Shown here one piece after another: positions 1 to 64,000 of a stretch of 64,000 bases of DNA. The DNA is from Pseudomonas sp. GM78. Its GTDB lineage: Bacteria > Pseudomonadota > Gammaproteobacteria > Pseudomonadales > Pseudomonadaceae. Position numbers and translations under genes: made by a program. Under the pieces are notes generated by a model, which searched no databases, was not told the origin of the DNA, and saw nothing but the letters and a program-made list of their open reading frames with translations. Position 1 is the first letter of the stretch, and every line of letters begins with the position of its first letter. The stretch lies in contig NZ_AKJF01000132.1 in the NCBI RefSeq assembly GCF_000282475.1, positions 1-64,000 on the forward strand, given 5' to 3'.

Positions 1-117
1 TTGCTTCCTTTTTGGCGTTTGAAAAAGGGAGTCGCCGTAAGGGCGAAACCATAAGTGGTCGTTACCGCAGCAATGGATATGTACTCCGACAACAATCGCC
101 CACAAGCTTTGGCTGTC
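1..117. other. window edge, no confident gene
   Basis: This stretch lies beyond the 3' end of the first minus-strand gene. It contains a small hairpin (TCGCC/GGCGA arms at 32-36 and 42-46). One plus-strand frame stays open from the window edge, but it runs into the antisense of the next gene, so I do not call it coding. It may be the end of a transcript that lies outside the window. Confidence 0.3.
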
Positions 118-1404
118 CTAGGCACTGGCATCGGTTTCATGCGCATCGGCAAAGGCCATGAGCACGTCCAGGTCGAGCACGTCCAGCTTGATCCGCGAGA
201 TAAAGGCAGAGAAGGCCAGGTTGGCGGCAAGCAGGCGTAAATCCGAGGCCCAGGCCGGCAGATGGACCGGGCCCTGGAGCCAGCCGGACTCGAAGAGCGG
301 GGCCAGGCGAACGGTATCCCCCAGGCTCAGGCGCCCGGCGAACAGGTAACCGACCAGCTCCGGTCGGTTGTCGCGGATCGCGATGCGCAACAGGGTGTGA
401 ACGCCGAGCAACCCGGTCAGGTAGGCCGCATCCTTGGTGAACGCCGAACCGCCGCGCAGGTCGGCGCCGCGGAACACCCGCTGGGTTGAACGGAAAGATT
501 CCTCCTGGGTCTGGCCGGCAGCGAGAAAACCTTCGAACACCTGGATGAAATCGGCGCCATCGAGCGCCTGTTGCACCGCCAGCACGCGCAACGCGAGGCG
601 GCGCAGGCGGTTGATGTCCATGCTGCCGGTGAACAGTTCGGCCAGGGTGGCGATACCTTCCTGGGTCTGGGTGGTGCGCGGCGCGCCCAGGCCAAGGCTC
701 TTGAGGTTCGGTTGCAGTGCGCCGTTCTGCGCCGTGGCCACATGCACGAAAGCCTCGTGCTGCAACAGCTGGTTCTTGTCCAGTTGCGAAAACAACGCGC
801 TGGCCCGCAAACGAATGCGGCTCGCCCCGGCGATGGCCTTGGCGGCCAGGGTCGGATCGAGCACCACCGTGATCCGGCCCGGGCCGAAGAAGCGGTCCAG
901 TTCCGGTTGCATCCAGGCGGCGAAGGCCTCGGCCGGGATTTCCGCCGGGCTCGGTGGAATCCGCGCACCGCCCAGAAGGGCGTCGGTGGTCTTGAGGAAG
1001 AAGTGGGCCGCGTCCAGCATGCTCAGGTTCAGGTTGGGGTAGTAGAAGTCCGGGCGCCGATACAACGCTGACGAATACTGGGTAAAGGCCGGGGTGCCAA
1101 TGGCACCAAGCATGTGCCCGGCCGTGGCATAGCTGCGCGCGGTCATGGCCAGGTGGCGCCCGGCGGGATGCCCTTCATCGCAGCGGCCGACAAAGGCCTC
1201 GAGCGCGCCAATGTCGGTGCTGTGATCACGCGGGCGCAACGTGACCCCGGGCAATCGGGCTTGCCCGGCGCGCCAACGGGCCAGGAACGTTTCCTCGACC
1301 CCCTCCGGCCAGGCCAGGGCATCCAGCACGCGGATCTTGCGTACCAGGCCGGGCAGGGCGGCATCGAGTTCGGACAGGGGAGCGCTGCTCACGTACATCT
1401 CCAT
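118..1404 (-). CDS. QEGLA-motif / MATCAP-like (DUF1704) protein
   Basis: Protein of about 428 residues of the family annotated as flavohemoglobin expression-modulating QEGLA motif protein (DUF1704), related to eukaryotic MATCAP tyrosine carboxypeptidases. An HExxxH metal-binding motif (HEAFVH, about residues 216-221) is followed some 30 residues later by a QEGIA signature, which fits a zinc peptidase fold. No signal peptide or membrane segment is evident, so it is probably cytoplasmic. I chose ATG at 1404 over a TTG two codons upstream; no strong ribosome binding site helps. It stands alone on the minus strand, divergent from the next gene. Its bacterial substrate is not known to me. Confidence 0.8.
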   Translation of the reverse strand: MEMYVSSAPLSELDAALPGLVRKIRVLDALAWPEGVEETFLARWRAGQARLPGVTLRPRDHSTDIGALEAFVGRCDEGHPAGRHLAMTARSYATAGHMLGAIGTPAFTQYSSALYRRPDFYYPNLNLSMLDAAHFFLKTTDALLGGARIPPSPAEIPAEAFAAWMQPELDRFFGPGRITVVLDPTLAAKAIAGASRIRLRASALFSQLDKNQLLQHEAFVHVATAQNGALQPNLKSLGLGAPRTTQTQEGIATLAELFTGSMDINRLRRLALRVLAVQQALDGADFIQVFEGFLAAGQTQEESFRSTQRVFRGADLRGGSAFTKDAAYLTGLLGVHTLLRIAIRDNRPELVGYLFAGRLSLGDTVRLAPLFESGWLQGPVHLPAWASDLRLLAANLAFSAFISRIKLDVLDLDVLMAFADAHETDASA

Positions 1405-1599
1405 GGGCAATCAGGTTCAATCGTAAAAGCTTAGTCGGTGTCGCAGCGTCGCGGTACGACTGCGCACGTTCGAATCGCCAGCGAAACAGGCTTTTCAAAC
1501 TACACTGAAAATTTGTTGAAACCGCCCAGTGATAAAGGACCGCTGCCCTGGCCTGTCTCAAAGGGCCACACGTTGACGCGGCCGTGCGAGGATGACTGC

Positions 1600-2262
1600 A
1601 TGCAAGGCACAGCAGAGCAAAAGCGGGCACGGGTACTGGATCCGGTCGATCGGGTGACGGAAGTGATCTTTGGCCTGCTCATGGCCATGACCTTCACCGG
1701 AACCATCAGCGTGGCGACCTCTGGCCAGGAGGCGGAACGCACGATGATGTTCGCCGCACTGGGGTGCAACCTGGCTTGGGGACTGGCCGATGCGGTGATG
1801 TATCTACTGCGCAGCCTGATCGAACGCACGCGCAAACGTACGCTGTTCGCCGCCCTGAGCGGCGAAGCGGATGCGGCGACCGGGCAAGCGCTGATCGCCG
1901 ACGCGCTGCCACCGCGGCTGGTCGCGGCGGCCGGCCCCGAAGAACTGGAGTCACTGCGGCTGCGTTTGGTCAAATTTGCCAACACGTCGGTACAGCCGCG
2001 CCTGACCTGGGACGACTTCAGGGGCGCGATCGGGGTTTTCCTGTTGGTCGTGGCTTCGACATTCCCCCTTGTGGTGCCGTTTCTGTTGCTCGACCAGACA
2101 GCGCTTGCCGTACGCCTGTCCAACCTGGTCGGGCTGGTGGTGCTGTTCATCGCCGGCTGGATACTGGCGCGCTATGCCGGGGCAAAGCCCTGGGTAGGTG
2201 GCGTTGCGATGGCGGTCACCGGTGCCGTACTGATCGTCGCGATCATCGCGCTCGGTGGCTGA
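1600..2262 (+). CDS. VIT1/CCC1-like integral membrane protein
   Basis: About 220 residues. A hydrophobic segment with the pattern VTEVIFGLLMAMTFTGTISV lies near the N terminus, a second follows, then a soluble middle part and three C-terminal membrane spans. This resembles small VIT/CCC1-like membrane proteins found in proteobacteria; a divalent metal transport role is inferred from the family only. The open frame extends upstream to 1438, but the ATG at 1600 has an AGGA just upstream and begins where the family-like sequence starts. It leads a same-strand group with the polyphosphate kinase and anion transporter genes. Confidence 0.65.
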   Translation: MQGTAEQKRARVLDPVDRVTEVIFGLLMAMTFTGTISVATSGQEAERTMMFAALGCNLAWGLADAVMYLLRSLIERTRKRTLFAALSGEADAATGQALIADALPPRLVAAAGPEELESLRLRLVKFANTSVQPRLTWDDFRGAIGVFLLVVASTFPLVVPFLLLDQTALAVRLSNLVGLVVLFIAGWILARYAGAKPWVGGVAMAVTGAVLIVAIIALGG

Positions 2263-2319
2263 GCAGCCGGCAATGACACGGCTTACCTGTCGACAATTTG
2301 TTTTTCTGAGGTCTTGGTC

Positions 2320-3141
2320 ATGGCAAAGGACAAAAAGAAAGCCGCTAAGGGTTATCCCGCACAAAGCCTGAAACTGAAGAACAAGGATTACCTTGAGCAA
2401 CTGCGCCTGCTGCACGTCGAGCTGGTCAAATTGCAGGAATGGGTGAAAGCCAAGGGCATCAAGATCTGCATTGTCTTCGAGGGCCGCGACGGCGCCGGCA
2501 AGGGCGGGACGATCAAGGCGCTGACCGAGCGCGTGAGCCCGCGGGTGTTTCGCGTGGTGGCGCTACCGGCACCGACCGATCGGGAAAAAAGCCAGATGTA
2601 CCTGCAACGCTACCTGCCGCATCTGCCCGCCGCCGGCGAGGTGGTGATCTTCGATCGCAGTTGGTACAACCGGGCGGGCGTGGAGCGGGTGATGGGGTTC
2701 TGCAGCAAAGAGCAGGTTGCCGGGTTTCTGAAAACGGTGCCCAACGTCGAGCGTGCGATTGTCGATTCGGGCATTATCCTGCTCAAGTATTGGCTGGAAG
2801 TCAGTCCGGAAGAACAGACCCGAAGGCTTGAGGAGCGCATCAAGGATGGGCGTAAAATCTGGAAATTGAGCCCCATGGACCTCAAGTCATACAGCCGCTG
2901 GTACGACTATTCACGGGCGCGTGACGACATGTTCCAGGCGACCGACACCGAGCACGCCCCCTGGCTGGTGGCCAACTCCAACGACAAGCGGCGCGTGCGC
3001 CTGAACATCCTCTCTGATTTTCTCAGTCGCGTCCCCTACGAGGAAGTCGCGCGTGAGAAGGTGGTGCTGCCCAAGCGGCAGAAGCCCGGCGGTTATCGCG
3101 AACCGGATTATCCGCTGCGGCGAATTCCCGAAAAATTCTGA
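2320..3141 (+). CDS. ppk2: PPK2 family polyphosphate kinase
   Basis: About 273 residues, the usual length of a one-domain PPK2. PPK2 enzymes use inorganic polyphosphate to phosphorylate nucleoside mono- or diphosphates, or the reverse. The Walker A-like loop GRDGAGKGG is at about residues 55-63 and the Walker B-like FDRSWYNR motif at about 111-118. The pattern PTDREKSQMYLQRYLPHLP and a WKLSPMD segment are typical of the family. ATG at 2320 is preferred to a TTG two codons earlier. It lies between the VIT-like and SulP genes with short gaps, so co-transcription is likely. Substrate class cannot be fixed by eye. Confidence 0.93.
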   Translation: MAKDKKKAAKGYPAQSLKLKNKDYLEQLRLLHVELVKLQEWVKAKGIKICIVFEGRDGAGKGGTIKALTERVSPRVFRVVALPAPTDREKSQMYLQRYLPHLPAAGEVVIFDRSWYNRAGVERVMGFCSKEQVAGFLKTVPNVERAIVDSGIILLKYWLEVSPEEQTRRLEERIKDGRKIWKLSPMDLKSYSRWYDYSRARDDMFQATDTEHAPWLVANSNDKRRVRLNILSDFLSRVPYEEVAREKVVLPKRQKPGGYREPDYPLRRIPEKF

Positions 3142-3204
3142 CGGGCACTTCAAGCAGGCACTTCCAAACAGAGTCATGCGCTGGACAAAAAGGGCCACAG
3201 TCCC

Positions 3205-4965
3205 ATGAGCCATTCGGATGCTTCGCCGCCCACCCCGGAACCGGGGCGCATTGCCCCTCGCGATACCGGCGGCGACAGCGGCTGGAGCCGTTGGTTGCCC
3301 GGGCTACGAACGCTGCGCGAGTACCAGATAGCCTGGTTGCGCCACGACATCATGGCCGGCCTCGTGCTGACCACCATGCTGGTGCCCGTCGGCATCGCCT
3401 ACGCCGTGGCATCGGGCGTACCCGGCATCTATGGCCTATATGCGACCATCGTTCCGCTCCTCGCTTATGCGCTGTTCGGCCCCAGCCGGATCCTGGTGCT
3501 GGGGCCGGATTCCTCGCTGGCCGCCGTGATCCTCGCCGTCGTGCTGCCATTGTCCGGTGGCGACCCCCATCGCGCCGTCGCCCTGGCGAGCATGATGGCG
3601 ATCGTGTCGGGCGCGGTGTGCATCCTGGCCGGCATCGCACGCCTGGGTTTTATCACCGAGCTGCTGTCCAAACCGATCCGCTATGGCTACATGAACGGGA
3701 TCGCGGTGACGGTACTGATCAGTCAATTGCCGAAAATCTTCGGTTTTTCCATCGAGTCCGACGGCCCGTTCAGAAACCTGTGGGCGATCGCCACCGGGGT
3801 GATGCAAGGCAAGACCAACTGGACCACTTTCATGGTCGGCGTCGCCACCCTGGCGGTGATCCTGCTGCTCAAAGGCAACAAGCGAATCCCGGGCATCCTG
3901 ATCGCCGTGGCAGGTGCGACCGTCGCCGTCGGTGTGCTGGACCTTGCCACGGGCGCGGGCGTGTCGGTCCTTGGTGTGCTGCCACAAGGTTTGCCGGCGT
4001 TCGCGATCCCCTGGATCACCCGCGCGGATATTGTCCCGGTCATCATCGGCGGTTGCGCCGTTGCCCTGGTCTCGTTCGCCGACACTAGTGTGCTTTCGCG
4101 GGTCTACGCCGCGCGTACCCGCACCTATGTCAACCCGAACCAGGAGATGGCGGGGCTGGGCTTCGCCAATCTGGCGGCGGGTTTTTTCCAGGGTTTTCCC
4201 ATCAGCAGCAGTTCTTCACGGACGCCCGTGGCCGAAGCTGCCGGCTCCAAGACCCAGTTGACAGGCGTGGTCGGCGCAGTGGCGGTGGCCGTGTTGCTGA
4301 TGGTGGCGCCCAACCTGCTGCAGGACTTACCCAACAGCGCACTGGCAGCCGTGGTGATCGCCTCGGCCATCGGCTTGATCGAAGTGACCGACCTGCGACG
4401 CATTTATCGTATCCAGCGCTGGGAGTTCTGGCTGTCGATCGCCTGCACCATTGGCGTCGCCGTGTTCGGTGCGATCGAGGGTATCGCCCTGGCCATCGTG
4501 ATCGCCGTCATCGAATTCCTGTGGGATGGCTGGCGGCCGTACTCCGCCGTGCTGGGGCAAGCCGAGGGGGTGAAGGGCTACCACGATATCCAACGTTATC
4601 CGAACGCGCGCCTGATCCCCGGCCTGGTCCTGTTCCGCTGGGATGCGCCGTTGTTTTTCGCCAACGCCGAACTGTTCAATGAACGGGTGCTGAACGCCGT
4701 GGCGGCTTCGCCCACGCCGGTGCGCTGGTTGGTCGTGGCGGCGGAACCGGTCACCAGTGTCGACGTGACCTCTGCCGACATGCTGGCAGAGCTGGACGAC
4801 ACCCTGCACGCGGCGGGTATCAAGTTGTGCGTGGCCGAGATGAAAGACCCGGTCAAGGACAAACTCAAGCGCTTCGGGCTGTTCGCCAGGCTTGGCGAAT
4901 CGGCGTTTTTTCCCACGATAGGCGAGGCGGTGGACAGCTATCTGGCGGCTCATGGCGAGCAATAG
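3205..4965 (+). CDS. SulP/SLC26 family inorganic anion transporter
   Basis: 586 residues. The N-terminal two thirds is a multi-span membrane domain beginning near residue 45 and rich in Gly/Ala/Val helices, with a QEMAGLGFANLAAGFFQGFP-type signature around residue 315. The C-terminal part (about 450-570) is a STAS domain. SulP proteins move sulfate, bicarbonate or other anions, often with H+ or Na+. The gene follows ppk2 by about 60 bases and ends before a strong hairpin. The anion cannot be told from the sequence. Confidence 0.93.
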   Translation: MSHSDASPPTPEPGRIAPRDTGGDSGWSRWLPGLRTLREYQIAWLRHDIMAGLVLTTMLVPVGIAYAVASGVPGIYGLYATIVPLLAYALFGPSRILVLGPDSSLAAVILAVVLPLSGGDPHRAVALASMMAIVSGAVCILAGIARLGFITELLSKPIRYGYMNGIAVTVLISQLPKIFGFSIESDGPFRNLWAIATGVMQGKTNWTTFMVGVATLAVILLLKGNKRIPGILIAVAGATVAVGVLDLATGAGVSVLGVLPQGLPAFAIPWITRADIVPVIIGGCAVALVSFADTSVLSRVYAARTRTYVNPNQEMAGLGFANLAAGFFQGFPISSSSSRTPVAEAAGSKTQLTGVVGAVAVAVLLMVAPNLLQDLPNSALAAVVIASAIGLIEVTDLRRIYRIQRWEFWLSIACTIGVAVFGAIEGIALAIVIAVIEFLWDGWRPYSAVLGQAEGVKGYHDIQRYPNARLIPGLVLFRWDAPLFFANAELFNERVLNAVAASPTPVRWLVVAAEPVTSVDVTSADMLAELDDTLHAAGIKLCVAEMKDPVKDKLKRFGLFARLGESAFFPTIGEAVDSYLAAHGEQ

Positions 4966-4980
4966 GAAGCGCGTACTTTC

Positions 4981-5012
4981 AAGGGCGGCCAGCCCAACGT
5001 GCTGGCGCCCTT
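4981..5012. terminator. bidirectional hairpin between convergent genes
   Basis: Inverted repeat AAGGGCGGCCAGC / GCTGGCGCCCTT (one bulged base) with a short loop, placed between the 3' ends of the SulP gene and the oprD-family gene. There is no long T run, so factor-independent termination is plausible but not certain. Confidence 0.55.
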
Positions 5013-5026
5013 AACTGCCCGGGGAC

Positions 5027-6328
5027 TTACCAGAACTTGAAGGTGTAGGCGATTATCAGTCGATTCTCATCGACGTCGGTCGTGTCGCTACCGCGATACG
5101 TCACATTGCGCCAGCGCAGGCTCAGGTTGCGCAACGGTCCACCCTGGATCACGTAGCCGATGTCGGTGTTGCGCTCCCACTCCTTGGCGCCAACGGCACG
5201 AATCTCGAAGTCATCGCCGCGCATGTAGCGGGTCATGAAGGTCAGGCCGGGGATGCCCAAAGCGGCAAAATCATAGTCGTAACGCAGTTGCCAGGAGTCT
5301 TCCCCGGCCCGCACGAAAGGCTGGTACGTGCCATTGTTCAACGCCCATGGGTCAGCCACCAGCAGGTAGGGCAGGCCAGTGTCGCCACGCTGGTTCTGAT
5401 AGCCCAGGCCCAGGGAATGGCCGCGGCTGCTCAAGGTCAACATGCCGCCCAGATAGCGGTTGTCGACGTTGGTGCGGCCCTCGTCATCGCTGCCGAAGTA
5501 ACGCACGTCGGCTTTGAGGTTGACGCTTTCGCTCAATGGCGCCTTGTACAAGAGGCTGGCGGCATTCTGGCTGTAGTTGTCCTTGAGCTCGGCGCGATAA
5601 ACCGTGGCGCTGAGGCTGGGCAGGAAGGCGTAGGTAAAACCGCCATAGTTGAAGCGGTCAGTGGGCACACCACCGGTGGAACCATCGGCCGCCATGCGCA
5701 TGTCTTCGTAGTCGGACGAGTCGCGCTGGTGGGCCTGGCGAAATTGCCCGGCGGTGAGGCTCAGGTCCTGGATATCGGTGGAGACCACCTGCCCACCGCG
5801 ATAGGTCTGTGGCAGCAGGCGCGTGTCATTGCGAAACAGCACCGGCATCACCGGTTCGTGGTTGCCGAGGGTGACGAGGGTCTTGGCGACCTTGAGCTTG
5901 GCGGTCGGTGCCAGGAAGCTGTACTCATCGACCGGCTCGCCGGTGCGCTGGTTGCGCTGCAGCACGCCAGTGCCGCTGCTGCCGCCACCCGAGTCGAGCT
6001 TGACGCCCACCAGCCCCAGCATGTCCAGGCCCACGCCAATCGTGCCCTCGGTAAACCCCGAGTTGGCGCGCAAAATGAAGCCTTGCGCCCAGTCTTCCGC
6101 CTTGCTCTGGGGCTTGCCATCGTGGCGCGGGCCGTCAAACAACCCGGCGTCCCGGTAATCACGGTTCATGTAGAAATTACGGGTTTCCAGGCTCAAGTGA
6201 CTGTCGGCGATGATGTCTGCGTGGGCCTGTGAAGCGAGCAATAAAGCAGAGACGCAAGGGGCCTTGAAGGAATACCGGGCACGAGTCGGCCCGGCCAGAT
6301 GCCCGGTGACGGGATTGGCTGTACGCAT
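5027..6328 (-). CDS. OprD-family outer membrane porin
   Basis: 433 residues with an N-terminal signal sequence cleaved around the SQAHA-DI junction and a C terminus ending in YTFKFW, the aromatic ending expected of an outer-membrane barrel. The body has alternating aromatic strands and the OprD-typical opening (DSHLSLETRNFYMNRDYRD). OprD-family channels take up specific small solutes, often organic acids. It is the last gene of the minus-strand aliA-badHI-aliB-marR series, 119 bases after marR. By context it may admit cyclohexanecarboxylate or related acids. Confidence 0.92.
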   Translation of the reverse strand: MRTANPVTGHLAGPTRARYSFKAPCVSALLLASQAHADIIADSHLSLETRNFYMNRDYRDAGLFDGPRHDGKPQSKAEDWAQGFILRANSGFTEGTIGVGLDMLGLVGVKLDSGGGSSGTGVLQRNQRTGEPVDEYSFLAPTAKLKVAKTLVTLGNHEPVMPVLFRNDTRLLPQTYRGGQVVSTDIQDLSLTAGQFRQAHQRDSSDYEDMRMAADGSTGGVPTDRFNYGGFTYAFLPSLSATVYRAELKDNYSQNAASLLYKAPLSESVNLKADVRYFGSDDEGRTNVDNRYLGGMLTLSSRGHSLGLGYQNQRGDTGLPYLLVADPWALNNGTYQPFVRAGEDSWQLRYDYDFAALGIPGLTFMTRYMRGDDFEIRAVGAKEWERNTDIGYVIQGGPLRNLSLRWRNVTYRGSDTTDVDENRLIIAYTFKFW

Positions 6329-6372
6329 GATGAGAGGTTCCTGCCTGCTGTGAGTTGTTTTTGTTGTTCAGC

Positions 6373-6392
6373 CAGCCCCGGGAAGGGGGCTG
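6373..6392. terminator. small hairpin between marR and oprD-like gene
   Basis: CAGCCCC / GGGGCTG arms with a 6-base loop. No T run follows on the minus strand, which is the direction of transcription here, so it may only attenuate or mark an mRNA boundary. Confidence 0.3.
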
Positions 6393-6447
6393 TTTAGGGT
6401 TTCATGAACAATGACGCTTCGGCGAGGGCAGGAAGGTGGGGATCAGC

Positions 6448-6927
6448 CTATTGCGCCTCGTCGTCTTGCGGCTCGTCGCCGAGCGATATGGCCACCATGT
6501 CGCCTTGCAGCTTGTTGAGGTAATGCAACAGGCTGACGCTGTCGTCGAAACTGAAGCCTTTCAACGCCTGCTGGTAAAACGTCTGGATCCGCTCCTGCAA
6601 CGAGTCCCAGAAGGCCCGGCCGGTATCGGTCAGTTGCACCAGGCGCGCACGTCCGTCATCCGGGTGCGGCACGCGCAACACATGGTTGTCGCGCTCCATG
6701 CGCTTGAGCACGCCGTCCAGGCTCTGGCGACTGACGAACAGGTACTCGGTCAGTTCAAAGAACGAGATACCGCCTTCATAACGTTCACGTGACAGGGCGC
6801 CGAGCACGGCCCATTGCACCGTGCTGATGCCCATCTCTTTCTGGACTTGCCGCTGCAACACGTTGCCGGTCTGGAACAGCCGGAAAAACAGCGTGTTGGG
6901 TACGGATCGGGTATCGCTATTGTTCAT
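6448..6927 (-). CDS. badR: MarR family regulator, probable BadR of the CHC regulon
   Basis: 159 residues with the MarR winged-helix pattern: a core around residues 35-105 (STVQWAVLGALSRE, YLFVSRQSLDGVLKRMER, then a wing DDGRARLVQLTDTG). In Rhodopseudomonas palustris the MarR protein BadR represses cyclohexanecarboxylate genes and responds to a CoA-thioester intermediate. Here the gene sits directly downstream of aliB in the same minus-strand series, which supports the same role. The repeated palindrome at 11580-11599 and 30717-30736 is the candidate operator. The symbol rests on context and family, not on a close alignment. Confidence 0.75.
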   Translation of the reverse strand: MNNSDTRSVPNTLFFRLFQTGNVLQRQVQKEMGISTVQWAVLGALSRERYEGGISFFELTEYLFVSRQSLDGVLKRMERDNHVLRVPHPDDGRARLVQLTDTGRAFWDSLQERIQTFYQQALKGFSFDDSVSLLHYLNKLQGDMVAISLGDEPQDDEAQ

Positions 6928-6999
6928 TGATGTTCCTTATCGCTCCGTCAGGGTGAGCACAGTTGTATGAGCGCCCGACCTGATGGAGCAGGCAGGGCA

Positions 7000-8139
7000 T
7001 CAATTGGGGACAAATTCGCGCGCGATGATATTTTTCATGATCTGCGCGGTGCCGTCACCGATTTGCAGGCCAAGTACATCGCGCAAGCGCTGGGCGAACG
7101 GCAGGTCCTCGCCGTAACCGGTGTGCCCATGGGCCAGCAGACACTGCTTGACCACATCGAACGCCAGTTTCGGGCCCCACCACTTGTTCATCGCTGCTTC
7201 GGCATTGTGTGGCAGCTTATTATCCTTGAGCCACAGGGCGTAATAACACTGCAGGCGGGCAGCATGCACGTAGGTCTGCAATTCTGCCAGAGGGTGGGTC
7301 AAACCCTGGAACGATGACAAGGCCTGGCCGAAGGCCTTGCGCTCGGTCAACCACTGCCAGGTTTCATCCAGCGACTGCTGGGCCAAGGCCAGGCATTGCA
7401 GGCCGATCAGGGCGCGGCTGTAGTCAAAGCCCTGCATGACTTGCTTGAAACCCTTGTTCTCATCACCCAGGCGATGGTTGACCGGCACCTGCACATTGTC
7501 GAAAAAAATCGAGCCGCGACCGATGGCGCGCTCGCCGGCATCCTCGAAGCGGGTGGTGCTGATGCCGGGCAGGTTCATCGGCACCAGGAACGCGCTGATA
7601 CCGCTGGCGCGTTGCTCCACGGTGCCGGTGCGGGCGAAGACCACGGCGACGTCGGCCTGGTCGGCCATGGAAATCGACGTCTTCTCGCCGTTGAGCACAT
7701 AGACGTCGCCCTTGAGCTCGGCCTTCAGGCGCAGGCTGGCGGCATCGGACCCGCCGCTGGGTTCGGTCAGGGCGATACAGGCGACCTTGCGCCCAGCGGT
7801 CATTTCACCCAGCCATTCCCGGGCCAGGGAGGAGTCGGCGTAGTGGGCGATGATCTGGCCGTTGAGCGACGTCAGCAGCGGGATGTACGCCACGTTGAAG
7901 TCGCCACGGGCCAGTTCTTCGATGATCAGGCCGGCGGTGACGCAGTCCAGGCCGCTGCCGCCGAATTCTTCCGGCAATTCACCGCCGAGCAGGCCCATCT
8001 CGCCCATCTGGGCAATGACTTCGCGCTCGATGCGGCCATCGCGATCCCGTTGGCGGTAACCGGGGGCGAGGACGTCGGCGCTGAATCGGGCAACGCTTTC
8101 GCGGATGGCATTTTGTTGTTCTGTGAAGGCGAAATTCAT
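7000..8139 (-). CDS. aliB: cyclohexanecarboxyl-CoA dehydrogenase (acyl-CoA dehydrogenase family)
   Basis: About 379 residues, full-length acyl-CoA dehydrogenase. It has the FAD/substrate segments CIALTEPSGGSDAASL and YVLNGEKTSIS and the C-terminal helical domain with GYGEDLPFAQRLRDV. In the CHC pathway AliB oxidises cyclohexanecarboxyl-CoA to cyclohex-1-ene-1-carboxyl-CoA and passes electrons to ETF. I chose ATG at 8139 (GGAGAG upstream) instead of an upstream in-frame ATG at 8202. It lies between badI and the marR gene. The specific assignment comes from the badH/badI/aliA neighbours. Confidence 0.85.
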   Translation of the reverse strand: MNFAFTEQQNAIRESVARFSADVLAPGYRQRDRDGRIEREVIAQMGEMGLLGGELPEEFGGSGLDCVTAGLIIEELARGDFNVAYIPLLTSLNGQIIAHYADSSLAREWLGEMTAGRKVACIALTEPSGGSDAASLRLKAELKGDVYVLNGEKTSISMADQADVAVVFARTGTVEQRASGISAFLVPMNLPGISTTRFEDAGERAIGRGSIFFDNVQVPVNHRLGDENKGFKQVMQGFDYSRALIGLQCLALAQQSLDETWQWLTERKAFGQALSSFQGLTHPLAELQTYVHAARLQCYYALWLKDNKLPHNAEAAMNKWWGPKLAFDVVKQCLLAHGHTGYGEDLPFAQRLRDVLGLQIGDGTAQIMKNIIAREFVPN

Positions 8140-8198
8140 GATGCTCTCCAGGCCATTCGGGTGCTGTGCCGGCAGCGCGATGGCCGCCGGCGCAGGGA

Positions 8199-8981
8199 TC
8201 ATTTGTAGAACTTACGGAACTCGGGCTTGCGCTTTTCCTTGAACGCGGCGACACCTTCTTTGGACTCCTCGGTGTCGTAGTACAGGCTCAGGGCCTGCAT
8301 GCCGAGGCCGCCAATGCCGCCGATGTTGGCGCTGTCGGCATTGAACGAGCGCTTGGCGATGGACAGCGCGGTCGGGCTCTTCTCGAGAATCTCTTCGCAC
8401 CACTTCTGTACTTCTTCATCGAGCTGCTCGTGAGGCACCACGGCGTTGACCAGGCCCCAGTCCAGTGCCTGCTGCGCGCTGTACTTGCGGCACAGGTACC
8501 AGATCTCGCGGGCGCGTTTCTCGCCGATCAGGCGCGACAGGTAGGCGGTGCCGTAACCCGGGTCGACCGAGCCGACCTTGGGGCCGACCTGGCCGAATAC
8601 GGCTTTGTCGGAGGCGATGCTAAGGTCGCAGACCACGTGCAGCACATGCCCGCCACCGATGGCAAAGCCGTTGACCCGGGCGATCACCGGCTTGGGCACT
8701 TCGCGGATCAGGTTCTGCAGTTCTTCGACCGGCAGGCCGATCAGGCCGCGACCGTCGTACTGGCCTTCATGGGCGCCCTGGTCGCCGCCGGTGCAGAAGG
8801 CCTTGTCGCCAGCACCGGTGAAGACGATGACGCCGATGTCCTTGTTCCAGCCGGCACGGTTGAACGCGTCAAGCAGCTCCATGCAGGTCTGGCCGCGGAA
8901 CGCGTTGTAGCGCTCGGGGCGGTTGATGGTGATGGTCGCGACGCCGTTGAGTTCGTGGTACAGGATGTCTTCGTAGTTCAT
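8199..8981 (-). CDS. badI: 2-ketocyclohexanecarboxyl-CoA hydrolase
   Basis: 260 residues, crotonase superfamily and strikingly MenB-like: a CTGGDQ segment, KPVIARVNGFAIGGGHVLHV, and GPKVGSVDPGYGTAYLSRLI. BadI cleaves the ring of 2-ketocyclohexane-1-carboxyl-CoA hydrolytically to give pimeloyl-CoA. ATG at 8981 has GGGAGA about 8 bases upstream; an ATG five codons earlier is less well placed. It sits between badH and aliB on the minus strand, as expected for this pathway. Confidence 0.9.
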   Translation of the reverse strand: MNYEDILYHELNGVATITINRPERYNAFRGQTCMELLDAFNRAGWNKDIGVIVFTGAGDKAFCTGGDQGAHEGQYDGRGLIGLPVEELQNLIREVPKPVIARVNGFAIGGGHVLHVVCDLSIASDKAVFGQVGPKVGSVDPGYGTAYLSRLIGEKRAREIWYLCRKYSAQQALDWGLVNAVVPHEQLDEEVQKWCEEILEKSPTALSIAKRSFNADSANIGGIGGLGMQALSLYYDTEESKEGVAAFKEKRKPEFRKFYK

Positions 8982-9012
8982 TGCATGCTCTCCCATTTGA
9001 GTGTGGTCTGGC

Positions 9013-9780
9013 TTAGCCAGCCATCGTCAGGCCGCCGGACACGCTGATCACTTGACCGGTAATGAAATTGGCATCGTCGCTGGCGAGCAGGGCGATGATT
9101 CCCGGGTAGTCTTCCGGCTGGCCGAGGCGACGCATCGGCACGGCATTCTTGAAGGCTTCCAGGAGTTTTTCCGGGTTGTTGGAGGTGTCGGCCACGCTCT
9201 TGAGCAGCGCGGTGTCGGTGGGGCCCGGGCAAACCACGTTGACGTTAACGCCCTTGGTCGCCAGCTCCCGGGCCAGGGTTTTGCTCAAGCCCACCAGGCC
9301 GGCCTTGCAGGCGGCGTACACGGCCTCGCCCGAGGAGCCGACGCGGGCGGCATCGGAGGCGACGTTGATGACTTTGCCACCACCGGCCTCGAGCATTTTC
9401 GGCAGCACCACGTGGTGCATGTTCAGGGCGCCGGTCAGGTTGATCGAAATCAACTGTTCCCACTGCTTGGGCTCGGTCTTGAGGAACGGCATGAAACGGT
9501 CGAAACCGGCGTTGTTGACCAGTACCGTCGGCACGCCCAGGTCTTTTTCGATGGCGGCCACGGTGTCGGTGATGGCGGCGTAGTCGGTGATGTCGGCGGT
9601 GTAGGCGACGGCCTTGCCGCCGGCTTCGCGGATCAGGTCGACGGTGGTTTGTGCAGCATCGCTGTCGCGATCGAGCACGGCCACCAGGCTACCTTCGGCA
9701 GCGAAGCGCTGGCACACGGCGCGACCGATGCCGCCGCCACCGCCGGTGATGATGACGGTTTTTCCATTCAGGCCTTTCAT
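9013..9780 (-). CDS. badH: 2-hydroxycyclohexanecarboxyl-CoA dehydrogenase (SDR)
   Basis: 255 residues, classical short-chain dehydrogenase. The NAD-binding TGGGGGIG motif is near residue 12, NNAG near residue 87, and the catalytic Ser, Tyr-x-x-x-Lys lie in the INVASDAARVGSSGEAVYAACK stretch. BadH oxidises 2-hydroxycyclohexane-1-carboxyl-CoA to the 2-keto compound used by BadI. ATG at 9780 is preceded by GGAGA; a start five codons upstream is possible. It is immediately upstream of badI and downstream of aliA. Confidence 0.88.
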   Translation of the reverse strand: MKGLNGKTVIITGGGGGIGRAVCQRFAAEGSLVAVLDRDSDAAQTTVDLIREAGGKAVAYTADITDYAAITDTVAAIEKDLGVPTVLVNNAGFDRFMPFLKTEPKQWEQLISINLTGALNMHHVVLPKMLEAGGGKVINVASDAARVGSSGEAVYAACKAGLVGLSKTLARELATKGVNVNVVCPGPTDTALLKSVADTSNNPEKLLEAFKNAVPMRRLGQPEDYPGIIALLASDDANFITGQVISVSGGLTMAG

Positions 9781-9828
9781 AGGGGCATTCTCCAATTCAA
9801 TTGATTTGCGCGATTTGAGGGGGAGGGT

Positions 9829-11484
9829 TCAGCGGCGCTTGACCGGGTCGATGCGAATGCTCGCGGCCCGCTCATGCAGCTTGAATTTCTGGATCTTTCC
9901 GGAAGGCGTGCGGGGCAGGGCAGGCAGCACTTCCAGGTACTCGGGCAAGTAGTTGCGCGACAGGTTGTGTTCGAGCAGGAAGGTCACCGCCTCATCGAGG
10001 CGCAGGTTCGTGTAACCGTCATGCAGGGTGACGTAGGCGCAGACCCGCTCGCCAAGACGCTCGTCGGGGCAACCCACCAGGGCCACCGCCGAAATGGCCG
10101 GGTGCTTGTAGAGCAGGTTTTCCACCTCGACCACCGGAATGTTTTCGCCGCCGCGGATCACCACATCCTTGGTTCGCCCGGTGATGCGGATATAGCCCTG
10201 GGCATCCATGCGGGCCAGATCGCCGGTGGCGAACCAACCCTGGGCGTCGACGCTGTAGAGGTCGGGACGCTTGAGGTAACCCACGAACAGGCTGGCGCCG
10301 CGGACCTGAAGATGGCCTTCGCTGCCGGCAGGGGCTTCAATGCCGGCATCGTCGACCACCCGCACCTCTACCAGTGGCAGGGCCACACCATCGGTGTAGA
10401 TGGCCCGCTCGGGATCGTCCTGCGGACGGGTCATGGTCGAGGCTCCGGATTCAGTCATGCCCCAGGCCGAGATGATTTTCGCGTTGAGGCTGTTGCCGGC
10501 CTTTTCCACCAGGCTTTCCGGAATCGGCGCGCCGGCGGAGACGAAAATCCGCAGGCTCGACAATGCATCGCGGTGCCCAGGGGCAAGCTCGATCAGGTCG
10601 GCGAGGAAGGGTGTCGAGGCCATCGTGAACGTCGGGCGCTCGGCGGCGATGATCTTCACGGCGGTGCGCGCATCCCACACGTCTTGCAGAACCGCTGCCG
10701 CGCCGAGGTAGATGGGCATCAGCATGCCGTAGAGAAACCCGGTCTGATGGGCCATGGGCGAGGCCATGAAGACAATGTCCTGGCGGCCAAGCCTCAGGCG
10801 CTCTGCATAGGGAATGATGTTGCTCAGCAAGGTTTTGCTGGTGTGCAGCACGCCCTTGGGTTCACCGGTGGTGCCGGAGGTGAACAGCAGCTGCACAATG
10901 TCATCGGCCTGCGGGCGACGCTCGGCGAACAGCGCCTGGGTATCGCCATTGTTCTCCAATGCCCGGTCCAGCAGTTGCCGTTCGAAGCTGTTGTCGCCTT
11001 CGCCACCGATCACCAGTACATGGCGCAGTTCAGGCAAATCAGCGCGCAGGCCCTCGGCCATGCTGGCGTAGTCGAAACCCCGGAAAAGCTTGGGCACGAC
11101 CAATAGATGACTGCGGGCGTGGCCGAGCATGAAACGCAACTCGCGCTCCCGGAAAATCGGCATCAACGGATTGAACACCGCGCCGATACGGGCGCAGGCC
11201 AGGAACAGGGCGGTCATCTGCCAGCCGTTGGGCAACTGGCAGGACACCACGCTGCCTTTTTCCACGCCCAGGGCGGCCAGGCCGGCGCCCATGCGGGTCA
11301 CCACGGCATCCAGTTCGCCGTAGGTAAACGAGACGGGGGTGTCTTCGCCGCTCTGGTAACTCGACAGGGCGCGGCAGTCGGCGCCCCGGGCAAGCTGCGC
11401 ATCCCAATAATCTGTAATGATCATGTCACTACTGCTGGGCGTTTCTGGATGACGCTCTGCGGGTGTGCCTGTCCAGTTGTTCAT
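9829..11484 (-). CDS. aliA: cyclohexanecarboxylate-CoA ligase (AMP-forming)
   Basis: 551 residues, ANL superfamily. The phosphate-binding loop LLFTSGTTGEPKGVLHT is near residues 195-211. The GDLARMDAQGYIRITGRTKD hinge and the C-terminal catalytic Lys region (RTPSGKIQKFKL) are present. AliA activates cyclohexanecarboxylate with ATP and CoA, the first step of the pathway. It is the first gene of the minus-strand unit and is transcribed from the divergent promoter region at about 11.56-11.60 kb. Exact substrate is inferred from linkage to badH, badI and aliB. Confidence 0.87.
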   Translation of the reverse strand: MNNWTGTPAERHPETPSSSDMIITDYWDAQLARGADCRALSSYQSGEDTPVSFTYGELDAVVTRMGAGLAALGVEKGSVVSCQLPNGWQMTALFLACARIGAVFNPLMPIFRERELRFMLGHARSHLLVVPKLFRGFDYASMAEGLRADLPELRHVLVIGGEGDNSFERQLLDRALENNGDTQALFAERRPQADDIVQLLFTSGTTGEPKGVLHTSKTLLSNIIPYAERLRLGRQDIVFMASPMAHQTGFLYGMLMPIYLGAAAVLQDVWDARTAVKIIAAERPTFTMASTPFLADLIELAPGHRDALSSLRIFVSAGAPIPESLVEKAGNSLNAKIISAWGMTESGASTMTRPQDDPERAIYTDGVALPLVEVRVVDDAGIEAPAGSEGHLQVRGASLFVGYLKRPDLYSVDAQGWFATGDLARMDAQGYIRITGRTKDVVIRGGENIPVVEVENLLYKHPAISAVALVGCPDERLGERVCAYVTLHDGYTNLRLDEAVTFLLEHNLSRNYLPEYLEVLPALPRTPSGKIQKFKLHERAASIRIDPVKRR

Positions 11485-11556
11485 TTGTAGATATCGACTC
11501 TTAAGGGTTTGAGTTGTTGTTATCTGGCGATCTGGTGTTGCCCTTTCGATGAGCTG

Positions 11557-11586
11557 AAGATAAGGCTTTCAAAATTAATATGTCAA
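11557..11586 (-). promoter_or_regulatory. predicted sigma-70 promoter for aliA
   Basis: On the minus strand TTGACA (complement of 11581-11586) is followed after 18 bases by TATCTT (complement of 11557-11562). The -35 hexamer lies inside the palindromic operator, so a repressor bound there would block polymerase. The aliA start codon is about 70 bases downstream. Confidence 0.65.
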
Positions 11587-11599
11587 CATGTTGTCTTTA
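11580..11599. promoter_or_regulatory. operator 1, probable BadR/MarR site
   Basis: A 20-base sequence centred on the perfect palindrome CAACATGTTG (11584-11593). It recurs identically and in the same orientation at 30717-30736. Here it sits between the divergent aliA and badK units and overlaps the -35 elements of both. That a MarR-family gene is part of the regulated unit makes it the best candidate ligand; this is inference. Confidence 0.75.
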
Positions 11600-11619
11600 T
11601 ATTTTTCTGTGGATATATT
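11591..11619 (+). promoter_or_regulatory. predicted sigma-70 promoter for the badK-gcdH unit
   Basis: TTGTCT at 11591-11596 and TATATT at 11614-11619 with a 17-base spacer. The -35 is the right half of the operator. The ribosome site and ATG of the first gene (11654) lie 20-35 bases downstream of the -10. Confidence 0.65.
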
Positions 11620-11653
11620 CGAAGGCATTCCCGCAGAACAAGAGGTAGATGAC

Positions 11654-12430
11654 ATGGCTTTCCTGAACATCCTTGTCGAGCAGCGTGCGGCCGTTGGCCT
11701 GATCCGCCTTGATCGCCCGACTGTCTATAACGCGCTCAATGACGCCTTGATGACGGAGTTGGGCCAGGCACTGCTGGCCTTCGAGGCCGATGAGCAGATT
11801 CGGGCCATCGTCATTACCGGCAACGACAAAGCCTTCGCCGCCGGTGCCGACCTCAGCGAATTGCAGTTCAAGGGTTTTGCCGATGTGTACCTGGAGGACT
11901 TCGTCACGGCCAACTGGGAGACCGTGACCCGCTGCCGCAAACCGGTGATTGCAGCGGTTGCCGGCCTGGCGCTGGGCGGTGGCTGCGAGCTGGCGATGAT
12001 GTGCGACATGGTCATCGCCGCCGACAACGCACGGTTCGGCCAGCCCGAAGTCAAGGTCGGCACGCTGCCCGGCGCCGGCGGCACGCAGCGCCTGACCCGC
12101 GCCATCGGCAAGGCCAAGGCCATGGACCTGTGCCTGACCGGGCGTTTCATGGACGTCGATGAAGCCGAGCGCCTGGGCTTGATCAGCCGCGTGGTGCCCC
12201 TGGCCAGCCTGCTGGATGAAGCCCTGGCCGTGGCCGCGCAAATCGCCGCTCACCCGGCCATCGCGGTCAAGCTCAATAAGGAAGCGGTCAACCGGGCGTT
12301 CGAAACCACCCTGGCCGAGGGCGTGCAGTTCGAGCGGCGCCTGATGCACGCCAGTTTTGCCAGCCAGGACCAGAAGGAGGGCATGCAGGCCTTCGCGCAG
12401 AAGCGCCAGCCGGTGTGGACTCACCGCTGA
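11654..12430 (+). CDS. badK: cyclohex-1-ene-1-carboxyl-CoA hydratase (enoyl-CoA hydratase family)
   Basis: 258 residues, single-domain crotonase. It shows the AAGADLSEL and ALGGGCELAMMCDMVIAA oxyanion-hole segments and the catalytic Glu regions EVKVGTLPGAGGTQRL. In the CHC route BadK hydrates cyclohex-1-ene-1-carboxyl-CoA to the 2-hydroxy compound. The open frame extends to 11588, but that start would sit inside the promoter/operator; ATG at 11654 follows AGAGGT. It is the first gene of the plus-strand unit. It could instead, or also, hydrate pimeloyl-CoA beta-oxidation intermediates. Confidence 0.75.
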   Translation: MAFLNILVEQRAAVGLIRLDRPTVYNALNDALMTELGQALLAFEADEQIRAIVITGNDKAFAAGADLSELQFKGFADVYLEDFVTANWETVTRCRKPVIAAVAGLALGGGCELAMMCDMVIAADNARFGQPEVKVGTLPGAGGTQRLTRAIGKAKAMDLCLTGRFMDVDEAERLGLISRVVPLASLLDEALAVAAQIAAHPAIAVKLNKEAVNRAFETTLAEGVQFERRLMHASFASQDQKEGMQAFAQKRQPVWTHR

Positions 12431-12481
12431 CTGGCGCAAGCGATTGGCAAGCCGCATAACAACAAGAAGAGGAACTGTCCG

Positions 12482-13342
12482 ATGACTTCAGTCGTACACA
12501 TGACCCGCGAGGCAGGCGTGGCCTTGATCCGGGTCGACAACCCGCCGGTCAATGCCCTTGGCCACGCCCTGCGCGCCTGGTTGCTGGAAGCTTTTAGAAC
12601 GGCCGAACAGGACGCGCAGGTGGAATTGATCATGCTCTATTGCGTGGGCAAGACCTTTATCGCCGGCGCCGATATTCGCGAGTTCGGCCAGCCGGCCCAG
12701 GTGCCGATCCTGCAGGAACTGACCCTGGCCATCGAAAACGGCAACAAGCCTTCGTTGGCGGTGTTGCACGGTTCGGTGCTGGGCGGCGGGCTGGAAGTCG
12801 CACTGGGTTGTCACTACCGCATTGCCCACAGTGCTACCCGGCTCGGTTTGCCGGAAACCCGCCTGGGGCTGTTGCCCGGTGGTGGCGGCACCCAGCGCTT
12901 GCCGCGTCTGGTGGGCGTGGCAACAGCGCTGGAGATGATCATCACGGGCGAACCGATAGAGGCGAGCCAGGCGCTGGAGCTCGGTCTTGTAGACGCGCTA
13001 TTCGACGACGAGCCTCTGGTCGCAGGCCTGCGGCATGCACGGCAACTCTTGGCCGAGCAGGCCCCAGTGCGGCGCGTCGGCCAGATCGAAATGCCCACGA
13101 CATCCGTCGAAGCCAGCGCCTTGATTGAGGCCCGACACAGCGAAATCACCCGAACCCAAGCTGATTCATTCTCGGCGCCGCGCTGCCTCGCCGCCGTCGA
13201 AGCGGCAACGCAAATGCCATTGAGCGAAGGCCTGCAGCGCGAGCGTGCACTGTTTCTCGAATGCATGGCATCGCCCCAGCGCGCGGCGTTGATCGAAGAC
13301 TTCTTTGCCCGGCGCCAGGCGGCCAGGCAACGCCAAGGCTGA
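12482..13342 (+). CDS. enoyl-CoA hydratase, detached hydratase half of a PimF/FadJ-like enzyme
   Basis: 286 residues. The crotonase domain (about 1-200) has FIAGADIREF, GSVLGGGLEVALGCHYRIA and PETRLGLLPGGGGTQRLPRL. A tail of about 75 residues (ASALIEARHS...EGLQRERALFLECMASPQ...FFARRQAARQ) matches the linker that in fused hydratase/3-hydroxyacyl-CoA dehydrogenases leads into the NAD domain, but the protein ends exactly there. It probably hydrates 2,3-didehydropimeloyl-CoA. The matching dehydrogenase is a separate gene at 17462. ATG follows GAGGAAC. Confidence 0.83.
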   Translation: MTSVVHMTREAGVALIRVDNPPVNALGHALRAWLLEAFRTAEQDAQVELIMLYCVGKTFIAGADIREFGQPAQVPILQELTLAIENGNKPSLAVLHGSVLGGGLEVALGCHYRIAHSATRLGLPETRLGLLPGGGGTQRLPRLVGVATALEMIITGEPIEASQALELGLVDALFDDEPLVAGLRHARQLLAEQAPVRRVGQIEMPTTSVEASALIEARHSEITRTQADSFSAPRCLAAVEAATQMPLSEGLQRERALFLECMASPQRAALIEDFFARRQAARQRQG

Positions 13343-13391
13343 ACTTGCGGCCAGCCTTGGGGTTGGCCTGACCATCGATAGAGGACTTTGC

Positions 13392-14588
13392 ATGGACATC
13401 CATTACACACCCGCCGAGCTTGAGTTCCGCGCCGAGGTGCGGGCCTTTCTAAGTGACGCGCTGCCCGCAGACATCGCCAGCAAAGTTCGCCTGGGCAAGC
13501 GCTTGAGCAAGGACGACCACCAACGCTGGCAGCGCATCCTCGCGCGGCGCGGCTGGTACGCGGCCAATTGGCCGGTGGCCTTTGGTGGCACCGGTTGGAG
13601 CGTGGTGCAAAAGCACCTGTTCGAAGAAGAATGCGCCGCCTTCGGCGCACCGCGCCTGATCTCCTTCGGCGTCAACATGGTTGCCCCGGTGATCATGAAG
13701 TTCGGCAGCCCGGCGCAGCAGGCGCATTACCTTCCACGCATTCTCAGCGGCGAAGACTGGTGGTGCCAGGGTTACTCCGAACCGGGCGCGGGCTCGGACC
13801 TGGCCAGCCTCAAGACCCGCGCCGTGCGCGAGGGCGAGCACTATGTGGTCAACGGTCAGAAGACCTGGACCACCCTGGGCCAGCACGCCAACATGATTTT
13901 CTGCCTGGTGCGCACAGACAGCGAAGCCCAGCAGCAGCGGGGTATTTCCTTCCTGCTGATCGACATGGCCACTCCCGGCATCAGCGTTCGCCCGATCATC
14001 ACGCTCGAAGGCGAGCATGAGGTCAACGAGGTGTTCTTCGACAACGTCCGCGTACCGGTCGAGAACCTGGTGGGCGAAGAGAATCAGGGCTGGACCTGCG
14101 CCAAGTACCTGCTGACCCACGAGCGCACCGGGCAGGCCGGTATCGGCCAGTCCAAGGCGGCACTGGCGCACCTCAAGGAGGTGGCCCGGCAGGAACTGCG
14201 CAACGGTTTGCCGCTGCTGGACGATTTGCAGTTTCGCCTGCAGGTCGCCGAGGTTGAGATTCAGCTGCTGGCCATCGAGATGAGCACCTTGCGCATCCTC
14301 GCCGCCGCCCAGGCCGGCGGTGTGCCCGGTGCCGAAAGCTCGATCCTGAAGATCAAGGGTTCGGAAATTCGCCAGGCAATCAGCCACTTGCTGCGCAAGG
14401 CGCTGGGCACCAAAGCGTTGCCCTTTGTCGAGGCAGAACTGCACGACGACTTCACCGGCACGGTGTTGCACAGCGACTACAGCGCCGCCCCCGCCAGCCA
14501 GTATTTCAACCTGCGCAAGCTGTCTATCTACGGCGGCTCCAATGAAATTCAAAAGAACATCATCGCCAAGATGATTCTTGAGCTTTAA
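13392..14588 (+). CDS. pimC: acyl-CoA dehydrogenase, pimeloyl-CoA dehydrogenase large-type subunit
   Basis: 398 residues. Typical acyl-CoA dehydrogenase: WCQGYSEPGAGSDLASL for FAD and substrate binding, VNGQKTWTTLGQ, and the C-terminal LSIYGGSNEIQKNIIAKMIL signature. ATG at 13392 follows AGAGGA. It is paired with the next gene, separated by only 11 bases. In R. palustris PimC and PimD are paired acyl-CoA dehydrogenases that introduce the 2,3 double bond in dicarboxylyl-CoAs; the same role is inferred here. Electrons would go to the ETF encoded downstream. Confidence 0.8.
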   Translation: MDIHYTPAELEFRAEVRAFLSDALPADIASKVRLGKRLSKDDHQRWQRILARRGWYAANWPVAFGGTGWSVVQKHLFEEECAAFGAPRLISFGVNMVAPVIMKFGSPAQQAHYLPRILSGEDWWCQGYSEPGAGSDLASLKTRAVREGEHYVVNGQKTWTTLGQHANMIFCLVRTDSEAQQQRGISFLLIDMATPGISVRPIITLEGEHEVNEVFFDNVRVPVENLVGEENQGWTCAKYLLTHERTGQAGIGQSKAALAHLKEVARQELRNGLPLLDDLQFRLQVAEVEIQLLAIEMSTLRILAAAQAGGVPGAESSILKIKGSEIRQAISHLLRKALGTKALPFVEAELHDDFTGTVLHSDYSAAPASQYFNLRKLSIYGGSNEIQKNIIAKMILEL

Positions 14589-14599
14589 GGAGGTACGCA

Positions 14600-15742
14600 A
14601 TGGACTTCACACTCAGCGCCGAGCAGCAGATGCTGCAAGACACCGTGGCCCGACTGGCCCGCGATCACTACAGCTTCGAAGCCCGCGAGGGCTACTACCG
14701 CAGCGAAGCCGGCATGAGCCCGGCGTTCTGGAACCAGATGGCCGAACTGGGCCTGTGTTCGGTGCCGATTGCCCAGGCACACGGCGGCTTCGGTGGCAGC
14801 GGCGTGGACAACCTGCTGATCATGACCGAGCTCGGTCGCAACCTGTGCCTGGAGCCGTTCCTGCAATCGCAGATTCACGCGGCCGGCCTGCTGCAGCAAC
14901 TGGGTGATGCCAGCCAGCAGGCAGACCTGTTGCCGCAAGTCGCTGCAGGCTCGCTGCAATTGGCGGTAGCTTTGGAAGAACAGCAAAGCCATTACCAACT
15001 GCACGATGTGCAAACCCAGGCGCGCGCGGTCGAGGGCGGCTGGTGCCTGTCCGGGCGCAAGATCGCCGTGGTCGGCGCGGCCAGTGCGGGGTTGATCCTG
15101 GTGTCGGCGCGTACAGGCGGCGATGCGCTAGGCGAACAGGGGATCAGCCTGTTCCTGGTCGATTCCCAGGCGGACGGCTTGCAGCGTTGCGATTACCCCT
15201 GCATCGACGGCCCGCGTGCCAGCGACCTGATCCTCGACGAGGTCTTTGTAGGTCGCAGCGCGTTACTTGGCAACGTTGGCGAGGCCTTGCCAGCCTTGCG
15301 TTATCAGCAGGGTCGCGCGATTGCCGGGCAGTGCGCCGAAGCCATCGGCGGTATGGAGGAGGCGTTTCGCCTGACCCTCGACTACCTCAAGACGCGCAAG
15401 CAGTTCGGCGCCCCCATCGGCAAGTTCCAGGTGTTGCAGCATCGCATGGCCGACATGCGCGGCGAGCTCGAATTGGCCACCTCGATGGCCATCCTGGCCG
15501 CCTGCGTGGCCGATCAGGCCGACAGTGACGACCGCAGCCGGCAACTGGCCGCCGCCAAATTCGTGGTGGTGCGCGCCGCACGCCTGATCGCCGAGCAAGC
15601 GATCCAGTTGCACGGCGGCATCGGCATGACCTGGGAATACAGCCTGGCCCATCACGCCAAAAGACTGGTGATGCTCAGCCACCAGTTGGGCGATGACGAC
15701 CACCATTTGCAGGCCTATGCCGCGCTGCTGCGCAGCGCCTGA
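14600..15742 (+). CDS. pimD: acyl-CoA dehydrogenase, PimD-like partner subunit
   Basis: 380 residues, a more divergent acyl-CoA dehydrogenase with weaker N- and middle-domain motifs. The C-terminal FAD domain is recognisable (KTRKQFGAPIGKFQVLQHRMADM, AIQLHGGIGMTWEY). A perfect AAGGAGGT precedes the ATG. Paired small and large subunits of this kind form heteromeric dehydrogenases in dicarboxylate beta-oxidation. It lies between pimC and etfB. Confidence 0.78.
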   Translation: MDFTLSAEQQMLQDTVARLARDHYSFEAREGYYRSEAGMSPAFWNQMAELGLCSVPIAQAHGGFGGSGVDNLLIMTELGRNLCLEPFLQSQIHAAGLLQQLGDASQQADLLPQVAAGSLQLAVALEEQQSHYQLHDVQTQARAVEGGWCLSGRKIAVVGAASAGLILVSARTGGDALGEQGISLFLVDSQADGLQRCDYPCIDGPRASDLILDEVFVGRSALLGNVGEALPALRYQQGRAIAGQCAEAIGGMEEAFRLTLDYLKTRKQFGAPIGKFQVLQHRMADMRGELELATSMAILAACVADQADSDDRSRQLAAAKFVVVRAARLIAEQAIQLHGGIGMTWEYSLAHHAKRLVMLSHQLGDDDHHLQAYAALLRSA

Positions 15743-15772
15743 TCCATCACTGCACTCACACGGGAACACACT

Positions 15773-16522
15773 ATGAAAGTACTGGTTGCGGTAAAGCGCG
15801 TGGTCGATTTCAACGTCAAGGTTCGCGTCAAGGCGGACCATTCCGGCGTTGACCTGGCCAACGTCAAGATGGCGATGAACCCCTTTTGCGAGATCGCCGT
15901 GGAAGAAGCGGTGCGCCTGAAAGAGCAGGGGGTTGCCACCGAGGTGGTGGTCGTCAGCATCGGCAGCAGCGCGGCTCAGGAGCAACTGCGCACCGCGCTG
16001 GCTCTGGGCGCCGACCGTGCCATTCTGGTCGAGACCGGTGAAGACCTGGGTTCCCTGGCCGTGGCCAAGCTGTTGAAGGCGGTGGTCGACAAGGAACAGC
16101 CTCGGCTGGTGATCCTCGGCAAACAGTCCATCGACAGCGACAACAACCAGACCGGCCAGATGCTCGCGGCACTGAGCGGCTACGGTCAGGGCACCTTCGC
16201 CTCCAAAGTCGAAATCAGCGGCGACAGCGTGGCCGTGACCCGCGAAATCGACGGCGGCGCACAGACGGTCGCGCTGACACTGCCGGCCATCGTCACCACC
16301 GACCTGCGCCTGAACGAGCCGCGCTACGCGTCGCTACCCAACATCATGAAAGCCAAGAAAAAGCCGCTGGAGGTGCTCACCCCGAGCGCCCTGGACGTGA
16401 GCTGCGCGGGCACCGTGCAGACTTTGAAAGTCGAAGCGCCGGCCGCGCGCAGCGCGGGTATCAAGGTCAAGTCGGTGGCCGAACTGGTCGAGAAACTCAA
16501 GAACGAGGCGAAGGTAATCTAA
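15773..16522 (+). CDS. etfB: electron transfer flavoprotein beta subunit
   Basis: 249 residues, standard EtfB length. It begins [20 protein letters not shown] and carries the [17 protein letters not shown] and [18 protein letters not shown] signatures. EtfB with EtfA accepts electrons from acyl-CoA dehydrogenases and passes them to ETF:quinone oxidoreductase, which is not in this window. Here it would serve AliB, PimC/D and GcdH. Its stop overlaps the etfA start by one base. Confidence 0.95.
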
Positions 16523-17451
16523 TGGCTATCCTGGTTATCGCTGAACACAACAATGCGGCACTGGCGGCCGCTACCCTCAATACCGTGACCGCCGCGCAGC
16601 AGATCGGTGGCGACATTCATCTGCTGGTCGCAGGCCATGGCGCTGGCGCCGTGGCTGAAGCGGCGGCGCAGGTTGCTGGCGTGGCGAAAGTGCTGCTGGC
16701 CGACAACGCCGCGTATGCTCACCAATTGCCGGAAAACGTGGCGCCTCTGGTTGCCGAGCTTGGCAAGGGCTACAGCCACATCCTCGCCGCCGCCACCAGT
16801 AACGGCAAGAACATCCTGCCACGGGTTGCCGCGCAACTGGATGTCGACCAGATCTCGGAGATCATCGCGGTCGAAAGTGCCGATACCTTCAAGCGCCCGA
16901 TCTATGCGGGCAATGCCATCGCGACGGTGCAGTCATCTGCCGCCGTCAAGGTGATCACTGTGCGCAGTACCGGGTTCGACGCCGCTGCCGCCGAAGGGGG
17001 CAATGCCGCCATCGAAGCGCTGAGCCTGGTCACCGACAGTGGCCGGTCGGCGTTCGTCAGTGAAGCACTGGCCAAGTCCGACCGCCCGGAGCTGACCGCG
17101 GCGAAGATCGTCGTGTCGGGCGGCCGTGGCATGCAGAACGGTGACAACTTCAAGCACCTCTATGCACTGGCCGACAAGCTCGGTGCGGGCGTGGGGGCGT
17201 CGCGCGCCGCGGTCGATGCCGGCTTCGTGCCCAACGACATGCAGGTCGGCCAGACCGGCAAGATCGTCGCGCCGCAGTTGTACATCGCGGTGGGCATCTC
17301 CGGCGCCATCCAGCACCTGGCTGGCATGAAGGATTCCAAGGTGATCGTGGCGATCAACAAGGACGAAGAGGCGCCGATTTTCCAGGTGGCCGACTACGGC
17401 CTGGTGGCGGATCTGTTCGAGGCCGTGCCGGAGCTGGAACGGGCAATCTGA
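16522..17451 (+). CDS. etfA: electron transfer flavoprotein alpha subunit
   Basis: 309 residues. The C-terminal FAD domain has [40 protein letters not shown] and [21 protein letters not shown]. It starts with the TAATG overlap of etfB, so the two are translationally coupled. Having its own ETF pair inside the catabolic operon fits the four acyl-CoA dehydrogenases encoded here. Pseudomonas normally carries another etfBA copy elsewhere, so this is probably a dedicated second set. Confidence 0.95.
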
Positions 17452-17461
17452 GGAGGTGCAT

Positions 17462-18982
17462 GTGAATACGTTCAGACAGATCGGTGTGATCGGCAGCGGT
17501 GCCATGGGCCGGGGGATCGCCCAGTTGTTCGCCTCCGCGGGCGTTCCGGTGTTGCTGTATGACAGCCGTAGCGAAGCAACGGAAGAAGCGCTGCAAGCCA
17601 ATCGGGCCTTGCTAGAGCGATCCACCGCCAAGGGCAAGTTGAGCAGTGAAGCACTGGCGACTGCACTGGCTTGCATGCGCCCGGCCATCAGCCTTGAGGC
17701 CTTGGCCGATTGTGATGTGTTAATCGAGGCGATCGTGGAAAACCTCGAGGCCAAGCAGTCGTTGTTCCGCGCGTTGGAGGAAGTCGTCAGGCCCGATGCA
17801 GTGCTGGCGACCAACACCTCATCCTTATCGGTGAGCCTGATTGCCAGTGCTTGCAAGCATCCCGAACGGGTGGCCGGGTTGCACTTCTTCAACCCGGTGC
17901 CACTGATGAAAATCGTCGAGGTGGTCCGTGGCGAACTGACCGACCCGCAGGTGGTTCAGCGCCTGGCGGCGCTGGCCGGGAACGCGGGTCATTTTGCCGC
18001 GACGACGCCCGACTCACCGGGCTTCCTGGTCAATCATGCCGGGCGGGCCTTCGGTCCGGAGGCCTTGCGCATCCTCGGCGAAGGGATCGCTACCCCGGCG
18101 CAGATCGATCGCATCCTCAAGGACAGCCTCGGCTTTCGCATGGGGCCGTTCGAGCTGTTCGACCTTACCGGCCTGGACATCTCCCATGCGGTGATGGAGT
18201 CGATTCACACCCAGTTTTACCAGGACCCGCGCTACACCCCCTCGGCGTTGGTGCCACCGCGTCTGGCCAGTGGTTTGCTCGGGCGCAAGACCGGGCAGGG
18301 TTTTTATCGTTATCAGGACGGTAGCGTGGTCGAGCAAGCAGAGCAGGCGCATCCGCAGGTGGCGATCACCCAGCCGTTCTGGCTGGACTGCGACGACTCG
18401 GCCATGCGCGAGCGGATCGCCGCAGTGTTGTCGGTTGCCGGCTTGGCCCTGGAGCAGGCCGATCAACCGAGTGCGAACGCCATCTGCCTGGTCACGCCTT
18501 TGGGCGAGGATGCCAGCAGCGTGATCGCCCGCAAGCGACTGCCGCCGTGCCGTAGCCTGGCGCTGGAGACCTTCGTCGGTTTCGACACGCGCCGCGTGCT
18601 GATGCGCCAACCGGCGCTCGATCCACAGGTCCTGGCCCAGGCACGCCAGGCCTTGGGGGCCGATGGTGTACCGGTGGAAGTCATCAATGACTCGCCGGGC
18701 TTCATCGCCCAGCGCGTGCTCGCCGGCATCGTCAACCTGGGTTGCGAAATTGCCCAGCGGCGCATCGCCGAACCCGCGATCCTCGACCGTGCGGTGCAGT
18801 TGGCCCTCGGTTACCCCCATGGTCCGCTGGGTTTTGGCGACCATTACGGTGCTTTGCAGATCCAGCAGATCCTGCACCGACTGCATGAGCTGTATCAGGA
18901 GCCGCGCTACCGGGTCAGCTCCTGGCTGCGGCGTCGTGTGCAGCTCGGCCTGCCCCTGACCACCCCCGAGGAGCAAGCATGA
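17462..18982 (+). CDS. 3-hydroxyacyl-CoA dehydrogenase (PaaH type)
   Basis: About 506 residues. The NAD-binding motif [17 protein letters not shown] is at the N terminus, followed by [25 protein letters not shown] and two C-terminal dehydrogenase domains ([14 protein letters not shown] and [17 protein letters not shown]). This matches stand-alone PaaH-type enzymes. It should oxidise 3-hydroxypimeloyl-CoA to 3-oxopimeloyl-CoA. I chose GTG at 17462 with AGGAGG at proper distance rather than a GTG two codons earlier. The stop overlaps the thiolase start (ATGA). Confidence 0.88.
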
Positions 18983-20181
18983 GCGCCTATATCTACGATG
19001 GCCTGCGTTCGCCTTTCGCTCGTCACGCTGGCGCCCTGGCCGCTGTGCGCCCGGATGACCTGCTGGCCAGTGTGGTGTGTGCCCTGGTGGCGCGTAACCC
19101 GTTCGACGTGCGCGACTATGAAGACTTGATCGCCGGCTGCAGCAGTCAGGCCGGTGAGGACGGGCGCAACCTGGCGCGTCATGTTGCACTGCTGTCCGGC
19201 CTGCCGACGGCCGTTGCCGGCTTGACCGTCAATCGCCTGTGCGGTTCGGGCCTGGCCGCCGTGCTGGATGCTGCGCGTGCCGTGCGCTCGGGCGAGGGCG
19301 AATTGTTTATTGCTGGTGGCGCTGAGAGCATGAGTCGTGCGCCGTTTGTGGTGGCCAAGGCGCAAAGCGCATGGTCCCGTGATTTTCATGTGTACGACAG
19401 CTCAATCGGCGCACGCTTTCCCAACCCGAAGGTAGAGTCCGGGTTCGGTGCCGATTCGATGCCGCAGACGGCGGACAACGTCGCCCGTGAACTGGGCATC
19501 ACTCGCGAGGACGCCGACCGCTATGCCGCGCGCAGTCAGGCGTTGTTCGACGCGTCCGTGCGCGAGGGGTTCCAGGCCGGTGAAATCCTGCCGATCGAAG
19601 TGCCGCAAGGGCGCAAGCAGCCAGCGAAGATCGTCGACCGTGACGAGCATCCGCGCCCGCAAAGTAACTTCGAAGCACTGTCGGACCTGCAACCGCTGTT
19701 TAACGGCGGCGTTGTCACCGCGGGCAACGCTTCGGGCATCAACGATGGTGCGGCAGCGCTGCTGATTGGTTCGCGGGCCATGGGTGAGAAGGCCGGGCTC
19801 AGGCCTCGTGCGCGCATCCTGGCCGGCGCCGTGGCCGGGGTCGAACCGCGCCTGATGGGCCTGGGCCCGGTGCCGGCCTGCGCCAAGGCCTTGCAGCGCG
19901 CAGGCTTGACGCTTGCCGACATGGACCTGATCGAAATCAACGAAGCGTTCGCCGCACAAGTACTCGGCTGTGCCCGGCAACTCGGCGTGGCCTTCGATGA
20001 TCCGCGCCTGAACCCCAACGGTGGTGCCATTGCCATCGGCCACCCGCTGGGTGCTTCCGGCGCTCGCCTGGCCTACAGCGCGGTGCGCCAACTGGAACGC
20101 AGCAACGGCCGCTACGCCCTGGTCAGCCTGTGCATTGGCCTGGGGCAGGGCATTGCCTGCGTGATCGAACGCCTCGACTGA
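18979..20181 (+). CDS. pimB: acetyl-CoA acyltransferase (3-oxopimeloyl-CoA/3-oxoadipyl-CoA thiolase type)
   Basis: 400 residues. The active-site Cys lies in [18 protein letters not shown] (about residue 91); the C-terminal [11 protein letters not shown] and [15 protein letters not shown] hold the second Cys and His. It resembles PcaF/PaaJ thiolases that act on dicarboxylyl-CoAs, which suits 3-oxopimeloyl-CoA cleavage to glutaryl-CoA and acetyl-CoA. It overlaps the upstream dehydrogenase by four bases and is followed by gcdH, the enzyme for its product. Confidence 0.85.
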
Positions 20182-20215
20182 CCAACATTACAAGAACCCA
20201 ACCGGAGAACTACAC

Positions 20216-21397
20216 ATGGCCAACAAGGCAAGCTTCAACTGGATCGACCCGCTGCTGCTCGATCAGCAACTCACCGAAGAAGAGCGCATGGTGCGCGACA
20301 GTGCCCAGCAGTTCGCCGCCGACAAGCTGGCGCCTCGGGTGCTGGAGGCTTTTCGTCACGAGCAGACCGACCCTGCGATCTTTCGCGAGATGGGCGAGAC
20401 CGGCCTGCTCGGCGCGACCATTCCTGAAAGCTATGGCGGCAGCGGCCTGAACTATGTGTGTTATGGCCTGATCGCCCGGGAAGTCGAGCGCGTGGACTCG
20501 GGCTATCGCTCGATGATGAGCGTGCAGTCCTCCCTGGTAATGGTGCCGATCAATGAATTCGGCAATGAAGCCACCAAACAGAAGTACCTGCCCAAGCTGG
20601 CCAGCGGTCATTACATCGGCTGCTTCGGCCTGACCGAACCGAACCACGGCTCCGATCCGGGCTCGATGATCACCCGGGCACGAAAAGTCGACGGCGGCTA
20701 CCGCCTGACCGGCAGCAAGATGTGGATCACCAACAGCCCGATCGCCGACGTGTTCGTGGTCTGGGCCAAGGACGATGAAGGGCAGATTCGCGGCTTCGTC
20801 CTGGAGAAGGGCTGGCAGGGCCTGAGCGCGCCGGTCATCCACGGCAAGGTCGGACTGCGCGCGTCGATTACCGGCGAAATCGTCATGGATAACGTGTTTT
20901 GTCCCGAAGAGAACGCCTTCCCGGATGTGCGTGGCCTGCGCGGCCCGTTCACCTGCCTGAATTCGGCGCGCTATGGCATCGCCTGGGGCGCACTGGGCGC
21001 GGCCGAGGACTGCTGGCACACCGCGCGCCAGTACGTACTGGACCGCAACCAGTTCGGTCGCCCGCTGGCTGCCAGCCAGTTGATCCAGAAGAAGCTAGCG
21101 GACATGCAGACGGAAATAACCCTGGCCCTGCAAGGTTGCCTGCGCCTGGGGCGGATGAAGGACGAAGGCACGGCCGCGGTGGAAATTACCTCGATCATGA
21201 AGCGCAACAGCTGCGGCAAGTCGCTGGATATCGCACGCCTGGCGCGGGACATGCTGGGTGGCAATGGCATCAGCGACGAGTTTGGCGTGGCCCGTCACCT
21301 GGTCAACCTGGAAGTGGTCAACACCTACGAAGGCACCCACGACGTGCATGCGTTGATCCTCGGTCGGGCGCAGACTGGAATCCAGGCGTTTTTCTGA
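20216..21397 (+). CDS. gcdH: glutaryl-CoA dehydrogenase
   Basis: 393 residues. It has the characteristic N terminus ([21 protein letters not shown]), [17 protein letters not shown], the [21 protein letters not shown] helix and [17 protein letters not shown]. GcdH oxidises and decarboxylates glutaryl-CoA to crotonyl-CoA. It is the last gene of the plus-strand unit and is followed by a strong terminator. A lysine-degradation gcdH is usual elsewhere in Pseudomonas, so this may be a pathway-specific copy. Confidence 0.93.
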
Positions 21398-21437
21398 TGT
21401 TTGCCTGCCCGGTCTGAAGCCGGCGACAAAGCCCAAG

Positions 21438-21470
21438 AAAAAGGCGATGGTCATATACCATCGCCTTTTT
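21438..21470. terminator. bidirectional rho-independent terminator
   Basis: Stem AAAAAGGCGATGG / CCATCGCCTTTTT with a 7-base loop, with A and T runs on the two sides. It lies between the convergent gcdH and nitroreductase genes and can stop transcription in both directions. Confidence 0.92.
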
Positions 21471-21486
21471 CATTGGGGCTACCCGG

Positions 21487-22173
21487 TTACCCCGGCACGT
21501 GCTCGGTGAAACCATGGAAGGACGTGAAAGCCGCGACCGGCTCGCGCTGTGTCTGCAGGCTGTTTTCCGGTGCGTCGCGGTCCTCATGCCCGAGCGCGAT
21601 GCCGCAGACCAGGATGTCCTCATCCGCCAGGGGTACATGCCGGCGGACGATCTGGTGATACCAGGCGAACGCGGCCTGGGGGCAGGTGTGCAGGCCCTGG
21701 CCGCGAGCGGCGAGCATGATGTTCTGGATGAACATGCCCAGGTCGATGTAACTGCCGGTATTGAGTCGGCGATCGAGGCTGATCAACAGGCCGACCGGCG
21801 CGTCGAAGAAGTGAAAGTTGCGCAGGTTCTGGTGCTCGCGGGCCTCCCGGTCGTTGCGGTCGATGCCGAGCGCTTCATACAGTCCATAACCGGAGGCGCG
21901 ACGCCGGCCCTGATAGGGTTCGAACCAGTTGTCCGGGTAGTACTGGTATTCAGGATCATGCTGGCCGGCTTCGCTAGTGGACGCCAGGATCTCGGCACAC
22001 AGCGCTTGCTTGGCATCGCCGGTCAGCACATGGACATGCCACGGCTGCACGTTGTTGCCGCTGGGCGCCCGGGAGGCCACCTTGAGGATATGTTCAATCA
22101 CCGGCCTGGAAATGCCCATGGGCAGGAAGCGGCGGACCGATTTGCGGGAGCGTATGGCGTTGTCTACATGCAT
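21487..22173 (-). CDS. nitroreductase family FMN oxidoreductase
   Basis: 228 residues. FMN-binding elements of the nitroreductase fold are visible: AIRSRKSVRRFLP at the N terminus, RAPSGNNVQPWHVHVL, and a C-terminal GIALGHEDRDAPENS. These enzymes reduce nitro groups, quinones or conjugated double bonds with NAD(P)H. It is the last gene of the minus unit that starts with the ABC importer, so it may belong to the CHC regulon, for example acting on an over-oxidised or unsaturated ring intermediate; that role is speculative. Confidence 0.85.
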   Translation of the reverse strand: MHVDNAIRSRKSVRRFLPMGISRPVIEHILKVASRAPSGNNVQPWHVHVLTGDAKQALCAEILASTSEAGQHDPEYQYYPDNWFEPYQGRRRASGYGLYEALGIDRNDREAREHQNLRNFHFFDAPVGLLISLDRRLNTGSYIDLGMFIQNIMLAARGQGLHTCPQAAFAWYHQIVRRHVPLADEDILVCGIALGHEDRDAPENSLQTQREPVAAFTSFHGFTEHVPG

Positions 22174-22197
22174 GGATCTTCTCCGATTATGCGCGGT

Positions 22198-22968
22198 TCA
22201 GTCGAGTTCGGCGTAGCCTCTGATGCGAATGCGGTTGTTCTCGTTGGCCAGTATCAGGTTGCGGCGGGTGCCGCCTGACAGGTACAGCCTCGGGTGATCG
22301 CCCAGGGCAATGGGCGACAGAAAGCGCACGCCAAAACGGCGCAGGCGCGAGCCGGGCAGCAGGCTGCCGAGCAAACCCATGCCGAGCATGCCCTGGGCAA
22401 ACACGTCCGGGTGCCCGGCCTTCTGCGCAATGGCCGGTTCCAGGTGGACGCGGTTGTGATCCCCCGAGGCGCTGGCAAATGCCTGGATCTGCTCCCGACT
22501 GATCTCGGGGGCGATGCGTGCCGGCGAATCGTGTGTCTCGAGCGCAGGTCCGGCGTTGGGCGCGCCCGGTTTCGGGACGGCGACATAAATACTGAGCATC
22601 TCGCACGCCAGGGAACCATCCGTGGCGAACAACCGGGTGTGCTTGTGCAACAGGCTGAAACGCGGCTTGTTGATGACCTCGCTCAGGTGCGCGCTGCTGC
22701 GGTACACATGGCCTGGCCGCAATGGCTGGTGATAGTGAAAGTGTTGCTCGCCATGCAGCAGTTGATGGGCCTCAAGACCGGTCAGAGTGAACAGCTGCTC
22801 GACCACGCCCTGGTCCATGTCGGCACTGTAGGCGAGAGTTGGCGGCAGATTGATGTAAGGGGGCATGCCAATGGCCTGATTCAGGGCCGAAACGCGTTCG
22901 GCTTCGAACGACCATTGGCATTGCGCGAACCGGTGGCCGGCAAGCGCGGCGAGATCCATGCCGGTCAC
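22198..22968 (-). CDS. MaoC-like double-hotdog acyl-CoA hydratase/dehydratase
   Basis: 256 residues with two hotdog halves. The N half resembles the FAS1-type dehydratase domain (LLHGEQHFHYHQPLRPGHVYRS). The C half carries the hydratase-2 pattern with catalytic Asp and His (FASASGDHNRVHLE, then AQGMLGMGLLGSLL). It likely hydrates a 2-enoyl-CoA to an (R)-3-hydroxyacyl-CoA. The start overlaps the upstream SDR stop by four bases. With that SDR it could form a short hydratase/dehydrogenase branch in the regulon. Confidence 0.78.
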   Translation of the reverse strand: MTGMDLAALAGHRFAQCQWSFEAERVSALNQAIGMPPYINLPPTLAYSADMDQGVVEQLFTLTGLEAHQLLHGEQHFHYHQPLRPGHVYRSSAHLSEVINKPRFSLLHKHTRLFATDGSLACEMLSIYVAVPKPGAPNAGPALETHDSPARIAPEISREQIQAFASASGDHNRVHLEPAIAQKAGHPDVFAQGMLGMGLLGSLLPGSRLRRFGVRFLSPIALGDHPRLYLSGGTRRNLILANENNRIRIRGYAELD

Positions 22969-23723
22969 CAGCCGCCGGCCACGCTGAGCGACTCGCCGGT
23001 AATGGCGCGCGCAGCGTGGGAGGCGAGGTACACGGCGCTGTCGCCGATCTCGCTCGGTTCCAGCAGACGCTTGAGCGGTTGGCGCGCCAGGATGTGGCGT
23101 TGCAGCGCTTCTTCTTCGCTGATGCAGTCCTGGGCCGCCAGTTGCGGCAGCTGGTTTTCCACCAGGGAAGTGCGCACGGCGCCGGGCAAAATGGCGTTGG
23201 CGGTGATCCCTCGATTCACGGTTTCAAGGGCCAGGGTTCGGGTCAGGCCGATCAGGCCGTGTTTGGCGGCAACGTAGGCGCTCTTGTAGGGCGAGGCCAG
23301 TTTGCCGTGCACCGAAGCGATGTTGATGATGCGCCCGCTCTGCTGTTCGAGCATGCCCGGCAGGGCGTGTTTGCACATCAGGAATGGCCCCGTCAGCATC
23401 ACGGCCAACAGGGTGTTCCATTGGCTCAGCGGGAAGTCCTGCACGGGCGCGATGTGCTGCAACCCGGCGTTGTTCACCAGCACATCCACGGCGCCGTGCT
23501 CTGCTAGCAATTGCTCATGAAAGGCGACGATCTGCGCCTCGCTGGTGACGTCCAGCGCATAGGCGCGAGCGTTGGGCAGGCTGCTCGCGGCCTGCTCGGC
23601 GGCCGCCAGGTTGACGTCGCACAAGGCCACGAAATCACCCTGGGCGGCGAAGGCCCGGGCAATCGCCAGGCCGATGCCCTGGGCGGCGCCGGTGACCACC
23701 ACGGTACGTTGCGTCGGGTTCAT
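22965..23723 (-). CDS. SDR, 3-hydroxybutyrate dehydrogenase-like
   Basis: 252 residues. NAD-binding TGAAQGIG is at residue 11, NNAG at about 87, and catalytic Ser/Tyr/Lys lie in IASVHGKLASPYKSAYVAAK, a stretch very typical of D-3-hydroxybutyrate dehydrogenases (BdhA). It may oxidise an (R)-3-hydroxy acid or acyl-CoA produced by the coupled MaoC-like protein. Neighbours are the acyl-CoA synthetase upstream and the MaoC gene overlapping downstream. Confidence 0.82.
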   Translation of the reverse strand: MNPTQRTVVVTGAAQGIGLAIARAFAAQGDFVALCDVNLAAAEQAASSLPNARAYALDVTSEAQIVAFHEQLLAEHGAVDVLVNNAGLQHIAPVQDFPLSQWNTLLAVMLTGPFLMCKHALPGMLEQQSGRIINIASVHGKLASPYKSAYVAAKHGLIGLTRTLALETVNRGITANAILPGAVRTSLVENQLPQLAAQDCISEEEALQRHILARQPLKRLLEPSEIGDSAVYLASHAARAITGESLSVAGGW

Positions 23724-23725
23724 GT

Positions 23726-25690
23726 TCAGGCTCCCGATGATACAGGCTGCAGGTGGCAGCGACTGATGACTTCAAGGGCGGCAGGATTTTCCATCGACGT
23801 CAGGTCGCCCGCGTCCTGGCCCAGGTAAGCGGCGCGAATCACCCGGCGCATGACCTTGCCATTGCGGGTCTTGGGCAACTCGCTGACGTAGTGCAGATGC
23901 TTGGGACGCATCGCCTTGCCCAACCGGGTGCCGATCAGGCCAAGCAGTTCGGTTTCCAGCGCGGGGGTCGGTTCGCTGCCTGGATGGAGCACCACGAAAC
24001 ACACCGGGGCTTCACCCTTGATCTCGTCGGGAACGCCGATGGCCCCGGCCTCAAGCACCTGGGCGTGGCTGACCAGGATCGACTCCATTTCCGCAGGGCC
24101 GATCCGCTTGCCGGCCACGTTCAGGGTGTCGTCGGAGCGACCGGTGATGGTCCAGAAACCTTCGCCATCGATGATCGCCCAGTCGCCGTGCACCCAGGTT
24201 TCAGGGAAACGGTTGAAGTATGAGTCTGCATAGCGCTGCGGTTCCTGCCAGAAGCTTTGGGTCATGCCGATCCACGGCTGGCGAAGCACCAGCTCGCCCA
24301 GTGCCTGGCGCACCGGTTGGCCCTGGGTATCGCAGACGTCAGCCGCCATGCCCGGCATGCGACTGTTGAATGTTACCGGGGCGATCGGCTTGATCAGCAC
24401 ATTGGTCAGGATGCCGCCGCCAATCTCGGTGCCGCCAGCGTAGTTGATGATCGGATAACGGCCCCGGCCTACGGTATTGAATAGCCACAGCCAGGGCTCC
24501 GGGTTCCACGGCTCGCCGGTTGAAGTGAAGGTACGCAGGGCGCTGAGGTCATGGCCTTGGGCAATGGCTTCGCCATGCTGCATTAGCGAGCGGACAAGGG
24601 TGGGGGATACGCCGATGTGCGTGGCGTGGTGACGTGCGCCGAGCTTCCAGACACGATCTGCTTGTGGGTAGTCCGGCGAGCCTTCATAGATCACGGCGCA
24701 GGCACCGTTGATCAGGCTGCCGAAGACTACCACCGGGCCGGTCAGCCAGCCCATGTCGGTGATCCAGAACAGCCGGTCGTTCTGCCCGACATCCATGCAC
24801 AAACCGACATCCAGCGCCGCCTTGAGCGGGAATCCGCCGTGGGTATGCACCGCGCCCTTGGGCTTGCCGGTGGTGCCGGAGGTGTAGATGATCATCATCG
24901 GTGCCTGGCTGTCCATGACCGCTGTCGGGCACTGGCTGCCGTCGCAGGCTTGCAGCGTGGCAAAGTCCAGGTCGCGGGTCGGGTGCCAGGGGATGTCCCG
25001 TCCCAGGCGTCGCACCACCACGACTTTTTCCAGGGACGGGCTCAGTGCGGCGGCCTTGTCGGCCTCTTCCTTCATGGCGATCACCCTGCCGCGGCGCATG
25101 AAGCCGTCGGCGGTGATCAGCAGCTTGGCCCCGCAAGCTTCGATGCGCGTGGCCAGGGCTTCGGCGCCATAGCCGGAGAAGGCGGGCGTGAAGATCGCGC
25201 CGAGCTTGACCACCGCCAACAGTGCAACCACGGTCTCGATCAGCATCGGCATGAAGATGGCGACGCGGTCACCGCTGACCACGCCCAGTTCACTCATGCC
25301 CTGGGCAACGTTGTTGACCCGCCGCGCCAGCTCGCCGTAGCTCACTTCAAGGCACTGGCCGTCTTCGCCTTCCCAAATCAACGCGGCTTTCTGGGCGTGC
25401 TCCGGGTCGACAGCCCAGCGTTCCAGCGCGGTGCGCAGGATGTTGAGTCGGCCACCCTCGTACCAGCGCGGATGCTTGATGCCGCCCGCGGCATTGAGCG
25501 GCGTTTGATAAGGCTGGTCCCAGACGATGCCCAGGGCCTTCTCCAGGGCGCTGGCGAACCATTGCGGATCGTTGGTGGAACGCTCGATGAAGGCGTCATA
25601 GTCAGGCTCGCCCACTGCCTGCATCCACTGATGCAGGCGCGTGCGACCAATGAAATCGGCGGACGGCGTCCAGACGGCGGAGGTATTCAT
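23726..25690 (-). CDS. AMP-forming acyl-CoA synthetase (acetyl/acetoacetyl-CoA synthetase-like)
   Basis: About 654 residues, the length of Acs/AacS-type enzymes. MMIIYTSGTTGKPKGAVHTH is the nucleotide loop, and HGDWAIIDGEGFWTITGRSDD with NVAGKRIGPAEMES and the RNGKVMRRVIR catalytic Lys end complete the ANL signature. It activates a carboxylic acid with ATP and CoA; the short GGTEIGGG pocket favours small or polar acids, but the substrate is unknown. ATG at 25690 is at the right distance from AAGGA; the open frame continues to 26047 across livM and that part is not credible. Confidence 0.85.
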   Translation of the reverse strand: MNTSAVWTPSADFIGRTRLHQWMQAVGEPDYDAFIERSTNDPQWFASALEKALGIVWDQPYQTPLNAAGGIKHPRWYEGGRLNILRTALERWAVDPEHAQKAALIWEGEDGQCLEVSYGELARRVNNVAQGMSELGVVSGDRVAIFMPMLIETVVALLAVVKLGAIFTPAFSGYGAEALATRIEACGAKLLITADGFMRRGRVIAMKEEADKAAALSPSLEKVVVVRRLGRDIPWHPTRDLDFATLQACDGSQCPTAVMDSQAPMMIIYTSGTTGKPKGAVHTHGGFPLKAALDVGLCMDVGQNDRLFWITDMGWLTGPVVVFGSLINGACAVIYEGSPDYPQADRVWKLGARHHATHIGVSPTLVRSLMQHGEAIAQGHDLSALRTFTSTGEPWNPEPWLWLFNTVGRGRYPIINYAGGTEIGGGILTNVLIKPIAPVTFNSRMPGMAADVCDTQGQPVRQALGELVLRQPWIGMTQSFWQEPQRYADSYFNRFPETWVHGDWAIIDGEGFWTITGRSDDTLNVAGKRIGPAEMESILVSHAQVLEAGAIGVPDEIKGEAPVCFVVLHPGSEPTPALETELLGLIGTRLGKAMRPKHLHYVSELPKTRNGKVMRRVIRAAYLGQDAGDLTSMENPAALEVISRCHLQPVSSGA

Positions 25691-25719
25691 GGTCATGTCC
25701 TTATCGCTGATCAATGGGA

Positions 25720-26703
25720 TCACTTGAAATTCTTCTTCACAAGCAGCTTGATCGATCCGACGACACCGGAACGGAAGCAGAGTACGCAGAGCACGAAAAT
25801 GCAGCCAAGGATCGGCGTACCCCAGGTACCCAGTGGCGATTGCGCCAGCAGGTGTTGCAGCGAGATCACGATGCCGGCGCCGACAAACGGGCCGAGCAGG
25901 GTGCCGACGCCGCCGAGCAAGGTCATCAGCACCACTTCGCCGGACATGTGCCAGTGTGCATCCGACAAGGTTGCCAGTTGAAACACCACGGCCTTGGTGG
26001 AACCGGCAAGGCCGGCAATGCCCGATGAAATGACAAAGGCCAGCCATTTATACCGCGTGACGTTGTAGCCCAGCGACGTGGCGCGGTCTTCGTTCTCGCG
26101 GATGGCCTGCAGAATCTGCCCGAAAGGCGAGTGCACCACGCGCTTGGCCAGGGCGAAGCCCAGCACGGTGATGGCCAACACGAAGTAGTACATGGCGTGG
26201 TTGTCCGCCAGGTCGATGAACCCCAGCAGCTTGCCGCGACTGATGCCGTGCAGGCCGTCTTCGCCACCGGTGAAGGGGGCCTTGAGGAACAGGAAGTACA
26301 GCAATTGCGCGAGGGCCAGGGTGATCATCGCGAAATAGATGCCCTGCCTGCGAATGGCCAGCGCGCCAAACAACGCACCGACCAGCGCGGCAGCGGCAGT
26401 CCCGCCGATGATCGCCAGTTCCGGTCCGATGCCCGGGTGTTGGCTCAACAGATAACCGGTGCTGTAGCCGCCCGCGGCGAGGAACGCGGCATGCCCGAAG
26501 GACAGCAGGCCGGTATAGCCCAGCAGCAGGTTGAACGAGCAGGCAAACAGGCCGAAGCACAACAGTTTCATCAGGAACACGGGGTAAGCGACCCAGGGGG
26601 CGATCAAGCCGATCGCGATCAGGGCGATGTACAGCGTGTTGAGCTGGCGTCGCTCACGGATCCCGCGCTGTTGCGCGAATGTCAGCAGAGATTGAGTGTT
26701 CAT
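25720..26703 (-). CDS. livM: branched-chain-type ABC transporter permease LivM
   Basis: 327 residues, multi-span permease. SFGHAAFLAAGGYSTGYLLSQ and the EAA-like GENEDRATSLGYNVTRYKWLAF region are typical of LivM. It forms the membrane channel with LivH. It starts 4 bases after livH ends. The importer probably carries cyclohexanecarboxylate, pimelate or similar acids, given its position in the operator-linked unit and the known use of Liv-type systems for aromatic acids in Rhodopseudomonas; this is inference. Confidence 0.92.
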   Translation of the reverse strand: MNTQSLLTFAQQRGIRERRQLNTLYIALIAIGLIAPWVAYPVFLMKLLCFGLFACSFNLLLGYTGLLSFGHAAFLAAGGYSTGYLLSQHPGIGPELAIIGGTAAAALVGALFGALAIRRQGIYFAMITLALAQLLYFLFLKAPFTGGEDGLHGISRGKLLGFIDLADNHAMYYFVLAITVLGFALAKRVVHSPFGQILQAIRENEDRATSLGYNVTRYKWLAFVISSGIAGLAGSTKAVVFQLATLSDAHWHMSGEVVLMTLLGGVGTLLGPFVGAGIVISLQHLLAQSPLGTWGTPILGCIFVLCVLCFRSGVVGSIKLLVKKNFK

Positions 26704-26707
26704 GGGC

Positions 26708-27595
26708 TTACGTCTCCTTTCCGAACAGACCGTTGGGGCGTACCAGCAGTACCAGGATCATCACCAGGAAAATCACCGTGCCGGATGATTCGGGCCAGAA
26801 CACCTTGGTCAGGCCTTCGATCAGACCCATGGCGAGCCCGGTGAGGATCGCCCCCATGATCGAACCCATGCCGCCGATGACCACCACCGCGAACACCACG
26901 ATCAACAGGTTGGAGCCCATGGTCGGCGACACCGAGTAGATCGGCGCTGCCAACACACCGGCGAAAGCCGCCAAGGCCACGCTGAAACCGTAGGTGAGGG
27001 TGGTCAGCAACGGCACGTTGACCCCGAAAGCCTGCATCAGCGCCGGCTTTTCGGTGCCAGCGCGCAGGTAGGCACCCAGGCGCGTTTTCTCGATCACGTA
27101 CCAGGTGAACAGGCACATCCCCAGACCGGCCGCCAGCACCCAGGCGCGGTAGGCCGGCAGGAACATGAAGTCCAGCTTGAAACCGCCTTGCAGCGCCGGC
27201 GGAATCGGGTAATTGCTGCCGGACACGCCGAACAGGTTGATGAAGCTGCCTTCGATAATCATCGCCAGGCCGAAGGTCAGCAGCAGGCCATAGAGATGAT
27301 CCAGGTGCGCGATGCGCCGCAGCAGCAGGCGCTCGATCAAAATGCCCAGGGCGCCGACCAGCAGCGGCACCAGGAACAGCGCCGCCCAATAGTTCACGTT
27401 CAGGTACTTGAGCAACAGCAGCGCGGCGAAGGCGCCCAGCATGTATTGCGCGCCGTGGGCGAAGTTGATGATGCGCAGCAAGCCAAAGATCACCGCCAGG
27501 CCCAGGCTCAACAGCGCGTAGAACGCGCCGTTGATCAGGCCGAGCAACAATTGGCCGAACAGGGCTGCCAGGGGTACCCCCAATAGCATGGTCAT
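26708..27595 (-). CDS. livH: branched-chain-type ABC transporter permease LivH
   Basis: 295 residues with about eight membrane spans. The N-terminal LINGAFYALLSLGLAVIFGL and the LVVFAVVVIGGMGSIMGAIL region are LivH signatures. It pairs with LivM. It lies between the substrate-binding protein gene and livM in the minus unit. Confidence 0.93.
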   Translation of the reverse strand: MTMLLGVPLAALFGQLLLGLINGAFYALLSLGLAVIFGLLRIINFAHGAQYMLGAFAALLLLKYLNVNYWAALFLVPLLVGALGILIERLLLRRIAHLDHLYGLLLTFGLAMIIEGSFINLFGVSGSNYPIPPALQGGFKLDFMFLPAYRAWVLAAGLGMCLFTWYVIEKTRLGAYLRAGTEKPALMQAFGVNVPLLTTLTYGFSVALAAFAGVLAAPIYSVSPTMGSNLLIVVFAVVVIGGMGSIMGAILTGLAMGLIEGLTKVFWPESSGTVIFLVMILVLLVRPNGLFGKET

Positions 27596-27616
27596 GTCAG
27601 TCGTCCTCGGGCTTGG

Positions 27617-28882
27617 TCAGGGGCGTAACGTGCTGGCGACTTTCTGATCGGCCGTCACGAGCTTGCACTTGCTTTGTGAAAGCGGCAGGAAAGCTTCGTC
27701 CGCCGGGATCGTGCCGAGGATCTTGAACAGATCCCACTCACCCGTGGATTCCTCGGGTGCCTTGACCTGGGCCAGGTACATGTCATGCACCATGCGGCCA
27801 TCGACCCGAACCCGACCGTTTTTAGTGAACATGTCGTTGATCGGCGTCTTGATCATGTACTCGCGCACGGTCTGCGGGTCGTCGGAGCCGGTGGCTTGCA
27901 CCGCCTTGAGGTACTGGTAAGTGCTGGAGTACATGCCCGCCTGAACCATGGTCGGCATGCGCTGGGTGCGCTCGAAGTAGCGCCTGGCCCAGGCGCGGGA
28001 CTCATCGTTCATGTCCCAGTACCAGCCGGACACGAACTTGGTGCCCTGGGCCGTCGGCAGGCCGATGGCCTTGATGTCGGTGATGAACACCATGAGGCTG
28101 GCCAGGGTCTGGCCGGATTCCATCAGGCCGAATTGCTTGGCGGTGGAGATGGCATTGACCAGGTCGGAGCCGGCGCTGGCCAGGCCGATGATCTTGGCGC
28201 CCGAGGCTTGGGCTTGCAGGATGTACGAGGAAAAATCGCTGGTCTGGAACGGGTGGTTGGCCTTGCCGATGATTGTACCGCCGTTCTCGACCACCGCCTT
28301 CGACACTTGCGCCTCCATGGCGTGGCCGAAGGCGTAGTCGGCGCTGAGCATGTACCAGGTGTCACCGCCGCTGGCGACGATGGCCTTGGCCGCACCGTTG
28401 GAGACCGAGTAGGTGTCGTACACGTAATGCAGGTGGTTGGGCGTGCAATATTCGTTGGTCAGGCTGGCAGCGGCGGCGGTGGAGACGATGGCGAAGCGTT
28501 TCTTTTCCTCGACCAGGCGGGTGACGGCGATGGCCACCGGTGAGGCGTTGAGCCCGGCGATCAGGTCGACATTGCGCTGGTCGATCCACTCGCGGCTGAT
28601 GTTCGCGCCCAGGTCGGCGTTGTTCTTGTGGTCGGCGGAAAACAGCTCGATTTTGTCCTGGCCGATCTTGCCGCCCATGTCCTCGATGGCCATGCGTATG
28701 GCTTCCAGTCCTCCGGGACCGGCGAGATCGCTGTAGGGGCCGCTGAGGTCATCGAGGTAGCCGATGCGAATTTCATTGTCACTGATACTGGCCTGCGCGG
28801 TGCTGGCGAGCAGGCCACAAAACAGGCTGGCGCTGATCGCCCGGGCGATCTGGGCGGTACTGAAGTTGAATGCTGCAGACAT
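27617..28882 (-). CDS. ABC transporter periplasmic substrate-binding protein (LivJ/LivK type)
   Basis: About 421 residues. A signal peptide ends near AQAS, then the type I periplasmic binding fold begins (ISDNEIRIGYLDDLSGPYSDLAGPGG). The sequence GYLDDLSGPYSD resembles binding proteins used for aromatic or alicyclic acids rather than leucine. ATG at 28882 is preceded by GGAG at a good distance; a start four codons upstream is possible. It captures the ligand for LivHM. Confidence 0.9.
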   Translation of the reverse strand: MSAAFNFSTAQIARAISASLFCGLLASTAQASISDNEIRIGYLDDLSGPYSDLAGPGGLEAIRMAIEDMGGKIGQDKIELFSADHKNNADLGANISREWIDQRNVDLIAGLNASPVAIAVTRLVEEKKRFAIVSTAAAASLTNEYCTPNHLHYVYDTYSVSNGAAKAIVASGGDTWYMLSADYAFGHAMEAQVSKAVVENGGTIIGKANHPFQTSDFSSYILQAQASGAKIIGLASAGSDLVNAISTAKQFGLMESGQTLASLMVFITDIKAIGLPTAQGTKFVSGWYWDMNDESRAWARRYFERTQRMPTMVQAGMYSSTYQYLKAVQATGSDDPQTVREYMIKTPINDMFTKNGRVRVDGRMVHDMYLAQVKAPEESTGEWDLFKILGTIPADEAFLPLSQSKCKLVTADQKVASTLRP

Positions 28883-28940
28883 GCGAATCTCCACGGCTTG
28901 AGAGCGCGCTAATTGTTGTTATGGGTCGTTTACAGCAGGG

Positions 28941-29663
28941 TCAGACGCCAAGCATGGCGTTCAGTTGATCGCGTTTGCCGTCCAGTTCCCCGGCGCTGAA
29001 GTGTTCGACGACCTGACCGTGTTCGATCAGGTAATGACGATCGGCCAGGGGCGCGGCGAAGCGGAAGTTCTGCTCCACCAGGACGATGGTGATGCCCCGG
29101 CGCTTGAGCGCCACCAGCACTTCGCCCAGGCGCTCGACGATCACCGGGGCCAGGCCTTCGGTGATCTCGTCGAGCAGCAACAGGTTCGCCCCGGTGCGCA
29201 GGATCCGGGCCATGGCCAGCATCTGCTGTTCGCCGCCGGACAGGCGCGTGCCCTGGCTTTTGCGGCGCTCGTGGAGGTTGGGGAACATGTCGAAGATTTC
29301 CTCCAGCGACATGCCGCCCGTGGCCACGGTTGGCGGCAGCATGAGGTTCTCTTCCACGTTCAGGCTGGCGAAGATGCCGCGCTCTTCCGGGCAGAACCCA
29401 ACGCCGAGGCGGGCGATCTGGTGCGCGGCGGTCTTCACGGTCTCCTGGCCGTTGATGCAGATCGAGCCGCTGCGGCGGCCGACCATGCCCATGATCGATT
29501 TCAGGATGGTGCTGCGGCCGGCGCCGTTGCGGCCGAGCAGGGTAACCAGCTCACCGCGATTGACCGTCATGTCGACGCCGTGAAGGATGTGCGACTCGCC
29601 GTAGAAGGCATGCACGTTGGCCAGGCGCAGTTGTTCGCGTGGTGGATTCTGTACGTCAGACAT
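28941..29663 (-). CDS. livF: ABC transporter ATP-binding protein LivF
   Basis: About 240 residues. Walker A LLGRNGAGRST (note Arg in place of the usual Lys before Ser-Thr), signature LSGGEQQM, Walker B LLLLDEITEGLAP and H-loop VEQN are present. GAGRST instead of GAGKST is an established LivF variant. ATG at 29663 gives a short overlap with the end of livG, a normal arrangement; an in-frame start at 29693 would overlap more. Confidence 0.92.
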   Translation of the reverse strand: MSDVQNPPREQLRLANVHAFYGESHILHGVDMTVNRGELVTLLGRNGAGRSTILKSIMGMVGRRSGSICINGQETVKTAAHQIARLGVGFCPEERGIFASLNVEENLMLPPTVATGGMSLEEIFDMFPNLHERRKSQGTRLSGGEQQMLAMARILRTGANLLLLDEITEGLAPVIVERLGEVLVALKRRGITIVLVEQNFRFAAPLADRHYLIEHGQVVEHFSAGELDGKRDQLNAMLGV

Positions 29664-30414
29664 GCCTAGCCTCCTTGCCCATGTAGGCTTCACGCACCTG
29701 CGGGTTGGCCGATACGCTGGCGTAGTCGCCTTCGGCCAACACGCTGCCGCGGGCCAGGACGGTGATGCGATGGCACAGGCTGCTGACGACGCGCAGATTG
29801 TGCTCGACCATCAACACCGTACGGCCCACCGCGACCTTGCGGATCAGTTCGACCACCCGCTCGACGTCCTCGTGACCCATGCCCTGGGTTGGTTCATCGA
29901 GCAACATCACCTTGGGTTCCAGGGCCAGGGTCGTGGCCAGTTCCAGTGCGCGCTTGCGCCCATAGGGCAGCTCAGCGGTCTTGTGCAGGGCGAAGTCCTG
30001 CAGGTCGACTTGTTCAAGCAGGTGCATGGCGCGCTGGTTGAGGTGGTCGAGGGAGTTGGCGGCTTTCCAGAAGTGAAAGGAAGTGCCGAGTTCCCGCTGC
30101 AGGGCAACGCGGACGTTTTCCAGCACGCTCATCTGGCCGAACACCGCCGATATCTGGAAGGAGCGCACCAGCCCCAGGCGGGCGATCCTGTTGGGCGCGA
30201 GCTTGCCGATGGCTTTTCCTTGATAGAGCACCGTGCCGCGGGTGGCTGGCAGGAAGTGGGTCAGCAGGTTGAATACCGTGGATTTGCCGGCGCCGTTGGG
30301 GCCGATCAGGGCATGGATATGCCCCTCCTGCACTTGAAGATCGACCGAGTCCACGGCCGTGAAGCCATTGAACGCCTTGGTCAGCCCCCGGGTTTCGAGA
30401 ATGACATTGCTCAT
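29656..30414 (-). CDS. livG: ABC transporter ATP-binding protein LivG
   Basis: 252 residues. Walker A LIGPNGAGKST, the LVRSFQ Q-loop, Walker B KVMLLDEPTQGM and the VEHN H-loop are visible. The usual LSGGQ signature is replaced by ELPYGRKRALELA, as in many LivG proteins. It is the first gene of the minus unit that continues through the permeases, synthetase, SDR, MaoC and nitroreductase genes. The operator/promoter at about 30.7 kb lies some 300 bases upstream. Confidence 0.92.
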   Translation of the reverse strand: MSNVILETRGLTKAFNGFTAVDSVDLQVQEGHIHALIGPNGAGKSTVFNLLTHFLPATRGTVLYQGKAIGKLAPNRIARLGLVRSFQISAVFGQMSVLENVRVALQRELGTSFHFWKAANSLDHLNQRAMHLLEQVDLQDFALHKTAELPYGRKRALELATTLALEPKVMLLDEPTQGMGHEDVERVVELIRKVAVGRTVLMVEHNLRVVSSLCHRITVLARGSVLAEGDYASVSANPQVREAYMGKEARHV

Positions 30415-30693
30415 CGCTGTTCTTCCTGCCTGGTGATGGTTTGCTTGGCTGGACAGTGCACATGCCGCCTGTGCACGGGTCAGCCTTGATCGCTGGACGC
30501 ACGCGCAACGGCCGAACGGTCTGGCAGGAATTTACGAGAGATATAAGTCATCATATTGTCATTAATGGCGTCGAGCCAAATTTTTGCAGGATGGATCGCT
30601 GACGTCATTTGCGTGGTCTGTCTCATTGCAAGCACCTGATTCACTGAATCTGATTGTTTTTATGGTGATGTGAATGCTTTGTCGATGGAGCAG

Positions 30694-30723
30694 ACAATAC
30701 GCTCGACGATTTATTAATGTCAA
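30694..30723 (-). promoter_or_regulatory. predicted sigma-70 promoter for the livG unit
   Basis: On the minus strand TTGACA (complement of 30718-30723) is followed after 18 bases by TATTGT (complement of 30694-30699). Geometry is the same as at aliA: the -35 is one half of the operator palindrome. Confidence 0.65.
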
Positions 30724-30736
30724 CATGTTGTCTTTA
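30717..30736. promoter_or_regulatory. operator 2, identical to operator 1
   Basis: The same 20 bases as at 11580-11599, centred on CAACATGTTG (30721-30730). On the right flank no plus-strand -10 is present, in agreement with the absence of a plus-strand gene here. Probable BadR/MarR site. Confidence 0.75.
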
Positions 30737-30926
30737 AATGAAGGCGGCATGCAGGCGTCATCGTCCTTGCTACCTCAACGGTGAGGCCGCAGTGGTCAGT
30801 TCCTGCACTCAGGTGTCCAATAAGGGGGGAGGTGACACGTTGAAAGCGGCCAGTCGACCTTGCGCCGTCTGGCCGTGCTGATTTTTGCGGGGGCATCCGG
30901 ACGTCGATAACGCCGTTTACAGCTCT

Positions 30927-31766
30927 TCAGCCCAGATCAGCAGCCTGATGCCGTTCAGGCACCTGGCTTGCCTCATCGCCCCACGTCCGGTTGACGCGCT
31001 GGCCGCGCAGGACCGCAGGCCGATCGGCGATTTCCTGCGCCCAGCGCTGCACGTGGGTGTATTGGTGGGCCGATAGAAACTCGGCAGCCGAATACACGTT
31101 GTTGCGCACCAACTGCCCGTACCAGGGCCAGACCGCGATGTCGGCGATGGTGTAACGGTCACCGGCCAGGTAAGGGCTTTGCGCAAGCCGGCGGTCGAGA
31201 ACGTCCAGTTGCCGCTTGGTCTCCATCGTGAAGCGGTTGATCGGGTATTCGTACTTCTGCGGCGCATAGGCGTAGAAATGCCCGAAGCCGCCGCCCAGGT
31301 AGGGCGCCGAACCCATTTGCCAGAATAGCCAGTTGAGGGTTTCGGTGCGTCCTGCGGGGTCGGTGGGCAGGAATTCGCCGAATTTCTCCGCCAGGTAGAG
31401 CAGGATCGAACCGGATTCGAAGACGCGGATTGGCGGCTCCACACTGCGGTCCAGTAGCGCCGGAATCTTCGAGTTCGGGTTGATCTCGACAAAACCGCTG
31501 GAGAACTGTTCGCCCTCGCCGATGCGGATCAGCCAGGCGTCGTATTCGGCGTCGGTATGCCCAAGTGCCAACAGTTCTTCCAGCAGGATGGTCACCTTCA
31601 CGCCATTGGGCGTGGCCAGAGAATACAGCTGCAATGGGTGCTTGCCTGTCGGCAGCGTCTTGTCATGGGTCGGGCCGGCAACAGGGCGGTTGATATTGGC
31701 AAACTCGCCGCCAGAGGGCGCATTGTGTTTCCAGACCTTGGGAGGAACATAAGACGCTTTGCTCAC
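30927..31766 (-). CDS. yghU: YghU-type glutathione transferase-like disulfide reductase
   Basis: 279 residues. The opening (YVPPKVWKHNAPSGGEFANINRPVAGPTHDKTLP) and LQLYSLATPNGVKVTILLEE are hallmarks of the YghU/YfcG group, cytosolic GST-fold proteins with disulfide-bond reductase activity that bind two glutathiones. A thioredoxin-like N domain (about 45-130) precedes the helical GST C domain (about 140-265). It stands alone between the livG leader and the divergent DHFR-like gene. Confidence 0.9.
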   Translation of the reverse strand: MSKASYVPPKVWKHNAPSGGEFANINRPVAGPTHDKTLPTGKHPLQLYSLATPNGVKVTILLEELLALGHTDAEYDAWLIRIGEGEQFSSGFVEINPNSKIPALLDRSVEPPIRVFESGSILLYLAEKFGEFLPTDPAGRTETLNWLFWQMGSAPYLGGGFGHFYAYAPQKYEYPINRFTMETKRQLDVLDRRLAQSPYLAGDRYTIADIAVWPWYGQLVRNNVYSAAEFLSAHQYTHVQRWAQEIADRPAVLRGQRVNRTWGDEASQVPERHQAADLG

Positions 31767-31917
31767 GAGATGGACCCCATAGTGTGTAGTGATGGCGTTG
31801 AACGCTTACGATCGCGCAGGGTTAAAACAGTAAGTCGCGCGAGCGCTATGAGCAACTGCTGTCGATTTCGCAGAGTCTCGTTCGACTATGGGTCAGGGAC
31901 AGCATCAGGAGAAACCT

Positions 31918-32544
31918 ATGCGCAAGCTCATCGTTGCCGCTTTCATCAGCCTGGATGGCATCATTCAAGCGCCCGGCGGGCCGGATGAAGACACCAGCGG
32001 CCAATTCCGTTTCGGTGGCTGGATAGTGCCTTACTCGGATGAGGTTTCTGGCCAGGCCATACGGGATTTGTTCTCACAACCCTTCGAGTTGCTGCTGGGG
32101 CGTCGTACCTACGACATATTCGCGGCGTACTGGCCGCAGATAAACACTGAGGCGCACAACTACATCGCCGACCTGTTCAACGCGGTGCCCAAGCAGGTGG
32201 CCACCCATCACCCCGATACGCTCGATTGGCACAATAGCCATGCACTGCAGGGCAACCTCGTCGACGCGATACGTGCACTCAAGCAACAGGACGGCGCCCA
32301 CCTGTTGACCCAGGGCAGCGCCGACCTGGTGCGCCAATTGCTGGCAGCGGGGTTGGTGGACGAGCTCCGGCTGATAACTTTTCCCGTCGTCCTCGGGCAC
32401 GGCAAGCGTCTGTTCGATGACAACGCACAAGCTTGCGCCTTCACGTTGGAGCATTCGACCAGCACCCCTGGCGGAGTATTGATCAGCCGTTACGTGCGCA
32501 GCGGCGAGGTGCGCACGGGATCGTTCAACGATGTTGAAACCTAG
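31918..32544 (+). CDS. dihydrofolate reductase / RibD C-terminal-like family protein
   Basis: About 208 residues. It opens MRKLIVAAFISLDGIIQAPGG and continues with LLGRRTYDIFAAYWP and DLVRQLLAAGLVDELRLITFPVVLGHGKRLF, the pattern of the DHFR-like RibD-C family (YyaP group). These proteins bind NADPH; their substrates are mostly unknown. ATG at 31918 has GGAGA upstream. Its stop overlaps the 3' end of the convergent DUF1329 gene by four bases. Confidence 0.85.
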   Translation: MRKLIVAAFISLDGIIQAPGGPDEDTSGQFRFGGWIVPYSDEVSGQAIRDLFSQPFELLLGRRTYDIFAAYWPQINTEAHNYIADLFNAVPKQVATHHPDTLDWHNSHALQGNLVDAIRALKQQDGAHLLTQGSADLVRQLLAAGLVDELRLITFPVVLGHGKRLFDDNAQACAFTLEHSTSTPGGVLISRYVRSGEVRTGSFNDVET

Positions 32545-33863
32545 CGAATACCGCTCCCCGCCATGGACTCCGGCACCCACTGCGCCGTCGACAACGGCTC
32601 GATGTAGCGAATCCCGCCATGTGGGCCCACCACGCCGTTGATGTTGTAGGTGCCACGCGACAGGTCGTACGTCATGAACGGAGTGGCGTCCGGGACTTGC
32701 TGGTCATAGCTCTGGCTGAAGAACGCGAAAGAGCCACGATACAGCTGGCCACTGGTGTCGTACTGGTCGGAGGCCACCGCGGCCCAGGTATCTTCATCCA
32801 GGTAAAAGCGGCGCTTCTGATAGATATGCTTGGCGCCGGGCTTGAGATTGCCCTCGACAACGTAGACCCGGTGTTTTTCCCAGCGTACGTAATCCGGGGA
32901 AATGAAGTTGGGGGTCGTCAGCGATTTGGCTTCGCGGGCGTAGGTGAGTTTGTAGGTGTTGTAGGGCACGATCATTTCCCGCTTGCCCACCAGCGTCCAG
33001 TCGTACAGCTCGAGTGCACGAGCGGTGCCGGGGTTGGGCGTGTCGTAGGCCAGGATTGAAATCTGTTTGACCCGGCGCTGGGCCGGCATGTACTGCCAGG
33101 CGCGGCCAGGAAACTCCGTGGCATTGGTGGCGTTCTTGAGCATGATCGACTCGCCGGCTCGGCGCGCAGGCCCGGTATAGGACAGTTTCAACTGATAATA
33201 AATGTCCGAGCTGCTGAACGGCTTCGACATGTTCTCGTAGATCGGGAAGGACACGTAGGCCTCGCCGGTGACCGCCAGGCTCGGCACGCCCGCCGTGTCG
33301 ACGCTCCAGGAGTCGTACTTGGAGTGGATGTTGACGCCCTGGTAGCGCAGCAGGAAATTCCACATCGCTTCGGCGCCCGACTGCGGGATCGGGAACGGCA
33401 CCCCGGGCATCACATTGTCGATGGCGGTTCCGCCGTCGAGGGCGCGGGCGTTGGTGGCATTCGTGCGGCTGTTGTCCAGTACCGCCTGTGGCAGTGATGC
33501 GGTGCGGTGGGTCGGATACACGTCGACGCGAAAGCCGGGGTAGCGCCGGGCCAACGCGACGGTGGTGGCGGTGAGCATGCCTTTGTACGCATCGACGTTC
33601 TTGCCGTTGATCACCAGCAGCGGTTTTTCGTGGGCAAAGGGGTCAGGGCGCATGCTGTCGCCGGCCTTGAAACTGGAAGGGGCTGTGGTCAGGCCACCGC
33701 TGTAGGGCGGAATGGAACCGTCGGCGTTGCCGGCCTGTTCGGCACCCACTCCCGTCAGGCTGGTGCCCAGCCGGGCGGCTTCCTGGCTCGATACATAGGC
33801 GTGGGCATCGATGGCCAGCCCCATGACGGGGATGGCGGCCAGAAGACTTTTCACGAATTTCAT
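32541..33863 (-). CDS. DUF1329 outer-membrane-associated protein
   Basis: About 440 residues with a signal peptide (MKFVKSLLAAIPVMGLAIDAHA). The rest is the DUF1329 family: WNFLLRYQGVN, an SSDIYYQLKLSYTGPARRAGES stretch and ALELYDWTLVGKREMIVPYNTYKL. Such proteins are periplasmic or outer-membrane factors with a LolB-like fold and in Pseudomonas often occur near catabolic or lipid-active genes. ATG at 33863 has GGAG 8 bases upstream; the longer frame to 33989 lacks a signal peptide. It may help move hydrophobic substrates. Confidence 0.85.
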   Translation of the reverse strand: MKFVKSLLAAIPVMGLAIDAHAYVSSQEAARLGTSLTGVGAEQAGNADGSIPPYSGGLTTAPSSFKAGDSMRPDPFAHEKPLLVINGKNVDAYKGMLTATTVALARRYPGFRVDVYPTHRTASLPQAVLDNSRTNATNARALDGGTAIDNVMPGVPFPIPQSGAEAMWNFLLRYQGVNIHSKYDSWSVDTAGVPSLAVTGEAYVSFPIYENMSKPFSSSDIYYQLKLSYTGPARRAGESIMLKNATNATEFPGRAWQYMPAQRRVKQISILAYDTPNPGTARALELYDWTLVGKREMIVPYNTYKLTYAREAKSLTTPNFISPDYVRWEKHRVYVVEGNLKPGAKHIYQKRRFYLDEDTWAAVASDQYDTSGQLYRGSFAFFSQSYDQQVPDATPFMTYDLSRGTYNINGVVGPHGGIRYIEPLSTAQWVPESMAGSGIR

Positions 33864-34269
33864 CTTGTTATGCTCCTGCCAGGCGTACCAGGCAACTCGT
33901 GACTCAGAGGCCACGGTCGCATCCGTCGGCGCAATTGCCAGAGTTTGTAGCTCCATTAAAAAGCCTGTGCTGGGGGGGGCGCTTCGCATTTGACGACAGT
34001 TACTTGGCTATTGATGACAGTGCCGGTTGCTCGGCGAGGGATGTGGAGAGGATCTACTAGCATTCCGCCAAAGGACGGTGGCTGCCAGGTGCTGACGGAG
34101 AGACTGAGCGCACAGGAAAAAAAGGCACCGTGATACAGTCGTTGTGGCCGAAAAATGGGCACATCCCGTTGCCGTAAGATGCTTTGTCCCTTTTTCCTGT
34201 CGTTAACGCGTAAAGGCGGCATGATTTAAGCAGGATGTACCAGAGCAACAATTTGTACGGAGATGCCCG
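33864..34269. other. intergenic region, nothing recognised
   Basis: About 400 bases ahead of the DUF1329 gene on one side and the antitoxin-like gene on the other. Base composition becomes more AT-rich towards the right. It probably holds divergent promoters; no clear hexamer pair, repeat or RNA was identified. Confidence 0.3.
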
Positions 34270-34545
34270 ATGATTGTGGAAGCTAAAAAGCTCTCGGACC
34301 AGGAAATAGATGTTCTTGAGCGCGCGGTACCTGATCAAGCCAAGATGGCTACCATGAATGCTTATGCTCGTGCATTGCTGGTAAGCAGTAGCGTGCTTCG
34401 TGTGGATTCCGGGGATTTGGTACGGGTGTCACCGGATGGGAACAAAATTTTTGTTGCCAAAGCAAAGCCGCGTCGAAAGGTTAAAGTGGGCGAGGTAATT
34501 ACAGTGCGCCGCGTAGAAGGTAAAGCGGCAGGTGGTCGTGCCTAG
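34270..34545 (+). CDS. putative antitoxin partner of a zeta-like toxin
   Basis: 91 residues with no catalytic motif that I recognise. The C terminus is basic (AKPRRKVKVGEVITVRR). It directly precedes and overlaps by 8 bases a zeta-toxin-like frame, which is the usual order for small partner genes of this type. CGGAGA lies ahead of the ATG. The gene and its partner are visibly less GC-rich than the neighbours, which suggests horizontal acquisition. The antitoxin role is inferred from position. Confidence 0.6.
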   Translation: MIVEAKKLSDQEIDVLERAVPDQAKMATMNAYARALLVSSSVLRVDSGDLVRVSPDGNKIFVAKAKPRRKVKVGEVITVRRVEGKAAGGRA

Positions 34546-35263
34546 ACTCCGAGTTTTTGCGGGGCCCAACGGCTCAGGTAAGAGCACAATCAAGGATGTG
34601 ATCGATCCCGCTCTAATTAAAATTTAGGTGAACGCCGATGAGCTCGAAAAAGAAGCGAAAGCTACTGGGTTTATCGATTTGACTGCATTTGACGTCCTGA
34701 CGACTTTAGCCGAGCTGCTATTTTTTCATGCTGAGCACTACCTGATCAGAGACAAAAAACTGAACGACCAGGCCGAAAAAATAGGACTGCAAGGTTCGAA
34801 AGTTGATTATCGAAATGTGGCTGTCAACTCCTACTTCGCATCCGTAATCTCTGATTTTCTGCGACAGCGTCTGTTGGAAAAAGGGATAAGTTTTACCTTT
34901 GAGACGGTAATGTCCCACCGCAGCAAGGTCGACTTCATGAAGTCGGCACAAGATCTTGGGTATCGGATATATCTGTACTTTGTATCTACTGAAAACCCCG
35001 AAATCAATATTGATCGTGTGGGCATCAGGGTGCGAGAGGGTGGCCATCCCGTAGCTCCTGACAAGGTTAGAGAGCGGTACCAAAAGTCTCTTGCATTGCT
35101 CCCAGAAGCCATCGCTGTAAGCAATAGAGCGTATATCTTCGATAACTCTGGTACTAACGCCGTTTTACTCGCGCAAGTAACTGATGGGATCAGCCTTGAA
35201 TTCAGTACCGAAGAAATTCCAGATTGGTTCTTTGAATCGTACGTTGACAAAGTGGAAGGCTGA
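34538..35263 (+). pseudogene. zeta-toxin-like ATPase/kinase gene with in-frame amber stop
   Basis: The frame starts at GTG 34538 and reads VPRLRVFAGPNGSGKST, a clear P-loop, then stops at TAG 34625-34627 after 29 codons. The same frame continues without a gap as VNADELEKEA..., then the LRQRLLEKGISFTFETVMSH and LYFVSTENPEINIDRVGIRVREGGH segments of the zeta/UNC-family kinase. The stop falls where relatives usually have Tyr before VNADE, so one base change (TAT or TAC to TAG) explains it. The downstream GTG at 34628 would give a protein without the P-loop. The toxin is probably inactive, unless the stop is suppressed. Confidence 0.8.
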
Positions 35264-35442
35264 TCGGGCTGCATAGTGTGCAGGTGCGCCAAAATCCACC
35301 TTCCGTAGAAAGGAAAAACCAGTCACGTCCAATGACCCACTCCACACGGGTGGGGGCGTGGCCGTGAAGGCGGATTATCCTTCAGGCCTCATAAAACCCG
35401 CACGTTCTGCAACGGTGGGGCGAATTCAAAGAGGTGTCTGTC

Positions 35443-36306
35443 GTGAACCGTTGTTTATCCACTCTGGCCGGTAGTAGTCGCAAGCTTGATGGTGGCGTGA
35501 TGTTCGGCAATACGCCGCGGCAATTGTGGGCTGACTGGATCAAGCCCGACCAGGACAACCTGGTGGACCTGGCCTCGCGAGGCCTGTTGGTGCAGCAAGG
35601 GGGCAAGAATATCCTGGTGCTGGCCGGTGCCAGCGCCTTGCTTGCGCCACCGCGACGGACCTGCAGCTGCCAGAAACATCCCCCGGGATTGCTGGACAGC
35701 CTGGCGCAGCAGGGCCTGGCCGAAGGCGACATCAGCGCGGTGGTGCTGACGCACTTGCATGCGCAATTGACACCCGAACTGAGTGCGGCGATCGAAGAGG
35801 GCAATACACCGCGCTTGCTGTTTCCAGCTGCGCAGTACATTACCGGGGAGCGCCATTGGTCCCGTGCACTTCACAACCATCCCCATGATCGCGCCTTATT
35901 CGTCCGCCAGATCGTGCGCAGGCTGCAGGGCAGTGGTCGGCTGGTGCTGGTCGATGACGCCCGCTGCAAAGAGCTCGGCGATGGTTGGCAGTTCCACTTC
36001 AGCGATGGTTACACGCCAGGGCAATTGATCCCGGAAATCGCCATGCCCGGCGGGCCGGTGGTGTTTGCCGGCGACCTGATTCCCGGTACCCACTGGTTGC
36101 GCCTGGACGTGACGACGGCCAACGATCGCAATCCGGAAGGGTTGGTGGGCGAGAAAGAAAGGTTGTTGGACCACCTGGTGGCCAGCGGTGGACGCCTGGT
36201 GTTCTCCAGTGATCCGCAGATTGCGATGATCAAGATCATGCGTGATCGTCATTCGCGTTACCAGGCGTTTGACACGTACACCACCTTGAGCCGTTTTGAG
36301 TGTTGA
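35443..36306 (+). CDS. metallo-beta-lactamase-fold protein with degenerate metal site
   Basis: About 287 residues. The fold is recognisable from NILVLAGA, VVLTHLHAQLTPE, the FSDGYTPGQL segment and VVFAGDLIPGTHW. The canonical HxHxDH motif reads HLHAQL, so its Asp and third His are missing, and the TPGH position reads TPGQ. A normal two-metal hydrolase centre is therefore unlikely. GTG at 35443 is 8 bases after AGAGG; another GTG three codons upstream is possible. It stands alone before a REP pair. Confidence 0.78.
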   Translation: MNRCLSTLAGSSRKLDGGVMFGNTPRQLWADWIKPDQDNLVDLASRGLLVQQGGKNILVLAGASALLAPPRRTCSCQKHPPGLLDSLAQQGLAEGDISAVVLTHLHAQLTPELSAAIEEGNTPRLLFPAAQYITGERHWSRALHNHPHDRALFVRQIVRRLQGSGRLVLVDDARCKELGDGWQFHFSDGYTPGQLIPEIAMPGGPVVFAGDLIPGTHWLRLDVTTANDRNPEGLVGEKERLLDHLVASGGRLVFSSDPQIAMIKIMRDRHSRYQAFDTYTTLSRFEC

Positions 36307-36316
36307 TGCATTCCCT

Positions 36317-36416
36317 TGTAGGAGCGAGCCTGCTCGCGAAAAACGTCCAGGTAACGCGGGTATTCAGGCAGCCCGCGTCACCGTTGACGACCATCGCGTT
36401 CAGGCTCGCTCCCACA
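36317..36416. repeat. REPIN-like paired REP element 1
   Basis: Left unit TGTAGGAGCGAGCCTGCTCG (starting 36317) and an inverted right unit (36391-36416, ...CAGGCTCGCTCCCACA) enclose a central segment with its own GCGGG/CCCGC inverted repeat. This is the typical Pseudomonas paired REP arrangement. It lies between convergent genes. Confidence 0.85.
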
Positions 36417-36465
36417 ATTGCTCCCAACCATGGAATCTCCCATAGAGACCTGTGGGAGCTGTCCA

Positions 36466-37650
36466 TCACACCACCTCAAACAACCCGGCCGCTCCCATGC
36501 CGCCACCCACGCACATGGTCACGACCACGTACTTCACGCCACGGCGCTTACCCTCCAGCAAGGCATGACCGACCATGCGCGAACCACTCATGCCGTACGG
36601 GTGACCGATGGAGATCGCGCCGCCGTTGACGTTGAGCCTGTCGTTGTCGATGCCCAGTTTGTCGCGGCAATACAGCACCTGGCAGGCAAATGCTTCGTTG
36701 AGTTCCCAGAGGCCGATGTCATCGACTTTCAGCCCGTGCTGCTTCAGTAGTTTTGGCACGGCCAGCACCGGACCAATGCCCATTTCCTCGGGTGCCAGGC
36801 CCGCCACCGCGATGCCCCGATACACACCCAGCGGTTGCAGGTTACGCTGTTCGGCCAGGCGCGCGTCCATCAACACGCAGGCACTGGCGCCATCGGACAA
36901 TTGGCTGGCGTTGCCGGCGGTGATACAGCCGCCTTCGATCACCGGTTTGAGGTTGCTTAGGTCTTCAAGGCTCGTTTGTGGGCGATTACCTTCGTCCAGG
37001 CTCAAATTGATCTGTTCCTGGCGCACCTCGCCGCTGGTTTTGTCCAGCACCTGCCTGGTCACTTTGACCGGCACAATTTCCTGGCTGAACACACCAGCCT
37101 GTTGCGCAGCGAAGGTGCGCTGTTGCGATTGCAGGCTATAGAGGTCCTGTGCTTCGCGGCTGATGCCGTAGCGCCTGGCCACCCATTCGGCGGTTTGCAG
37201 CATCGGCATGTAGGCCAAGGGAACGTTGCGCAGGACACTTTCGTCGTGCTGGCTGCCGACCCATTCCATATGACGGTTTTGCACCAGGCTGATGTGTTCC
37301 TGGCCCGCGCCGACGGTCACCTGCATGCCGTCGACCATGATTTGCTTGGCGGCGGTGGCGATGGCCATCAAGCCCGAAGCGCACTGGCGATCCAGGGTCT
37401 GGCCGCTGACGGTCAGCGGCAGGCCCGCGGCCAATGCGCTCATGCGCCCCAGGTTCCAGCCGGCAGTGCCGGCGGGCATGCCGGTGCCCATCACCAGGTC
37501 TTCGATTTCACCCGCCTCGATTCCGGCGCGCTCGACCGCGGCGCGAATGGCGAAACTGGCCATGGTCGGGGCAGTGGTGACATTGAAGGCACCGCGAAAC
37601 GCCTTGCCGATCGGCGTACGGGCAGTGGAAAGGATGACGGCTTCTTTCAT
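36466..37650 (-). CDS. acetyl-CoA acetyltransferase (thiolase)
   Basis: 394 residues, full thiolase. The active Cys is in [20 protein letters not shown] (about residue 90). [20 protein letters not shown] holds the catalytic His and [17 protein letters not shown] the second Cys. It begins [22 protein letters not shown]. The start at 37650 fits the family; the frame extends upstream without support. It is separated from the sulfatase gene by about 185 bases containing a G/C palindrome. Physiological substrate unknown, probably a 3-oxoacyl-CoA. Confidence 0.9.
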
Positions 37651-37760
37651 CGTATTGTTCCTGTTGGGGGGAGGGGCGGCCCACTGTTGAGCCATGCCTC
37701 GATCTCGGGCAGCGAGTAAAACTGAAAGCGCGCCCACGATAGTGAGGTGCTCCGGGCATT

Positions 37761-37782
37761 TACCCCCCCTCCTTTGGGGTGG
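37761..37782. repeat. G/C-rich short palindrome (a)
   Basis: A run of seven C, then TCCTTT and GGGGTGG; imperfect inverted repeat. One of five related elements in gaps between 37.7 and 48.3 kb. It lies about 110 bases upstream of the thiolase start. Confidence 0.5.
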
Positions 37783-37834
37783 ACGGAGCACAGCCGTTTC
37801 GTGGGGTTGCTTGGGACCCGCCGGAGTCCATTCT

Positions 37835-39418
37835 TCACTGTGGCGTGTGCTGACTTCTCAGGAAGTCCTGCACCAGGTTCGATCGGTCGAACGACTTGGC
37901 CGCCTGCACCGGCGGGTACTCGGCCAGCGTCTTCAGGTGTGCGCCGATCAGCTCGCTCATCGGCGCCGAGATCCACGACGACTTCTGGATCATGTGGCCG
38001 TAGGAATCGTTGCTGTCGTAGCTTTCGAACGGGTCGCTGCGCAGGTTGAACATCAGCGGTGCAAACAGCGCCTTGATCGGTGCGTAGTAGTCCTCCTTGG
38101 TTGAGAAGTGCAGCTTCCACGGGCCGATGCGCACGGCGGTCAACTTGCTCTCGATGTAGTAGAAGAGGCTGGTACGCGCGCTGTCTGGCGCCTTGCCGGT
38201 CCAGTAGTCGAGGTTGTTGATGCCATCGACGTACTGCTTTTTCTGCACTTTCATGCGCTCGACCACATCCGGCACACCTGCCGCCGCGGCCAGGGTGGTG
38301 AACATGTCCTGGTGCGCCTGGATGCCATTCTTGATCTGGCCGGGCTTGATCACACCCGGCCAGCGCAGCATCGAGGGCACGCGCACACCACCTTCGTAGG
38401 TGGTCATCTTCTCGCCACGGAAGGGCGTCGTGGCGCCATGGGGCCAGGAAGAATGCTCCGGGCCATTGTCGGTGGAGTACCAGACGATGGTGTTTTCATC
38501 CAGGCCGTTGCGCTTGAGGAAGTCGAGCACCTGGCCGATGTCATGGTCGTGCTGCAGCATGCCGCTGCCTTGCATGTCGTCTTCGTGGGTGTACGGGGCG
38601 GCGGCATGACGCCACTTGTCGTTGAGGTGGGTGTACAGGTGCATGCGGCTGGTGTTGAGCCAGACGAAGAACGGCTTGTCGTCGCTCTTGGCTTTGCGCA
38701 TGAAGTCCAGCGCATGGGGGATCACTTCGGCCCCGTCGAAATCTTCCATGCGCTGGGTCGTCAGCGGCCCGGTGTCCTCGATGGTCTGTTTGCCGACCAA
38801 GCCAAATCGCGGGTCTGACGTCGTGTCGTCCTTGTCGCTGGCGAAGCTGTGCAGCACGCCACGGGTGGCGAATTTTGTGGCGTAGGCCTGCGGACCGCCG
38901 GGATACGCCTTGGCGAAATTCTGGTAGTCCGCGTATTCACGCTGTTCCTCGGTATTGAGGTGGTACAGGTTGCCGAAAAACTCGTCGAAGCCATGCACCG
39001 TCGGCAGGTTGGGATTGTTGTCGCCCAGGTGGTTCTTGCCGAACTGGCCGGTGCGGTAACCGGCCTCTTTCAATACTTCGGCCAGGCTCGGCGAAGCGGC
39101 CTGCAGGCCGAGTTTGTCGCCCGGCTGCCCCACGGTGGTCATCCCGGAGCGAATCGGATACTGGCCGGTGATGAACGCCGCGCGACCGGCCGTGCAGGAG
39201 GGCTGCCCGTAGTGATCGGTGAAGCGGATGCCCTCCATGCCGATCTGGTCGATATTCGGCGTGGTGTAGCCCATGGTGCCCATGCCGTACGCACTCACGT
39301 TCTGCCAGCCAATGTCATCGCCCCAGATCACCAGGATGTTGGGTTTGGCCGACTGCGCCTGCACCAGTGGAGCGGCAAGCGCAACGCAGGCCAGGACAAG
39401 CTTGGACAAAGTCTTCAT
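37835..39418 (-). CDS. exported sulfatase (arylsulfatase family)
   Basis: 527 residues with a signal peptide (cleavage near VQAQS). The alkaline-phosphatase superfamily core is visible: [14 protein letters not shown] metal ligands, the modification site [19 protein letters not shown] with Cys75, GKNHLGD, and [15 protein letters not shown]. The site reads C-T-A-G-R rather than C-x-P-x-R, an Ala-for-Pro variant known in some sulfatases. It would hydrolyse a sulfate ester in the periplasm. It overlaps the upstream thioesterase stop by four bases, so it is in an operon with it and the HisD-like gene. Confidence 0.92.
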
Positions 39419-39855
39419 GACGCCACCTCGATGCTCTCCAGCGCGCGGCGCAAGGATTCAGGTAGCGCCACTGGCCGGCGCGTCACGCGGTCAACATAGA
39501 CGTGGATGAAGTGGCCCTGCGCCGAAGCCTCGTTGTTGCCATTGGCGAACAGCCCCACCTCATAGCGAACGCTCGAAGTGCCCAGGCTCGCCACGCGCAG
39601 CCCGGCGCGCACCAGGTCGGGGAAAGCGATGGACGAAAAGTAGCTGCAATGGGTATCGACCACCAGGCCGACCGCAGGACTGCACTCGAAGTCGAGTACG
39701 TTCTGCTCCAGCAACCAGCCGTTGACCACGGTGTCGAACCAGCTGTAGTAGATGACGTTGTTCACGTGGCCGTAGACGTCGTTGTCCATCCAGCGCGTGG
39801 TGATGTCGCGCAGGTACGGATAGGCGTTGCGTTCGTGCGGTACGGGTTTGCCCAT
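39415..39855 (-). CDS. 4HBT-type hotdog acyl-CoA thioesterase
   Basis: 146 residues. The active-site segment [21 protein letters not shown] has the catalytic Asp and the GHVNN pattern of the YbgC/4-hydroxybenzoyl-CoA thioesterase family. It likely hydrolyses a short or aromatic acyl-CoA. It lies between the HisD-like and sulfatase genes with 4-base spacing and overlap, so all three are probably co-transcribed. A frameshifted paralogue lies at 47771-48206. Confidence 0.87.
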
Positions 39856-39859
39856 GACT

Positions 39860-41143
39860 TCAAGCCTCCTGCTTCATGCGGCGCACGCGGATATCCGCCT
39901 GCTCCTTGTGGCCGGACATTTGCTCGTAGCCGCACAGCCGTGAGCAGTACTCGCCGATCATCACGCTGGCCTCGTTCGTCAGCACGCGCTGGTAGGTGTG
40001 GGTCTTGATGAACTTGCCCACCCACAGCCCACCGGTGTAACGCCCCGCGCCCATGGTCGGCAGCGTGTGGTTGGTGCCGATGACCTTGTCGCCATAGCTG
40101 ACATTGGTGCGGTGGCCGAGGAACAAGGCGCCGTAACGCGTCATGCGATCGTGGTACCAGGCCGGATCCTGGGTCATCACCTGCACGTGTTCGGAGCACA
40201 GGCGCTCGGCGACTTCCAGGGCCTCTTCGTCGGTGTCGCACAGGTAGATCTCACCGAAGTCGTTCCAGGCCACGCTCGCCACAGGCGCGGTGTCCAGCCG
40301 CGAAAGCACAAGATCGATGGCGGCCGGCAGCTGTTCGGCGATTGTTTTGCTGGTGGTCACGCAATAGGCGGGGGAGGTCGGGCCGTGTTCGGCCTGGCCC
40401 AGCAAGTCGACGGCGACCAGTTCGGCATCCACCGTGTCATCGCAGATCACCAGGGTTTCGGTCGGCCCGGCGAACAGGTCGATGCCAACGCGGCCGAACA
40501 GCTGGCGCTTGGCTTCGGCGACATAGGCATTGCCCGGGCCGACGATCATGTCGACGCCGACGATGCTCTCGGTGCCGATGGCCATGGCCGCCACGGCCTG
40601 CACACCACCCAGGCAGTAGATTTCGTCAGCCCCGGCCAGGTGCATCGCCGCGACGATCTCCGGGCACGGCCGGCCTTCGAACGGCGGGGCACTGGCGATC
40701 ACGCGCTTGACGCCGGCGACCTTGGCGGTGAGCACGCTCATGTGGGCGCTGGCGATCAGCGGGTACTTGCCGCCGGGAATGTAGCAGCCCACCGAATTCA
40801 CCGGAATGTTGCGATGACCCAGGACCACGCCGGGCAAGGTTTCGACCTCGACATCGTGCATCGAATCCTTCTGGATCTGGGCGAAGCGGCGAATCTGCGC
40901 CTGGGCGAACCTGATGTCGTCGAGCGTCTGGGCGGGCAGGCTGGCGATGCACGCGTCGATCTGTTCCTGGGTCAGGCGCATGTCTTGCGGCGCCCAGTGG
41001 TCGAACTTTTCGGAGTAGTCGCGCACCGCAGCATCACCGCGTTGCTCGATGTCCGCGAGGATAGCTTCCACGGTGGCGCGCACCTGGGCCTGATCGCTCG
41101 CTTTCGCCTGGGCCGATTGGCCTTTTTTGAGTTGTTGAATCAC
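39860..41143 (-). CDS. HisD-family dehydrogenase, perhaps sulfopropanediol 3-dehydrogenase-like
   Basis: 427 residues, histidinol dehydrogenase family: [63 protein letters not shown] and [13 protein letters not shown]. It is not in a histidine operon. Paralogues of HisD such as HpsN oxidise (R)-2,3-dihydroxypropane-1-sulfonate. A sulfatase, thioesterase and LacI regulator as neighbours suggest a catabolic alcohol or sulfur-linked role rather than histidine biosynthesis. Start is GTG at 41143 with AGAGGA upstream. The substrate is not settled. Confidence 0.82.
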
Positions 41144-41186
41144 CGGATATTTCCTCTGGATTGTTTTTGTTTTAGCGGTTGGGGGG

Positions 41187-42233
41187 CTATGCGGAAGTGC
41201 GCAACACCAGATGCCCCGGCATCTCGTGCAGCGCCGGGTCGACGCCGTCGCCGGGGCGACCCTTGCCCAGCAAGCGAATGGCGCAATCGATCATCTGGCT
41301 CAGGGGCTGGTGCACGGTGGTCAGTGAGTTTTCGGGCCAGGCGGCGGCGCGGACGTCGTCGAAGCCGACCACGGCGACATCCTCGGGGACGCGCAGGGTC
41401 GTGTTCATCCGCAGGTAACTCAGTACGCCGAAGGCCATCACGTCGTTGGCGCAGAACACCGCGTCGATGGCCGGTTGCCCGGCGCTGAACAGTCGGGCCG
41501 CCGCCTCGCGCCCGCCTTCGTAGGTGTATCCACCCTCAACGCAGGCAACCAGGCGTTGACCGTGCGCGACCAGGCCCCGCTCGAAGCCGCGCAAGCGGTC
41601 GGCCGTGGTGGAGATGCCCGCATCGCCGGACACGAAGGCGCAAGCCTGGCGTCGTTGTCCTACCAGATAGTCGGCCACCTCGGCGGACATGCGCTCGTTA
41701 TCGCAGCACACCGACCAAACGCTCGCGTCCTCGACACGGCGGTTCATGAACACCAGGCCGACACCCTGGCGTGCGCACAGGTCCGCCAGGTGTGAAGACA
41801 ACTTCGCGGCGGTCACCACGATCCCATCGACCTGGAACTGCAGCAGTTGCGGCATCAGTTCGTCCGCATCGCCCCCCGGTGGCACCACGAACAGCAGCAG
41901 TTGCCGGCCTGCCTGGCGCAGTTGCAGGGAAAGCTCCTCGACCAGCGCCGGATAGAAGGGATTGGCCATGTCGCCAACCACCAGCGCAACGATGCCGGTC
42001 TTGCGCTGGTTCAAGGAGCGGGCGATGGCATTGGGTCGATAGCCCAATTCTTCGGCCATGGCGAGGATGCGCGCGCGCAGCTTGGCCGAGATGCGCGACT
42101 GCGCATCGAAGGCGCGAGTGACCGTGGAGGTGGCGACCCCTATGCGTTGGGCGAGGTCCCTGGCGGTGACGCGCACGACGGGCGTCGGGTTTTGCAGGGC
42201 CGGTAAACCCTGCGCGGTGCTGTCGTGCTGCAT
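41187..42233 (-). CDS. LacI family transcriptional regulator
   Basis: 348 residues. The LacI helix-turn-helix is at about residues 22-47 ([21 protein letters not shown]), the hinge helix [14 protein letters not shown] follows, then a periplasmic-binding-like ligand domain ([21 protein letters not shown] to the [15 protein letters not shown] segment). GGAG precedes the ATG. It lies just upstream of and codirectional with the HisD-like, thioesterase and sulfatase genes, so it probably controls them. The ligand is unknown. Confidence 0.92.
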
Positions 42234-42311
42234 GTCGTTGGCTCCGGCCGCTTATCAGTCTTGTGCAAACGTGTGCACTCATGGACCGGATGCTATCGGC
42301 GCAAAGCCGAT

Positions 42312-43445
42312 TCAGACTCCCCCCGAAGAGAGGGGGGAGCGGACAGCGTCGCAAACCACCCCTTGCGCAAGGCAACTAACGTGGCCTACCCGCTTCGAGG
42401 GGGCAGGGCGAGCGTGAGCCGCCAGGCGGGCGACAGGGTCCTCGATATCCGTGCGCAGGGGGAAGGTGAGCATCGACACGGTGTTGCCGGCGGCGACGCT
42501 TTCATTGCCCTGGCGGGTGTTGACCGGTGCCAGGGTCACCAACGACTTCTCCGGCAGTTCATCCTTGGCGATCAGGTAGCGCCGCATCGCGCCGCCGACC
42601 ATGGCCAGTACCGCATCGTTGACCGTGGCCCCGGGCACCAGGTTCTTGATCTGTTTGACGACGCCCAGATCGAGGGTGACCGAATCCCAGACTCGACTGG
42701 ACGTCACGTTGCTGTTGAAGCGGGTGCGCGGCGCGCCGCCTTCGGAGCTGAGTACCGAACGCGCCATTTTGCGCAGGCTCGCCACGGTCAGCTTGGGCAG
42801 CACGCGCGCCAGGGGCAAAGCCATGCGCGCGGAGGCCATGACATTGTCGGTCAGCATGCGGCTGACCGTGTCCAGCGGGCCCCATCGCAGCGGTAAACTC
42901 GCCGCCGGGGGTGTCTTATCCACCACGGCGACGGGCTTGCCCTGCGCCCCGGCCAGGTCGTGCAAGGCCCAGGTCAGTTCCGCGGCGGCGGCGCCATCCA
43001 TCGCGGCATGGTGGGTCTTGGTGAGGATGGCGAAGCTGCCCTTGGGGATGCCCTCGATGTTGTCGAGGCCCTCGATCACGTACATCTCCCAGGGTGCCCG
43101 GGAAAGATCCACGGAGCGGGCATGGATGCGCGACACCATGATGCAGAACTGGCGCCAGTCGCCCGGTTTGGGCAGCGCGAAATGGCGAACGTGGAAGTCG
43201 ATGTCGAACAGGTCGTCTTCCACCCAATAGGGATAACCGAGACCGAAGGGCACCTGGACGATCTTGCGCTTGAACACCGGTGAGACATCGAGGCGCTCGT
43301 TGATATGCTCGACGATCTGCCGAAAGCCGAGGCGTTGCCCCTCTACCGTGGACTGATCGTAGATGTAGATCATGGTGCAATGCGACGCGGCATGTGGTCG
43401 ATCGACTTTCAGGAACAGGGCGTCTTGCCCGCTCAGTTTGCTCAT
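42312..43445 (-). pseudogene. 3'-truncated wax ester synthase/diacylglycerol acyltransferase
   Basis: 377 codons remain. The N-terminal acyltransferase domain is intact (MSKLSGQDALFLKVD, the catalytic HHxxxDG as KTHHAAMDGA, FNSNVTSSRVWDSV, VNDAVLAMVGGAMRRYL, APVNTRQGNESVAAGN). After DIEDPVARLAAHA the sequence loses all family resemblance and ends in an unrelated tail. The C-terminal domain with its NVPGP-type segment is missing, about 80 or more residues short of the usual length. A deletion joining the gene to the lacI upstream region is the simplest reading. Residual activity is possible because the HHxxxDG domain remains. Confidence 0.75.
42317..42339. repeat. G/C-rich short palindrome (b)
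   Basis: Perfect 8-base arms CTCCCCCC / GGGGGGAG with a 7-base loop. It sits at the truncated end of the WS/DGAT gene and about 85 bases upstream of lacI. One of five related elements. Confidence 0.55.
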
Positions 43446-43568
43446 CGTTGAGGCTCTCGCTGGGTGGTGGATGTGGATTGCCCGAGAGCTGTCCAGCGAG
43501 CTCGCCCGGGCCTGGTCAATACGACGAAGGTCGATGGCGAGCAGATTCGTCGATCTGCCGTTGACCCG

Positions 43569-43590
43569 TCCCCCTGCAAATGGGGGGGAG
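43569..43590. repeat. G/C-rich short palindrome (c)
   Basis: TCCCCC, a 7-base loop, then GGGGGGGA. It lies in the divergent gap about 120 bases from both the WS/DGAT and the alpha/beta hydrolase starts. Confidence 0.5.
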
Positions 43591-43688
43591 TACGTGGCTG
43601 GTGCGGTATTTATTCTGGCGGCTGTCGCAGGGTCCTGTGCGTGTCGCCGGGATGCGCAAGTTGACCCTCGGCCACAGAGGAGTTTTGT

Positions 43689-44873
43689 GTGTCGAGTCAA
43701 GAGCGCTGCATGAGTGAGCAAGGGCCAGGCGATTCACAGGGTCCCTGGTGGGAACGTTTGTCCGAAGACTTCTGGCGGCAGGCCGATGGCACGGAACTGG
43801 ATGCCCGGCACCCGTTGAAGATCCACGGCACCGCCGCCGTCGAGCGAGTGATGCGCACCGCCCTGTCGACGACGGTCGCGGCGAGCGCTTTGGCGACGTT
43901 ATCCAGGCGTGGGCGTCTGCAGCGCGAATTCGAGGCACTGCGTTTCTACGAACCGCTGGCGCGCGCCGCAGACGCCTCGCGTGTATTCCTGCCGCCACCG
44001 AAGGGCATTGTCGTTGCCGAGCGCGAGCTTTCCGGCAAGGACATCCGCCGCCTGCAGTTGCGTTTCGCAAGCTCGTTCAAACCACTCAATCCGTTCGCCC
44101 GCCCGCAGTTCGAAGCCATGCAGCGCAACACCTGCGCCCATGCCCAGTACTGGTGCCATGGCGACCGGCCGCGACCGACGCTGATCGTCATCCATGGTTT
44201 CGCCGCCGACCCGCACTGGCTCAATGCGCACGCGCTGTCGCTGGCCGGTTTCTACCGGCGCGGCTACGACATCCTGCTGTTCACCTATCCGCACCACGGC
44301 CTGCGCGCCGAACGCGGCAACTGGTTCAGCGGCCAGGGGCTGTTCGGCAGTGGGTTGGCGGCTTTCAACGAGGCGCCGCTGCATGCGATCCACGACCTGC
44401 GGGTGTTCATCGACTATCTACAAAGGCGTGGTGTCGAGCAGATCGGTGTCACGGGCATTTCCCTCGGCGGGTACACCGCAGCGGCGCTGGCGGCCGTTGA
44501 CGAGCGTCTGGCCTGGTGCGTCCCGATTGTGCCCGCGGTCAGCCCGGTCGATGCGTTCCTCGAGTGGCAACCTACGGGTCTGCTGCTCTCGCGGTTGATG
44601 CGCAGCCAGGGCATTGGCGTGGCCGAAATGCGCGGATTACTGGCCGTGCACAACCCGCTGACCTATGCCCCGTGCCTGGACGGCGAGCGCATGCTGATCA
44701 TCGGTGGCGCGGGGGACCGGGTCACCCTGCCACGCCATGTGCGCCTGCTGCACCGGCACTGGCCGGGCAGCGAGCTGCACTGGTTTGCGGGCAACCACAT
44801 CCTGCACCTGGGCCGGGGTGAGTACCTGACACGCATGGGCCAATTGATGGATCGATACGCCGGCTCCTTGTAG
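43689..44873 (+). CDS. alpha/beta hydrolase family protein
   Basis: 394 residues. After an N-terminal region of about 150 residues comes the hydrolase fold: PTLIVIHGFAADPHWL (oxyanion loop), the nucleophile elbow GISLGGYTAAALAAVD, a late Asp (GGAGDRVTLP) and His (WFAGNHILHLGRG). It probably acts on esters; a link to the divergent acyltransferase gene suggests lipid turnover. GTG at 43689 follows AGAGGAG; ATG at 43710 is an alternative. The TAG stop codon is formed by the start of a REP element. Confidence 0.82.
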   Translation: MSSQERCMSEQGPGDSQGPWWERLSEDFWRQADGTELDARHPLKIHGTAAVERVMRTALSTTVAASALATLSRRGRLQREFEALRFYEPLARAADASRVFLPPPKGIVVAERELSGKDIRRLQLRFASSFKPLNPFARPQFEAMQRNTCAHAQYWCHGDRPRPTLIVIHGFAADPHWLNAHALSLAGFYRRGYDILLFTYPHHGLRAERGNWFSGQGLFGSGLAAFNEAPLHAIHDLRVFIDYLQRRGVEQIGVTGISLGGYTAAALAAVDERLAWCVPIVPAVSPVDAFLEWQPTGLLLSRLMRSQGIGVAEMRGLLAVHNPLTYAPCLDGERMLIIGGAGDRVTLPRHVRLLHRHWPGSELHWFAGNHILHLGRGEYLTRMGQLMDRYAGSL

Positions 44874-44969
44874 GAGCGAGCCTGCTCGCGATGGACTCAA
44901 GAACACCGCGGGGAATCAGATTCCCCGCGTTATCGTTAACGACCATCGCGAGCAGGCTCGCTCCTACAG
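44869..44969. repeat. REPIN-like paired REP element 2
   Basis: Two inverted REP units (GTAGGAGCGAGCCTGCTCGC near 44870 and its complement at 44944-44967) flank an inner hairpin GCGGGGAATC/GATTCCCCGC at about 44909-44929. It begins inside the stop codon of the hydrolase gene and ends before the convergent MFS gene. Confidence 0.9.
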
Positions 44970-44984
44970 TTTCCTGGTATTGGG

Positions 44985-46313
44985 TTATGCCCGGGAATCT
45001 CGTCGATCCTTCAGGCAGTGAGCCGGTATCCCGATCAGCAACACCAGCGCCCCAAGCACCATCACGATCGCCATCACATCGAACGCCAGGTACAGGCTGC
45101 CGGTGGCGGACTTGATTGCCCCGACAGCGGCCTGGCTCAGCACGCCGGCCAGGTTGCCCAGGCTGCTGATGATCGCAATGCCGCCTGCCGCGCCTGCCTT
45201 GTTCAGCAACGCCGGCGGGATCGTCCAGAACAGCGGGATGGCCGACAGCGCCGCGGCGGAGCCCAGGCTCATGAGGAAGATCGACAGCACCACATTGCCG
45301 TGCACCAGGCCCAGCAGGGCAAAGCTGCCCGCACCCACCAGCATGGTCAGCCCCAAATGCCAGCGGCGTTCCATATGCCGGTCGGAACTGCGCCCCAGCA
45401 GGTACATGGCACACACCGCGACGATAAAGGGCAGGGCGGCCAGCATGCCGATCAGTTTCAGGTCTTCCAGGCCGAAGCCGCGGATCAGCGTCGGAATCCA
45501 GTAGGTCACCGTGTTTGAGCCGCTGTAGATGCAGAAGTAGACGAGTCCGGCGATGTACATTCGAGGTTCGCGCAGCACGCCGCCGAAGTGACTGCTCACG
45601 GCTCCCGGCTCACTGCAAGTGTCCTGGGCGATCTGGTGCTTTTCTTCGTCGGTCAGCCAGTTGGACTGCTCGGGACGATCCGTCAGCCAGAACCAGCCGA
45701 AGAGGCCCAGCAGCAGGGTGGGTGCGCCGGTCAGGATGAACAGCATTTGCCAGTCCTTGAAACCCAGCCAGCCATCGAGATGGGCCATGATCACGCCGGA
45801 CAGCGGCCCGCAGATGATCCCGGCCACCATCCCCGCCATCAACAACCCGGCCGTGACTCGCCCGCGCAAGGACGCCGGCAACCAGTAAGTCATGTAGAGG
45901 ATTATCCCGGGAAAGAACCCGGCCTCGGCCACGCCCAGCAGGAATCGCGCGGCGATCAATTGGTTGGCCGTGGTGACGAAGGCCGTCGCCACGGTGACCA
46001 TGCCCCACAGCAGCATGATGCGGGTGATGGTGCGGCGCGCGCCGACCCGCTGCATGTACAGGTTGCTGGGGATCTCGAAGAGGATATAGCCGAGGTAGAA
46101 GATCCCGGCGCCGATGCCGTAGGCGGCGTCGCTCAGCAAAATGTCCTCGGCCATGCGCAGCTTGGCGAACGACAGGTTGATCCGGTCGATGGCATTGACG
46201 ATGAAGGCCAGCACCAGGAAGGGCATCAACCGCCACAGCACCTTGGCGTAGACGCGTCTGGTGGCAGGGGGTGCGCAAGCGATATCCGGAAACTGCGAAA
46301 GGGTGTCATTCAT
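44985..46313 (-). CDS. MFS transporter, anion:cation symporter (ACS) family
   Basis: 442 residues with 12 predicted spans. NAIDRINLSFAKLRMAEDI near the N terminus and LGVAEAGFFPGIILYMTYWLP are typical ACS-family motifs (phthalate, hydroxyphenylacetate and tartrate permease relatives). It should import an organic acid anion. It is convergent with the hydrolase and divergent from the iron-type alcohol dehydrogenase gene. Confidence 0.92.
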   Translation of the reverse strand: MNDTLSQFPDIACAPPATRRVYAKVLWRLMPFLVLAFIVNAIDRINLSFAKLRMAEDILLSDAAYGIGAGIFYLGYILFEIPSNLYMQRVGARRTITRIMLLWGMVTVATAFVTTANQLIAARFLLGVAEAGFFPGIILYMTYWLPASLRGRVTAGLLMAGMVAGIICGPLSGVIMAHLDGWLGFKDWQMLFILTGAPTLLLGLFGWFWLTDRPEQSNWLTDEEKHQIAQDTCSEPGAVSSHFGGVLREPRMYIAGLVYFCIYSGSNTVTYWIPTLIRGFGLEDLKLIGMLAALPFIVAVCAMYLLGRSSDRHMERRWHLGLTMLVGAGSFALLGLVHGNVVLSIFLMSLGSAAALSAIPLFWTIPPALLNKAGAAGGIAIISSLGNLAGVLSQAAVGAIKSATGSLYLAFDVMAIVMVLGALVLLIGIPAHCLKDRRDSRA

Positions 46314-46507
46314 GTGTCGTTGCTCATCGTGTTTTCCTCTTGGACTTGTTGTTGTAGGCGAGGTCGTTCGTAGGGCGAGTATAGAGTTCGGGCGGGGGCG
46401 TTCGTTCCGGATTCGAGTGGTCCCTGAAGTGCGTCTAACCCTCTGAAAACACGTGGGTTATTTGGTTATTTCGGAAAGCGTATCCGCGACACCTCCGGAT
46501 AAGGTGG

Positions 46508-46531
46508 CACCCACTCCGAAGGAGGGGGGTG
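46508..46531. repeat. G/C-rich short palindrome (d)
   Basis: CACCCACTCC, gaa, GGAGGGGGGTG: imperfect inverted repeat. It lies in the divergent gap about 100 bases upstream of the alcohol dehydrogenase start and about 190 bases from the MFS start. Confidence 0.5.
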
Positions 46532-46622
46532 AGGGACCAAGTCGAGCCTCTACGGTATGGGCCTGGAGCCTCACGCCAAACAAGCGGAGGTCGTCAAAAC
46601 CAATACCTGGAGAACCCTTGCG

Positions 46623-47774
46623 ATGCTATCGATGGCCTTCAATACCACCCGCTCGATCATCATCGAGCGCGGTGCCGCCACCCGTCTTGCCCCTCAGGTG
46701 CTGAACCTGGGGGCCAGCTCCGTGCTGCTGGTGACCGACGCGGGCGTCGTGGCCGCCGGGTTGCTCGACCCGGTGCTGAGCGGTTTTGCTGCAGCGGGCG
46801 TGCCGGTGCGGGTATTTGCCGAAGTACTGGCCGACCCGCCGGAGTCGGTGATCCTCGCGGCGGTTGAAGCGGGCAGAGAATGTGGCGCCGATTGCGTGGT
46901 GGGATTTGGCGGCGGCAGTTCGCTGGATGCCGCCAAGCTGGCGGCGTTGCTGTTGCGCGGTGGCGAGCAGCTGGCGCAGATCTATGGCATCAACCAGAGC
47001 AAGGGCGCACGCCTGCCGCTGATCCTGGTGCCCACCACCGCCGGCACCGGCTCCGAGGTCACCGCGGTTTCGGTGGTGACCACCGGTGCCGGCGAGAAGA
47101 ACGTGGTGATCTCGCCAACCCTGTTGCCGGATCTGGCGGTGCTGGATGCCGAGCTGACGCTGGGATTACCAGCACCTATCACTGCCGCGACCGGTATCGA
47201 TGCCATGGTCCATGCGGTCGAGGCCTACACCAGCCGGCACCTGAAAAATCCGCTCTCCGACTGCCTGGCCAAAGATGCCTTGCGCCTGCTCTGCGGTAGC
47301 CTGTATCAAGCCTGCCACGAGGGTTCGGACCTGGTCGCCCGGGAAAACATGTTGCTGGGGGCGTGCCTGGCCGGCATGGCCTTTGCCAATTCGCCGGTGG
47401 CTGCTGTGCACGCGTTGGCCTACCCGATCGGCGCACGTTTCCATGTGCCGCACGGGGTGTCCAACGCGCTGGTGCTGGGTGCCGTGATGCGTTTCAACCT
47501 GGAAGCGGCAGCGCCGCTCTACGCGCAGCTGGCCGAGATCGTGCTGCCAAACGTGACGGGAAGCGAACGCCAGAGAGCACGCGCCCTGGCCGATCATCTG
47601 GGGGGCCTGGCCGGTGAGCTGAAATTGCCAACCCGTTTGCGTGACGTGGGCATCGGCGAGGGCGATATCCAGGCCCTGGCCGAAGATGCGATGAAGCAAG
47701 CGCGCCTGCTCGGCAACAACCCGCGCCCGGTCAGCCTGGCCGACGTCCTGGCCATTTACCGGGAGGTGCTATGA
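46623..47774 (+). CDS. iron-containing (group III) alcohol dehydrogenase
   Basis: About 383 residues. NAD-binding CVVGFGGGSSLDAAKLAALL, VPTTAGTGSEVTAVSVV and the metal-ligand region TGIDAMVHAVEAYTSRH, then AHALAYPIGARFHVPHGVSNAL, are the Fe-ADH signatures. Relatives include 4-hydroxybutyrate dehydrogenases and 1,3-propanediol dehydrogenases; the substrate here is not known. ATG at 46623 has GGAG upstream; the open frame begins at 46557. Its stop overlaps the start of the thioesterase pseudogene (ATGA), so they form one transcript. Confidence 0.9.
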   Translation: MLSMAFNTTRSIIIERGAATRLAPQVLNLGASSVLLVTDAGVVAAGLLDPVLSGFAAAGVPVRVFAEVLADPPESVILAAVEAGRECGADCVVGFGGGSSLDAAKLAALLLRGGEQLAQIYGINQSKGARLPLILVPTTAGTGSEVTAVSVVTTGAGEKNVVISPTLLPDLAVLDAELTLGLPAPITAATGIDAMVHAVEAYTSRHLKNPLSDCLAKDALRLLCGSLYQACHEGSDLVARENMLLGACLAGMAFANSPVAAVHALAYPIGARFHVPHGVSNALVLGAVMRFNLEAAAPLYAQLAEIVLPNVTGSERQRARALADHLGGLAGELKLPTRLRDVGIGEGDIQALAEDAMKQARLLGNNPRPVSLADVLAIYREVL

Positions 47775-48206
47775 GCAGCAAGGCCTACCGTCCCCGACGC
47801 GAAGATTTCCGGCGCTTTTACACCCTCGGCACACGCTGGGGACCACGACTCCTATGGGCATGTGCAGAACATCGTCTACTACTCGTTCTTCGATTCGGCG
47901 ATCAGTCATTTCCTGGTGGAGCAGGGCACCTTGGACATCGACAGCAGCCCGGTCATCGGCCTGATCGTCGAGTCGAGCTGTACCTTCTTTTCACCCATCA
48001 CCTTTCCCGACGTGGTGATGGTGGGGTTGCGCATCAGCCATCTGGGCAACAGCAGTGCGCGTTACGAGCTGGGCATTTTCCGTAACGACGAGTACGAGGT
48101 GTCGGCGCTGGGCTATGTCGTCTATGTGTACGTGGATCGTGCGAGCAATGTCTCGGTCGCCATGCCTGAGGGGGTGCGGGAGGCGTTGCGCCGGCTGGCC
48201 GACTGA
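47771..48206 (+). pseudogene. frameshifted 4HBT thioesterase
   Basis: The first frame reads MSSKAYRPRREDFRRFYTLGTRW and then goes off at about 47840. The +1 frame from 47841 continues DHDSYGHVQNIVYYSFFDSAI... to a normal C terminus ending REALRRLAD. Compared with the intact paralogue at 39415-39855 ([14 protein letters not shown]), two bases are missing or one is extra just before the catalytic Asp. An internal ATG at 47862 would give a product without the active site. A sequencing error is possible; otherwise the gene is inactive. Confidence 0.82.
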
Positions 48207-48237
48207 TCCTTCAGGCGGTAGTGCGTGACAGGTCGAT

Positions 48238-48256
48238 CCCCCTCGACAGGAGGGGG
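48238..48256. repeat. G/C-rich short palindrome (e)
   Basis: Perfect 7-base arms CCCCCTC / GAGGGGG with a 5-base loop, 30 bases after the thioesterase pseudogene. It could act as a weak terminator. Confidence 0.5.
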
Positions 48257-48357
48257 CGGCCCTTTGCCGGTGCGGGTGACCATCGTTGCAATCTACAACG
48301 ACAGACCGAAAACGCCGCCTGGGACATTATCCATCTACGGCTGGCTGGGCTTTTCTA

Positions 48358-48651
48358 TCAGGCAAGCAGCTGACAGTTGAACTCAATACTTCGAACAGAT
48401 TCACAGTTCAATAAAGCAGCATATTTTTCCTGCGCTGGATTATGGAAGTGATTCTCCATGTCTGACGGGGTCAGCCAGTGCCCGGTAACAATCCAGAGGT
48501 TGGAGTTGCAATGGCTTTGTACCGCTGAGTATGAGAGACAGCCTGAGGAATCGCGCAGGGAGCCTATCATTTCGCGCAGCATGAGGCCGACAGCCTCTAC
48601 CTGGCCAGGGGCAGCATGAATGGTTACCGTGTTGGTTGCTGCTATAAACAT
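48358..48651 (-). CDS. ABM-domain (antibiotic biosynthesis monooxygenase-like) protein
   Basis: 97 residues. The small ferredoxin-like ABM fold is suggested by VTIHAAPGQVEAVGLMLREMI, SSGCLSYSAVQS, LWIVTGHWLTPSDMENHFHNPA. Members such as YgiN are quinol or small-aromatic monooxygenases without cofactors. It is a lone minus-strand gene at the end of the catabolic block. Confidence 0.72.
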   Translation of the reverse strand: MFIAATNTVTIHAAPGQVEAVGLMLREMIGSLRDSSGCLSYSAVQSHCNSNLWIVTGHWLTPSDMENHFHNPAQEKYAALLNCESVRSIEFNCQLLA

Positions 48652-49002
48652 GGTTTATTGCTCCACGCAAAATAGATACGGTGCACGGCCATAAAGGGGT
48701 CTTGGATACATTGCGCACTAGACACATGGGCAGGTTAGTGCGCTGAGTGATAAAGCTCGACATCCAATAAATAAAAAAAGTAGAAGTCCAATGTATGAAA
48801 TTCATCTGATTGGGCCCTTTATTCTTGAAGTCGGACTCGTGGGATGCCGGCCAATGCACGCATGACCGTACATCCAGAGGATCAACGAAAAAGGAAGCCA
48901 TGAGGGCTGGTGGCACCACTCTGCCGAAAGGTAGTGCCATTTCGCGCCGACGCCGCCTATACTTCATTTGACGGAATAAATCCTTCAAGTGACGGAGGCA
49001 TG
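48652..49002. other. intergenic region, divergent promoters
   Basis: About 350 bases, more AT-rich than the surroundings, between the ABM gene and the Xre/RES pair. The right end holds the Xre promoter signals described separately. Nothing else was recognised. Confidence 0.4.
48911..48996 (+). promoter_or_regulatory. candidate promoter and operators of the xre-res pair
   Basis: A -10-like TATACT is at 48958-48963. An inverted repeat TGGCAC-N17-GTGCCA spans 48911-48939 over the expected -35 zone, and a direct repeat TGACGGA lies at 48969-48975 and 48990-48996, exactly 21 bases apart and touching the ribosome site. Either could be bound by the Xre antitoxin for autoregulation; that is inference. 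Confidence 0.4.
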
Positions 49003-49479
49003 ATGAGCACTTCAGCAGTGGAGAGGCGCCACGAGAAACAGAAAGAAGCGTTACGTAGCGTAGGCGCCAACGAGTTTTGGGCTTTCAGCGCCTGCCGTTA
49101 CTCACTCAACGAATCAGAACGACTGCGCCAGATCAAGAGCGGATTTCCTGCCCATCTCTTCCTGGCCATGCGCCATACCTTCAACCTGCAAGATACCGGT
49201 TTGGCGCTTCTACTCAATGCGTCGATCTCCACGCTTGAGCGGCGGGTTCGGGAGCATCAATCCCTTGATACCGTTGCGTCCGAGCGCCTGGATCGCATTG
49301 CTTCCGTTTCCCTACAGGCTGAAGAGGTCTTCGAGGACCGGGTTGCAGCTGCGCAATGGTTGTCGAAGCGGAACAAAGCCCTTGGTAACAATGCACCGAT
49401 TCTGCTCTGCGAAACTGAAATCGGTGCCAAGCAAGTTCGCCGTGTCCTGTACGCATTAGAGTGGGGCGGGGTCGCTTGA
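49003..49479 (+). CDS. Xre/MbcA/ParS-type antitoxin of a RES toxin
   Basis: About 158 residues. A Xre-like helix-turn-helix region (GLALLLNASISTLERRVREHQ) is followed by the DUF2384/toxin-binding C domain (LDRIASVSLQAEEVFEDRVAAAQWLSKRNKALGNNAPI). GGAGG is 4 bases before ATG 49003 and touches ATG 49000, so 49003 is preferred. It overlaps the RES toxin start by one base, the usual order for Xre-RES modules. It should neutralise the toxin and repress its own promoter. Confidence 0.9.
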   Translation: MSTSAVERRHEKQKEALRSVGANEFWAFSACRYSLNESERLRQIKSGFPAHLFLAMRHTFNLQDTGLALLLNASISTLERRVREHQSLDTVASERLDRIASVSLQAEEVFEDRVAAAQWLSKRNKALGNNAPILLCETEIGAKQVRRVLYALEWGGVA

Positions 49480-49946
49480 TGCGGGCGTGGCGAATAGCGA
49501 AGGAGAAGCGAGCGACTGACCTGTCCGGCAAGGGCGCGGCAATCGAGGGTGGGCGATGGAACGATCAGGACGTGCCTGTCGTATACATGGGCATGACACC
49601 GGCCATCTGTTGCCTGGAAACCTTTGTGCATGCGGTTGGTGAGCCGACCTTTCCATTGAAAATCACCTGTTTTGAGTTGCCTGCCGAGGTCTCGCTGTAC
49701 CTGGAAGTTGAAGCGCTGAATCTACCTGATGGGTGGGCGAGTCTGCCTGCCGACCGCCCAAGCATGGACTTCGGTACCGCCTGGCTGAAATCGAACACGC
49801 ACCTGGGCTTGATCGTTCCCTCTGCCATTTTGCCATTGGAACGCAACATTGTGATTAACCCAAATCACCACGCGGCGAGCCAGATCAAAGTGGTTGAGGT
49901 TTACGATTTCATGTACGACCCGCGAATGTTCCAAGTCGGTAAGTAG
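49479..49946 (+). CDS. RES-domain toxin (NAD+-depleting)
   Basis: About 155 residues. RAWRIAKEKRATDLSGKGAAIEGGRWNDQDVPVVYMG and the ICCLETFVHA segment are the RES domain with its conserved Arg and Glu; the later Ser region is also present. Known RES toxins of this group degrade NAD+ when freed from Xre. The ATG overlaps the antitoxin stop (TGATG), giving translational coupling. Confidence 0.9.
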   Translation: MRAWRIAKEKRATDLSGKGAAIEGGRWNDQDVPVVYMGMTPAICCLETFVHAVGEPTFPLKITCFELPAEVSLYLEVEALNLPDGWASLPADRPSMDFGTAWLKSNTHLGLIVPSAILPLERNIVINPNHHAASQIKVVEVYDFMYDPRMFQVGK

Positions 49947-49970
49947 TCAGATGAAGCTGGGAAAAGTCCG

Positions 49971-50120
49971 TTGAAACAGAGGGCGCTACTCAGGTCGACT
50001 TGCCTGCTGCTTGTGCTACAAGCAGCCGTGTCGGCGGAAGATGCCTGCCTGCTGTCAATCGACCGCTTTCAATTGCACCACGCCGTTGTTTATACAACTG
50101 ACCAGCTCATACCGTATTGA
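49971..50120 (+). CDS. possible small exported protein
   Basis: A 49-residue frame starting at TTG 49971. Its N terminus looks like a signal peptide (KQRALLRSTCLLLVLQAAVSA then ED), and the mature part would be about 26 residues with one Cys. The ribosome site is weak and no family is recognised. It may be the remnant of a longer gene. Confidence 0.25.
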   Translation: MKQRALLRSTCLLLVLQAAVSAEDACLLSIDRFQLHHAVVYTTDQLIPY

Positions 50121-50191
50121 TTGAAACGCAGCTCTCTTGATACTCCGCAAGAGCTGCACACCACAGTCAGGGGCTGATGGAATAATTATAG

Positions 50192-50389
50192 CTAGCTGCT
50201 TTTAGCATTGGGCTCTATATTAGATTTCGCAGTATTCTGGTTTTCGGTTTTTGTTTTTTCTTGCGCGGAAAGCGCTTGTTGTACGCGAGCTTCATTTCTC
50301 TCGAATACTCTGTCCGCGCCACCCTCAGCGAAGGCCGTGGAACTTAACGCGGACAAGAACAAAGTGCATGCAATGATAAGCTTTTTCAT
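50192..50389 (-). CDS. small exported protein, unknown function
   Basis: 65 residues. MKKLIIACTLFLSALSSTAFA is a clean signal peptide; the mature 44 residues are charged and Gln/Asn/Lys rich with no Cys, probably a disordered periplasmic peptide. ATG at 50389 is chosen over an upstream in-frame ATG because the signal peptide starts there. No family recognised. Confidence 0.6.
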   Translation of the reverse strand: MKKLIIACTLFLSALSSTAFAEGGADRVFERNEARVQQALSAQEKTKTENQNTAKSNIEPNAKSS

Positions 50390-50655
50390 GAGAGCGCCTT
50401 CCCGGTAGTGCCACGGCATGTGGCTTGAGGTTTTAGGCTATTGGAATGAAAACCACCGTTAAATATCCAATGCTCAAAAAAAATTGCTGACCAATTTTTT
50501 ATTGGGGGGCGTATCTTGAGAGTACCGGTATAGCGATTTTAAGGGGAATTGGATGTTTCGTGCAGGTATACAATAATCTATTGTAGCGGCGTGAATATAA
50601 TAGAACACTTCATAAGCCGGCGCTAAAAAATACTGATAACCAGAGGAGTGCGTCA

Positions 50656-51300
50656 ATGAAGCTGCTGCACGTCGATGCCAGTCCAAAAAGCGCGCGTTCC
50701 AATTCGCGAGCCCTGGCCCGCCACTTCGTAGCGTGCCTGCGCGAGCAAAATGTAGCGCTCGATATCGATTACCTGGATGTGGCGCAAAATCCCCCAGCGC
50801 ACATCGACGAATCGTTCACCATCGCCGCGTACACGCCTACTGTAAAGCGCACGGCCCTAATGGAGCAGGCTCTGGCTGCGTCCACAGCGTTATGTCAACG
50901 CGTGCTGGATGCCGATGCCTTCCTGTTTGCCATGCCCATGCATAATTTCTCTTACCCTTCGGTTTTCAAAGCGTTCATAGACAACATCATTCGAGCCGAA
51001 TTGACTTACGTCGTCGGCAGTTCAGGCCACTACATCGGTCTATTGACCCGACAGAAAACCCTGTTCATCACGACCCGAGGCACCGACATGCGCGCGGGAA
51101 TGCCGCTGTCGCACATGGATGCACTGACCCCATCGCTCAAGGCAGCATTCGGCTTCATAGGTATTCAAAACCCTGAATTCGTCAATGCACAACCTACGCA
51201 ATTTGCAGCAACCGAAGAACGTGAAAAAGCGTTGCAAAGAGCCCGTATCCAATTGTCGGACGTGGCTCGCAAGTGGGCGAAAGAACAGATGTCGAGTTGA
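50656..51300 (+). CDS. azoR: FMN-dependent NADH-azoreductase family protein
   Basis: 214 residues, flavodoxin-like fold. MKLLHVDASPKSARSNSRALARHF is the FMN phosphate loop; AMPMHNFSYPSVFKAFIDNIIRAELTY is the second FMN segment of AzoR. It reduces quinones or azo compounds with NADH. GAGGAG precedes the ATG. The 3' end overlaps the antisense 3' end of the LRAT-domain gene by 136 bases. Confidence 0.9.
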   Translation: MKLLHVDASPKSARSNSRALARHFVACLREQNVALDIDYLDVAQNPPAHIDESFTIAAYTPTVKRTALMEQALAASTALCQRVLDADAFLFAMPMHNFSYPSVFKAFIDNIIRAELTYVVGSSGHYIGLLTRQKTLFITTRGTDMRAGMPLSHMDALTPSLKAAFGFIGIQNPEFVNAQPTQFAATEEREKALQRARIQLSDVARKWAKEQMSS

Positions 51301-51806
51301 GCACGAAAAAAGCTGCGCAGCACCGGTAAATAAATCGGCGCCACCATCGGCCAATACTGCACCACCCACTTCATTGCCGTTGACGGATGGCTCAACACCT
51401 CTCGTACTTGCGGGCTTTCACTTTTCCCGAAGAGGCTCCAATAGCAGAAGTGTTCGCAATTATTGGTAAGAAGTCGATAACGCCTTTCACCTACCCGGGA
51501 GAGTGCACGCTGTAGAACCCGCTCTGGCTTGAAGCCGGGTTGCATTTGCCTTCTGACACGAACCTGTCTCCCGTTGGCAAAACCGGTCAACTGTATGATT
51601 TCAATGGGACCCGTCTCAAAGCCCCCACACATCCCGGCGTAGTGGATCACCTGCCGTTCTCCAAGATAAATTCCATGGTGAACATATCCATTGCGAGCGG
51701 TAATCAAGTGACTACCTGGCGCAACATCGATCAACGAAGACCAGTCGTCATCGTGCCACAGTGCATCTGGATATCGTCCATGTGAAGAACCGCTGACAGT
51801 GTTCAT
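51165..51806 (-). CDS. LRAT/NlpC-P60-like domain protein
   Basis: About 213 residues. The LRAT-type catalytic residues are visible: His in RNGYVHHGIYLGERQVIHY and Cys in YRLLTNNCEHFCYWS, the permuted papain fold used for acyl transfer or thiol hydrolysis. A hydrophobic stretch (VVQYWPMVAPIYLPVL) follows and may bind membrane. The last 45 codons run antisense into azoR, so the original C terminus may have been shorter. ATG 51806 is preferred; an ATG at 51836 is also in frame. A sigma-54-like element and phenol-regulator-like palindromes lie upstream. Confidence 0.75.
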   Translation of the reverse strand: MNTVSGSSHGRYPDALWHDDDWSSLIDVAPGSHLITARNGYVHHGIYLGERQVIHYAGMCGGFETGPIEIIQLTGFANGRQVRVRRQMQPGFKPERVLQRALSRVGERRYRLLTNNCEHFCYWSLFGKSESPQVREVLSHPSTAMKWVVQYWPMVAPIYLPVLRSFFRAQLDICSFAHLRATSDNWIRALCNAFSRSSVAANCVGCALTNSGF

Positions 51807-51846
51807 GGTCGAGTACGCTTTTGTGTTGAGTCCCATACTGTGACAG

Positions 51847-51861
51847 GCACAAATCGCGCCA
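51847..51861 (-). promoter_or_regulatory. sigma-54-like promoter element ahead of the LRAT gene
   Basis: Minus strand reads TGGCGCGATTTGTGC: GG and GC of the -24/-12 element at the correct spacing, with two mismatches to TGGCACGN4TTGC. It is 40-55 bases upstream of ATG 51806. Confidence 0.45.
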
Positions 51862-51911
51862 TCCGCTCAACCCACCAATAGACGGTCTAACGGCGTAGCC
51901 AGGCAATTTTA

Positions 51912-51954
51912 TTGACTAAAAGATCAAATGAGACGTTCGCCATTTGATCAAATG
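51912..51954. promoter_or_regulatory. pair of XylR/DmpR/PhhR-type upstream activating sequences
   Basis: TTGACTAAAAGATCAAA at 51912-51928 and the perfect 14-base palindrome CATTTGATCAAATG at 51941-51954, centres about 28 bases apart. They resemble the sites ahead of phhK and lie about 65-95 bases upstream of the sigma-54-like element of the LRAT gene. Confidence 0.55.
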
Positions 51955-52000
51955 CGTGACAAACGCAATGAGGGGCAGATCCACGAACCTATGGAAAGGA

Positions 52001-52047
52001 CTGAGGTATCGTATTCGCAGTGCTCCGTTTCGACGTACGAACCTCAG
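52001..52047. terminator. stem-loop after phhR
   Basis: CTGAGGTATCGTA and TACGAACCTCAG form a 12-bp stem with one bulge and a loop of about 22 bases, immediately after the phhR stop on the minus strand. There is no T run. Confidence 0.3.
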
Positions 52048-52055
52048 CTCAATGC

Positions 52056-53741
52056 TTAACCCTCAGCCAACTTCTTCAATCGATAGGCCAGCGCTGGTCG
52101 CGTTATGCCAAGAAGGCGGGCTGCTTCGGAGACGTTCTGATTCGCTCGATCCATGGCACCCTGTAGCAGTTGTTGTTCCACATCATCCAGACTCACTCCC
52201 AGGTCGAGGAGCCTGTCCACCCACTCATCTGCAGGTTCAAGCTTCTGGCTGACCAGATTGCCATCGCTCGACAGCCCGATGCTGAGTGCTTCTACCGACA
52301 TGTGCGGGAAGAGCGCCTCTACCGAGATGGTTTTGTTGTTGTCAGTGATGATCACGCCACGCTCTATCAGGTTTTCCAGCTCACGGATATTGCCCGGCCA
52401 GTCATAGCGCAGGCACGCCTCGTTGGCACGATCGGATAGCCCAAGGGTCTTTTTTCCGTAGCTCAGGTGCAGCTTTTCCAGGAAGTGCTCGATCAAGAGC
52501 GGGATGTCTTCGCGACGATCACGTAATGCCGGAATTCGAACCGGATAAACATTGAGGCGGTAGTAGAGGTCGGCTCGGAATCTTCCATCCTTAACCGCCT
52601 GGCCAAGGTCTTCGTGTGTCGCTCCGATCACACGCACGTCGACACGTCGAGTCTGGCTATCGCCCACCCGTTCGAGCTCACCCTCCTGCAGCACCCGCAA
52701 CAAACTCGCCTGGGCGCGTGGCGTGAGCTCGATAATTTCATCAAGAAACAGCGTGCCCCCATGAGCTCGCTCGAAACGGCCCATACGCGATTGTTGTGCA
52801 CCGGTATACGCACCTCTTTCAACGCCAAACAGCTCGGCTTCTATCAAGTCCGGGCTGATAGCTGCGCAGTTCAAGGCAATGAAAGGGCCTCCCGCACGCT
52901 CACTGCGCAAATGCAGGCTACGGGCGATGACTTCCTTTCCGACGCCCGTTTCACCCAGAAGCAACACGGATGCTTTTCCGGGCGCGACCTTGTCGATCAG
53001 ATCACAGGTCTTGCGGTAATTGGCCGATTGACCAATCCCATAAAACTGCCCAGCACGCAGCTGCAGGCGTTGATTCATGTTGTCGACTTGAAGCTGCAGG
53101 GTGCGCAACTCATCGATGATGGGATCACTCTGGAAGTAGCGCATGAATGAATCGGCATCCTCCCACTCTTCAGCGGGCTTGCCGATGATGCGACACACGC
53201 TGTCTCCACAACCGCGGCAGCTGACTTCCTTGTAGATGATCTGGCGGCCGATGAAAAATGACGAATAGCTGATCGCGTACCCGAGCAAGGTCCAGCAAAC
53301 GGGTTGTTCGGAATGCAGTTGCTCGCTCTGGTGGTTCTCGACCTCGAACGAGTCGATCCATTCGATATCGGCGTAGAAGGTTCCTGCCTCGATATCAATA
53401 TCCATGACCACCGGACGCACCTTGACCATACCCTTGAGCGAATGCAGCTGAGGGCCTATCAGGAACATGTCGATGTCACTGCCATTGGGGCGTAATTTGC
53501 GCGCCAATTCGGCATCTTTCAGTCCGGACTGGTAGCCCAGTCGAAGGAAAAAACCCTTCGCACGCTCTTCGCCAATCGTCTCGATCAGCTCTCGACGAAA
53601 CGACGCCATCGATGAAGCCTGCATCAGCAGCATCCGCTGTTCATCAAGCCAGATTTTCCCTTCACTGCCGAGGAAGTGAATGCGATCGGTCAGATCCTTG
53701 AGCAGCACTGAGTGCTCCGAGGCTCGATATTTCATGGTCAT
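52056..53741 (-). CDS. phhR: sigma-54-dependent phenol-responsive activator (PhhR/DmpR/XylR family)
   Basis: 561 residues. N-terminal XylR-N sensor (about 15-115), V4R domain with the Cys cluster SCRGCGDSVC (about 174-183), AAA+ domain with Walker A GETGVGKE (263-270), the sigma-54 contact loop GAYTGA (310-315) and LFLDEI, and a C-terminal Fis helix-turn-helix (VSEAARLLGITRPALAYRL). GAYTGA instead of GAFTGA is a frequent variant. It binds phenols and activates the divergent phenol hydroxylase operon. ATG 53741 is used; an ATG two codons later is equally possible. Confidence 0.93.
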   Translation of the reverse strand: MTMKYRASEHSVLLKDLTDRIHFLGSEGKIWLDEQRMLLMQASSMASFRRELIETIGEERAKGFFLRLGYQSGLKDAELARKLRPNGSDIDMFLIGPQLHSLKGMVKVRPVVMDIDIEAGTFYADIEWIDSFEVENHQSEQLHSEQPVCWTLLGYAISYSSFFIGRQIIYKEVSCRGCGDSVCRIIGKPAEEWEDADSFMRYFQSDPIIDELRTLQLQVDNMNQRLQLRAGQFYGIGQSANYRKTCDLIDKVAPGKASVLLLGETGVGKEVIARSLHLRSERAGGPFIALNCAAISPDLIEAELFGVERGAYTGAQQSRMGRFERAHGGTLFLDEIIELTPRAQASLLRVLQEGELERVGDSQTRRVDVRVIGATHEDLGQAVKDGRFRADLYYRLNVYPVRIPALRDRREDIPLLIEHFLEKLHLSYGKKTLGLSDRANEACLRYDWPGNIRELENLIERGVIITDNNKTISVEALFPHMSVEALSIGLSSDGNLVSQKLEPADEWVDRLLDLGVSLDDVEQQLLQGAMDRANQNVSEAARLLGITRPALAYRLKKLAEG

Positions 53742-53956
53742 GCAAACGCACCCCTAAGTCTTTTTTGTTGGTGGGGATGATTCGGCCCCTACGCCAGGGC
53801 TGGGGCGTTGGGGGGCCAGAAGCAGAACTCTAGCAATTTGCGTTCCGCAAAAAACTCAGTTCCAGAGCGTTCCTGGAACCTGCCTGGAAGTCACCTCCAG
53901 AGCGCTTGATCACAGGGTTAAGGATAACCCTCCACGTGCTCGACATGACGAGCGCT

Positions 53957-54008
53957 GATTGGTTATTTGCTCAAATCGCAGGGGTGCAGAGTGATCAAAT
54001 GATCAAAT
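53957..54008. promoter_or_regulatory. PhhR upstream activating sequences of the phenol operon
   Basis: TGATCAAATGATCAAAT at 53992-54008 and a weaker copy TTGGTTATTTGCTCAAA at about 53959-53975, centres about 33 bases apart. They match the inverted TTGATCA-type sites bound by XylR/DmpR proteins and lie about 120-170 bases upstream of the -24 element. Confidence 0.75.
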
Positions 54009-54128
54009 CGTGGAAATCGCCAGTCCCTCAAAAATAACCTCAAGCCTAAGCAATGGAACGCCAAAGAACATCTTAACCTGATGTTTTATAACGTTTTTGC
54101 TCATCTGTTCATTTCTCGCAGGTTGGGC

Positions 54129-54144
54129 TGGCACCGTTGTTGCT
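54129..54144 (+). promoter_or_regulatory. sigma-54 promoter of the phenol hydroxylase operon
   Basis: TGGCACCGTTGTTGCT matches the -24/-12 consensus (TGGCAC, N5, TTGC) exactly. The start of phhK is 37 bases downstream of the end of the element. Confidence 0.92.
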
Positions 54145-54180
54145 CTGTCCCTCTCCATAACAACAGGGGAGCACCCGAGC

Positions 54181-54435
54181 ATGAACCTACCTGGTAGCAC
54201 GTTCGATCAAATGCCGCGCTACATCCGCGTGCGCAGCAAGCCAGAAGATGCCTTTGTCGAATTCGATTTCGCAATTGGCTACCCGGAGCTGTTTGTCGAG
54301 CTGGTGCTGCCGCATCAAGCGTTCAAGCAGTTTTGCGAGAACCACCATGTGCAACACATGGACGCCCGAATGTCCGACGCCCTGGACGCCGATGCACGCA
54401 AGTGGCGTTACGGCGAAACCCGCGACGCTGAATGA
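54181..54435 (+). CDS. phhK: phenol hydroxylase assembly protein P0
   Basis: 84 residues, equivalent to DmpK/PhhK. It begins MNLPGSTFDQMPRYIRVRSK and contains FVEFDFAIGYPELFVELVLPH. This small protein is not part of the catalytic complex but is needed for forming active oxygenase. GGGGAG precedes the ATG, and the start is chosen because upstream frame overlaps the promoter. First gene of the operon. Confidence 0.9.
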   Translation: MNLPGSTFDQMPRYIRVRSKPEDAFVEFDFAIGYPELFVELVLPHQAFKQFCENHHVQHMDARMSDALDADARKWRYGETRDAE

Positions 54436-54479
54436 CCCGCACACCACCACCTAAAACAACAACTACAGGAGACCACTCC

Positions 54480-55475
54480 ATGAGTGTCGAGATCAAGACG
54501 ACGACTGTCGAGACGATCCGCAACACCTTCAGCCATACGCGTCGCCGTTTTGGCGACAAGGTTGCCAGCCGTTATCAGGAAGCCAGTTTCGACCTGGAGT
54601 CGGCGACCAACTTTCATTACCGGCCGCTGTGGCAACCCGACAAGCTGCTCAACGATGCCACACGTACTGCTGTGGTCATGGCCGACTGGTATGCAGTCAG
54701 CGATCCGCGCCAGTACTACTACGGTGCCTATGTCCAGGCCCGGGCCAAGATGCAGGAAAACGCCGAGCACGATTACGCCTTCTGTGAAAAGCGCGACATG
54801 CTCGGCGGTTTGTCAGCAGAGAATATCCAGCTGATCAGTACGCTGTTGCTGCCTCTTCGCCATGCGGAGCTGGGCGCCAACATGAACAACAGCAACATCG
54901 CCGCCGATGGCTTCGGCACCAGCGTCACGCAAATGCATATGTTCCAGGCCATGGATCGACTGGGCATTGCCCAATACCTTTCGCGCATCGGCTTGATGCT
55001 CGATGACGGCGATGTCCTGCTTCTCGCGCAAGCCAAACAGCTGTGGCTGAACGATGCTGCCTGGCAAGGAATGCGCCGCTACGTCGAAGACACCCTGGTC
55101 ATACGTGACTGGTTCGAATTGACCGTGGCGCAGAACGTCGTCAGCGATGGTCTGGTTTACCCCCTGATGTTCCACAAGCTCGACGAGCATCTCTCGGCCA
55201 ATGGGGCTGGCCAGGTCGGCATGCTGACCGAGTTCATGCGCCTGTGGTTCGCCGAAAGTCAACGCTGGGTAGACGCACTGCTCAAGACGGTCATCAACGA
55301 AAGCCCTGAAAACAAATCGATGGTGCAAGGCTGGGTCGATCGCTGGAGCCAGCGCTCGCTTGAAGCCTTGGCCCCATTGGCCGCCAAAGGTCTGGGTGCT
55401 GCCGCACTCGAATCAGTACACGCGGAGTTCACCGCGCGCCTGAAAAAAATTGGCCTGACAGGAGCTGCCGTATGA
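54480..55475 (+). CDS. phhL: phenol hydroxylase P1, oxygenase beta subunit
   Basis: 331 residues, DmpL type. It has the ferritin-like fold without the diiron ligands; FHYRPLWQPDKLLNDATRTAVVMADWY and QYYYGAYVQARAKMQENAEHDY are characteristic. It forms the (alpha-beta-gamma)2 oxygenase with PhhN and PhhO. AGGAGA precedes ATG 54480. Its stop overlaps the phhM start (ATGA). Confidence 0.92.
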   Translation: MSVEIKTTTVETIRNTFSHTRRRFGDKVASRYQEASFDLESATNFHYRPLWQPDKLLNDATRTAVVMADWYAVSDPRQYYYGAYVQARAKMQENAEHDYAFCEKRDMLGGLSAENIQLISTLLLPLRHAELGANMNNSNIAADGFGTSVTQMHMFQAMDRLGIAQYLSRIGLMLDDGDVLLLAQAKQLWLNDAAWQGMRRYVEDTLVIRDWFELTVAQNVVSDGLVYPLMFHKLDEHLSANGAGQVGMLTEFMRLWFAESQRWVDALLKTVINESPENKSMVQGWVDRWSQRSLEALAPLAAKGLGAAALESVHAEFTARLKKIGLTGAAV

Positions 55476-55744
55476 CTTCCCTCGTTTACATCAACCTGCA
55501 AGACACGGATTACGCACGCTCGATCGTCGAAGCAATCAGGGCCGACAACCCCCACGCGGTTGTCCAGCATCAGCCATCGATGATCCGCATCGAGGCCAGT
55601 AGTCGCCTGGAAATTCGTCGCGAAACCATAGAGCAGATCACAGGTACCCCATGGGATATCCAGGAAATGCTGATGTACGTGATCACCCTGGGCGGCAACG
55701 TCGAGGAAGAGGACGACAGTTTTTCCCTGCACTGGAACAGCTGA
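55472..55744 (+). CDS. phhM: phenol hydroxylase P2, regulatory effector (MmoB/DmpM family)
   Basis: 90 residues. SLVYINLQDTDYARSIVEAI, HQPSMIRIEASSRLEIRRETIE and the GTPWDIQEMLMYVITLGGNVE C-terminal segment identify the cofactor-free effector protein that modulates the oxygenase. It is coupled to phhL by a four-base overlap. Confidence 0.93.
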   Translation: MTSLVYINLQDTDYARSIVEAIRADNPHAVVQHQPSMIRIEASSRLEIRRETIEQITGTPWDIQEMLMYVITLGGNVEEEDDSFSLHWNS

Positions 55745-55800
55745 GCGCTGCCATCGCGCCGTTAGCGTTTGTTCGATAACAAGAATTTGGGAGAGCCATC

Positions 55801-57357
55801 ATGGCCGTGAAAAAACGCCTCAATGCCAAAGAAAAATACCGCTGCATGACCCGTGACCTGGACTGGGAACCCAGCTACCAGACCCATGAAGACATCTATC
55901 CACACGAGCGTTTCGAAGGGATCAAGATTACCGATTGGGACAAGTGGGAAGACCCGTTCCGCCTGACCATGGACACCTACTGGAAATACCAGGCTGAAAA
56001 GGAGAAAAAGCTCTACGCGATCTTCGATGCGTTCTCGCAGAACAACGGCCATACCACGCTGTCAGACGCCCGTTATGTCAACGCGCTGAAATTGTTCCTG
56101 TCGGGCGTTACACCACTGGAATACCAGGCCTATCAGGGGTTCGCACGGGTTGGTCGGCAGTTCAGCGGCGCCGGTGCACGCATCGCTTGCCAGATGCAGG
56201 CTATCGACGAACTGCGTCACGTACAGACTCAGATTCACGCCATGAGCCACTACAACAAGCACTTCAATGGCCTGCATGATTTTGCCCATATGCATGACCG
56301 CGTGTGGTTCCTCTCGGTGCCCAAATCGTTCTTCGAAGACGCACGCACGGCGGGCCCGTTCGAGTTCCTGACCGCGATTTCGTTCTCCTTCGAGTACGTG
56401 CTGACCAACCTGCTGTTCGTACCGTTCATGTCCGGTGCTGCGTTCAACGGCGACATGGCCACGGTCACCTTCGGGTTCTCCGCACAGTCCGACGAAGCCC
56501 GGCACATGACCCTGGGTCTTGAAGTGATCAAGTTCCTGCTGGAGCAGCACGAGGACAACGTGCCCATCATCCAGCGCTGGATCGACAAGTGGTTCTGGCG
56601 CGGGTACCGCCTGCTGACGCTGGTCGGCATGATGATGGACTACATGCTGCCGAACAAAGTCATGTCCTGGTCCGAAGCCTGGGGCGTGTACTTCGAAGAA
56701 GCCGGTGGTGCACTGTTCAAGGACCTGGAGCGCTATGGCATCCGTCCTCCAAAGCATGTCGAGGAAGCCAACATTGGTAAGGATCACATCAGCCACCAGG
56801 CCTGGTCGATCTTCTATCAGTACAGCCAGGCGACCAACTTCCACACCTGGATGCCGACCGACGAAGAGTTGGATTGGCTGTCTGCCAAATATCCAGACAC
56901 CTTCGACAAGATCTACCGCCCACGCTTCGAACACTGGCGTGCGCTGCAAGAGAAGGGCGAGCGCTTCTACAACCCGACGCTGCCGATGCTCTGCCAGATC
57001 TGCCAGATCCCGCTGTCGTTTACCGAACCCGATGAGCTCACGACCTTGAGTCATCGCAGCGCCACGCATGAGGGCGAGCGTTATCACTTCTGCTCCCAGG
57101 GTTGCTGCGACATTTTCGAGTACGAACCCACCAAGTACATCCAGGCCTGGTTGCCGGTGCACCAGATCCTCCAGGGCAACTGTGGGGCTGGCGATGTCGA
57201 GGGGGTTGTACGCGATTACTACAACATCAATTCCGGCGAGGACAACTTCGAGTACCTGGGCTCCGCTGAGCATCGTCGCTGGCAGGACTGGCACCCGAAT
57301 GATCGAAACAGCGCACCGGCTACCCCCGTCGACCCGGATCTGCGCAAGACCGGTTGA
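55801..57357 (+). CDS. phhN: phenol hydroxylase P3, oxygenase alpha subunit
   Basis: 518 residues, the catalytic subunit. Two diiron half-sites are visible: the DELRH motif (IDELRHVQTQIH, about residue 140) and SDEARH (about residue 236), each preceded by a Glu-bearing helix. The C-terminal YHS-like segment has CQICQIPLSF and HFCSQGCCDIF zinc-type cysteines. It hydroxylates phenol and methylphenols to catechols. It begins 56 bases after phhM. Confidence 0.95.
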   Translation: MAVKKRLNAKEKYRCMTRDLDWEPSYQTHEDIYPHERFEGIKITDWDKWEDPFRLTMDTYWKYQAEKEKKLYAIFDAFSQNNGHTTLSDARYVNALKLFLSGVTPLEYQAYQGFARVGRQFSGAGARIACQMQAIDELRHVQTQIHAMSHYNKHFNGLHDFAHMHDRVWFLSVPKSFFEDARTAGPFEFLTAISFSFEYVLTNLLFVPFMSGAAFNGDMATVTFGFSAQSDEARHMTLGLEVIKFLLEQHEDNVPIIQRWIDKWFWRGYRLLTLVGMMMDYMLPNKVMSWSEAWGVYFEEAGGALFKDLERYGIRPPKHVEEANIGKDHISHQAWSIFYQYSQATNFHTWMPTDEELDWLSAKYPDTFDKIYRPRFEHWRALQEKGERFYNPTLPMLCQICQIPLSFTEPDELTTLSHRSATHEGERYHFCSQGCCDIFEYEPTKYIQAWLPVHQILQGNCGAGDVEGVVRDYYNINSGEDNFEYLGSAEHRRWQDWHPNDRNSAPATPVDPDLRKTG

Positions 57358-57436
57358 GGCCTGGCGCTGAGCGACGAAGCGGGTGCCCGCGCCCGCGCCC
57401 GCTTCCAAATGACCTGACAAGAAAAAGGACAACATC

Positions 57437-57796
57437 ATGCCCGTGACTGCTATTGGCGCCTACTGCGCCAACCCCCTGGATAGCCAGGACAACTTCAATG
57501 GCCTGCAGCTGGTGTACCTGTGCTGGGAAAAACACCTGATGTTCTGCGCGCCGTTCACCTTTCCATTGCCACCGAGCATGCCGTTCGGGGCGTTCATCGA
57601 GCAGGTGGTGAAATCGTCCATTGCGCAACACCCGGACGCCCCTCGCGTCGACTTTAGCCAGGCGCTGTGGCGATTGAACGATCAGCCTTTCACCCCGGAC
57701 TACGCAGCCAGCCTGATCGATAACGGCATAGACCATAAAAGCCTGCTGCATATGAACACACCAGGCTTGAACGGCATTGCCGGCACTTTCAACTGA
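57437..57796 (+). CDS. phhO: phenol hydroxylase P4, oxygenase gamma subunit
   Basis: 119 residues, DmpO type. MPVTAIGAYCANPLDSQDNFNG and LVYLCWEKHLMFCAPFTFPL are typical of the small oxygenase subunit. It lies between the alpha subunit and reductase genes; GAAAAAGGA precedes the ATG. Confidence 0.92.
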   Translation: MPVTAIGAYCANPLDSQDNFNGLQLVYLCWEKHLMFCAPFTFPLPPSMPFGAFIEQVVKSSIAQHPDAPRVDFSQALWRLNDQPFTPDYAASLIDNGIDHKSLLHMNTPGLNGIAGTFN

Positions 57797-57806
57797 GGAA
57801 CCGGCC

Positions 57807-58868
57807 ATGAGCTACCAAGTAACCATCGAACCCACCGGCGAGCAAATCGAGGTGGAGGAGGGCCAGACCATCCTGCAGGCTGCCTTGCGCCAGGGTGTCT
57901 GGCTGCCATTCGCCTGTGGCCACGGCACCTGCGCCACCTGCAAGGTTCAGGTGCTCGAAGGTGAGGCAGACCTGGGTGCGGCATCGTCATTCGCCTTGAT
58001 GGACATGGAGCGGGATGAAGGCAAGGTGCTCGCCTGTTGTGCAATGCCTCAAAGCGACATGGTGATCGAAGCGGATATCGACGCCGACCCGGACTTCCTC
58101 GGACATCCTGTCGAGGACTATCAAGCTGTTGTCACCAGGCTTGTGGATCTGTCGCCCACCATCAAGGGCGTCCACCTGAAACTCGACCGGCCAATGGCGT
58201 TCCAGGCAGGCCAGTACATCAACCTGCAATTGCCGGGGGTTGAAGGGACGAGGGCGTTCTCGCTCGCCAATACCCCGAGGCAGGCGGATGAAGTCGAATT
58301 GCATGTGCGACGTGTAGACGGCGGACTGGCTACGAGCATGATCCACGATGAACTTCACGTCGGTGATGCGGTAGAACTTTCCGGACCTTACGGCCAGTTC
58401 TTCGTGCGTACGTCGCAAAGCGGCGACTTGATTTTCATTGCCGGTGGCTCGGGGTTGTCGAGCCCTCAATCGATGATTCTCGATCTATTGGAGACCGGCG
58501 ATACCCGCCAGATTGTGCTGTTCCAAGGTGCACGCAATCGAGCTGAACTCTACAACCGCGGGTTATTTGAAGAACTGGAGCGCGAGTTTACCAACTTCAC
58601 CTACGTACCTGCGCTCAGCCAGGCGGCAGACGACGAAGAATGGACAGGATTCAAGGGCTACGTGCATGACGCTGCGAAACAACACTTCGAGGGACGATTC
58701 AGCAACCGCAAGGCGTACCTGTGCGGGCCGCCTGTGATGATTGATTCAGCCATCAACTGCTTGATGCAGGGGCGGTTGTTCGAGCGTGACATTTTCATGG
58801 AGCGTTTCTATAGCGCTGCCGATGGAGCCTCCGAAAGCACCAGATCGGCACTGTTCAAAAGAATCTGA
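57807..58868 (+). CDS. phhP: phenol hydroxylase P5, NADH:ferredoxin reductase component
   Basis: 353 residues. A plant-type [2Fe-2S] domain (about 1-90) with CGHGTCATC and the fourth Cys in LACC; FAD domain with RAFSLANTP; NAD domain with GGSGLSSPQSM and AYLCGPPVMID. It delivers electrons from NADH to the oxygenase. ATG 57807 follows GAGGAAC; ten more codons are open upstream. Last enzyme gene of the operon. Confidence 0.94.
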   Translation: MSYQVTIEPTGEQIEVEEGQTILQAALRQGVWLPFACGHGTCATCKVQVLEGEADLGAASSFALMDMERDEGKVLACCAMPQSDMVIEADIDADPDFLGHPVEDYQAVVTRLVDLSPTIKGVHLKLDRPMAFQAGQYINLQLPGVEGTRAFSLANTPRQADEVELHVRRVDGGLATSMIHDELHVGDAVELSGPYGQFFVRTSQSGDLIFIAGGSGLSSPQSMILDLLETGDTRQIVLFQGARNRAELYNRGLFEELEREFTNFTYVPALSQAADDEEWTGFKGYVHDAAKQHFEGRFSNRKAYLCGPPVMIDSAINCLMQGRLFERDIFMERFYSAADGASESTRSALFKRI

Positions 58869-58893
58869 TTTCACCGCAAAGATAACCGCCAAT

Positions 58894-58920
58894 CCTGCTG
58901 GTTTCCCGACGACCAGCAGG
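58894..58920. repeat. intergenic hairpin after phhP
   Basis: CCTGCTGG and CCAGCAGG with an 11-base loop between phhP and the transporter-like gene. No T run, so more likely a stabilising or attenuating stem than a full terminator. Confidence 0.4.
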
Positions 58921-58959
58921 GTTGCGGCTGACTATAAAAACAACAAAAGGTCATCAACC

Positions 58960-59871
58960 ATGAAAGCAGCAGCAAAGAAGACTTGCGCGCGTCAACTGTG
59001 CCACACCGGTTTAAGTATTCTAGCCGCCAGCAGTATTGGGGTTCAGGCCACCGAGAATGGTGGCTCGTCTTATCCCATGGGTTCGGAAAACTATATGTCC
59101 GGCGCAATGCCCCCACCGGGCTTGTATTCGCAGTTTTTCGCCAATCACTACGAAGCCGATTCATTGCGTGACAACAGCGGCGACAAAGTGCCGGTGGATT
59201 TTCGCGTGCGGGCCAACGCCATTGCACCGCGGTTGATCTGGGTAACTGAGCAGCAAGTGTTCGGGGGGAGCCTGGCTTTCCATGCAATCGCTCCACTGGT
59301 GGATTTGAAAGTAGAGCTCAACGGGCAATCGCAAAGCAAACAGGGCCTGGGCGATATGATTTTTGGTCCGGCACTGGGTTTCCATCACAGCGAGAAACTT
59401 CACAGTATCCTCGCCCTGGACTTTATCGCCCCCACAGGCGAGTACGACAAGAATGACCTGGCCAATCTCGGACGTAACTACTGGGTGATCGAGCCTGTTT
59501 TAGCGGTGTCCTATATCGATCCGGACGGACTGAACATAGATGCCAAGACCATGTACGACTTCAACCTGCGCAATAAAGATACCGACTACCGCTCAGGTCA
59601 GGAGCTGCATATGGATTACGCGGTAGGTTGGGGGTTGGGTAATGGCTGGGTCGTGGGGGTAGGGGGTTACATTTACCACCAGACCACGGATGACCGACAA
59701 GATGGCGAGACGATAAAAAACAACAAAGGCAAGGTATTCGCTATCGGGCCTTCGGTGAAATACACCAGTGATAAGGGCTGGTTTCTGACGGCTAAATGGC
59801 AGCAGGAGTCTCAGGTACGTAACAGGGCAGAGGGGGACGCTTACTGGGTGAAACTGACTGTACCTTTCTAA
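58960..59871 (+). CDS. SphA-family (phenol meta-degradation) outer membrane transporter
   Basis: 303 residues. An N-terminal export signal ends near GVQAT. The mature part (GSENYMSGAMPPPGLYSQFFANHYEADSL, then LGDMIFGPALGFHHSEKLHSILALDFIAPTGEYDKND) is the family found in aromatic catabolic operons and thought to be an outer-membrane channel; it ends in VKLTVPF. It is 91 bases after phhP and probably read with the operon, for uptake of phenolics. Confidence 0.85.
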   Translation: MKAAAKKTCARQLCHTGLSILAASSIGVQATENGGSSYPMGSENYMSGAMPPPGLYSQFFANHYEADSLRDNSGDKVPVDFRVRANAIAPRLIWVTEQQVFGGSLAFHAIAPLVDLKVELNGQSQSKQGLGDMIFGPALGFHHSEKLHSILALDFIAPTGEYDKNDLANLGRNYWVIEPVLAVSYIDPDGLNIDAKTMYDFNLRNKDTDYRSGQELHMDYAVGWGLGNGWVVGVGGYIYHQTTDDRQDGETIKNNKGKVFAIGPSVKYTSDKGWFLTAKWQQESQVRNRAEGDAYWVKLTVPF

Positions 59872-59883
59872 ATGACCTGGGCC

Positions 59884-59913
59884 TCGCTATACCGGCAGGT
59901 ACCGGTATAGCGA
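59884..59913. terminator. bidirectional stem-loop
   Basis: Perfect 12-base arms TCGCTATACCGG / CCGGTATAGCGA with a 6-base loop between the convergent SphA-like and dehydratase genes. No long T run on either side. Confidence 0.7.
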
Positions 59914-59929
59914 AACCGTGCAACAGCCG

Positions 59930-61717
59930 TCAGTGCGAATGACGCGGCTCGCCACCACTTCGGGCGATAACCCGCAAATGCAGGGTGGCCGGCTCCAGGC
60001 AGCCGCCCGTGGACAGCTGTCCTACCAATTGCCGGTACAGCTCTTGCCAAGGGGTTTGCGAGGCCGGGATGTTGGGCGTCCACTCGGCGCGGCGGCGGGC
60101 CATTTCGGCTTCGTCGACCAGCAGGTTCACCGATCTGGCGTTGAGGTCCACGCGCAGACGGTCGTTGGTTTTCAGTAACGCCAGGCCACCTCCCACGGCC
60201 GCCTCCGGCGACATGTTGAGGATCGAAGGGCTGGCCGAAGTGCCGCTCTGGCGACCGTCGCCCAGGCAGGGCAGGGAGTCGATGCCCTGCTTGATCAGCG
60301 CTGCCGGGGGCGCCATGTTCACGACTTCGGCACTGCCCGGGTAGCCCACGGTGCCTGCACCGCGGATGACCAGGATGCAGCGCTCATCGATCTCCAGCGA
60401 CGGGTCGTCGATCCTGGCGTGATAATCCTCCGGTCCTTCGAACACGATCGCCCGCGCTTCGAAGCTGTTTTCCGCGCCAGGCTCGGACAGGTAGGTCTTG
60501 CGAAAGGCTTCGCCCACCACCGACATCTTCATGATCGCACTGTCGAAGAAGTTGCCGCTGAGCACAATGAAACCGGCGCGGTGCTTGAGCGGCGTTTCAA
60601 AGGGGTAGATCACGTCGGCGTTGCTGGTCAGCGTGCTGCTGACGATCTCGCCGATGCTCTTGCCACTGACCGTGGCGCAGTCTTCGTGCAGGCGCCCGGC
60701 TTTTTGCAGCTCGTGCATCACTGCTGGAACGCCGCCCGCGCGATGGAAACCTTCGCCCAGGTACTTGCCTGCCGGCATGCAGTTGACCAGCAAGGGCACG
60801 TCTTCGCCAATGCGTTGCCAGTCGTCCAGGCTCAGCTCGACGCCCATGTGCCGGGCGATGGCGATCAGGTGAGGAGGGCAGTTGCTCGATGCCCCCAGTG
60901 CCGAGGCCACGGCGATGGCATTTTCGAAAGCCTCACGGGTCATGATCTGCGAGGGCCGCACATCCTGCATCACCAGCTCGCAAATGCGCTTGCCGGTGGC
61001 GTAGGCCATTTGCCCGCGCTCGCGATACGGCGCCGGAATACTCGCGCAACCCGGTAACGACATGCCCAGCGCTTCGGCCAGGGCGTTCATCGACAAGGCC
61101 GTGCCCATGGTGTTGCAGTGACCCACCGAGGGCGATGCCGCGGTGGTCATTTCCATGAAGCCTTCGTAGTCGATTTCCCCGGCGGCCATCAGGTTGCGCG
61201 CATGCCAGAGCACGGTGCCGGAGCCGATCAGTTCACCTTTGTGGTGACCGTCGAGCATCGGCCCGCCGGACAGGACGATGGCCGGAAGATCCGTGGTCGC
61301 GGCGGCCATCAGGCAGGCCGGGGTGGTCTTGTCGCAACCGGTGGTGAGTACCACGCCATCGAGTGGATAGCCGTGGAGAATCTCCACCAGCCCCAGATAG
61401 GCCAGGTTACGGTCCAGTGCGGCGGTCGGTCTGCGTGACTGTTCGGCGATCGGATGGACAGGGAATTCCATGGGGATCCCGCCGGCATCACGAATGCCGG
61501 CCTTGACCCGCTGCGCGAGTTCCAGGTGGTGACGGTTGCACGGTGTCAGGTCGCTGCCAGTCTGGGCGATACCAATGATCGGGCGGCCCGATTGCAGCTC
61601 TTCACGGGTCATGCCGTAGTTCATGTAGCGTTCGACATACAGGGCAGTCATGTCGGCGTGGGCAGGGTCGTTGAACCATTGCTCGCTGCGCAGGCGACGT
61701 CGAGGCGTATCACTCAT
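59930..61717 (-). CDS. IlvD/EDD family sugar-acid dehydratase (arabonate/xylonate dehydratase-like)
   Basis: About 595 residues. Cluster-ligand segments of the family are visible: TPCNRHH, VVLTTGCDKTTPACLMAA and SVGHCNTMGTALSMNALAEALGMSLPG. The GRPIIGIAQTGSDL start and SGNFFDSAIMKMSVVG place it with pentonate/hexonate dehydratases rather than IlvD of valine synthesis. It would make a 2-keto-3-deoxy sugar acid. ATG at 61717 follows GAGAG; a start at 61753 is also open. Paired with the next gene. Confidence 0.88.
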   Translation of the reverse strand: MSDTPRRRLRSEQWFNDPAHADMTALYVERYMNYGMTREELQSGRPIIGIAQTGSDLTPCNRHHLELAQRVKAGIRDAGGIPMEFPVHPIAEQSRRPTAALDRNLAYLGLVEILHGYPLDGVVLTTGCDKTTPACLMAAATTDLPAIVLSGGPMLDGHHKGELIGSGTVLWHARNLMAAGEIDYEGFMEMTTAASPSVGHCNTMGTALSMNALAEALGMSLPGCASIPAPYRERGQMAYATGKRICELVMQDVRPSQIMTREAFENAIAVASALGASSNCPPHLIAIARHMGVELSLDDWQRIGEDVPLLVNCMPAGKYLGEGFHRAGGVPAVMHELQKAGRLHEDCATVSGKSIGEIVSSTLTSNADVIYPFETPLKHRAGFIVLSGNFFDSAIMKMSVVGEAFRKTYLSEPGAENSFEARAIVFEGPEDYHARIDDPSLEIDERCILVIRGAGTVGYPGSAEVVNMAPPAALIKQGIDSLPCLGDGRQSGTSASPSILNMSPEAAVGGGLALLKTNDRLRVDLNARSVNLLVDEAEMARRRAEWTPNIPASQTPWQELYRQLVGQLSTGGCLEPATLHLRVIARSGGEPRHSH

Positions 61718-61765
61718 GATGCATTTCTCTCTTGTAATTGGATGAGCCGGCAATCTCGTGGGGCA

Positions 61766-62947
61766 TTAGCGTGCAAGCAGTCCACGGGCGGCCAGGTTAC
61801 GCAGCAAGGCACTCACGCCAAAGGTCCAGGGCGTTGCGTCAGAACTGTTGGTCACCTGGTTGTGCAAACCGCCAAGCAATGGGCTGCTGATACTGACCCG
61901 GTCACCCAGCTTGTGGGTGAAACCGCTGCCGACATGATCGCGATCTTCGGTCGGGGCGAACAGGGTACCGAGAAACAGCAGGAAACCATCGGGATATTGA
62001 TGATTGGCGTTGAGGGTCTGGCCGGCCAGGTCCTGCGGGTCACGGCTGATCTGGCTCATGGAGCTCGATCCGTGCATGCGGTAGCCGTCCTCGCCTTGCA
62101 CCTCAAGGTCGACCACGCAGGCGCGGACATCGTCCAGGCTGAAGTGCTCGTCGAACAGGCGGATGAAAGGCCCGATCGAGCAGGATGCATTGTTGTCCTT
62201 GGCCTTGCTCAGCAACAGCGCGCTACGGCCTTCGAAGTCCCGCAGGTTGACGTCGTTACCCAGGGTGGCGCCGTGAATCTGCCCGCGGCTGTTCACCGCC
62301 AGCACCACTTCCGGTTCCGGGTTGTTCCACTGTGAACCCGGGTGAATGCCGATTTTACTGCCGCTGCCAACTGAGGCCAGGACCGGTGCCTTGGTGAAGA
62401 TTTCCGCGTCCGGACCGATACCCACTTCCAGATACTGCGACCACATGTCCTGTTCGATCAACAAGGCTTTCAAGCGCATGGCCTGCTCCGAGCCCGGTAC
62501 GATCGAGCGCAGGTTGTCGCCGATCACACCGTGCACGGTGGCGCGCACGGCTTCGGCCCTGGCGGCGTCACCACCGGCCTGCTCCTCGATCACACGCTCG
62601 ATCATGCTGGCGGCGAAGGTCACGCCGGCCGCCTTGATCACTTGCAGATCCAGGGGCGCCAGCAGGTAAGGCCTGGTCGGGTCGGCGTCGGGTCCGGTGT
62701 TAGCCAGCAGGTCTTCAACACTGGCAATGAACATACCGGGGGTCTGGCGTACCGCCGCGAGCGGGGCATCGGATTCGAGCAAGTCACTCAAGGTCGCGAA
62801 GCGCTCCGACAGGTCGAACACGCCGTCGGCGCGCAGGACGATCGGCGACGGCCCGGCGATTCGCCCTGGTACCCAGGCGCGGCCGATCAAGGTACCGGCC
62901 ACGCCATCGACCGGCAGGGTGTTTTCGGGAGTAAGCATCAGCGACAT
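61766..62947 (-). CDS. fumarylacetoacetate hydrolase family protein
   Basis: About 393 residues. The FAH-fold core is in the middle and C-terminal part: IGIHPGSQWNNPEPEVVLAV (metal-binding Glu pair), GNDVNLRDFEGRSALLLSKAKDNNASCSIGPF. In sugar-acid clusters proteins of this length often act as 2-keto-3-deoxy-pentonate dehydratases, which fits directly with the dehydratase gene downstream. ATG at 62947 follows AGGA; the long frame to 63268 crosses the divergent LysR gene and is rejected. Confidence 0.85.
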   Translation of the reverse strand: MSLMLTPENTLPVDGVAGTLIGRAWVPGRIAGPSPIVLRADGVFDLSERFATLSDLLESDAPLAAVRQTPGMFIASVEDLLANTGPDADPTRPYLLAPLDLQVIKAAGVTFAASMIERVIEEQAGGDAARAEAVRATVHGVIGDNLRSIVPGSEQAMRLKALLIEQDMWSQYLEVGIGPDAEIFTKAPVLASVGSGSKIGIHPGSQWNNPEPEVVLAVNSRGQIHGATLGNDVNLRDFEGRSALLLSKAKDNNASCSIGPFIRLFDEHFSLDDVRACVVDLEVQGEDGYRMHGSSSMSQISRDPQDLAGQTLNANHQYPDGFLLFLGTLFAPTEDRDHVGSGFTHKLGDRVSISSPLLGGLHNQVTNSSDATPWTFGVSALLRNLAARGLLAR

Positions 62948-63025
62948 GGCAATTTTCCTGGTTCGTAAAGGCTTCACGCTAGGGCGCACAGCCGATAAAC
63001 TCCAATGAGATAATTTCAGTATTCG

Positions 63026-63040
63026 ATAACGTACAGTTAT
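63026..63040. promoter_or_regulatory. inverted repeat in the LysR/FAH divergent gap
   Basis: ATAAC-GTACA-GTTAT, perfect 5-base arms, with a direct repeat of GATAA nearby. It lies in the 112-base divergent gap, where a LysR-type regulator would be expected to bind. Confidence 0.4.
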
Positions 63041-63059
63041 TGCTTGGCGCGGGGTGCCC

Positions 63060-64000
63060 ATGTCGGAACTTTCATTCTCCAGCTTTTGCGGATGGCTCAA
63101 ATTCAGGCATTTGCAGTTGATCGACACGCTCGGGCGCACGCGCAACATGCACCTGGCGGCGCAACAGATGAATCTCAGCCAGCCGGCCATCAGCAAGATG
63201 CTCAAGGAAATCGAAAACCTGCTCGGCTTTGCCTTGTTCGAACGCCTGCCGCGCAGCATGCCGCCCACGGCACTGGGGGAGCATGTGCTGCGTTATGCGC
63301 AGATTGCCCTGAACGACGCGCGCTCGTTCGTCGAACAAATCAGCAGTCTGCGCGAGGGAGGGCACGGCCACCTGAGGATCGGCGGTATCTTCGCCGCCGC
63401 CGCCGTCGCATTGCCCGAGGCCATTTTGCAGATCAAGGAACGCTGGCCATTGCTGTCGATCGAGGTGGTGGAGCAGACCAGTAATTACCTGATGAAAATG
63501 CTCGAAGAAAAAAAACTCGACCTGGCCGTCGCCCGTTTCACCGACCAAGGCCAGCAGCAACGCTACGACTTCCAGCCGTTGGCGCCCGAACCGTTCTGCA
63601 TCGTGGTCAACCACCGTAACCCGCTGGCCGGTGCCGGCCCCATCTCATTGCAGCAGTTGGTGGACTTGCCGTGGATTCTCTACCCGGTGGGCACCCCCAT
63701 TCGCGGCCGTATGGAACTGGCGTTCGCCGAGGCCGGCGTGGGAATGCCGCGAAACACCGTCGATACCATTTCCATGCAGACCTTCCTGCAGGTGCTGCAA
63801 CGCGGGCCCATGATCGGCATGCTGCCCCATGCCATGGTCGACCCGCTGCTCGAGAGCGGCCAGCTGAAAATCCTGGATACGCCGTTGCACCTGGTGCCCC
63901 AGGACTACGGCATCCTTACGCGCAAGGGTGAGCAATTGGTGGGGCCAGCGTTGGAGTTTGCCGAGATATTGAAGGAGAACGCGCGGCTGGCCAGGGAATC
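63060..64000 (+). CDS. LysR family regulator (3' end beyond window)
   Basis: The frame starts at ATG 63060 (MSELSFSSFCGWLKFRHLQL) and is still open at the window end after 313 codons. The LysR helix-turn-helix (LAAQQMNLSQPAISKMLKEIE, about 33-53) is followed by the effector domain (LRIGGIFAAAAVALPEAI, PILYPVGTP-like segment, MIGMLPHAMV). Full length is probably only slightly more. It is divergent from the FAH and dehydratase genes and likely regulates them. Confidence 0.92.
   Translation, partial: MSELSFSSFCGWLKFRHLQLIDTLGRTRNMHLAAQQMNLSQPAISKMLKEIENLLGFALFERLPRSMPPTALGEHVLRYAQIALNDARSFVEQISSLREGGHGHLRIGGIFAAAAVALPEAILQIKERWPLLSIEVVEQTSNYLMKMLEEKKLDLAVARFTDQGQQQRYDFQPLAPEPFCIVVNHRNPLAGAGPISLQQLVDLPWILYPVGTPIRGRMELAFAEAGVGMPRNTVDTISMQTFLQVLQRGPMIGMLPHAMVDPLLESGQLKILDTPLHLVPQDYGILTRKGEQLVGPALEFAEILKENARLARE

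Follow-up and report, generated by a model that had tools for sequence, protein, structure and literature searches.

An identical 20-bp sequence, ATGTCAACATGTTGTCTTTA, lies between aliA and badK and again upstream of livG in Pseudomonas sp. GM78, and this raises the question of whether a single repressor governs both a set of catabolic genes and a transporter operon. The window referred to below is the whole stretch of DNA that was analysed, 64,000 nucleotides in length. BadR of Aromatoleum CIB is a MarR repressor that binds CAATgtATTG, as demonstrated by gel shift with mutant probes, and the R. palustris BadR binding site is CAATacATTG (PMC9795900). The published operator, CAAN4TTG, overlaps the predicted -35 boxes of the divergent ali promoters of Aromatoleum CIB, and according to the same source its consensus is identifiable in most Gram-negative bad-ali clusters, with Pseudomonas included in the legend of its Figure 6 (PMC9795900). 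Since the core of the aliA-badK site fits CAAN4TTG and the consensus is reported in most such clusters, this site appears to be an instance of the published element. We consider it very probable (roughly 0.88) that both 20-mers are BadR operators belonging to a single regulon of about 25 kb whose three transcripts take in badR itself as well as the transporter, a regulon for which we infer binding, effector and transcript extents from the sequence. This reading is drawn from the match to the published operator, the presence of badR in the ali-bad cluster, the co-occurrence of aliB with an 18-mer of the operator and the conservation of the site before livG.

The ali-bad cluster and the linked transporter genes

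The genes on the aliA side of the first site are encoded on the minus strand and comprise aliA (cyclohexanecarboxylate-CoA ligase, 9829-11484; best family TIGR03208, 724.4 bits, below the cut-off of 792.3), badH (2-hydroxycyclohexanecarboxyl-CoA dehydrogenase, 9013-9795; best family TIGR03206, 371.2 bits, below the cut-off of 431.2), badI (2-ketocyclohexanecarboxyl-CoA hydrolase, 8199-8996; TIGR03210, 466.9 bits, just below the cut-off of 467.6), aliB (cyclohexanecarboxyl-CoA dehydrogenase, 7000-8202; TIGR03207, 596.2 bits, above the cut-off of 575.35), badR (MarR-family repressor, 6448-6927; Pfam MarR_2, PF12802, 1.2e-10) and an OprD-family porin (5027-6328; Pfam OprD, 4.2e-134), which adjoins badR in many loci and is possibly the last gene of the aliA transcript. 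The closest solved chains to the 6448-6927 protein are MarR-family regulators, its gene is clustered with aliB, badI and badH in relatives, and the protein is putatively named BadR from its family and its membership of the ali-bad cluster. The earlier note on this DNA had given neither the name BadR, nor the published operator, nor the position of badR inside its own presumed target transcript.

On the plus strand, badK (enoyl-CoA hydratase family, 11651-12430; PRK05862, 408.8 bits) takes its name from its position and is followed by a lower pathway, a pimeloyl-CoA beta-oxidation set assigned from profile matches (12482-21397), with a second enoyl-CoA hydratase, pimC-like and pimD-like acyl-CoA dehydrogenases (both below their cut-offs), two ETF subunits, a 3-hydroxyacyl-CoA dehydrogenase, a thiolase and an acyl-CoA dehydrogenase. 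The minus-strand block beyond it begins, in its own direction, with a branched-chain-amino-acid-type ABC transporter (livG, livF, a periplasmic binding protein, livH and livM; 25720-30414), which matches the Pfam families ABC_tran, BCA_ABC_TP_C, Peripla_BP_6 and BPD_transp_2 and forms a HAAT-type (Liv) set of two ATPases, two permeases and one periplasmic binding protein. The rest of the block (21487-25720, minus strand) encodes an acyl-CoA ligase, an SDR, a MaoC-type dehydratase and a nitroreductase-family protein; the ligase gene ends at 23726, and its start codon, which is not fixed, lies at or before 25720. The solved chain closest to the periplasmic binding protein is 3i09, named a branched-chain amino acid-binding protein, and the gene neighbourhood suggests that the substrate of the transporter may be cyclohexanecarboxylate or a relative. 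The earlier note had estimated that about 25 kb could be silenced; the three blocks (5027-11484, 11651-21397 and 21487-30414) do sum to 25,133 bases, while the reading of one transcript per block is an assumption. Terminator-like sites within the region were no commoner than chance (2 against 5.6 and 14 against 14.3 expected).

Rarity of the twin sequence

Operator 1 (11580-11599, with its core CAACATGTTG at 11584-11593) and operator 2 (30717-30736, core at 30721-30730) are identical over all 20 bases, confirming the two positions given in the earlier note, and the identity grows to 23 nt when one mismatch is allowed. Within the window, the exact CAACATGTTG occurs at these two sites only, as does TGTCAAN4TTG searched in both orientations; the bare CAAN4TTG is common, occurring 22 times there where about 16 would be expected. 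When 60 sequences of 64 kb were simulated with a first-order Markov model that kept the dinucleotide composition, repeated 20-mers averaged 0.03 per sequence, which bears out the claim that an identity of this length in 64 kb is unlikely to arise by chance. All other exact repeats of at least 20 bases in the window came from a single repeat element, located near 36.3 and 44.9 kb. At the scale of the genome (7,287,561 bases) WTGTCAACATGTTGWCWW has a count of 2, and the genome-wide search that the earlier note had proposed, run with the inner 18-mer over the 7.29 Mb, returned only operators 1 and 2 at up to two mismatches. At up to three mismatches, TGTCAACATGTTGTCTTT was found at three extra places, equal in number to the places found with the reversed control pattern (2 forward, 1 reverse). 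These were rejected as operators because their number equals that of the control; L007, the one bearing CAAN4TTG, falls within an ORF of 933 codons.

Candidate promoters and conservation of operator 2

A consensus scan predicted promoters for aliA (TTGACA-18-TATCTT, 11557-11586, minus strand), badK (TTGTCT-17-TATATT, 11591-11619, plus strand) and livG (TTGACA-18-TATTGT, 30694-30723, minus strand). The -35 boxes of the first two lie within operator 1 and that of the third within operator 2, in agreement with the earlier proposal that the 20-mer overlaps three -35 boxes. The same scan gave no promoter-like match on the plus strand at operator 2. Promoter-like matches exceeded those of shuffled sequences in short intergenic stretches (2 versus 0.5 and 3 versus 0.5) and were close to chance over the long region (1 versus 1.4 and 5 versus 3.4 expected), so that the predicted promoters rest mainly on their position and conservation. 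The aliA -10 position is largely kept across 28 aligned rows, and the badK -10 reads TAGACT or similar in most other species.

Operator 2 was found in six loci, namely the window, L061 (same species), L064, L144, L145 and L143, of which the first three are exact and the others carry one, three and two mismatches, respectively. TGTCAAN4TTGTCTT together with TTGACA-18-TAT is kept in all six, and four of the six base changes fall within the N4 spacer. Operator 2 is retained even in L143 (P. fluorescens HK44), which has lost most of its liv operon and has a livG remnant adjoining a maoC remnant. A five-protein tree (FastTree, midpoint-rooted, 32 loci) placed the operator-2 genomes and L071 (G128) in one clade with a support of 0.998; livK was not found in L071, a member of that clade. 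In five other loci (L065, L067, L069, L088 and L096) livGFKHM follows badR immediately in the same orientation, and no site at up to three mismatches occurs between badR and livG; in L100 livGFKHM lies behind badR after one intervening gene. From these two arrangements it appears that the liv transporter accompanies badR in both, with its own operator where it stands apart.

The conservation of operator 2 bears directly on the alternative that only operator 1 serves BadR and that operator 2 is non-functional, the liv operon being driven from elsewhere, either from 30579-30550 or by read-through from the GST-like gene. Operator 2 stands about 300 bp from livG, a weaker second promoter-like match is present at 30579-30550, and a scan of 30300-31000 found no terminator-like site, all of which would accommodate such a reading. 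However, the site and the spacing of its -35 and -10 boxes persist across the six loci with the changes concentrated in N4, and in L064, L144 and L145 no GST-like gene was found next to operator 2. We regard this alternative as improbable, and a regulatory role of BadR at operator 2 is preferred.

Association of the operator with aliB and badR

In a set of 398 Pseudomonas genomes, 12 had aliB (TIGR03207, E ≤ 1e-150), and the same 12 had the 18-mer at up to one mismatch, each with badR in the cluster; the other 386 carry neither at these thresholds. Among 16 further genomes reached via badR relatives, 13 carry the 18-mer at up to two mismatches and three (G400, G409 and G410) have no site at that threshold. 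Site 1 was aligned over 28 distinct loci chosen by a match at up to three mismatches, and 20 of these are exact over the 18-mer. None of the 28 rows varies in TGTCAA, in TTG or at columns 8 and 16, the changes in the 10-base core are confined to N4 and the remaining changes fall in the TCTTT tail. L098 has aliA, badH, badI, aliB and badR with no site at up to three mismatches, and its CAAN4TTG lies off its TTGACA. All five of these genes are present in the 32 tree loci, a co-presence that is partly by construction since aliB or badR had served to retrieve the loci; in L084 badR stands without the other ali-bad genes, and L170 has an aliB relative without badR.

Across the phylum sample, aliB (E ≤ 1e-140) was detected in 10 of 398 genomes, our own included. 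The other nine yielded ten loci, nine of them with badR, and CAAN4TTG is present upstream of badH or aliA in five of these nine badR clusters; the remaining four (L162, L165, L167 and L169) have no CAAN4TTG upstream of badH or aliA, although three of them keep a near match by eye. The BadR of the window is 40-49% identical to eight of the nine phylum-sample BadR proteins and 72% identical to the ninth.

These distributions weigh against the idea that some other regulator recognises the 20-mer and that the linked MarR gene is incidental. Similar palindromes are used by other MarR-family proteins, but the core agrees with the BadR operator as published, and the 18-mer and aliB are shared by one set of 12 genomes out of 398, with badR in each cluster, which makes another regulator quite unlikely. 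Least probable of all is that the sites have no regulatory role and are merely look-alike paired -35 regions, as the TTGACA in both sites might suggest, since the far-side TGTCTT is kept in all six operator-2 loci (TCTTT in four of the six) though that strand has no promoter-like match in the window, and the 18-mer at up to one mismatch is absent from the 386 genomes without aliB. The proposal of the earlier note that one MarR repressor acts at both sites thus gains support from the core match, the position of badR in the cluster, the co-occurrence in 12 of 398 genomes and the six-locus conservation of the livG copy. From their sequence, the operators would be ordinary in kind, of the BadR type, and the small new element would be the second operator-promoter unit, which may link the transporter operon to the regulon.

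The livG leader and a possible origin of the livG promoter

Over 45 nt, the livG side of operator 2 resembles the sequence that flanks operator 1 towards aliA in other genomes; for each of the six loci the best partner was L088 and none of 1000 composition shuffles reached the best score, and the likeness to the aliA promoters of other genomes includes the -10 box. The badK-side flank of operator 2 showed a weak likeness to site 1 in L145 and L143 (33 and 40 of 1000 shuffles, respectively, reached the score) and, by the same shuffles, none in the remaining four loci. Since this likeness is weak or absent, the data do not establish that the two-way promoter was copied in its entirety. It is plausible that the livG promoter arose by duplication of the aliA promoter, and this too falls short of demonstration because shared promoter constraint could yield part of the flank likeness.

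The livG leader also contains a possible small ORF of 48 codons (30480-30626, minus strand) whose ATG is preceded by AGGTG. The start, stop and frame of this ORF, which is 48-51 codons long and has an AGGTG-type ribosome site, are conserved in the window, L061, L064 and L144; in L145 the start is kept and the stop lost, and in L143 the stop is kept and the start lost. With a pN/pS of 0.35-0.66 over six pairs, the ORF is weakly suggested to encode a peptide. Pfam gave no family for it at E ≤ 1, and a plasmid search using the livG leader found nothing. Within the ORF, a 14-nt stretch, AATGACAATATGAT, is identical in all six operator-2 loci, and a search of 398 Pseudomonas genomes at up to one mismatch located the 19-nt block around it in three, each time before livG. 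On the opposite strand AATGACAATATGAT reads as the BadR-like half site ATATTGTCATT, which forms the right half of a partial third copy of the repeat at 30545-30567 in all six loci. The left half is TCAT in the window and L061, TAAT in L064, L144 and L143, and CAAT in L145, where the copy reads as a repeat, CAAT-cat-ATTG, whose halves are 3 bp apart. CAAN4TTG is found at this position in none of the six loci, and 30545-30567 is at most a candidate auxiliary BadR site, not an accepted one.

A tentative reading, which we think rather doubtful as a whole, joins these observations: the livG promoter would be a copied BadR-bound aliA cassette (operator, -35 and -10) gained when the transporter block came to lie apart from badR, keeping uptake in the regulon, the badK half would have decayed, and the conserved 48-51 aa peptide of the livG leader, overlapping the conserved BadR-like half site, would tune the transporter.

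Discussion

In the proposed mechanism, a BadR dimer would occupy TGTCAA-N4-TTG when no substrate is present, covering the -35 boxes and blocking RNA polymerase at three promoters. The aliA promoter would give an aliA-badH-badI-aliB-badR transcript, perhaps with oprD, the badK promoter would serve badK and the pimeloyl-CoA beta-oxidation genes, and the livG promoter would serve the ABC transporter, CoA ligase, SDR, dehydratase and nitroreductase. BadR would be freed from the operators by a pathway CoA thioester (the effector is CHC-CoA in Aromatoleum and 2-ketocyclohexane-carboxyl-CoA in R. palustris), so that uptake and breakdown would be induced together, and with badR inside its own target transcript the loop would be self-limiting.

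In R. palustris, badH-badI-aliB-aliA-badK reportedly form a single operon divergent from badR, an arrangement attributed to Hirakawa et al. 2015. As for the effector, CHC-CoA is given for Aromatoleum and 2-oxocyclohexane-1-carboxyl-CoA is cited for R. palustris, where a MarR repressor likewise governs the bad-ali genes (PMC9795900). The present cluster resembles that of Aromatoleum CIB in its MarR repressor, CAAN4TTG core, predicted overlap with divergent -35 boxes and ali-bad genes (PMC9795900). However, Aromatoleum CIB has two operators for its divergent aliA and aliB promoters, whereas here one operator holds both -35 boxes; and unlike in that strain, badR here belongs to the aliA block, where it follows aliB, and a transporter operon is preceded by a second operator (PMC9795900). 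The words transporter, transport, porin and uptake are absent from the main text of that paper (PMC9795900). Cupriavidus necator H16 likewise has a cyclohexanecarboxylate-inducible promoter and a repressor-type BadR (BadR/PH16_RS27200), described in a reporter study in which we found no operator sequence (PMC7057948). A similar setting is that of HbaE (RPA0668) of R. palustris, where ABC transporter genes lie between the bad and hba operons; the HbaE binding protein binds benzoic acid and relatives, and badR is absent from the main text of that report (PMC3223731). Our literature search, with most subscription papers outside its scope, found no BadR operator described before a transporter.

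Overall, these results would extend the reach of a known repressor beyond the catabolic genes, to a transporter linked with them, and they suggest for the Pseudomonas-type cluster an operator longer than the published 10-mer, TGTCAAN4TTGTCTT. The operator-promoter unit would stand before an operon that elsewhere sits behind badR, with a relic in HK44, and the findings may be of help in the design of cyclohexanecarboxylate sensors.

The livG leader and operator-like sequences in related loci

On the minus strand of the livG leader, a conserved stretch, CCATAAAAACAATCA, lies between operator 2 (30717-30736, the copy of the proposed BadR target in front of livG) and a small ORF, and it was found in five of the six aligned operator-2 loci, with a gap at that point in the locus of P. 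fluorescens HK44 (L143). Here AAAAACAA fits the Hfq/Crc catabolite-repression motif AANAANAA. The small ORF (30480-30626, minus strand) is possibly conserved and would encode 48 aa with the motif INDNM; a Pfam search with it returned no match.

A relative of the operator at 3 mismatches, TGGCAACTTGTTGTCCTT, lies inside aliB in five loci of other genomes (L069 at 11447, L075 at 4780, L087 at 9701, and L088 and L089 at 9702). This sequence conforms to the published BadR core, CAAN4TTG, and may simply be conserved coding sequence. The aliB gene of the window was without a similar relative at up to 5 mismatches.

Partial gene sets and neighboring features

P. fluorescens HK44 has lost the greater part of the liv operon; at 12020-12554 of its locus, a maoC remnant adjoins a livG remnant, with the operator still in front. 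The P. gregormendelii locus (L084) has badR and oprD; aliB, badI and badH were not found within 10 kb upstream, and scanning this genome for the inner 18-mer of the operator at up to 2 mismatches gave no hit. Elsewhere in the window, an ORF at 34628-35263 (plus strand) has a weak Pfam match to zeta-toxin (3.5e-07), and a 26-bp GC-rich repeat with inverted copies (36314-36339 and 44866-44968) resembles a Pseudomonas REP element. The nitroreductase-family gene at 21487-22173 (minus strand) also has counterparts near ali-bad genes in L066, L067, L069, L075, L076, L088, L092, L096, L100 and L102.
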